Origin: a virus | IMG/VR virus record: IMGVR_UViG_3300037184_000135 | Span: 1 to 27,041 of that record | Length of the DNA stretch: 27,041 bases | Strand: one strand, 5' to 3' | Shown: in pieces, positions 1 to 27,041 of the stretch | Layout of the letters: every line of letters starts with the position of its first letter | Numbering within the stretch: position 1 is the stretch's first letter | The notes under the pieces: model-generated | The model's input: the letters and a program-made list of their open reading frames with translations, nothing else | What the model was told of the DNA's origin: nothing | Databases searched by the model: none | Made by a program: the position numbers and the translations under genes

Positions 1-1295
1 GATGGGTTGGTCAATTCAATTTCAAAGTCAACAAGAGATTCATCACGATAGCCTTGGGCGTATAAGTGAACAATGGCAATCTTACTGAGTTCCGAAGAGA
101 TAATACGTTGCAAACGTTGAATAGTACGAGCAAAACGCACGTCCTCTGACGCAAGAGTTGCCTTTCCAGAAATACCTTCCTCATATCCCAAGAATGCTTT
201 CGGAATCTTGAGCGCAGCCATCATCTTTGTTTTGACGTACTCAAGATCATCAATGCCAGTCCATTCCATACCCGCTAGGGTATCAATCTTAGTTCCACTA
301 TCTCCACCACGAACTGGAATATAGTAATCCTCAATCATGTTCTGGAGATTGAATCGGAGATTGTATTCTCCCGTCTGCTCGTCAATGTATGGAACCTTCT
401 TCATCTTGTCCATCATCTTCTGCATGTAAGCATCAACTTCGTTCGGAGGAATGTTACCAATATCAGTGTAGAAAATACGACGCTCGGGAGCACGCATAAT
501 ACGACTAATCAACATGGCATCTTCCATGAGTGAAAGCTGCTTCCAGACACGACGGCCACCTTCGATCATCGACTTTCCGTAGGGCAAAAAGTTACTGTCC
601 GAAATGAGTCGGAAGTGTGCTACTTCGTAGTTCTCAAGGATTTCCGCCTGTGATGTATCGGTAGGACGGAGTTGAAACTTGACGTAGCGTTTGTTGGATG
701 GGTCGGAGTTTTCGATACGTTCCACATTGTAAGCCGAGATTGGCTCAACCATGTAGATGCCGTACTCCGGCGTAATGTACAATTTGAGATAGAAATCTCC
801 ATATTTACACATGTTGCGGGTCCAAGACCACAAATTAAATCGGACATTAAGAATCTCGTCGAAGAGGTTCTCCAGAATACGCTTAACATTGTTGTTATTA
901 GAGTGGACTGTAATCATCTTTCCCACTTCGTTGTAGGTCAAACATTCATCGGCATAAATATCAAGTGCTGAACTGAGGATTGGGTCCATGTCCATAGTGT
1001 CATAATCCCTGAACAAGTCCATTCTTGCCGCCTGATATGACAGAGCGAAGTCACGGGTGTAAGCATTATAAGCGGTGCTACGAATACGATTGAAACGATC
1101 ACGAAGACTGTTTCTGTCCGTAGCATACATAATGCTATCGGTATCTTTTATTTTCAGTTGCTTGCCGCCAACGTTACGTACAATAACGTCTGTCGAAAAT
1201 AATCTCTTCAGCCTCGCATAGAGAGATTGTTTCTTTACGTCGAGAATCTCGTCGTCAAACGGCTTATTAGATTGTTGATTTGGGGTTTCGGGCAT
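1..1295 (-). CDS. Portal vertex protein, T4 gp20-like (C-terminus beyond window)
   Basis: The portal forms the dodecameric ring at the unique capsid vertex, through which DNA is packaged and to which the neck attaches. The frame is open from ATG at 1295 to the window edge, giving 431 visible residues; T4 gp20 has 524, so roughly the last 90 are missing. Blocks typical of the T4-type family are readable: SALDIYADECLTYNE, NMCKYGDFYLKLYI, FLPYGKSMIEGGRRVWKQL, SRIMRAPERRIFYTD and, near the visible end, PKAFLGYEEGISGKATLASE. The start is supported by AAAAGGAA at 1301-1308, a good Shine-Dalgarno at normal spacing. A TATTTATAG box lies 54 bases upstream, inside the end of the preceding endonuclease gene. 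In T4, gp18 and gp19 lie between the terminase and portal genes; here only the endonuclease does. Confidence 0.92.
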   Translation of the reverse strand, partial: MPETPNQQSNKPFDDEILDVKKQSLYARLKRLFSTDVIVRNVGGKQLKIKDTDSIMYATDRNSLRDRFNRIRSTAYNAYTRDFALSYQAARMDLFRDYDTMDMDPILSSALDIYADECLTYNEVGKMITVHSNNNNVKRILENLFDEILNVRFNLWSWTRNMCKYGDFYLKLYITPEYGIYMVEPISAYNVERIENSDPSNKRYVKFQLRPTDTSQAEILENYEVAHFRLISDSNFLPYGKSMIEGGRRVWKQLSLMEDAMLISRIMRAPERRIFYTDIGNIPPNEVDAYMQKMMDKMKKVPYIDEQTGEYNLRFNLQNMIEDYYIPVRGGDSGTKIDTLAGMEWTGIDDLEYVKTKMMAALKIPKAFLGYEEGISGKATLASEDVRFARTIQRLQRIISSELSKIAIVHLYAQGYRDESLVDFEIELTNP

Positions 1296-1300
1296 AGTAT

Positions 1301-1308
1301 TTCCTTTT
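1301..1308 (-). promoter_or_regulatory. Ribosome binding site of the portal gene
   Basis: The sense strand reads AAAAGGAA, six bases before ATG 1295 when measured from AAGGA. It fixes the portal start. It is one of the few clear Shine-Dalgarno sequences in the window. Confidence 0.7.
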
Positions 1309-1327
1309 GTTTAGTGTGTATGTGTCT

Positions 1328-1347
1328 AAAGGTCATTATTGACCTTT
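1328..1347 (-). promoter_or_regulatory. Stem-loop at the endonuclease stop / portal leader
   Basis: AAAGGTCA (1328-1335) pairs perfectly with TGACCTTT (1340-1347) around a 4-base loop. The TAA stop of the homing endonuclease (1336-1338) lies in the loop. The hairpin sits directly downstream of a TATTTATAG box, so a transcript starting there would carry it at or near its 5' end. No T-run follows it on the minus strand, so I do not call it a terminator for these genes. A 5' mRNA-stabilising or translation-modulating role is inference. Confidence 0.5.
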
Positions 1348-2040
1348 TCTATAAATATACCCCCAAACAGCATTACCTTCGGGAATGTGTACTCGCCATC
1401 CTTTACAGGATTTGGCCCTACCATGTAGAAGGTCAGACATATGGGATACCCCAATTCCATGAGTTTTACAAAAATCAGTAAGAATATTGATGGATACTAT
1501 TTCTCCGAGTGGGGATACCATGTTTGGAAATCCTCCCGGTGGCTTTCGGGAGTTGGCTATACTTATGCGTTTAGATTCCGTACATGGATTAGATTTACCA
1601 CGACAACTATCTCCAATCTTTTTTCTTGCTGCCGCACTAACAGGATGCCCCATCAGTGTATTACTGATTTTCCGTTTAGTTTCTTCTGGTAATATTCGAC
1701 CTCTCATTTGGAATGAACGAAGACGGTACAGTTCTTCTGGAGTTGGTGGAGAAATAAACACATTGCATAGATTATGTATTCCTATCTCCTTTATTCTTTC
1801 GGTCTCCCTTCGATATGCCTCCATATCGTCATCTGTAAAAAAAGTTTGTTTATATTGTATTACCCCTCCGTTTCTCCAAATAGAGAGGATTTTATTACGA
1901 AGATGCCGATTTTCGTGAGACTCGATATGGTTCCGTTTTGCCCTATGCTCGTGGACAAACATTCGTCTTCCACGCCCCTTACCAACGTAAAAAACCTTCC
2001 CATCCAACGAGTTCATCAATTCATAGACATAATATTTCAT
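1336..2040 (-). CDS. GIY-YIG homing endonuclease with NUMOD motifs
   Basis: A likely free-standing homing endonuclease of 234 residues that nicks or cuts DNA to spread its own gene. The N-terminus has the GIY-YIG core: YYVYELMNS, then FYVGKGRGRRM with the catalytic Arg region, and a helix with ETERIKEIG that would hold the metal-binding Glu. The middle has NUMOD3-type DNA-binding repeats (PEETKRKISNTLMGHP, then ARKKIGDSCRGK). The C-terminus has a NUMOD1/helix-turn-helix-like segment (SPLGEIVSINILTDFCKTHG to CKGWRVH). I chose ATG 2040 because the GIY motif follows at once; an in-frame TTG at 2055 would translate the promoter-like box. The gene sits between terminase and portal with a TATTTATAGA copy at each end, consistent with insertion. 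I cannot rule out that it is the remnant of a once intron-borne gene. Confidence 0.88.
   Translation of the reverse strand: MKYYVYELMNSLDGKVFYVGKGRGRRMFVHEHRAKRNHIESHENRHLRNKILSIWRNGGVIQYKQTFFTDDDMEAYRRETERIKEIGIHNLCNVFISPPTPEELYRLRSFQMRGRILPEETKRKISNTLMGHPVSAAARKKIGDSCRGKSNPCTESKRISIANSRKPPGGFPNMVSPLGEIVSINILTDFCKTHGIGVSHMSDLLHGRAKSCKGWRVHIPEGNAVWGYIYRKGQ
1348..1357 (-). repeat. Direct repeat TATTTATAGA, downstream copy flanking the endonuclease gene
   Basis: This 10-base sequence is repeated exactly at 2042-2051, in the same orientation. The two copies bracket almost the whole endonuclease gene. Deletion between them would leave a single promoter-like box between the terminase stop and the portal gene. 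Confidence 0.5.
1349..1357 (-). promoter_or_regulatory. TATTTATAG box, putative late promoter of the portal gene
   Basis: The sense strand reads TATTTATAG. It lies within a 17-base string (1343-1359) that is identical to the one before the 98-residue structural gene at 12925-12941. It is 54 bases upstream of the portal ATG and no -35 hexamer is visible. The string doubles as the last codons of the endonuclease gene. Promoter function is inferred from recurrence, orientation and position. Confidence 0.5.
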
Positions 2041-2041
2041 G

Positions 2042-2051
2042 TCTATAAATA
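2042..2051 (-). repeat. Direct repeat TATTTATAGA, upstream copy flanking the endonuclease gene
   Basis: Exact copy of the sequence at 1348-1357. It fills most of the short gap between the terminase stop (2057-2059) and the endonuclease ATG (2040). It also contains the TATTTATAG box and could act as that gene's promoter, although only one base separates the repeat from the ATG. Confidence 0.5.
2043..2051 (-). promoter_or_regulatory. TATTTATAG box directly before the endonuclease start
   Basis: The sense strand reads TATTTATAG, then AC, then ATG. If it is a late promoter with a start site 5-7 bases downstream, the transcript would begin at or inside the start codon and be leaderless. No Shine-Dalgarno is present. 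Confidence 0.4.
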
Positions 2052-2056
2052 GCAAG

Positions 2057-3712
2057 CTACGAAATCAACCATCTCAAATCTTCCTGATTTTGTTTACCAA
2101 ACCCTTGGCGGCCCGTATTCATTTTCCATGCATTATGCCCCATTTGGGCTTGTTTCACTTTATAGAATGGGGTTTGGTCCATTTTATCCTTAGTCATTGC
2201 TCCGACGGCAATCTTAGTCAGTTCGACGCCTTCTTGACGCAATCGGAGGGCAGTATCACGGACCCACAACCCAATGCAGAGAGCCATAACCAAGTCGTCA
2301 TTGTAGCCATCCATTGCGATAGGTTTTCCGTTTTTCCAAATGAAAGTTTCCAATTCTGAAAGTGTACGTTTAGAACGAATTTCAATAGCCATCTGACGCA
2401 TATAGTGTTCCATATTATCAATGATCATCGGGCGAGTCTTAATATTCGTACCGAATCCCGGAATCATTTTTTTATCTTCCGACGCCCAACTGTTATGCAT
2501 TTGACGCTGTACATCCACATACAAGGCACACTTCAATTCAGAATTGCTATAAAAAGTATTAGGATAACCTCTGTCGAGAACTTCCTGGATAGTTCCCCAT
2601 CCGACATTTTCACGCTCAATGACAAGCAAACAACTATTGTACTCGGTTGCCAAGGCTACGAGAAAGTCACCGAAGTCCTTGGTACTGATTTTTCCTTTGT
2701 ACTCAGCAACTTGGACCGGCTTCTCTCGACTTATATCCAGAACGTGACATGCCGAATAATCTTCGCCATCTCCACGGGCTACGTCAGCCGCTATCACATA
2801 GACGTGAGTTCTGTCGGGATATTCCCAAATCCATAGATTCTTGTCCATGCCACGAGTTTCAGCAGGATCACAGGATTTGTTCTTCTTATAGAATTCAATG
2901 ATGTTAAGGTCAACAACGTTATCACCCGATGCGAGGAAGTTGCAATCAAACTCTTGAGACGCTTTCTTGGGGTTTCCTTGTTTCTCGCCAGCAATTCTAC
3001 GCCACTCATCATCCCGCTCGGGGTGAAGCTGCCACGGGAGAGTAATAGGATGAAATCCATTTTTTCCAACCGTACCATCTTTGTTATCGTCAGATGCTCC
3101 TTGCCACATTTTGTGGAACCAGTTACCAACGCCACGGGGAGTTGAAAGAACAATGGCATTACCACCCGTTGACAGCGTTGGTTGTGCTGAAGTCCAAAGG
3201 TCTTCGGCATCGTCAATGAGTGCTGCTTCGTCAACAATTAGGAGGGAAAGAGCCTGACCTACACCCGACTTCTTCGTAGTTGAGGCAGCTTTTATATTCG
3301 AACCGTTCACAAATCGCATGGAAAGGCGATTATCCTCAACACATCGAACCTTGAGCCAGTTTGGAAGTTCGGCATGAGCATCACGAACCTTCGTCACAAC
3401 GTCCTTAGCATCATCTTGTTTCAGTGAAATCAAAAGGACATTCTTATCTTTGTGAAAAATCATCAACCATAGGGAATAAGCAGCAACGAGAGTTGAAATA
3501 CCCATTTGTCGGGACTTCAGAATAATGTTGTTATTGTAGTCGTGAAATGCCTTGAGTGTTTCCTCTTGAAAGTGGAACAGGTCGAAGAGAATAGTGCCCC
3601 GCATTGGGTGCTTAATCTTGACGTAGTGCTTCATGAAGTACGTAGGGGACTCCAAGCACTTTTTGTATTCGTCTCGAATTAGGTCTTGATAAGAGATTTT
3701 TCCGTCTGACAT
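2057..3712 (-). CDS. Terminase large subunit, T4 gp17-like (551 aa)
   Basis: The ATP-driven DNA packaging motor and headful nuclease; it docks on the portal and pumps DNA into the prohead. The ATPase domain shows a terminase-type Walker A, SRQMGIST at residues 67-74, with Ile where T4 has Lys. Walker B is LSLLIVDEA with D161/E162, and the coupling motif is STP at 190-192. The RNase-H-like nuclease domain shows the expected acidic residues in order: IAADVARGDGEDYS near residue 310, then VIERENVGWG, and DGYNDDLVMA near the C-terminus. The length is slightly below T4 gp17 (610). ATG 3712 overlaps the end of the upstream gene by 34 bases, suggesting translational coupling. The C-terminal tail after the nuclease domain is rich in Gln and Lys. 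Confidence 0.96.
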   Translation of the reverse strand: MSDGKISYQDLIRDEYKKCLESPTYFMKHYVKIKHPMRGTILFDLFHFQEETLKAFHDYNNNIILKSRQMGISTLVAAYSLWLMIFHKDKNVLLISLKQDDAKDVVTKVRDAHAELPNWLKVRCVEDNRLSMRFVNGSNIKAASTTKKSGVGQALSLLIVDEAALIDDAEDLWTSAQPTLSTGGNAIVLSTPRGVGNWFHKMWQGASDDNKDGTVGKNGFHPITLPWQLHPERDDEWRRIAGEKQGNPKKASQEFDCNFLASGDNVVDLNIIEFYKKNKSCDPAETRGMDKNLWIWEYPDRTHVYVIAADVARGDGEDYSACHVLDISREKPVQVAEYKGKISTKDFGDFLVALATEYNSCLLVIERENVGWGTIQEVLDRGYPNTFYSNSELKCALYVDVQRQMHNSWASEDKKMIPGFGTNIKTRPMIIDNMEHYMRQMAIEIRSKRTLSELETFIWKNGKPIAMDGYNDDLVMALCIGLWVRDTALRLRQEGVELTKIAVGAMTKDKMDQTPFYKVKQAQMGHNAWKMNTGRQGFGKQNQEDLRWLIS

Positions 3713-4341
3713 AGAGTTTCAAGATTGTATTTCTTACAGGCTTCAACGTATTTTTCTTTCTGCTCGTCACGGATTCTTGTCAACGCAGCAATACGGAGTC
3801 GAGCCTCTTTCAAATCTTTCTTGGCATTCGTGAGGATTTCATCGGCATTAGTCGTCTTCCATCTTTCTGTAAACCCTTCAGAATTACAAAGCATACTAAC
3901 ATCGGTGTCATCTGATTCAAAATACTTAATCGTCTCCCAAATCTTTCCCTCGATGTCCTTGGTATCTCCAAGCTCATTGGAAGCCAGTTTGTACTTTTCA
4001 TAATCGTCGTAGATACCCAAAATACGCAATTTGGTCTCGTAGTCAATAAGACACGTCTCACATAGTCCAGTCTTTCTATAAAAAAGGCGATCTGCTCGAC
4101 TGCCCCACTTCACTTCCATTCCGCATCGACATTTTTGGACACCAATCGCCTCACGGACGATATTTGCCACTCTATTGACCTTCCGAGGTCCACTGGCCAT
4201 TTGAACCCACTCTTGACCCGATTTGTCGGTCCAAGTATCCCCTACGGCACGCTTGACGTATTCTTGACCCGTATAACCAAACACACTAACGGGACGTGTC
4301 CCATTCAAATAATCACGTATAATAGAGAGATTGCTTTTCAT
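3679..4341 (-). CDS. Zinc-ribbon/coiled-coil protein in the small-terminase position
   Basis: A 220-residue protein not recognised with certainty. The middle has a CxC plus CxxC arrangement (KCRCGMEV, then GLCETC about 25 residues on) that could bind zinc. The last 60 residues are a highly charged helix (from about TNAKKDLKEARLRIAALTR to KYVEACKKYN) likely to form a coiled coil. The gene lies immediately upstream of, and overlaps, the large terminase, where T4 has gene 16, so a DNA-recognising small terminase is the best guess. T4 gp16 is shorter (164 residues) and I know of no zinc ribbon in it. Start ATG 4341 has TAAGGAAAGG at 4353-4362 upstream and a TATTTATA box about 60 bases before it. 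Other options are a packaging accessory or a transcription factor. Confidence 0.75.
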   Translation of the reverse strand: MKSNLSIIRDYLNGTRPVSVFGYTGQEYVKRAVGDTWTDKSGQEWVQMASGPRKVNRVANIVREAIGVQKCRCGMEVKWGSRADRLFYRKTGLCETCLIDYETKLRILGIYDDYEKYKLASNELGDTKDIEGKIWETIKYFESDDTDVSMLCNSEGFTERWKTTNADEILTNAKKDLKEARLRIAALTRIRDEQKEKYVEACKKYNLETLCQTEKSLIKT

Positions 4342-4402
4342 ATAACTGTATGCCTTTCCTTATGTACATAGGTAAATACTGGTGTAAAACCTCCTCCGAA
4401 CC

Positions 4403-7021
4403 TTATAAATAGGTAGTTTTGTTACCCAAAGGGTCAACATAAACTCTTCTGCCATATACATTTGGAGAGGTTCCGCTGTATCGTATAGCAAGAGAACGCC
4501 CCGTTCCCGAGGTAGTTGAGAGACTAAGATAGTCAAGAGATGGACTTGTTGGGGTAGATGCTATCAACTCCAAGTCAGTAATACCGGTATAACAAAGAGA
4601 ACCTTCGCCTGACAATGGTGGATAATGAGTTGGTATATTGTATCCAAGCAACCGTTTTCCCGAAGGGCACGAACCAATGCCGGGCAAGTATAACTCGCTT
4701 TGAACAGTTAGGGTATTAACAATAGATGGGATGCCTGTCGAAGTCCCAGACGACCCAATAATAGTAGTTCCAAACAAACTTGCACCTGCGGGATCGAATG
4801 CCCGTATTACAATTGGAATAGTATAAACAAGGCTTGCATTACTATCGAACAGTTCCGCTTTAAGCGTATATGATTCGTTGGCGACATTAATTGGAAACGG
4901 TAACTGAACTTCGATAGCTCCTGGAGAAAATCCATAATCACCGTAATTCTGCATAGATATGTTTGTCATCGTGACATTGCATCTGTAAGGGACAATGACT
5001 AACGTTCCGTAATAATCATGGAGAGGAGTGAAGAACATTTTCTGAACATCGGGAAACCTTCGTCGTTTCACTTTATCTGGAACCGTAATCGTTCCGAGTT
5101 TCCACCCATATACCGGAGAGTAATCTCGTTCTCCCGATATAGTAGGGAATGAACTCGTGAAATAGAATTCAATTTTAGCTGTAGTCAGGGGGTCTTTATC
5201 CACAACCATGTTAGCTGATAAAACGTGAAGAACCCCCTGGGGCAGAAAAATGAAATTGGAAGCATATCCCGCCCCATTGAATTGAGCAAAAGCCGCCGCA
5301 TCAAACGGATAGTAGTTAGAATCATTTACCAAATCAATGGCAGAATTTTTGGCGATGACATAACTGTTTCCGTCCGCCCCCGAGTAATCGCTGGTATTGG
5401 CAATGATGGACATTCCCGCCGAAAGCGGATCATCAGCCTGAACCAATTCCAAGGATGCAGAAGAAGCAAGCCAGTACTGGTCCACTTTGTTCTGATTTTC
5501 CATCACACCTATCCTAGCATAAGCTTTATTTACGGTTATTGGATCGGTCAATAACTCAGTTGGACCAACCACCGAATCCTGAATTAAATTGAAGTCGCCG
5601 GGGTAAATATTGCTTTTAGCATACAGTTTGTGACGGGCAATGAACCCCGAGAAAGTATCCGTGTTCCTATATAGAATATCCACGTAGGATTTTTGCATAA
5701 GAGACGACGACCCCGCCGTAGTAGAATAGTACTGATAGGGACTTGACGCCGTAAGAATCGCAATACTTCCCGACATGTTAGTCGCTATCGCATCGTAATT
5801 TGTATCGAATAGTTTGTAATGAATAGAACCAATGTTGGCGGTTCTCGGATCAATTACACTTACAATAGGATATATTCCCGAAAGAACTGGATTTGGATTT
5901 GGAGGGGTTCTAATAGCGGTATTAACGGCTCCAATTCCTTGCACACCATAGAAATACAGAGTTCCGTAAGTTACCCGAATGTTTTGACCCACCATTAACC
6001 CTGAGAAGACATCGGTATTGGTGTGCAATTGCATATACCCCGGATTCACTTGGTCAGCAAATGTAGGAATATTGGCGATTTGCGGAATGTAAGACACATT
6101 CACATAGCTTGAAGTAAATGACGCAGGAAACTCCATGCTTCCAAGTCCAAGACTAATAGGCGAGATTTCAACTTCGGATGTGGATTTAACATTCAGTATC
6201 ATCGGAGATGCCGTGGCATGTTTATAGATTCGTGCGTTTTTTCCGTCATAGATAACAACGAATTCGGGAAACGTGTACAATCTTGGTAGAGTCGGGTCAC
6301 TTGCCGAGGCGATGAAAAACAAAGTATAATAATCCAGGTTCAGGATTGCCCCCGCCATCTGCGAATTGAACGATGGAACTGGAGAGTTAGGATTAGTCCC
6401 ATTTATGGAACGAAGTATATACTGATTTTGTGAAATGCCTACGGTCGGAAAGGCATCGACATAAAAAGACCCGGTGATAAGTTGAACGTTGGATAGATAT
6501 GACCCCGTGATAGATTCTACAACGGGGTATAGAAGCGGGGTGACTTCCATCGTCGGGGCATGGTAAAATCGAACACGGGATGCATTCGGATAAGTAGTAT
6601 TTATAGTTATATTTCCAACCCACCGTACAATTTCACCTTTCGGAGTAGTTCCTACGAGAATTACTTTCCCTGCCCCACTAATAGTTTCCTGATATACATG
6701 GATAGCAACTGTGAAATTGGCAATGTCAACAAATCCGGAGCTTTCTGGCGGGGAAGCTAAATAAAGAGAATTACCGTCGGAGTCAAGAACTTCGACTTTG
6801 ATTTCAGAACCATCCGCAAGAAGGTCTGAACCGTTAAAGGAAATAGAATTTTTTCCCGCAGTAAATACGGGTTCAAACTCAACAACGTGAAAATAAGTAG
6901 AAAGGTGGGCAGTATCTACAATATCCGCCTGAATGTCGGCAAGACCTTGGGCTACGCCGCTGATGGTGTAACTTGTGTCGCCCTTCTTTCCGAAGTTTGA
7001 TAGTAATTGATTTGATGCCAT
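4403..7021 (-). CDS. Large virion structural protein (872 aa)
   Basis: Not assignable to a T4 protein. It is beta-rich with abundant Gly, Ser and Thr, few Cys, and a composition like the other structural proteins in the window. The N-terminal region reads as an extended start (MASNQLLSNFGKKGDTSYTI) followed by Ig-like sheets (FEPVFTAGKNSISFNGSDLL, then EIKVEVLDSDGN). An internal repeat is visible: NTDVFSGLMVGQNIRV and later NTDTFSGFIARHKLYA, each after a strand of similar pattern, suggesting duplicated domains. I chose ATG 7021; an in-frame ATG at 7057 adds 12 residues (MYWVGYHSPPVR) that would run through a hairpin. It lies between the recombination nuclease and the packaging genes. A baseplate or fibre/decoration component is inference from style and context. 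Confidence 0.75.
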   Translation of the reverse strand: MASNQLLSNFGKKGDTSYTISGVAQGLADIQADIVDTAHLSTYFHVVEFEPVFTAGKNSISFNGSDLLADGSEIKVEVLDSDGNSLYLASPPESSGFVDIANFTVAIHVYQETISGAGKVILVGTTPKGEIVRWVGNITINTTYPNASRVRFYHAPTMEVTPLLYPVVESITGSYLSNVQLITGSFYVDAFPTVGISQNQYILRSINGTNPNSPVPSFNSQMAGAILNLDYYTLFFIASASDPTLPRLYTFPEFVVIYDGKNARIYKHATASPMILNVKSTSEVEISPISLGLGSMEFPASFTSSYVNVSYIPQIANIPTFADQVNPGYMQLHTNTDVFSGLMVGQNIRVTYGTLYFYGVQGIGAVNTAIRTPPNPNPVLSGIYPIVSVIDPRTANIGSIHYKLFDTNYDAIATNMSGSIAILTASSPYQYYSTTAGSSSLMQKSYVDILYRNTDTFSGFIARHKLYAKSNIYPGDFNLIQDSVVGPTELLTDPITVNKAYARIGVMENQNKVDQYWLASSASLELVQADDPLSAGMSIIANTSDYSGADGNSYVIAKNSAIDLVNDSNYYPFDAAAFAQFNGAGYASNFIFLPQGVLHVLSANMVVDKDPLTTAKIEFYFTSSFPTISGERDYSPVYGWKLGTITVPDKVKRRRFPDVQKMFFTPLHDYYGTLVIVPYRCNVTMTNISMQNYGDYGFSPGAIEVQLPFPINVANESYTLKAELFDSNASLVYTIPIVIRAFDPAGASLFGTTIIGSSGTSTGIPSIVNTLTVQSELYLPGIGSCPSGKRLLGYNIPTHYPPLSGEGSLCYTGITDLELIASTPTSPSLDYLSLSTTSGTGRSLAIRYSGTSPNVYGRRVYVDPLGNKTTYL
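4404..4411 (-). promoter_or_regulatory. TATTTATA box before the packaging genes
   Basis: The sense strand reads CTATTTATAAGG, matching the other boxes in eight core positions with A instead of G at the ninth. It overlaps the last codons and stop of the upstream structural gene and lies about 62 bases before ATG 4341, close to the 54-base spacing seen at the portal gene. No -35 element is visible. Confidence 0.4.
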
Positions 7022-7028
7022 ACGTACA

Positions 7029-7049
7029 GGTGGGCTATGATAACCCACC
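7029..7049 (-). promoter_or_regulatory. Stem-loop in the leader of the 872-residue structural gene
   Basis: GGTGGG (7029-7034) pairs with CCCACC (7044-7049) around a 9-base loop in which TAT and ATA could also pair. It starts 7 bases upstream of ATG 7021 and occupies the place where a Shine-Dalgarno should be, so it may limit initiation at 7021. If ATG 7057 is the real start, the element is coding sequence. It follows the recombination nuclease stop (7064) and has no T-run, so it is not an intrinsic terminator. Confidence 0.4.
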
Positions 7050-7063
7050 CAATACATATAGCT

Positions 7064-10000
7064 CTATTCGTAGTTTACGAACGAGAAGTTACCGTCTCTC
7101 CTCACTTCAATCTGCTTGTCCACAGCATCCTTGAGAACGTCGAGATGCGAGATAACAAGCACAAAATCGTAATAGTTCTTCAACAGAGAAAATAACGTCG
7201 GCATTGACGCAAGATTATCAGGGTCCAGAGTTCCAAAGCCTTCGTCAACGCATAGCATATTGCAACGAGGTAGATTGGATATTTCTGTTAGAGCAACACG
7301 AATTGCCACACTGGCCACGAACCGTTCGTATCCAGAAGTTAATTCTATAGGCCATCGTCCATACTCATAGACCACGTATGGAACAATATTTTTACCATCC
7401 GTCTCGAACTGAATAGTGTAGTCCACCACTTGGCTGAGGATGGAGTTAACTTCCTTTTCTATTTCGGGGACCGTATTGCAAATTACCTGATAAGGAATCC
7501 CATCTCTTCCGACTGCTTGTAAATAATTCTGATAGAGATTAAGTTCCTCTTCCATTGCTGTGACTTCGGCAAGAGTTTTCTTAACCGCTTTTATAGTTGA
7601 CCCAAACAACTCCCGTTTGCCGGAAATATCCATGAGGGATTGATACTGCTTTTGAGAAGCGGCATCAAGTTTCGAGAGAGTCGCTCGGAACGCATTTATT
7701 TTCGATTGCACCTTGGCATTGTTTTCCACGGATACTTCATTGCGGTGGTAGATTTCGATTTGCTGAGTGATTGTATTAGTAGCAGTATCCAGATGCTCAA
7801 GTTCGTTAATTGCAATAATGATGTTCTTACTTGCCGTAGCACACTTGTCCTTAATTATTCCACGCTCCGTTAAAAATTTGGTATAAGTTTCATAGGTATT
7901 CTCAACCCACTTATAAACATCAATATCGTCTCTTAAACTCATGAGATCGGTCATCATTTTGTCTGTCTCTTTTTTGTCTTCGACGAGTTCCGTCTTAGCT
8001 TTGGTAGCATCTTTGACGAAATCATTATCCACACAGAACTTGCAGTTGGGGTCGTACTTGTGATGCTTAAGACGTTCTACCTTTTCAAGCTTACCTTTGA
8101 CTTCCACCTTTTTGAGGTCAATCTTCTGTTTGAGAGCGGTCAGTCTATTGGACATTTCCTTGTAAGTTTTGTGAGCCTCCACGAAGTTGGACTTCTCTAT
8201 CTTATCAACCTCCACATTGATTTCCACGAGTTTCTTCTCTTGTTCAACGAGGGTCTCTCGGAAATCCGAAATCTGCTTCCTTTTGGCAGTAAGTATTGAT
8301 TCGGAAGTTTGTTTTCGAGATTCCAACAACGAGAGGTCTGTAGGAATGCTCGTGTCCAACTTAATCATATTGGCAGTCTCGGAGACAATTTTCTCATTCA
8401 CTTCGGAGATTTGTTTATTCAGGCTTTCTGCTTGCTCATTAGACACAGCAAACAATGTCTCTGCGTGGGACAGTGCTGCCTCGTTCTGCTGAATATCGAG
8501 TTGATAGTTCTTGTCTCTGTGAGTTTTGAGAACCGCCACGAGTTCTTTGTTTCTCTCACCGGCAGACTCATGAAGACGGTCAAACACATTAAGTCCAATG
8601 AACTGCACTAAAAGGTCCTTACGTTCACTATTTCCCATATCAATGAATGACGTAAGATTCTTGGCATTCTGGAATGATGCGGCAGTGATGACGAAATCCT
8701 CATAAGTCCCAATGTAATCACGAATAATGTCATTGGTATCACGCCTTTCCGTACCATGAAGTTCCTCATCAATTCCGTTTTTGGTGCGCCAGAACTTTAC
8801 TTCCACCTTGACGTTTCCCAAGCGAGTAGTGTTTCCTTTACGTTCAATGAAATAACGAACACCCGAAATCTCGAATTCTAATTTGCATCGGAAAGATGAC
8901 TTCTGAACATTAAGAACGTGAAGTCCTTTATATCCTCTGTCAAACTTATCAAAGAGGCAAAATATGATAGAAGATAAAATACTTGACTTTCCTGACTTAT
9001 TAGGTCCGAATATGCCATAGACACCCGCCATATTCGTAAAATCAATGACATTCCCCTCGCCATATGTAAACATATTGTCCCACTCAAAACGTATGGGTTT
9101 CCATTTAAGATTGCGTGAAAAGTCATCCCGCTTAATGAGCAGATTTGTTTTCTTATTGATTTTCAGAATCTTGTCAATTGTCGTGAGGTCCACAATCTCA
9201 AGTTTCTTCGTCAGGAATTCGGTCAGGAGTTTGTCTTGATACTCCACGATGGTCAAATCCGCAAGGACAATATCCTTACACAGTGGAATGATGTCTTTTT
9301 TATCTCGCTCTTGGTCCATGCGAACATAGGTAGTCTCCATCACTTGCACCTTCATCTTAATGTCAGCGAGGACTTTCTTAACTTCTGACGCCACACTTTC
9401 GTAGCACTTCATACGGAGGCGTACCTTCTTGGGAAGATGCGTCAAATCCGTGGTCAGTTGACCCTTCTGAATGTCAACGGTAAAATATCCATACTCATTC
9501 TTCAATTCGTGAAACCCATATCTTCGGGTTTTCAAATCCCACAGCGAATACCCATGTCCATGAAGTTCTTCCCCGTGGTTCTGCTGAATCATACTTCCAA
9601 CATAATGAATACATGGCTTGAAATTGTCCGGATCATAATCTTGCATGTCTTGGCGCTTATGAATATCACCTAACAAAGCAATGTCATTGTGATCAAACAA
9701 TGGCGGCATAATGGTTGGATTACTAATAGAATACCCCGTATCCAACGCCGCTCTATCCACCGCTCCGTGGAATAATGCAATAATATGTTCATACTGATTG
9801 CGATAGACAGGGGGAATATCTTGTCCACGAATATACCGCTCAGGAGAATCGAACACGCACATGTTGTTGAACAAGATGTTTCCCATGCTGTACAGACCCG
9901 TAGTTTTGAGATAATACACCTTGGGGTTATTCAAGGCATCAACCAGCGGTGTAATGCTGTCCAGTCGGCTCTTATTAGAAAGAGTGGCATCGTGGTTTCC

Positions 10001-10270
10001 AGCTACAATGACAAATGGTCGGAGGTTAGCAAGATTGGTAATAAAATCGGAAGCAACTTGAATACACTCAGGCGACAAATCTGATTTGGAGTGGAATAGA
10101 TCGCCCAAGAAAGCAACAACCGTTTCGGAAGGAGTTTTCTTTACTTCCTCATATAGCACTTTGAATACCTCTTTGTACTCATCGTGTCTCTTATTAAGCC
10201 GGATATGCAAATCGGCTATATGAAGGATGTGCGTAAACTTTAGTATATCGGTTTTCAGTATGGTAATCAT
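7064..10270 (-). CDS. Fused Mre11-Rad50 (SbcD-SbcC; T4 gp47-gp46) recombination nuclease, 1068 aa
   Basis: A single chain carrying both halves of the DNA end-processing complex that T4 encodes as gp47 (339 aa) and gp46 (560 aa). The N-terminal third is a calcineurin-like phosphoesterase: D20-x-H22 in HIADLHIR, GD57 in FLGDLFHS, GNHD at 91-94, then FHG and a GDIH motif. The remainder is an SMC-like ATPase: P-loop FGPNKSGKSS from about residue 421, long heptad-rich arms, a zinc hook C743-x-x-C746 between them, a signature motif ELTSGYERF near 970, Walker B LCVDEGFGTLD near 1008, and a conserved ISHLD histidine loop. ATG 10270 overlaps the upstream stop (ATGA). In-frame codons further upstream lie inside the transporter gene and lack family similarity. 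Expected role: 5'-end resection in recombination-dependent replication. Confidence 0.93.
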   Translation of the reverse strand: MITILKTDILKFTHILHIADLHIRLNKRHDEYKEVFKVLYEEVKKTPSETVVAFLGDLFHSKSDLSPECIQVASDFITNLANLRPFVIVAGNHDATLSNKSRLDSITPLVDALNNPKVYYLKTTGLYSMGNILFNNMCVFDSPERYIRGQDIPPVYRNQYEHIIALFHGAVDRAALDTGYSISNPTIMPPLFDHNDIALLGDIHKRQDMQDYDPDNFKPCIHYVGSMIQQNHGEELHGHGYSLWDLKTRRYGFHELKNEYGYFTVDIQKGQLTTDLTHLPKKVRLRMKCYESVASEVKKVLADIKMKVQVMETTYVRMDQERDKKDIIPLCKDIVLADLTIVEYQDKLLTEFLTKKLEIVDLTTIDKILKINKKTNLLIKRDDFSRNLKWKPIRFEWDNMFTYGEGNVIDFTNMAGVYGIFGPNKSGKSSILSSIIFCLFDKFDRGYKGLHVLNVQKSSFRCKLEFEISGVRYFIERKGNTTRLGNVKVEVKFWRTKNGIDEELHGTERRDTNDIIRDYIGTYEDFVITAASFQNAKNLTSFIDMGNSERKDLLVQFIGLNVFDRLHESAGERNKELVAVLKTHRDKNYQLDIQQNEAALSHAETLFAVSNEQAESLNKQISEVNEKIVSETANMIKLDTSIPTDLSLLESRKQTSESILTAKRKQISDFRETLVEQEKKLVEINVEVDKIEKSNFVEAHKTYKEMSNRLTALKQKIDLKKVEVKGKLEKVERLKHHKYDPNCKFCVDNDFVKDATKAKTELVEDKKETDKMMTDLMSLRDDIDVYKWVENTYETYTKFLTERGIIKDKCATASKNIIIAINELEHLDTATNTITQQIEIYHRNEVSVENNAKVQSKINAFRATLSKLDAASQKQYQSLMDISGKRELFGSTIKAVKKTLAEVTAMEEELNLYQNYLQAVGRDGIPYQVICNTVPEIEKEVNSILSQVVDYTIQFETDGKNIVPYVVYEYGRWPIELTSGYERFVASVAIRVALTEISNLPRCNMLCVDEGFGTLDPDNLASMPTLFSLLKNYYDFVLVISHLDVLKDAVDKQIEVRRDGNFSFVNYE

Positions 10271-10581
10271 ATGGTAAGTAAAACTATCGCAATGACTCCG
10301 AGGACAAGACCTATTGCCTGCGTCGTAGTTACTGGCTCTCTGAAAATAATAAGTCCGACGGAAAGTGTAATCAACACATAAAGAATGTTCCACATGGTTC
10401 CGAGAATAGATAAAGAGTTATATCGAGTGATGGATGGCAAAAAACAAAACGAACTGATGATCCATCCAAACCACGCAAAAATTCCGAATGATTTCAGGGA
10501 TGTATCAGCATATTTCTTGGAAAAGTACTCTCCAACCCCAAAACTTATCATTCCGAATGCTATCCAAAGTATAAGTGTCAT
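10267..10581 (-). CDS. Small four-helix membrane protein, SMR/EamA-type transporter (104 aa)
   Basis: The chain has four hydrophobic segments (about residues 3-20, 33-50, 58-80 and 87-104) and very short loops, the size and layout of small multidrug resistance proteins such as EmrE (110 aa). Two EmrE landmarks align: a membrane glutamate in helix 1 (E18, in VGEYFSKKYAD) and a tryptophan in helix 3 (W64). The last segment, REPVTTTQAIGLVLGVIAIV, is typical of SMR/EamA proteins. The gene is coupled by ATGA overlaps to the primase upstream (ATG 10581) and to the recombination nuclease downstream (TGA 10267-10269). Location would be the host inner membrane. Substrate unknown; a drug or cation exporter, or a membrane anchor of the replication operon, are all inference. 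Confidence 0.8.
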   Translation of the reverse strand: MTLILWIAFGMISFGVGEYFSKKYADTSLKSFGIFAWFGWIISSFCFLPSITRYNSLSILGTMWNILYVLITLSVGLIIFREPVTTTQAIGLVLGVIAIVLLTI

Positions 10582-11534
10582 ATTCCAAGTTCGTATTTCA
10601 AAAGGTCACTCCAATCAAATGGGGGAGAGTTCCGAATGAGTTCATGAATCTTCTCAAAGCCAAGTACAGATGGGTCTTTTCCATTTAATTTGACGATAGA
10701 AATCTCTTCGAGCGTAGCCACTTGTTTTTTGAGATTTATGTATGCCTTTATAGAATCTTTCTCAGCATCTAAATCCAGAATCACGTTTACATGTTTAACG
10801 TGATTCTCGTTCATTCTCATTTTTAACGCTTGTGACGGATACTTTCCGAATAAAGGTATGGCATTATTGCGAATAGCCACTGCATCAAACACTCCTTCGC
10901 ATAAATTGAGCGGCTCATTGTAATTTACGAAACTCTCAAACCCCACAAGATTCATGGGTACATCCGGTTTCTTGTGCGGTACTCCGGGGTCATCGTTGTA
11001 GTATCTACGCCCCATGAAAAAGTTGAGTACACCTTTGGCATCGTATGACGGAACAATGATATGATACTCATATTCTCCGCCGCCTTCACAATAACCAATG
11101 TTATACCTCAAAATATCTTCCTTTATTATTCCTCTCCGTTTAAGATATGCCATAGCATTTTTATACTCGGGAGTATTTTTTGGTTTGGACATGGGATGAA
11201 ACTCGTGCGGAAGACTGACGAAAGTGAGGTCAGATTTAGCATAACGAGCCATCCGTATGTCTCCAGTAAGCTTGAAAATGGCATCCCGATAGCTTTGAGG
11301 AGCTTGAAGTTTGTAAAGCAAACTCCCAAACGTACCTCCTTTAACATCACATCTCCAACAGTGATATAATCCAATGCTAGGTCCACTAACCCCGATTTCG
11401 AGTTTTTGGGTAACACGGTTTTTGTCAACGCAAAACGGACAGTGATACGTTGCTCTCGTTCCAGATTTTCGGAGCCGTGCTCTCTGTCCAAGCAATTCAT
11501 CGAAGATTGCTACGAGTTCATATTGTACCATCAT
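10578..11534 (-). CDS. DnaG-type DNA primase, T4 gp61-like (318 aa)
   Basis: Makes RNA primers for lagging-strand synthesis. An N-terminal zinc ribbon is formed by C32-P-F-C35 and C59-W-R-C62. The central part has the primase core pattern (HIIVPSYDAKGVLNFFMGRR), and the TOPRIM domain shows its glutamate in NLCEGVFDAVAIRN (near residue 210) and the acidic motif VILDLDAEKD (near 250). The length fits T4 gp61 (342). Start candidates are TTG 11537, ATG 11534 and ATG 11531; GAGGT at 11546-11550 is 11 bases before 11534 and 8 before 11537, so I give 11534 but 11537 is possible. The stop overlaps the start of the membrane-protein gene. The partner helicase (gp41-like) is not in the window. Confidence 0.9.
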   Translation of the reverse strand: MMVQYELVAIFDELLGQRARLRKSGTRATYHCPFCVDKNRVTQKLEIGVSGPSIGLYHCWRCDVKGGTFGSLLYKLQAPQSYRDAIFKLTGDIRMARYAKSDLTFVSLPHEFHPMSKPKNTPEYKNAMAYLKRRGIIKEDILRYNIGYCEGGGEYEYHIIVPSYDAKGVLNFFMGRRYYNDDPGVPHKKPDVPMNLVGFESFVNYNEPLNLCEGVFDAVAIRNNAIPLFGKYPSQALKMRMNENHVKHVNVILDLDAEKDSIKAYINLKKQVATLEEISIVKLNGKDPSVLGFEKIHELIRNSPPFDWSDLLKYELGI

Positions 11535-11575
11535 CAACCAAGATTACCTCAATTTAAGAGCAAACTCAACTTTTT

Positions 11576-11902
11576 TTAATTTTCTGAGTAATGCCACGTT
11601 GACCCCGAGTGAGATGCAGTATAATCCTCAAGTTGTTCGTCCAATCGACTTTTTGCGACGCTCAAATCAACCTTGTACCATTCGTTTTTGATTTCCACAG
11701 CGAAGTGCTTCATGACTTCTTTGATACGCTTCTCAGCTTCTTGGTATTCGGGGTGGCGAAGGGAATAAACTAAACGATAGCGGCGAAAGGGGTCACAGGT
11801 CTGATAAACATGAAGACGCTGTGCCAAATTCAAAGTCGTCCCGACTTTAACCCATTCGGGAAACGCTTCATTCGTAACTATGTAGAGGTATCCTGGCTTC
11901 AC
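11576..11902 (-). CDS. T5orf172-domain protein, GIY-YIG superfamily (108 aa)
   Basis: A single-domain protein of the T5orf172/MUG113 branch of GIY-YIG-like nucleases. Recognisable pieces are GYLYIVTNEAFPEWVKVGTT (the GIY and YIG-equivalent strands), NLAQRLHVYQT with the conserved Arg, YRLVYSLRHP, and a following helix EAEKRIKEVM. It ends with a short polar tail. The start is GTG 11902, whose last two bases are the start of the TGA stop of the preceding gene (GTGA), so translation is probably coupled. Family members are presumed DNA-binding or nicking proteins; the true role is unknown. It precedes the primase by about 40 bases, in which I see no strong promoter. Confidence 0.83.
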   Translation of the reverse strand: MKPGYLYIVTNEAFPEWVKVGTTLNLAQRLHVYQTCDPFRRYRLVYSLRHPEYQEAEKRIKEVMKHFAVEIKNEWYKVDLSVAKSRLDEQLEDYTASHSGSTWHYSEN

Positions 11903-12108
11903 TCTTGGTATAACTTCTTGTATTGCGGGTCCGAATGCATACAGTCATCACAAACGTACTCTTCATCATCTCGTTGATATTCTTGCCAGTTTCCCTCGGC
12001 AACAAGATAATAACCACCCGTAAGTGTAACTCCAGTCGTCGGGCAAATATCAATGGTTCCTTCTACCTTTTTGCCACATCGGTCACATGTTATCTGAATG
12101 GATTTCAT
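11899..12108 (-). CDS. Zinc-ribbon mini-protein (69 aa)
   Basis: A small soluble protein with two CxxC knuckles, CDRC at residues 8-11 and CDDC near residue 53, separated by a beta-rich segment (GVTLTGGYYLVAEGNWQEY). This suggests one structural zinc site. It is not a family I can name. ATG 12108 is preceded by ATTTATAGGCAT with no Shine-Dalgarno and lies 4 bases after a TATTTATAG box, so its message could be leaderless. It overlaps the T5orf172 gene by 4 bases and is likely expressed with it. Possible roles include a host-takeover regulator or a partner of the downstream nuclease, both inference. Confidence 0.72.
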   Translation of the reverse strand: MKSIQITCDRCGKKVEGTIDICPTTGVTLTGGYYLVAEGNWQEYQRDDEEYVCDDCMHSDPQYKKLYQE

Positions 12109-12112
12109 ATGC

Positions 12113-12121
12113 CTATAAATA
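12113..12121 (-). promoter_or_regulatory. TATTTATAG box before the zinc-ribbon gene
   Basis: The sense strand reads GATATTTATAGGCATATG, with the box ending 4 bases before the start codon. It shares the core nonamer with the boxes at 1349, 2043 and 12931. As at 2043, a promoter here would give a nearly leaderless mRNA. Confidence 0.45.
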
Positions 12122-12142
12122 TCATGTGTTTGGATATATGAA

Positions 12143-12550
12143 TTATTTTTTGTTTCTGATTCTTATATTACAAACCTCATTCCAATAAGTCAAGTCAAAA
12201 ATTGCATTGCGGTCAATTATCTCTTTTGTTTCATAATAAGCAAGCATCATTTTATTAGGTGCCCATTTCAATATAATGAACTGATAATTTTCTATTCCAG
12301 TTTTCTCTATATTTTCCTGAACTTTTGGACTGCTTGATATGTAACTTTTCCAATTGCTTTCTTTAATTCCCCGACGTTTATTGATCCTCCCCTTGAGGGG
12401 TTTTTTACAGGTTTTGTTAACCAACAATTTCTTTCCAATATATTTTTTGCCACTTGGGTCAATTATCAAATAAACGAACCCAATGCTATTTTCCGGGATT
12501 TCCTGTGACAGTCCGTCTCCCGGTTTCCAATGACCTAAATCAGTTTCCAT
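12143..12550 (-). CDS. SegE-like GIY-YIG nuclease (135 aa)
   Basis: A short GIY-YIG protein similar in pattern to the SegE-type domain of T4-like phages: GFVYLIIDPSGKKYIGKKLL gives the GIY and YIG strands, then NWKSYISSSPKVQENIEKTG, ENYQFIILKW, and the helix AYYETKEIIDRNAIF with the expected Glu, ending in YWNEVCNIRIRNKK. I chose ATG 12550 (METDLGHWKPGDG); the frame extends to 12580 but that part would run into the terminator stem. It follows a terminator and has no visible promoter, so it may depend on read-through. A homing or DNA-modifying endonuclease is likely; the target cannot be seen. Confidence 0.8.
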   Translation of the reverse strand: METDLGHWKPGDGLSQEIPENSIGFVYLIIDPSGKKYIGKKLLVNKTCKKPLKGRINKRRGIKESNWKSYISSSPKVQENIEKTGIENYQFIILKWAPNKMMLAYYETKEIIDRNAIFDLTYWNEVCNIRIRNKK

Positions 12551-12572
12551 ATGCTCATACGTACAACAAAAA

Positions 12573-12589
12573 CTCCGCAAAATGCGGAG
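12573..12589 (-). terminator. Rho-independent terminator, usable in both directions
   Basis: CTCCGCA (12573-12579) and TGCGGAG (12583-12589) form a 7-bp GC-rich stem with a 3-base loop. On the minus strand it is followed by TTTTTGTTG, ending the 98-residue structural gene about 28 bases upstream. On the plus strand it is followed by CTTTCTTTTTT, so it could also stop antisense transcripts. It is the strongest terminator in the window. Confidence 0.85.
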
Positions 12590-12616
12590 CTTTCTTTTTT
12601 ATAACCTGAGTTTCTC

Positions 12617-12913
12617 TTACGGATGGTATCTGGTTGTGTCAAGTCCATAGACGTAAGTGGACAATCCTTGAGTATCTCCGCTCTGAACTGCTTTGAGTTG
12701 GGATACCTGTTGCAGCACTCTTACTTGGAAACCATTCGGGGCTTGGAAAGTCGCACCAAGCTGGCTGGCAGCATCAATTACCTCTCCCGTTAATGGTTCT
12801 GTTCCTGGTTGACCGAGCACGTTTTTGACTTCAAACGCTCCGCCTGAATGTTGCTTAGCGTAGCGTACGTCGAGGGTTGTTGTTAATGAGGGTCTTTGCG
12901 TAGGTGTAGGCAT
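12617..12913 (-). CDS. Small putative structural protein (98 aa), single-gene transcription unit
   Basis: Not recognised. The sequence starts MPTPTQRPSLTTTLDVRYAK and is Gly/Gln/Thr rich with no Cys, no membrane segment and no signal peptide. It is moderately hydrophilic, like a small virion or head-decoration protein. Expression signals are unusually clear: a TATTTATAG box at 12931-12939, AAAAGGAAA at 12922-12930 before ATG 12913, and the strong terminator at 12573-12589. It is the only gene here with both promoter-like and terminator elements to itself, which suggests high or separately timed expression. It follows the 807-residue propeller protein. Confidence 0.75.
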   Translation of the reverse strand: MPTPTQRPSLTTTLDVRYAKQHSGGAFEVKNVLGQPGTEPLTGEVIDAASQLGATFQAPNGFQVRVLQQVSQLKAVQSGDTQGLSTYVYGLDTTRYHP

Positions 12914-12921
12914 ATTTTATG

Positions 12922-12930
12922 TTTCCTTTT
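12922..12930 (-). promoter_or_regulatory. Ribosome binding site of the 98-residue gene
   Basis: The sense strand AAAAGGAAA begins immediately after the TATTTATAG box, with an 8-base A/T-rich spacer to ATG 12913. The arrangement of box and purine run resembles 1343-1359. Confidence 0.6.
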
Positions 12931-12939
12931 CTATAAATA
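12931..12939 (-). promoter_or_regulatory. TATTTATAG box, putative late promoter of the 98-residue gene
   Basis: The sense strand TATATTTATAGAAAAGG (12925-12941) matches 1343-1359 base for base over 17 positions. It lies 17 bases upstream of ATG 12913, with no recognisable -35. This is the clearest example of the box in a true intergenic gap. Confidence 0.55.
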
Positions 12940-12966
12940 TAATACCCCTCCCTAATTCAGCCAAAA

Positions 12967-12982
12967 AACTTGAAAACGAGTT
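12967..12982 (-). terminator. Weak terminator after the propeller-protein gene
   Basis: On the minus strand AACTCG and CAAGTT form an imperfect 6-bp stem (one mismatch) around TTTT, followed by TTTT and GG. It lies 17 bases after the stop at 12999. The stem is short and A/T-rich, so it may be only a pausing signal. Confidence 0.3.
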
Positions 12983-12998
12983 GATTTCTTAGGCATAC

Positions 12999-15422
12999 TT
13001 AGAAGTCCATTTTAACTACAAAGTTAATTGGCAATTCTGGGGTTATTTTAATCGGCGTGCCGAGTTTGGCAAGTGCAACTAACTCCAAGTTGTTATTATA
13101 CATTCCAATAGTTGTTGCCATTGGAGCCAAGAACGAACCGGTCTTGTCGAATACGGTCAAACGCTCATAGTCCAAAAATCCGCTCTTAATCGTGGGCAGC
13201 GAGAATTTCTGACTCAACCCATTGAGGTAGTCCATAATGTCACTAAATAAACGACGCTTGCACGCTGGCGTAATGTAAGTGGCATAATTCTCTTGGGTCA
13301 ATCGGTGAGAGAAATACTTCCACATAATATTCATGTCCCGAAAATCAATGCGATTGTCTTGGTTCAAGTCCAATATGGTTTGCATTTCCGTATCTGTAGT
13401 TTCCCATCGAAGAAGACTTTCACTCAACAACTGCGGAGTGGTACGACTATTCGTGTTGACTTGATAATAATTAAGAAAACTTATTTCGTCATCCGTCGTC
13501 ACAATGGAAGAACTCCAATCCGTCGAAATGGGAACATCAAGAACAGATGTGTTCTTGTACTGCATATAACTCAAAATCACATCAGCGTCTTGAAAGTCAA
13601 ATACTCCATTTTGATTGATGTCCAGAACTGATGGGATTTGAACTATTGCCGTTGGGTTGGTACTAACGTTAAACTCACCCGGGTCAACGGTGCAAATGAT
13701 TTGTTTCTCGAAAATAGTATGCTGACTCTTGAACTCCAAATCATACTCGTAGGTATAGACATTTGCAGGAGCGTAGAATAATCCATCAAATACAGACCCA
13801 GAAGTCATGATAATAACTTTTCCGTTGCGATAAAATACGTTTCCAATGTGGAAATGGTCACGGAGATTATGCAAGTTATAAATGTACGCCTTCCCCATGA
13901 GGTCATCCATATTAATGTTGTCACTCTGAGTAGTTTGAATGTTAATTTGGCGATTGGAGTCAGATATATACATCGGAGCGCCAACGACCATTGACTGATC
14001 AGCAATGGCTACATCAAATCCATAATCACGGTACGGACTCAGATACTTCTTCTTTTTTTGATAGACATTGGTAATTCCCCATACTCCAGAGCCAGTATCT
14101 TTCTGCAAAAATATAGATTGACCATCTAATAAGGTCTGTAAATCGGCATTGCAATAATGCAACTGGTTCAAAGTTCCTCCGATATAGCAGGAAGTCATTC
14201 CCATCACATCTATTTTAGGAACCCCAGCAACAGCACTTCCACTGAACATGTCAACAGACCATCCCGCCACGTTGTTGTATAGCGTATTTTCATTCCCGTA
14301 AGTTTTGAGAACTTGCATCCATCCCATTGCATTGGAACAACGCTCAAATATGTACACCGACCCCTGTTGATAAAGAGTTGATCCGCTGTACTCATAAAAC
14401 ATGCGGTCATATGGCTCTCCAACAACAACCGCATCCCCATATATTCCTACTGAATGTCCAAACCCATTGTAGGTATTCATAGTGAGGTAATCGAATTGGG
14501 GAATATACTTGGAGTTGAATGTCATTGGCTGAACATTGAAGTCGGGGCAAAAAACATACGACTGGGTCCATACATTGTTTATATACTCAAAATAGTATGC
14601 TGCTGCATTCGCCGGATTTCCACAGCCGACCACTAAACTATAGCTGTGAGGACCATCATATTTGTTCAGTTTCAGACTAAATCCGAACTGTGCCTCGGGA
14701 ACTGCATTGGTCGGAGATATTTTCTGACACAGAGACCACGAATAGTTATTCCCTACGGTCTGATTACGATAGAGATATACAAGTCCACTCGACCCACTAA
14801 AGTTAGGAGCACCTATAGCAATCCAATCTTTATTTATAGAGACTGCCTTTCCGAACGAACCAGCAACTCCATAGTGTTCAAAAACATCGGGGTCATCAAT
14901 GGTAAAAGCGGCAACACTCGAACTATTTGCTGTCCATTCAAGTTGGGCCAAATCATAAACTTGGGCACTTGCCCATGAACTCGTAAGAAAACTACCCGAA
15001 GTCTGGGTCACTTCTGTAAGATAAGGGGACCCGACGACTAAATATTTCTCGTACATATCAAGAGATACTCCAAATCCATTTTCGAGAGAGGACGTATAAA
15101 GGTCTTTATCTATGCAAATGTCGTACCCGGAATAAGAGACGAGCGACGAATTCTCCGCAGATATTGGGGTTGACGAGGAAGGGAAGTTATTGAACTCCGT
15201 TGTAAGTTTAACATCCATTTCTCTCCAAGGTTGATAAAGAGTTCTAACATAGTCGTGGGTATCCTGAGACCTATTGTATCGAAATACATCTATCGAACCT
15301 GTGTGTATTACGCTGGCAGTGAGTTGGTTCCATCGAAAGAAATCGGGATTAGAAACTACAACATAATCGCCATAGGTCGTCACGGCATAACCATAGTTTT
15401 CATTTTTAACATTTACAAACAT
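12999..15422 (-). CDS. Virion protein with FG-GAP-type propeller and dockerin-like motifs (807 aa)
   Basis: The first 530 residues contain repeats of the FG-GAP/integrin-alpha propeller type: GYAVTTYGDYVVVSNPDFF, GFGVSLDMYEKYLVVGSPY, FGKAVSINKDWIAIGAPNFS, FGFSLKLNKYDGP, GFGHSVGIYGDAVVVGEPYD, GWSVDMFSGSAVAGVPK and YGFDVAIADQSMVVGAPM, about seven blades. Residues near 600-625 and 680-703 hold two dockerin-like calcium loops, DINQNGVFDFQDADVILSY and DLNQDNRIDFRDMNIMWKYF, each followed by a helix. The last 51 residues match the C-terminal module of the gene at 16113. No signal peptide, consistent with a virion part. Likely a tail adhesin or baseplate accessory; the calcium sites suggest Ca-dependent folding or binding. 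Start ATG 15422 is 12 bases after the upstream stop. Confidence 0.82.
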   Translation of the reverse strand: MFVNVKNENYGYAVTTYGDYVVVSNPDFFRWNQLTASVIHTGSIDVFRYNRSQDTHDYVRTLYQPWREMDVKLTTEFNNFPSSSTPISAENSSLVSYSGYDICIDKDLYTSSLENGFGVSLDMYEKYLVVGSPYLTEVTQTSGSFLTSSWASAQVYDLAQLEWTANSSSVAAFTIDDPDVFEHYGVAGSFGKAVSINKDWIAIGAPNFSGSSGLVYLYRNQTVGNNYSWSLCQKISPTNAVPEAQFGFSLKLNKYDGPHSYSLVVGCGNPANAAAYYFEYINNVWTQSYVFCPDFNVQPMTFNSKYIPQFDYLTMNTYNGFGHSVGIYGDAVVVGEPYDRMFYEYSGSTLYQQGSVYIFERCSNAMGWMQVLKTYGNENTLYNNVAGWSVDMFSGSAVAGVPKIDVMGMTSCYIGGTLNQLHYCNADLQTLLDGQSIFLQKDTGSGVWGITNVYQKKKKYLSPYRDYGFDVAIADQSMVVGAPMYISDSNRQINIQTTQSDNINMDDLMGKAYIYNLHNLRDHFHIGNVFYRNGKVIIMTSGSVFDGLFYAPANVYTYEYDLEFKSQHTIFEKQIICTVDPGEFNVSTNPTAIVQIPSVLDINQNGVFDFQDADVILSYMQYKNTSVLDVPISTDWSSSIVTTDDEISFLNYYQVNTNSRTTPQLLSESLLRWETTDTEMQTILDLNQDNRIDFRDMNIMWKYFSHRLTQENYATYITPACKRRLFSDIMDYLNGLSQKFSLPTIKSGFLDYERLTVFDKTGSFLAPMATTIGMYNNNLELVALAKLGTPIKITPELPINFVVKMDF

Positions 15423-15434
15423 ATTGGCGTTCGT

Positions 15435-16094
15435 CTAATCGGGTGGACTTTCGTAAATGGGACAAGTATAAGACGCTGACCCCGTTAACACTGAGTTTCC
15501 AATGGAACGTACTTCTTGAACCTTTGAGAAAAGATTGGTCCCCGCATTGAGATTGCCATTAGAATCATCTCGAACGTCCACGTTGTCATCAAATGATGTA
15601 TCCTCGAATTGAACACTTCCGGGGGAAATTTTATCACCCATGGCGAATCTCGGGATGGTAAACATTCTAAACTTGTCAGCCAAGTACAAGTTTGTCTTAT
15701 CCCTTGGGAAGTCAACATTTTCCATTCCGAAGATTTTGGTCGGATTGCGATAGTTGTTATAGAAAGCCCGATACGTCTGGTTGTAAAGAAGAGTCTTATA
15801 CGTACCGGTATTCAGGTTTTTTTCTGATGTATTAGGGTCAAATCGGGAATTGCTTCCACTCAGACCCTCTTCGTAAACCGCCATATCTTCCGTCTGTTGT
15901 TCCAAGGCTATGTTGCAATCACGATTTAGTAGGGGAGTGCCTGTGATGTAGTCAATATAATCAAGAGCAATAGATGTTTCGGAATCTTGTTCCAATACTA
16001 TTTGATCTGGGTTCTGTACGTTAAACAATTCCCACGCCTTTGTGGCACGAAAAGGCGATGTCGTTACATCGGTCTTTTTAATTTGCTTAAGCAT
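15435..16094 (-). CDS. Putative virion structural protein (219 aa)
   Basis: Not recognised. It begins MLKQIKKTDVTTSPFRATKA, a positively charged N-terminus, then is acidic and rich in Asn, Asp and Thr (SNSRFDPNTSEKNLNTGTY, FEDTSFDDNVDVRDDSNGN). It has no membrane segment and no clear catalytic motif. The C-terminus ends in TGSASYTCPIYESPPD, with the T-G-S tripeptide that recurs throughout the neighbouring structural proteins. The gene lies 18 bases downstream of the 385-residue structural gene and 12 bases upstream of the propeller-protein gene, so it is probably co-transcribed with them. A tail connector or adaptor role is inference from context. Confidence 0.72.
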   Translation of the reverse strand: MLKQIKKTDVTTSPFRATKAWELFNVQNPDQIVLEQDSETSIALDYIDYITGTPLLNRDCNIALEQQTEDMAVYEEGLSGSNSRFDPNTSEKNLNTGTYKTLLYNQTYRAFYNNYRNPTKIFGMENVDFPRDKTNLYLADKFRMFTIPRFAMGDKISPGSVQFEDTSFDDNVDVRDDSNGNLNAGTNLFSKVQEVRSIGNSVLTGSASYTCPIYESPPD

Positions 16095-16112
16095 ACTGTC
16101 ATGACATCTCTA

Positions 16113-17270
16113 TTAAAAATCCAACCGTACCTTGATCAGGAGTTCTTCGTCAAATGACTTAACGGCTGGTCGGCTTAGTTTAGCAACGGCTACGAGGTTA
16201 TTTCCATCATCGTACAATCCGACTGTCGTAATGTAAGTCCTCGGGTCAGTAATGAAATCTGCATTGTAAATTTGACCTTTCGGGAAACTGGGATCGGTTC
16301 CATCGTACACGTAGGTCGGGTTATTGCTGTAATTGAAATCCCGATTCATTACACGAACAAAGTAGTGACGAGCAGGAACGTATTCCGACTTACGGACATT
16401 CATAAACAGACCCGAACACATATTCATGGACTCAAATAAGGTCTTGTGAAGATATGTGTACTCAACATTTCCAGGTAGAGAACCTGAGATGTACGGCCAT
16501 GAACCATCGGGGCACGGTCCAAATGTTCCCGGTCCAGCGCCCGAACCACTGGTAATTCCAAGTTTATTAGCCAAAAGAGAAGCATTGAGCACAACAATTC
16601 CCACTTGCGGGTAGAAAAGTCCGAGACCTTCGTAGGTTGGACTTCCAAAAGGATTAGTCAAACTTCCAGTGACAAGTTGATAGACGTACTGATTCTGGTT
16701 CGAGTAAATAGAATCATCAATAAGAGTTATAGTACCGTTTGGTCCACCAAAATTAAGTTGGAGCAATCCCTCGTCAACTCGGTCCTTCATTTTGTAAGCA
16801 GAAAAGTTGATAGCCCAAATGTCTTGAGCAATAGTTGTTCGGCTTGCGCTTTGCATGGAAAACATTCCATTAGAAGTAGCATTCACATCGGAGTTGGAAA
16901 GCAGAATGTTCTTGTACTGAGTATAAACAGCTTTCGTCGGAGAAGTTTCTATACTTGCAGATTCCGTAGTAAATGACCCACTGCCAAGGTCTCCGTAGAA
17001 ATTTCCATACGCAATGGAGAAATAAGGGTCGTAGTTGACGTAAGAGGACTGGTCGGGGAACACATTCAAGTAATACATCGTATAGCGAACATCATAGTAT
17101 GACGTTCCATACGAAGGCGACGGTGTGCCCGAGCCAGTGATACGCCAAAAATCATCGGTAAAATTTCCTTGGTCCCAGTTAGGGGCACCATTAGGCCAGA
17201 ACCCACTTGCGACACGAGTAATACGACCAGCTACGATGTCTTGGTTTGGATCGAATGTGTTAAATATCAT
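16113..17270 (-). CDS. Virion structural protein with shared C-terminal module (385 aa)
   Basis: The N-terminus reads MIFNTFDPNQDIVAGRITRV, followed by Tyr/Asp/Gly-rich segments (WPNGAPNWDQGNFTDDFWRI, then PSYGTSYYDVRYTMYYLNV). The centre contains a Gly/Pro linker (GSGAGPGTFGPCPDGSWPY). The C-terminal 90 residues (SEYVPARHYFVRVMNRDFNY onward) look like a compact domain ending in ITTVGLYDDGNNLVAVAKL and VRLDF; this end is related to the end of the 807-residue protein. I recall this type of ending from structural proteins of large myophages but cannot name it. Start ATG 17270 lacks a strong Shine-Dalgarno (GTAAGAAT). Probably a baseplate or tail-fibre-attachment component. Confidence 0.75.
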   Translation of the reverse strand: MIFNTFDPNQDIVAGRITRVASGFWPNGAPNWDQGNFTDDFWRITGSGTPSPSYGTSYYDVRYTMYYLNVFPDQSSYVNYDPYFSIAYGNFYGDLGSGSFTTESASIETSPTKAVYTQYKNILLSNSDVNATSNGMFSMQSASRTTIAQDIWAINFSAYKMKDRVDEGLLQLNFGGPNGTITLIDDSIYSNQNQYVYQLVTGSLTNPFGSPTYEGLGLFYPQVGIVVLNASLLANKLGITSGSGAGPGTFGPCPDGSWPYISGSLPGNVEYTYLHKTLFESMNMCSGLFMNVRKSEYVPARHYFVRVMNRDFNYSNNPTYVYDGTDPSFPKGQIYNADFITDPRTYITTVGLYDDGNNLVAVAKLSRPAVKSFDEELLIKVRLDF

Positions 17271-17293
17271 ATTCTTACAATGTTATTGGTGAT

Positions 17294-17947
17294 TTAGGTT
17301 TGAGAAGATGTCGAAGAAGGAACCGTGACTGTAACTTCAATTGAAGTGCTACCACCGGATTCATTTCCTATGATGGTTAAATTGGTTGTAGTTGTCATAG
17401 TCAGCCCGCTATTTGGAATAAACCGAAACGAACTTCCGACAACGACTTGGGCGCTTGCGATGTTGATGTCACCAGCAAAGGTTGGTACTGTGTTGGAAAC
17501 AGAGTTGACAGCATTAGTCTGCTGCACAATAAGAATACCAACGTTCTTATTGCCGAGGATTGCCGTATATCCCGATTGCAAATTGTAAGCAGGGTTGGTG
17601 GAGGGGCTGATAATAATGTCGCCCGTGTAATCCTTTGTTATAAGAATCTTGTCTTGGGCAATAGTAATCACCGGAATGGATGTAACTCCCTGATTCAGGG
17701 TTACCAGTTTGTACTTCATTACTTGAGTCTCATCCGTCAATGGCTCGAAAACGGGGGTGTTACGCAAAGCAATATCGTAAAAGGCACTCCCTTGCGGGTG
17801 ATTTGGCTGATACAGCGTGTAATCAATTTCATCATCTGCCAGAGCAAAACTGGTTATGTTTAGGTTGCCGTTCTGAGCCAAAAGCTGACGACCTTTTTGG
17901 GTTAGAATTGCATCGACGGTTATAGTTTGTGAATCAATATATGCCAT
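17294..17947 (-). CDS. Putative virion structural protein (217 aa)
   Basis: The N-terminal 60 residues (AYIDSQTITVDAILTQKGRQ, then LLAQNGNLNITSFALADDEI) form a pattern I have seen in structural proteins of large myophages but to which no firm function can be given. The rest alternates beta-strands, with IVQQTN and VVVGSSFRFIP segments, and ends in a Ser/Thr-rich tail (VTVTVPSSTSSQT). No Cys and no membrane helix. Upstream of ATG 17947 are a CTTATAG variant of the late box at 17972-17980 and only a weak A-rich ribosome site (AAAAGAAT). A tail or baseplate role is inferred from neighbours. Confidence 0.75.
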   Translation of the reverse strand: MAYIDSQTITVDAILTQKGRQLLAQNGNLNITSFALADDEIDYTLYQPNHPQGSAFYDIALRNTPVFEPLTDETQVMKYKLVTLNQGVTSIPVITIAQDKILITKDYTGDIIISPSTNPAYNLQSGYTAILGNKNVGILIVQQTNAVNSVSNTVPTFAGDINIASAQVVVGSSFRFIPNSGLTMTTTTNLTIIGNESGGSTSIEVTVTVPSSTSSQT

Positions 17948-17971
17948 ATTCTTTTATAAAGTGTTACTCAT

Positions 17972-17980
17972 CTATAAGTA
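17972..17980 (-). promoter_or_regulatory. TACTTATAG, variant of the late box
   Basis: The sense strand reads TACTTATAGA, one change from TATTTATAGA. It lies in the 51-base gap between the stop at 17999 and ATG 17947, 24 bases before the start, which is comparable with the other boxes. It may drive the 217-residue gene and those downstream. Confidence 0.35.
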
Positions 17981-17998
17981 TTAGCGAACCAATGATTT

Positions 17999-18832
17999 TC
18001 AGTGGTAAATTACATTGTCCGACTTGATAAGGTCAATGTTCGTAACAATAGTTGTTTGAACGGGGTCACTTCCGTCACTCAATCCCGTTGGTCCGATGGT
18101 TGTACCTGAGGTTTGCATTCCTTTTCGATAAGACCCCGAAGTAACAGTCCTTCCCGAAAGTCCATAAGTTGTAAATCTTTCCAAAGCAAAGTACCCCCGC
18201 TTATGAGTGTAATGATTTCTCGGGTATCCACGAACAATCTCAAAGTACGTTCCGTCATCCCTATACACAGGAGTTTGCATCCATATCGAGTACTGCTGCG
18301 GTGTCATTATGCCGTATGAAGGGGGAATAAAACTCGGATTATATCCCGCATCATTTCCATAGACTGCACGGCGACGGAAAGAGCTTGCGAGTGGGTTATA
18401 GCGCAACGTGTAATTGTTAAAAATCGAATTTGGACTATTTTTCCAAGTGTTGGGATAATGCATAAACGATGCCGTACCATTAACATCCCCCACCCAATCG
18501 GAATTTTCTGAGGGCGTAAAGTCCACCGTGAAAGTAGTATAAACGCTGTTTAGGAAGAACGTATCGCTAACAATCACATAGTCGTACAAATAGATGGAGT
18601 TTGTCGAGTAAACGTTTGCCTTTGGACTATCAGGTACTATGTAACTGGACGTAGTTGTGAGAAGACGGACGGAACTGCTATGAATTGCAATCTCCGAAGG
18701 ATTGTCCGAACGAATATATGACCCCGACTTGGCATAAATTGTGTACTTTTGCCATCGCTTAAGCATGAACTCCGACCTCCCATAAATTGGATGTGGTTCT
18801 CGGAACATGTTGAAAAAGATTTCTCCGTTCAT
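17999..18832 (-). CDS. Putative virion structural protein (277 aa)
   Basis: Not assignable. It starts MNGEIFFNMFREPHPIYGRS and is Tyr/Ser/Pro-rich with aromatic, fibre-like strands. Near the C-terminus is a Gly/Thr/Ser segment, VTSGSYRKGMQTSGTTIGPT, then GLSDGSDPVQTTIVTNIDLI, which looks like a conserved module of large-phage structural proteins. The start lies 3 bases after the stop of the 1789-residue gene, so translation is probably coupled; no Shine-Dalgarno is visible. A tail or baseplate accessory protein is the best guess. Confidence 0.75.
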   Translation of the reverse strand: MNGEIFFNMFREPHPIYGRSEFMLKRWQKYTIYAKSGSYIRSDNPSEIAIHSSSVRLLTTTSSYIVPDSPKANVYSTNSIYLYDYVIVSDTFFLNSVYTTFTVDFTPSENSDWVGDVNGTASFMHYPNTWKNSPNSIFNNYTLRYNPLASSFRRRAVYGNDAGYNPSFIPPSYGIMTPQQYSIWMQTPVYRDDGTYFEIVRGYPRNHYTHKRGYFALERFTTYGLSGRTVTSGSYRKGMQTSGTTIGPTGLSDGSDPVQTTIVTNIDLIKSDNVIYH

Positions 18833-18835
18833 ATG

Positions 18836-21800
18836 TTAGAATGGGCATGTCAGATTTACCGTGTACGTCGTTCCGGGTATCGGGGCATGTACCTCAATCC
18901 TGAACACCTTATCCGAAGTTGGAGTGCTATGAATAGCCCCGCCACCAAAGAATTCGTTCTCATTGAAACTAATTAACATAGTCTTGAGGTTTCCAACAAT
19001 AGATTGTGGGGGTTCTCCTTTTGTCGCCAAGGCACTCGCCAATTGAGCCTGCGTGATAGCGTTATTAACCCCTTGGTATCCCGTATCTCCGATATTCCAT
19101 TTATCATAAATAGTGTTACCCGAATTAAACAATACAGTGTGCTGAGCAATATTGTCCCCGGGATAGTAACACACAATTCTAATCGGATAATTATTCGTCC
19201 ACGTCAATATTAGGTCATCATCAGACTTGCTTCCCAGGAAATTCACTCCAAACACACACGGATATGGGATTCCATTAACATCGGTGTACTGCGTAATGGT
19301 CGAATTACACGAATATGTTGCCGGTGTTAAAGGACCCATGACTAAAGTCGGCAAGGAGGTTGGGCAACTCATCGTAAAACTGCAAGTCGTATTGAACGGG
19401 TTGAATACCTGAACCGTTGTCGTGAAGAATGGGGTATTCTTAGTAAAGTAAATAGTTCCATCGCCACCCGGGGCAAAAACTATGTTACCAATTGATGCCG
19501 ACAAGTACGTCGGGTTAGGATTAGGTCCGTATGGCAGCATAGCATTATTAATGTTATCAACCTCCGTTTGACTTGGTGAATTTGGACATAACCATTGTGT
19601 ATCCAACTGCGTAACATTATTGATGCTTACCACGTATCGGGAGGCACTCTGAGATACATTATAGCTGAACGTTACTGGCGTCTGGAGGTTTCCAAGCGAG
19701 TAAACAAACTGTTGTGTGAACGGTTTATATCCCATGATTCCCCCCCCAACCTCTTGAAGATATGGGCCATTGCAAGCATTTGCTATAACTGGTGCGCTAA
19801 CACTAATATAACTATTGCTTATGTATTGCGCTGCATAGGTATTGCCTTCAACATTTGTAGAGGCTACCAGACCCACCGTATAGATGCCCGGGTCTGAATA
19901 TAACTGAGTTGGATTAACCAGAGTACTGGTCGCAAACCCGAAGTCCCAAGCATAAGTAGAAGCGTTTGTGCTAAGGTTGCTAAACCCGACATTCATCGGG
20001 GCGGACCCATTCTTTGGATTAGCATCAAAGTTGGCAGACATATTGTACGCACTAACGCTGACATAATTAGTTTGGGTCTGGTGAAAACTAAACGCCCCAT
20101 AGTATCCTGTCAATGTTACAGTGTAAATGCCAGGGTTTTGATAGACATGCTCTGGGTTTGCTTGCCCACTGGAATTATCTTCGGCGGGCGTATATATCGA
20201 AGAGCCATCTCCAAAATCCCATACGTATGTTCCTATTCCAAAAGAGTTGTTGACAAACTTAACCGTTAACGGTGCATATCCATTGATCGGGAAAGAAGGA
20301 ATGCGATCTGGCATGTAGGCAGTGAAATCAATTGTGCGTGGAGGAACCCCCGCAGCAAAATGACCCATTTCAAATGAGTCGGTTAGGTCTCGAATGTAGT
20401 TCCCGCCGTAGTTAACAGGGTAAACTCGGGTTGGGTCCGAAAGGTATTTCAAGTTCAAATCCAAAGATCGAGATGAGATAAGTGATGCCGAAACGACACA
20501 CAATGATGCACTATCAAACGCATAGTGATTCATCGAAGCATCTTGAGCATAATCCATAGAACTCGTCACAACTTTCAATTGATATTTGGGTCGTTCCAAA
20601 ATGGTTGGTTCAATTACAACTCCGATTATCGCATTCGTTCTGGCGGGAATAACGTTTTTAATGGCATCAAACACCGAACGATTGAAATATAACTTGTAAG
20701 TTATCAGCAATTCATTGAATAGAGTGCGACTGCCACTGTACTGATTTTTGTATTCGGAGTATTCCTTTCGGAAAAGTCGCATCGAGTCATAACTCGATGA
20801 GAACTCATAGCTGGGGTCTCCGATAGCATTCATGAAATCAAAGTTACCGAAGTAACGAACAATGTCACGGTTCTTGAAGTCCTGCGGATCAACATAGAAC
20901 CCCACTTGATTAGAGTCGGGCGCTGTGGCGTTCGGGTCAACATAAGTTGAACGGTCCAAATTGTCGAGTCGAGCCTCTACGGATTGTGATATGAAGCGTG
21001 TCTTCTCATTGCAAAATTTATTTGGTCCATACTTGGAAATGCCCCAAGTACTTGGGTAATCGAGAACTTTAAATTGATATGGATATACCGGTTGTGAAAC
21101 TGGTCCACATGGTCCATCAACAATCTTCATTGACCCCGACCATGCCATTGAACTTACAATACAATCAACATCCGCATTCGGTTCAGCATAAAGAGTGTTG
21201 AGTTTTACAGAAGATGATATAGCGAAATAAGGATTTCCATTCGTCCATCTCCCCCGTTCAAGCTGGTTGAACGGGTAATCCGTATGCATACGAAAATACA
21301 ACGATTCATAAGGAATTGAACCGGTTCCACGGAAAGCATAGGCGCTGAAATTGTTGGTATAATCCTCTACGTTAGCATCGGGAACGGGGTCTCTCCATGC
21401 TTGGAATTTGTCGAAGCAACCCGTGTATCCCTGACCATTCAGATCGGCAAACCACCCTCCAATTTTGAGTCTTCCACCCTGTCCAAAACGAATGTTTGTA
21501 TCCGAGTCATAGCATATTGCACTTGAAGATAAATTAACAACTTGATTTCCAAACTCGTTTCTCTTCACGTATAAATCGTACTCAGCAGGAACAGCATCGT
21601 AGTTTGGTGTGTACTCAAACCCGGGGTCGGGGTAGTTGTGACGAAGCATTACGCTATAGATATTTCCATCAAAAAGTGGAAACTCTTGACTATACATTTT
21701 TAATGATTCTTGCCCCTTGTATCCAATACGGAAGAAAATTTTTCCAGCATCCTTCTTAGGAATTCGGACAAACCCAACTGCCCATTCTCCCGAACCACTT

Positions 21801-24205
21801 TGAGATGTTCTACTTGTATCCTCCACCCGACCAAATAGAACTTGCTCTTTTCCATAGGTATATGGTTCTGATCCGTCTATGCTCACCTTAAAGAGGTAAG
21901 TGTGAGAGCCGGTGGGGAGTTGTAAATCGTACGAGTCGTATATGGAAGACGTGTTCCATTGTCGCATATAAACACGCTCGTAGAGGGTATAGGAAGCCTT
22001 TGGATCATCGTAAGTTACACCGCCGTATTCTCGGATGCTGAGAAGAACAGACGGAATACCATAACATGCAAGAATGAGGTTTACGGATTCCTCTGTTCCC
22101 TTGGTCTTGTAAATCTGTGGAAGAGTGGTGAGGATTCGGTTTCTAACCGTTTTTAGTCTCTCTTCTGCTGACATGCTATTGAGACCATTAAGTTGTTCAC
22201 TTGTCAAATAATTGTTGAGCAGATTGGCTTGCTCAATTGAATCATCAGTTTTCCACCCGAAGGTCTCAAGCATATAATCAACCACTCGGCGAGTAAACTT
22301 ACTCGTTGGATCATTGCCAAGATTCTTCTCTGACGGCAGGTTGGCAATATAGATATAGATATTATCGAAAAAATGACCAACCATCGACAGAAAAATGATG
22401 TAGTCATCATTATCGGAATTAATAAGAATATGTTCGGGGCAAGTGTTGATTAGGCTATCTCGGTTATTCTTGTCATATGCCATAGCTACGGCATCTTGGT
22501 CAGCAATGTAACTTGCGCTGACAAATGACCCGCCTTCATAGTCATACTTCGCACTGTTGTACAAATAGGACTCATAACCGTCAAACGTGCTGATAATGCT
22601 GTCCATCTGATCTTGAATGAAATCGTATTCTTTCTGATAATATGGATAGATACTCCCACTGTAGGCGATGAACATGTCCGCACGGATGTTCAAAACGTTA
22701 AGTGAGGAGCTAAGACCGTAGAGATTTATAACTTTGTTCTTGAAAATCTTCAAACGCATCTCTGCGGAAGAAAATACTACAAAGTTACTAAAATCTGTGT
22801 AATCTACAGATAACTCATTTATATTTTTGCTAATTGTAATGTCACGTTCAGTATCATCATCGTATTTCAAATCGTTGGCTGTGTACGATGTGTTTGTATT
22901 CGTAAGACTGGTATTCGGAATTGGTGCGGAAAAGTTGGGAGGACCAATTGTGTGAATAAGTGGGTATTCGTTGCTTGTGATGATGGCACTAATAACATAC
23001 GGCGTTAATGAAATGTTAGACACCCAACAGCGAGTCTGTGCCGGAAGGTCGAGGGGGAGTTCGTCCTTGAGTTTTACGAGAAGTGTTAGTGGGTCAGATG
23101 GATCGGTTCTCTCGTCCATCATCCCTACGCTGAGGATTGGCAATAACCGATTATCACCAACATTCAAGGCATTCTTGAAATACCCGAAGTACCGATCATT
23201 ATAAACCGTTCTCAGTGTAGTCGAGAATGGCATGTAGAAATACTTAGTGAAGTAATCATACACAAATGCCTTTGCGTCCACATACTCTTTGGATGGATAC
23301 TGTCCAACGGATGAGAATTTTCGTTCAATTGACGCTGATGCAAATGCACCAAACTGAGTGTCGATCATATCAAAATCAACAATCATCGTTGAATTTGAGA
23401 GAAGGTAGTTATTGAAATAGGTACTGATACCTGGTATTCGGATCAAATTCTGACTAACCACATCCATCCCGACCACCGATAGAACCGGTGTTGAAGAATA
23501 CAGTAACAGGTCTTCATAGATGTTCTTGAAGAATGTCTGCATTTCCCCATCAGATGGGATAAAGAACAAGTTCCTGATGGTATTTATTTGATTAGGATAG
23601 AGCGAGGAAACTTGATTATAAATCTGATCGTACGGGCACCCGATTAATGACTTTACATACAACGACGACACGTCATTCATCAAGAACTTATGCTGACAAA
23701 AAGCAGTGTATGAATCATTAAACGATAATAGCGGATAAAGCTTCAACTCTTTCCGTGATGAAGCAATGTCCTTAATAACAAGCTGATTGGCAATATTTCC
23801 TGCCATTTCACGGGTCGTGTTATATGTAATGAAAAAGCTACCCGTTAGAATATGAAAGGAAGATGATACTTGGTCGGCCGGGTCCATCAATATGTCTTGC
23901 GTATTGTGAAGGATATAATCCGGCTTAAGTGCTTGATAGGAATAGGTAACTACGTTATTGAGTGTGTCGAAGTTTGAGACTGTTACTGTATCGTAGCTTT
24001 TAGATTGATAGAGAGTGTCCCATCCGATTTCATTTTTATTCCTATCCCACACCCCCATCTCTACCACGTCAAACTCCGAAAGACCGAACCAAAGGTCTGA
24101 CTGGAATCCCTTCACAAACATAGCATATTCCGTCGAATTCAGATATGAACCCGTATTCAAGCTGCTTGAATTCGTCGAAATCAATTGATATGACATGTAG
24201 TCCAT
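18836..24205 (-). CDS. Giant tail/baseplate protein with LamG-like and two PKD domains (1789 aa)
   Basis: The largest gene here. Residues 1-680 are helical and aromatic-rich without a match I can name. Near 690-725 the segment LPQIYKTKGTEESVNLILAC then YGIPSVLLSIREYGG resembles the folded part of phage tail protein I-type proteins. Residues about 770-955 look like a LamG/concanavalin-type jelly roll (GNIYSVMLRHNYPD, LKIGGWFADLNGQGYTGCFD). Two PKD domains follow at about 1305-1390 (YVWDFGDGSS, NPGIYTVTLTGYYG) and 1387-1470 (YAWDFGFAT, DPGIYTVGLVAS). The C-terminal 310 residues are a Cys-containing beta-rich region preceded by a run of eight G. ATG 24205 starts one base after the previous stop; ATG 24196 is an alternative. 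Probably a baseplate-attached adhesin that contacts surface glycans, by inference. Confidence 0.8.
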   Translation of the reverse strand: MDYMSYQLISTNSSSLNTGSYLNSTEYAMFVKGFQSDLWFGLSEFDVVEMGVWDRNKNEIGWDTLYQSKSYDTVTVSNFDTLNNVVTYSYQALKPDYILHNTQDILMDPADQVSSSFHILTGSFFITYNTTREMAGNIANQLVIKDIASSRKELKLYPLLSFNDSYTAFCQHKFLMNDVSSLYVKSLIGCPYDQIYNQVSSLYPNQINTIRNLFFIPSDGEMQTFFKNIYEDLLLYSSTPVLSVVGMDVVSQNLIRIPGISTYFNNYLLSNSTMIVDFDMIDTQFGAFASASIERKFSSVGQYPSKEYVDAKAFVYDYFTKYFYMPFSTTLRTVYNDRYFGYFKNALNVGDNRLLPILSVGMMDERTDPSDPLTLLVKLKDELPLDLPAQTRCWVSNISLTPYVISAIITSNEYPLIHTIGPPNFSAPIPNTSLTNTNTSYTANDLKYDDDTERDITISKNINELSVDYTDFSNFVVFSSAEMRLKIFKNKVINLYGLSSSLNVLNIRADMFIAYSGSIYPYYQKEYDFIQDQMDSIISTFDGYESYLYNSAKYDYEGGSFVSASYIADQDAVAMAYDKNNRDSLINTCPEHILINSDNDDYIIFLSMVGHFFDNIYIYIANLPSEKNLGNDPTSKFTRRVVDYMLETFGWKTDDSIEQANLLNNYLTSEQLNGLNSMSAEERLKTVRNRILTTLPQIYKTKGTEESVNLILACYGIPSVLLSIREYGGVTYDDPKASYTLYERVYMRQWNTSSIYDSYDLQLPTGSHTYLFKVSIDGSEPYTYGKEQVLFGRVEDTSRTSQSGSGEWAVGFVRIPKKDAGKIFFRIGYKGQESLKMYSQEFPLFDGNIYSVMLRHNYPDPGFEYTPNYDAVPAEYDLYVKRNEFGNQVVNLSSSAICYDSDTNIRFGQGGRLKIGGWFADLNGQGYTGCFDKFQAWRDPVPDANVEDYTNNFSAYAFRGTGSIPYESLYFRMHTDYPFNQLERGRWTNGNPYFAISSSVKLNTLYAEPNADVDCIVSSMAWSGSMKIVDGPCGPVSQPVYPYQFKVLDYPSTWGISKYGPNKFCNEKTRFISQSVEARLDNLDRSTYVDPNATAPDSNQVGFYVDPQDFKNRDIVRYFGNFDFMNAIGDPSYEFSSSYDSMRLFRKEYSEYKNQYSGSRTLFNELLITYKLYFNRSVFDAIKNVIPARTNAIIGVVIEPTILERPKYQLKVVTSSMDYAQDASMNHYAFDSASLCVVSASLISSRSLDLNLKYLSDPTRVYPVNYGGNYIRDLTDSFEMGHFAAGVPPRTIDFTAYMPDRIPSFPINGYAPLTVKFVNNSFGIGTYVWDFGDGSSIYTPAEDNSSGQANPEHVYQNPGIYTVTLTGYYGAFSFHQTQTNYVSVSAYNMSANFDANPKNGSAPMNVGFSNLSTNASTYAWDFGFATSTLVNPTQLYSDPGIYTVGLVASTNVEGNTYAAQYISNSYISVSAPVIANACNGPYLQEVGGGIMGYKPFTQQFVYSLGNLQTPVTFSYNVSQSASRYVVSINNVTQLDTQWLCPNSPSQTEVDNINNAMLPYGPNPNPTYLSASIGNIVFAPGGDGTIYFTKNTPFFTTTVQVFNPFNTTCSFTMSCPTSLPTLVMGPLTPATYSCNSTITQYTDVNGIPYPCVFGVNFLGSKSDDDLILTWTNNYPIRIVCYYPGDNIAQHTVLFNSGNTIYDKWNIGDTGYQGVNNAITQAQLASALATKGEPPQSIVGNLKTMLISFNENEFFGGGAIHSTPTSDKVFRIEVHAPIPGTTYTVNLTCPF
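19740..19747 (-). repeat. Eight-base G homopolymer inside the giant tail gene
   Basis: The coding strand has eight consecutive G encoding part of the EVGGGI segment, between the second PKD domain and the C-terminal region. Gain of one G gives a TAA stop within about five codons. Loss of one gives TAA after about 20 codons (…CGC CAG TAA). Either change would remove the C-terminal 300 residues. Confidence 0.8.
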
Positions 24206-24206
24206 G

Positions 24207-24680
24207 TTATACTGCTGATGGTAATTTGTTTATCGGTGTGTAAGGGAAATCAGTAGAAAAAGCTGAATCCACTCTTCCTTGACCCAAAGCCTTCCTAAGT
24301 TCCAAAATAACTTGCTGGATTGCCAATTGATTTGGCCCTGTCGCAGTTGAGGTTGCCTCGCCTTGAGCCACAACGGTATCTAGTTGGGATTGCAAAGCAG
24401 CGTTTGACTGACTGATGATACTTAATTGTTGCTGCAACGCCTCTATGCTCGATGTAATTTCGGCTGACCCCGTATTAGGAACAAACTCTACGAAATTAGG
24501 GTCATAGAATTTTTCAATCTTAGGATTGTTGTAAACTACATTGGTTAACGGCAACTTCAAGAAAACTTGAGAAAAGTCCGTCGAGGAACTATTAAAGTAC
24601 ATATTCCCCACGGAATCGAACTCGTAGGTGTAATCCCCGGTTTGTTTGAAATTTTGAATATTTTGGGAAAAATCAGACAT
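24207..24680 (-). CDS. Small coiled-coil putative structural protein (157 aa)
   Basis: Not recognised. The N-terminal 70 residues are beta-type (YTYEFDSVGNMYFNSSS). Residues about 75-110 have a clear heptad pattern (EITSSIEALQQQLSIISQSN, then AALQSQLDTVVAQ), likely a trimeric or dimeric coiled coil. A further amphipathic helix follows (LAIQQVILELRKALGQG). The gene lies between the DNRLRE-like gene (12 bases) and the giant tail gene (1 base), so it is probably co-transcribed and possibly translationally coupled. Possible roles are a trimerisation adaptor, fibre connector or chaperone for the neighbouring large proteins, by inference. Confidence 0.72.
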   Translation of the reverse strand: MSDFSQNIQNFKQTGDYTYEFDSVGNMYFNSSSTDFSQVFLKLPLTNVVYNNPKIEKFYDPNFVEFVPNTGSAEITSSIEALQQQLSIISQSNAALQSQLDTVVAQGEATSTATGPNQLAIQQVILELRKALGQGRVDSAFSTDFPYTPINKLPSAV

Positions 24681-24692
24681 ATTAACATTTCA

Positions 24693-27041
24693 TTATCTCG
24701 TTATCTTGAATGTCTTGCCAGTGTCAATCGTGTCAATCTGCTCTCCATCATTCACTCGAATCAAGACACGATAATACCGCTCTTGGGAGAGACCTGTCGT
24801 ATCTACTAGAAAATAATTTCCATCTGGGTATTCACATGATATTTGTGTGAACGAATCGAAATTGACTACAATTTCGTCAGTCTGATTATCTTTCAACGCA
24901 TAATATGACGACGAAGGCAAGAATTCAGGAATAAGGTACTGTTCTTGCTGAGTCGATATTCCGTAAGTTTTCAGTGGAAATTTCTTTCGTCCGAAAACAT
25001 TTAGCTTGATGATGTCACCTGCCTTGTATTCGGGTTGGAGGTTTCCAATACTAATACTATATGGTCTTCCTATATCAAGTGGTCCAAGAACACTGGATGA
25101 GATGTTAACGCTGCTAGTGTAAGTAAAACTGGACGTAAAGGTACTTCCCGTCAGTTGAAGATTGACGGCTCCTCCGAGAAACATACCGTCTGTAAACTGA
25201 CCTGCGAAACTTGCACTGTAAGAACCAGATGTCGTGTACGTTCCCAAAAGAGGACCGAAGACATATGGTCCGTACAAATATGCCACGTAATAGTTTTCAT
25301 ACACTGCGGGGAAATTTATTATAGCAGTCTCTCCTTCGAGTGCCCACGAGTTCCACGAACCAGTCAACACTCCAAACGAAATTCGGTAGTTCTCATAGAA
25401 CGCAAAGAACGAACTTCCACTAAAAATCCCACCATTGAATGTCCCACTCATTAACTGAACGATGTGGAACTTACCACAAGAAGACGTTATCACTGATAAA
25501 GAAGCTTCTGGTAAAGTCGTTCTCCATCCAACATCATCTCCTCCCCAAATGTAGTATAAACTGTCAAATGCATACGGAGAATCATTACACGCAGGATACC
25601 GGTGAATCCCATGAGGTCCAATATTAGGATTACCGGGCCAATCCCACGGGTTCCCCGGTTGATTACAAGGTGTGTTTCCGCAATATGGTCCACAATTAAA
25701 AATCTGTCTTATCATGTTCCCATATGGAGACTCATTAGGAGACGTTGGATATGAGAAATGCCACTCTGTTGGAATTGTGACCACCGTAGTCGTTGCATTA
25801 ATTACCCCAAAGGCAGGACCAATGATTGGAACCCCCGATATATTTCCAGAAATTCCCGTTCCCATAATAATCCCCTCAAACGAATAGGATGCTGAGTCAT
25901 AGTATTTTCCCGATCCTGTTCCCGTTAAAGAGATAGCATCGGACATTAGATAGCCCGTGAATAACTCTATTGAAGACGTAGGCATAATTACTGTACCACT
26001 AATGGTTCCGCTAATGTAGTTTCCATTAATTGTATTGTATCCAATTTCGTACACAAATCCATCAATAGACCCTGTAAAATAATCGGCGTAAAACGTTCCA
26101 CTCCCCGAAAATGTTCCGTTACGAACTTGTGCTATTCCATAGAACGAACCCGTCAAACTTCCGGTAAACTGTTGAACCAATTCATTGCAAAACGGAGTCA
26201 TGTCTCCGCTTACAGAGATGTAATGAGTCCCGATTTGTAAGTCGGTAGAAGCCGTGAAATTTCCGTGAATGCCGCCTGTGCCATAAAACCACGACCCGCT
26301 GTCATTCACTGTTTGGGAAGACCCCGATACAACGGAAATATTAGCACTCGCCGTAAAAATACTGCCCGTTACGAAATGTGAATCATCCCATGCCACATCC
26401 AGAAATGGAGAATAAATAGTATTTGTATCTTCACTAAAATACTTGAGAATAAATCCCGACCCTGTTGGATGAAACTCGTCCGATGACATTACAAGTAACC
26501 CATTGTTTGGAATATTTCCATTGAGCCATTGATTGGCGATTGAGGTTATATCTATATCAAGGTCTGCCGATTTGTATCGGAAACTCTGAGTAACGTATTG
26601 GGGTATAAAAGTCGAACCCGTCATGACCCACGGTGTTCCGCCATAGTAGTCACGATAGACCCAGCTCGCACCATCATCCGAGCCTCCATCGGAAGCATAG
26701 CCGTTTCCCATCCCCCAACTCTCACTGATTGGAGCCACGAAGATTCCATATTCAGTTGGAAGCTGATATTCGTTGCAAATTTTAACCTTCAAGAAGAAAG
26801 ACGCACTTACGATGTCGCCCGATGCAATGGATTCGGAAATTGAAGTCAAGTCAAACCTCAAAAGAGCACGGTCAGTGTATGAGGCAGTATAGTACTGGCG
26901 GCTTCGTTCCATGCGAACATCCACGCCCGAACCTGTTCCTGTCAAACAGCCTGTAACATCCACAAGTGACCCCTCAAATGATGCTGTACCAGGGCTGATT
27001 GACCCCGTAAATATACCATTGAAATCTTGGGCACTGTAATT
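24693..27041 (-). CDS. DNRLRE-like, Gly/Ser-repeat virion protein (N-terminus beyond window)
   Basis: The reading frame is open to the right edge of the window; a GTG at 26963 is only an internal codon, so about 782 residues are visible and the start is missing. After about 40 residues comes a DNRLRE-type beta-sandwich: RALLRFDLTSI, SASFFLKVKICNEYQLPTEY, a Trp/Gly-rich loop, and DIDITSIANQWLNGNIPNNG, with LLVMSSDEF. These domains occur in secreted polysaccharide-active proteins. Next are degenerate GxF/TGS repeats (FTGSLTGSFYGIAQVRNGTF, GSGTFYADYFTGSIDGF, YISGTISGTV) and a Cys/Pro/Gly-rich patch (FNCGPYCGNTPCNQPGNPWD). The last 150 residues are a firm beta domain (IIKLNVFGRKKFPLKTYGIS, EFLPSSSYYALKDNQTDEIV). 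Probably a fibre or adhesin; no enzyme motif is visible. Confidence 0.75.
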   Translation of the reverse strand, partial: NYSAQDFNGIFTGSISPGTASFEGSLVDVTGCLTGTGSGVDVRMERSRQYYTASYTDRALLRFDLTSISESIASGDIVSASFFLKVKICNEYQLPTEYGIFVAPISESWGMGNGYASDGGSDDGASWVYRDYYGGTPWVMTGSTFIPQYVTQSFRYKSADLDIDITSIANQWLNGNIPNNGLLVMSSDEFHPTGSGFILKYFSEDTNTIYSPFLDVAWDDSHFVTGSIFTASANISVVSGSSQTVNDSGSWFYGTGGIHGNFTASTDLQIGTHYISVSGDMTPFCNELVQQFTGSLTGSFYGIAQVRNGTFSGSGTFYADYFTGSIDGFVYEIGYNTINGNYISGTISGTVIMPTSSIELFTGYLMSDAISLTGTGSGKYYDSASYSFEGIIMGTGISGNISGVPIIGPAFGVINATTTVVTIPTEWHFSYPTSPNESPYGNMIRQIFNCGPYCGNTPCNQPGNPWDWPGNPNIGPHGIHRYPACNDSPYAFDSLYYIWGGDDVGWRTTLPEASLSVITSSCGKFHIVQLMSGTFNGGIFSGSSFFAFYENYRISFGVLTGSWNSWALEGETAIINFPAVYENYYVAYLYGPYVFGPLLGTYTTSGSYSASFAGQFTDGMFLGGAVNLQLTGSTFTSSFTYTSSVNISSSVLGPLDIGRPYSISIGNLQPEYKAGDIIKLNVFGRKKFPLKTYGISTQQEQYLIPEFLPSSSYYALKDNQTDEIVVNFDSFTQISCEYPDGNYFLVDTTGLSQERYYRVLIRVNDGEQIDTIDTGKTFKITR

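Follow-up and report, generated by a model that had tools for sequence, protein, structure and literature searches.

The window, meaning the whole 27,041-nucleotide stretch analysed (IMG/VR record IMGVR_UViG_3300037184_000135), comes from a far-T4-type myovirus, of which it is a 27-kb fragment with nearly all genes on the minus strand. Copies of a short box stand before several of these genes, and the features considered here are as follows.

3..1295, minus strand: T4-type portal gene (gp20; Pfam Portal_T4, 5e-64), to which the 1349 box belongs
1326..1349, minus strand: short hairpin AAAAGGTCAATAATGACCTTT immediately downstream of the portal box, where the transcript is predicted to begin
1336..2040, minus strand: GIY-YIG/NUMOD3 homing endonuclease gene between terL and portal, with a box at either end
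1349..1358, minus strand: box ATATTTATA(G) of the portal gene, ATG 54 nt downstream; box present in 17/21 distinct orthologous portal leaders
2043..2052, minus strand: box CTATTTATA(G) of the GIY-YIG homing endonuclease gene, 3 nt before the ATG
2057..3712, minus strand: terminase large subunit gene (terL, gp17), without a box of its own
4403..4412, minus strand: box CTATTTATA of gene 3679–4341, 62 nt upstream; box present in 8/21 orthologous leaders
6598..6606, plus strand: antisense TATTTATAG within a gene, with G before it, taken as a chance copy
12113..12122, minus strand: box ATATTTATA(G) of the 69-aa ORF 11899–12108, 5 nt before the ATG
12931..12940, minus strand: box ATATTTATA(G) of the 98-aa gene 12617–12913, 18 nt before the ATG; box present in 4/5 orthologous leaders
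14831..14839, plus strand: antisense TATTTATAG within a gene, with T before it, taken as a chance copy
17972..17981, minus strand: variant box ATACTTATA(G) of the 217-aa gene 17294–17947, 25 nt upstream; box present in 3/5 orthologous leaders at 24–45 nt

Box copies in the window and at orthologous loci

The nonamer TATTTATAG occurs four times in sense, always on the minus strand (1349–1357, 2043–2051, 12113–12121 and 12931–12939), exactly where the first-pass annotation had placed it; the observation is borne out, and more strongly than it was first put. Only 0.135 sense copies are expected, and the maximum in 400 order-2 Markov sequences was two. Both strands together hold six exact copies versus 0.23 by chance, in agreement with the earlier estimate of less than one per window for a given 9-mer, and none of 100 shuffles reached six. 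The copies at 1349 and 12931 do have 17 identical bases in common (TATATTTATAGAAAAGG), as had been observed. The two one-base variants described earlier are also present on the minus strand (TATTTATAA at 4403–4411 and TACTTATAG at 17972–17980), but the one-mismatch class as a whole is in no excess over the window (14 versus 9.4 expected). Loose variants are therefore untrustworthy by count alone, and the analysis was restricted to exact cores and conserved positions.

Every copy had been said to lie in a leader in the direction of the genes. This holds for the four sense copies, but the two antisense intragenic copies had been missed, and the 1349 copy, within the portal leader, also falls within the final codons of the GIY-YIG ORF. 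The antisense copies are judged to be chance occurrences rather than promoters, since the base before each breaks the A/C rule described below.

The portal box is kept even where the flanking sequence has diverged completely. The variant at 17972 is upheld by its conservation in orthologous leaders. Among the exact copies, conservation is lowest for the 12113 box, which was absent from the four orthologous leaders tested. The 4403 box overlaps the stop codon of an 884-aa gene, and its own gene, 3679–4341, overlaps terL. No box was found in any of 23 orthologous terL leaders, and terL is probably co-transcribed with gene 3679–4341. Downstream of the portal box, a small fold was found in 15/15 sequences tested, with differing stem sequences. 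RNAalifold gave a weak consensus and weak alignment covariation; both reflect gaps in the alignment, although the sequences fold singly.

Two boxes flank the GIY-YIG gene and other endonuclease-like genes lie near boxes, as would be seen if the boxes were homing-endonuclease footprints, either target-site duplications or carried-in sequence. However, most relatives are without the GIY-YIG insertion and keep a single box in the terL–portal gap, and most boxes stand before structural genes that have no endonuclease close by, as is seen across the immuto genome, which makes this origin extremely improbable. More likely, the endonuclease brings its own promoter copy; the 2043 box and its spacing are identical before a 63%-identical GIY-YIG homologue in L024/L025.

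The conserved unit in gene leaders

The conserved unit is MTATTTATA (M = A/C). The nonamer originally proposed as the unit contains the box core, but its final G lies outside the conserved positions, and an A or C before the box is conserved instead. Leader enrichment, which the first-pass annotation had proposed as a check, was found in relatives: TATTTATA ranks first of 256 A/T-only 8-mers in the leaders of the window, of close relatives, of mid relatives (terL 46–51%) and of Flavobacterium phage immuto. As a positive control, the identical method yields TATAAATA in T4. In close relatives, TATTTATA is found 65 times in sense versus 11 times in antisense, with 2.7 expected. The base before the box is A or C in 129/133 leader copies (97%) versus 45% of coding copies (Fisher 5e-20). 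No upstream information was detected over 129 sites, confirming that there is no conserved -35 element, and the nine-position box is unpaired.

In the cultured phage immuto, the box precedes 8/21 structural genes versus 0/51 other named genes. Its sites there include those of terL (118973), portal (120577), sheath (146982), tail completion (149157), hub (149754) and tape measure (150757), whereas no exact box stands in the leader of the major capsid gene. Immuto was isolated on a cultured host. The TATTTATA-type box is found in phages with cultured members infecting Flavobacterium and, more weakly, Microcystis.

Direction, spacing and downstream sequence

Reverse-complemented, TATTTATA gives exactly TATAAATA, so the boxes might be T4-type late promoters on the opposite strand that drive antisense transcription. 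Yet sense TATAAATA is far less leader-enriched than TATTTATA, and nothing gene-like lies on the window's other strand to be transcribed. The box also changes strand together with its gene: in four contigs, one orthologous gene is oriented opposite to terL, and its box is turned with it. The A/C rule, the downstream purine block and the start-codon limit all sit as expected for gene-ward transcription, leaving the antisense reading with next to no credibility. The reversed pattern ATATTTAT overlaps the real motif and was unusable as a control.

Downstream of the box, purines occupy the positions 4, 5 and 6 nt away in 92%, 79% and 77% of 99 sites, respectively. In the same set, start codons are found from 3 nt onward after the box, with a peak at 3–5 nt (20 sites); a single start codon at 0–2 nt is probably miscalled. 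Most box-bearing leaders are without Shine-Dalgarno matches, and no Shine-Dalgarno-like match was seen in any of the 20 sites at 3–5 nt. A start-codon peak this close to the box without Shine-Dalgarno sequences suggests that a subset of box-driven mRNAs is leaderless.

Since many box copies lie 3–25 nt from start codons in leaders of this kind, an RNA-level signal was considered, such as a ribosome-binding substitute, a processing site or a stability element. A fixed short distance is not seen, however: box-to-start spacing is broad (3–62 nt), with a lower limit and no optimum beyond it, and the portal box stays the same whether it lies at 54–62 nt, as in one clade, or at about 10–16 nt, as in another. 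The strict A/C position and the purines that follow the box are in keeping with recognition of DNA and with initiation, and an RNA-level role is considered very unlikely. Thus, on the evidence of direction, spacing and insertion-free relatives, the reversed T4 box, the ribosome site and the endonuclease scar were each tested and rejected.

A candidate late sigma factor

The first-pass annotation had also proposed a search for a gp55-like sigma gene. None is present in the window, but relatives carry a divergent sigma-like gene about 40 kb upstream of terL, annotated in cultured-phage records as a hypothetical protein only; in immuto the candidate is encoded at 78130–78828. The candidate gives weak matches to phrog_234 (late sigma), and 5/17 of its members match Pfam Sigma70_r2 (best 7e-4). 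Aligned with gp55 by hhalign, it scores P = 8e-5 (probability 56–61%) over a region-2-like part, versus 0.29 for an unrelated neighbour. AF2 models reached a pTM of 0.40–0.45; their top Foldseek matches are mostly sigma factors, phage late sigmas included, with E-values against the PDB of 0.07 or worse. Solved-structure searches with one candidate or its profile returned nothing useful, and a phrog_12791 search retrieved T4 only. Single homologues from RM378, Mel-JY01 and immuto had no sigma match in Pfam, which leaves profiles and folds as the basis for calling it a sigma; by sequence, the link between the candidate and gp55 is weak.

When loci were retrieved by the candidate sigma alone, the box came out among the leading motifs of the leaders in each clade. 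In the huge phage LR756508, a sigma homologue is present and no box was found in the 50 kb examined (125–175 kb); this record is unannotated, and since table 11 was used to call its ORFs, the genome may be a recoded one.

Recognition by a host sigma, primary or alternative, with the phage sigma-like gene serving another role, was also weighed. The box could pass as a degenerate -10, and Ma-LMM01, a T4-like phage without gp55, has host-sigma-like promoters at all stages (PMC5780444). Against this, the paired -35/-10 hexamers of such promoters are not seen here, as there is no -35 element, and the box, strict over nine positions, does not resemble TATAAT. It also differs from the Bacteroidota TAnnTTTG. 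Moreover, it spans Flavobacterium and Microcystis phages, whose hosts have different promoters, and the phage sigma-like gene co-occurs with it. Host-sigma recognition is thus improbable.

Comparison with known late promoters

The T4 late promoter is TATAAATA at -13 to -6, used with gp55, gp33 and the gp45 clamp (PMC2988020; PMC1524935). The two systems appear alike in an 8-bp TATA-type box at the -10 position, roughly a helical turn upstream of the start, the lack of a -35 and an AT-rich downstream sequence (PMC2988020; PMC1524935), with the start position here a predicted one, as well as in a sense-oriented box before virion genes and a phage-encoded sigma, here a candidate. Read in the same direction, the box and TATAAATA agree at 6/8 positions, with the central AA changed to TT. 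Unlike in T4, TATTTATA leads the leaders in place of the TATAAATA consensus, A or C is required before the box, and many starts appear leaderless.

The gp55 family has sigma region 2 without region 4 and a hydrophobic C-terminal clamp-binding motif. The candidate matches the region-2-like part, but it is too diverged for gp55 BLAST and has an additional C-terminal helical region, with no T4-like SLDFLY end seen by eye in the alignment. The T4-type clamp domain PF02916 was found in T4 and not in the relatives, where a diverged clamp may escape the search; the Mel-JY01 annotation includes clamp-loader genes.

Among other systems, the Aeh1 late promoter CTAAATA was published as a T4 late-box variant found in silico by a leader-motif approach (PMC1524935). 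Like the box described here, it is a T4-box variant derived from leader motifs, but it has another substitution, with a/gC at -13/-12 (PMC2988020), and belongs to a phage of the recognised gp55 group. In Rhodothermus phage RM378, we found the leader motif TTATTTAA, which has the same TATTTA core, and a candidate-sigma homologue (E 9e-10). The ATG lies 5 nt past this box in 7/15 cases; the motif differs in ending AA rather than TA and in being preceded mostly by T rather than A/C. The Microcystis cyanophage Ma-LMM01 resembles the window phage in being a distant T4-like phage, but its late promoters are host-sigma-like -35/-10 and it has no gp55 (PMC5780444).

Discussion

The A/C on the 5' side and the purine block and ATG on the 3' side flip with the gene, and the box is therefore a same-direction variant of TATAAATA and not a reversed one. 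The best reading of these sequence patterns is that it would be a late promoter of T4 type in which the central AA (positions 4–5) has become TT. The original proposal of a late box of the phage's own is partly supported, as a box related to T4's, by leader enrichment in many relatives, the structural bias in immuto and the candidate sigma, but its description as reverse-complement-like is misleading, because the asymmetries point gene-ward.

We consider it probable that MTATTTATA is the -10-type late-promoter element of this far-T4 branch, read by a divergent gp55-like phage sigma. Host RNA polymerase with the phage sigma bound to it would read the box towards the gene, no -35 element being involved. 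This sigma, a putative and very divergent gp55 relative, is predicted to bind the box and to act late in infection. Transcription probably starts at a purine 4–6 nt past the box, and in some genes this position may be the start codon itself, which would give a leaderless mRNA. A literature search, with most subscription journals and preprints outside its coverage, found no paper describing TATTTATA as a phage late box; novelty is not proven.

A more distinct arrangement is conceivable but doubtful, in which RM378, immuto, Mel-JY01 and many uncultured phages would share a two-domain phage sigma family of their own. This family would read MTATTTATA, need no T4-type clamp and start a sizeable share of late mRNAs leaderless, the system then not being T4's with a changed box. 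If true, far-T4 phages would have late transcription distinct from that of T4.

With MTATTTATA as the probable late-promoter element, the box offers a ready rule by which late promoters and virion operons can be located across a large group of T4 relatives, most of them uncultured. The analysis also names a candidate late sigma. As relatives with TATAAATA and gp55 can be compared with those having TATTTATA and the candidate sigma, how a minimal sigma and its box co-evolve would be directly testable.

Gene content and closest relatives

The 27,041-base window is a virus fragment from IMG/VR. Nearly all its genes run on the minus strand; its identified genes include the following.

3-1295, minus strand: T4-type portal
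1336-2040, minus strand: GIY-YIG endonuclease
2057-3712, minus strand: terminase large subunit (terL)
7064-10393, minus strand: fused SbcD/SbcC-like (gp47/gp46) gene
10578-11537: DnaG-like primase

T5orf172 and SegE-like GIY-YIG genes are also encoded, and the long genes of unknown family reaching 27041 are probably tail genes, judging by size and position. The fused gene is a single 1109-aa open frame (7064-10393, minus strand) holding SbcD-like nuclease and SbcC-like ATPase domains, whereas gp47 and gp46 of T4 are separate genes. Flavobacterium phage immuto (terminase/portal identity 47/52%) and Microcystis phage Mel-JY01 (47/53%) are the closest cultured relatives. Rhodothermus phage RM378, the defining isolate of the far-T4 group (PMC7198788), was also matched with the portal as query (33%).

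A conserved box in gene leaders

The first-pass annotation had reported four exact copies and two variants of the nonamer TATTTATAG, and their positions were confirmed; 0.135 exact sense-strand copies are expected, and four are seen. Relatives were collected by terminase similarity, genes were called mechanically, and leader k-mers were counted without a presupposed motif. The top k-mer was ATATTTATA, and the predicted leader enrichment was borne out, with TATTTATA in 65 of 274 leaders of relatives (5.05 expected; 8 in the antisense of the same leaders). In longer relatives and immuto, the box 8-mer was again first or near first. It heads the ranking of all 256 A/T-only 8-mers in the window, close-relative, mid-relative and immuto sets and is third in Mel-JY01; the same ranking applied to T4 places TATAAATA first.

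Of 133 leader copies, 129 have A or C immediately before the box, compared with 44-46% of coding copies (Fisher p = 5e-20), and the window's five exact-core sense copies all follow this pattern. All copies had been said to lie in sense leaders, which holds for those listed but overlooks two antisense intragenic copies of TATTTATAG; these are preceded by G and T, violating the A/C rule. The terminal G of the nonamer is not conserved.

Of the 21 immuto genes with structural annotation, 8 have the box upstream, as against none of the 51 other named genes, which supports the expected enrichment before structural genes in another genome. The boxed genes include terL, portal, sheath, tail completion, hub and tape measure. 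Conservation among orthologues varies by gene, and window genes without a box have orthologues that are almost never boxed.

Orthologous leaders carrying the box
Portal: 17/21
3679 gene: 8/21
12617 gene: 4/5
17294 gene: 3/5
12113 box: not conserved in orthologous leaders

In the terL-portal gap, the box is kept where the flanks have fully diverged and spacing has fallen from 54-62 nt to about 10-16 nt. The GIY-YIG gene is flanked by two boxes, and relatives lacking it have one box in this gap; the same box stands 3 nt ahead of the ATG of its homologue in contigs L024/L025. The simplest reading is that a late promoter of its own travels with the endonuclease gene, whose end overlaps the promoter of the portal gene.

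Directly after the portal box, at the predicted transcript 5' end (1326-1349, minus strand), the close clade has a small hairpin of varying stem sequence, also found in L008, L011, L012, L016-L018, L020-L023 and L025, which may protect or regulate portal mRNA. The ACACATACACACTAAA stretch that follows (about 1300-1326, minus strand) is strongly conserved in close-clade portal leaders, with variable flanks.

Anatomy of the proposed promoter and predicted start sites

Across 129 sites, no upstream conservation was found besides the A/C position, and a -35 element is therefore absent, as the first reading had held. Purines occupy +4, +5 and +6 after the box in 92, 79 and 77% of the 99 sites with a start codon at least 9 nt away. 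Start codons lie 3-5 nt after the box in 20 cases and 0-2 nt after it in one, compared with 362 and 306, respectively, for all other A/T 8-mers pooled. The lone exception (immuto 1336, whose start is annotated 10 nt downstream of the box) is a probable miscall. None of the 20 sites at 3-5 nt has a Shine-Dalgarno-like match. The T4 late box spans -13 to -6 (PMC1524935); under this register transcription would start 6 nt after the box, so that many starts would fall on the ATG, and such mRNAs would be leaderless. In four contigs, where one gene runs opposite to terL, the box lies on that gene's strand, 5-7 nt ahead of its ATG.

A candidate sigma factor

The profile of the T4 gp55 family (phrog_234) gave two weak matches, in immuto and contig G009, in ORFs resembling sigma region-2. 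Homologues occur in the close relatives G001 and G002 (terL 84% identical to the window), immuto and Mel-JY01, and by profile in RM378 (9e-10). The search for a gp55-like sigma thus yields a candidate in relatives, with the gene outside the window: in G001 and immuto it lies ~40 kb upstream of terL, past the window end. Sigma70_r2 (Pfam) matches 5 of 17 members (best 7e-4) and phrog_234 matches three. Comparison with nine gp55 proteins by hhalign gave P = 8e-5 with 61% probability (56% with a second alignment); an unrelated neighbour scored P = 0.29. Best Foldseek PDB matches of the models (pTM 0.40-0.45) are mostly sigma factors (SigH, SigI, WhiG, SigE), with E-values of 0.07 at best, and viral-model matches include late sigmas of CP20, Kuja, Moby and PhiW-14. 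Taken together, these individually modest tests indicate that the candidate is likely a sigma factor. A tblastn search of 50,697 phage genomes matched only six records, annotated as hypothetical or unannotated.

A separate locus set was collected by the sigma protein alone, independent of terminase. TATTTATA is a leading leader motif in every clade (observed/expected 76/7.2, 33/1.3, 38/1.2, 45/0.8 and 50/2.4), and the sense-copy excess survives removal of redundant leaders. The preceding base is mostly C in the immuto-type group and mostly A elsewhere. LR756508 is a counter-example: it has a sigma homologue elsewhere in its genome, yet no TATTTATA leaders were found in the 50 kb read (L294, 125000-174999); TATTTTGA recurs in a few leaders there.

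RM378 carries a variant box, TTATTTAA, with the ATG 5 nt downstream in 7 of 15 cases. In leaders of RM378 20001-70000 (L111), TTATTTAA(A) is a strong motif (13 copies, 0.17 expected) and may represent a promoter class not yet reported for this cultured phage. Mel-JY01 leaders (L088, L132-L134) are also enriched in CTTGCATA (11 leaders; 0.3 expected) and AACCTAAC (7 leaders; 0.0 expected), possible early or middle promoters.

Relationship to the T4 late promoter

The box is real. A search of relatives for PF02916, the clamp domain of T4, gave no match. Both the start sites and the binding of the sigma to the box are inferred. The box resembles the T4 late promoter in having a single -10-type element, a (candidate) phage sigma and virion genes, but its sequence departs from the T4 late consensus TATAAATA. 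It is therefore classed as a new variant of the T4 late promoter, not as that promoter proper, and the proposed new late-promoter class stands as a real, T4-late-like box only in this form, with late timing inferred.
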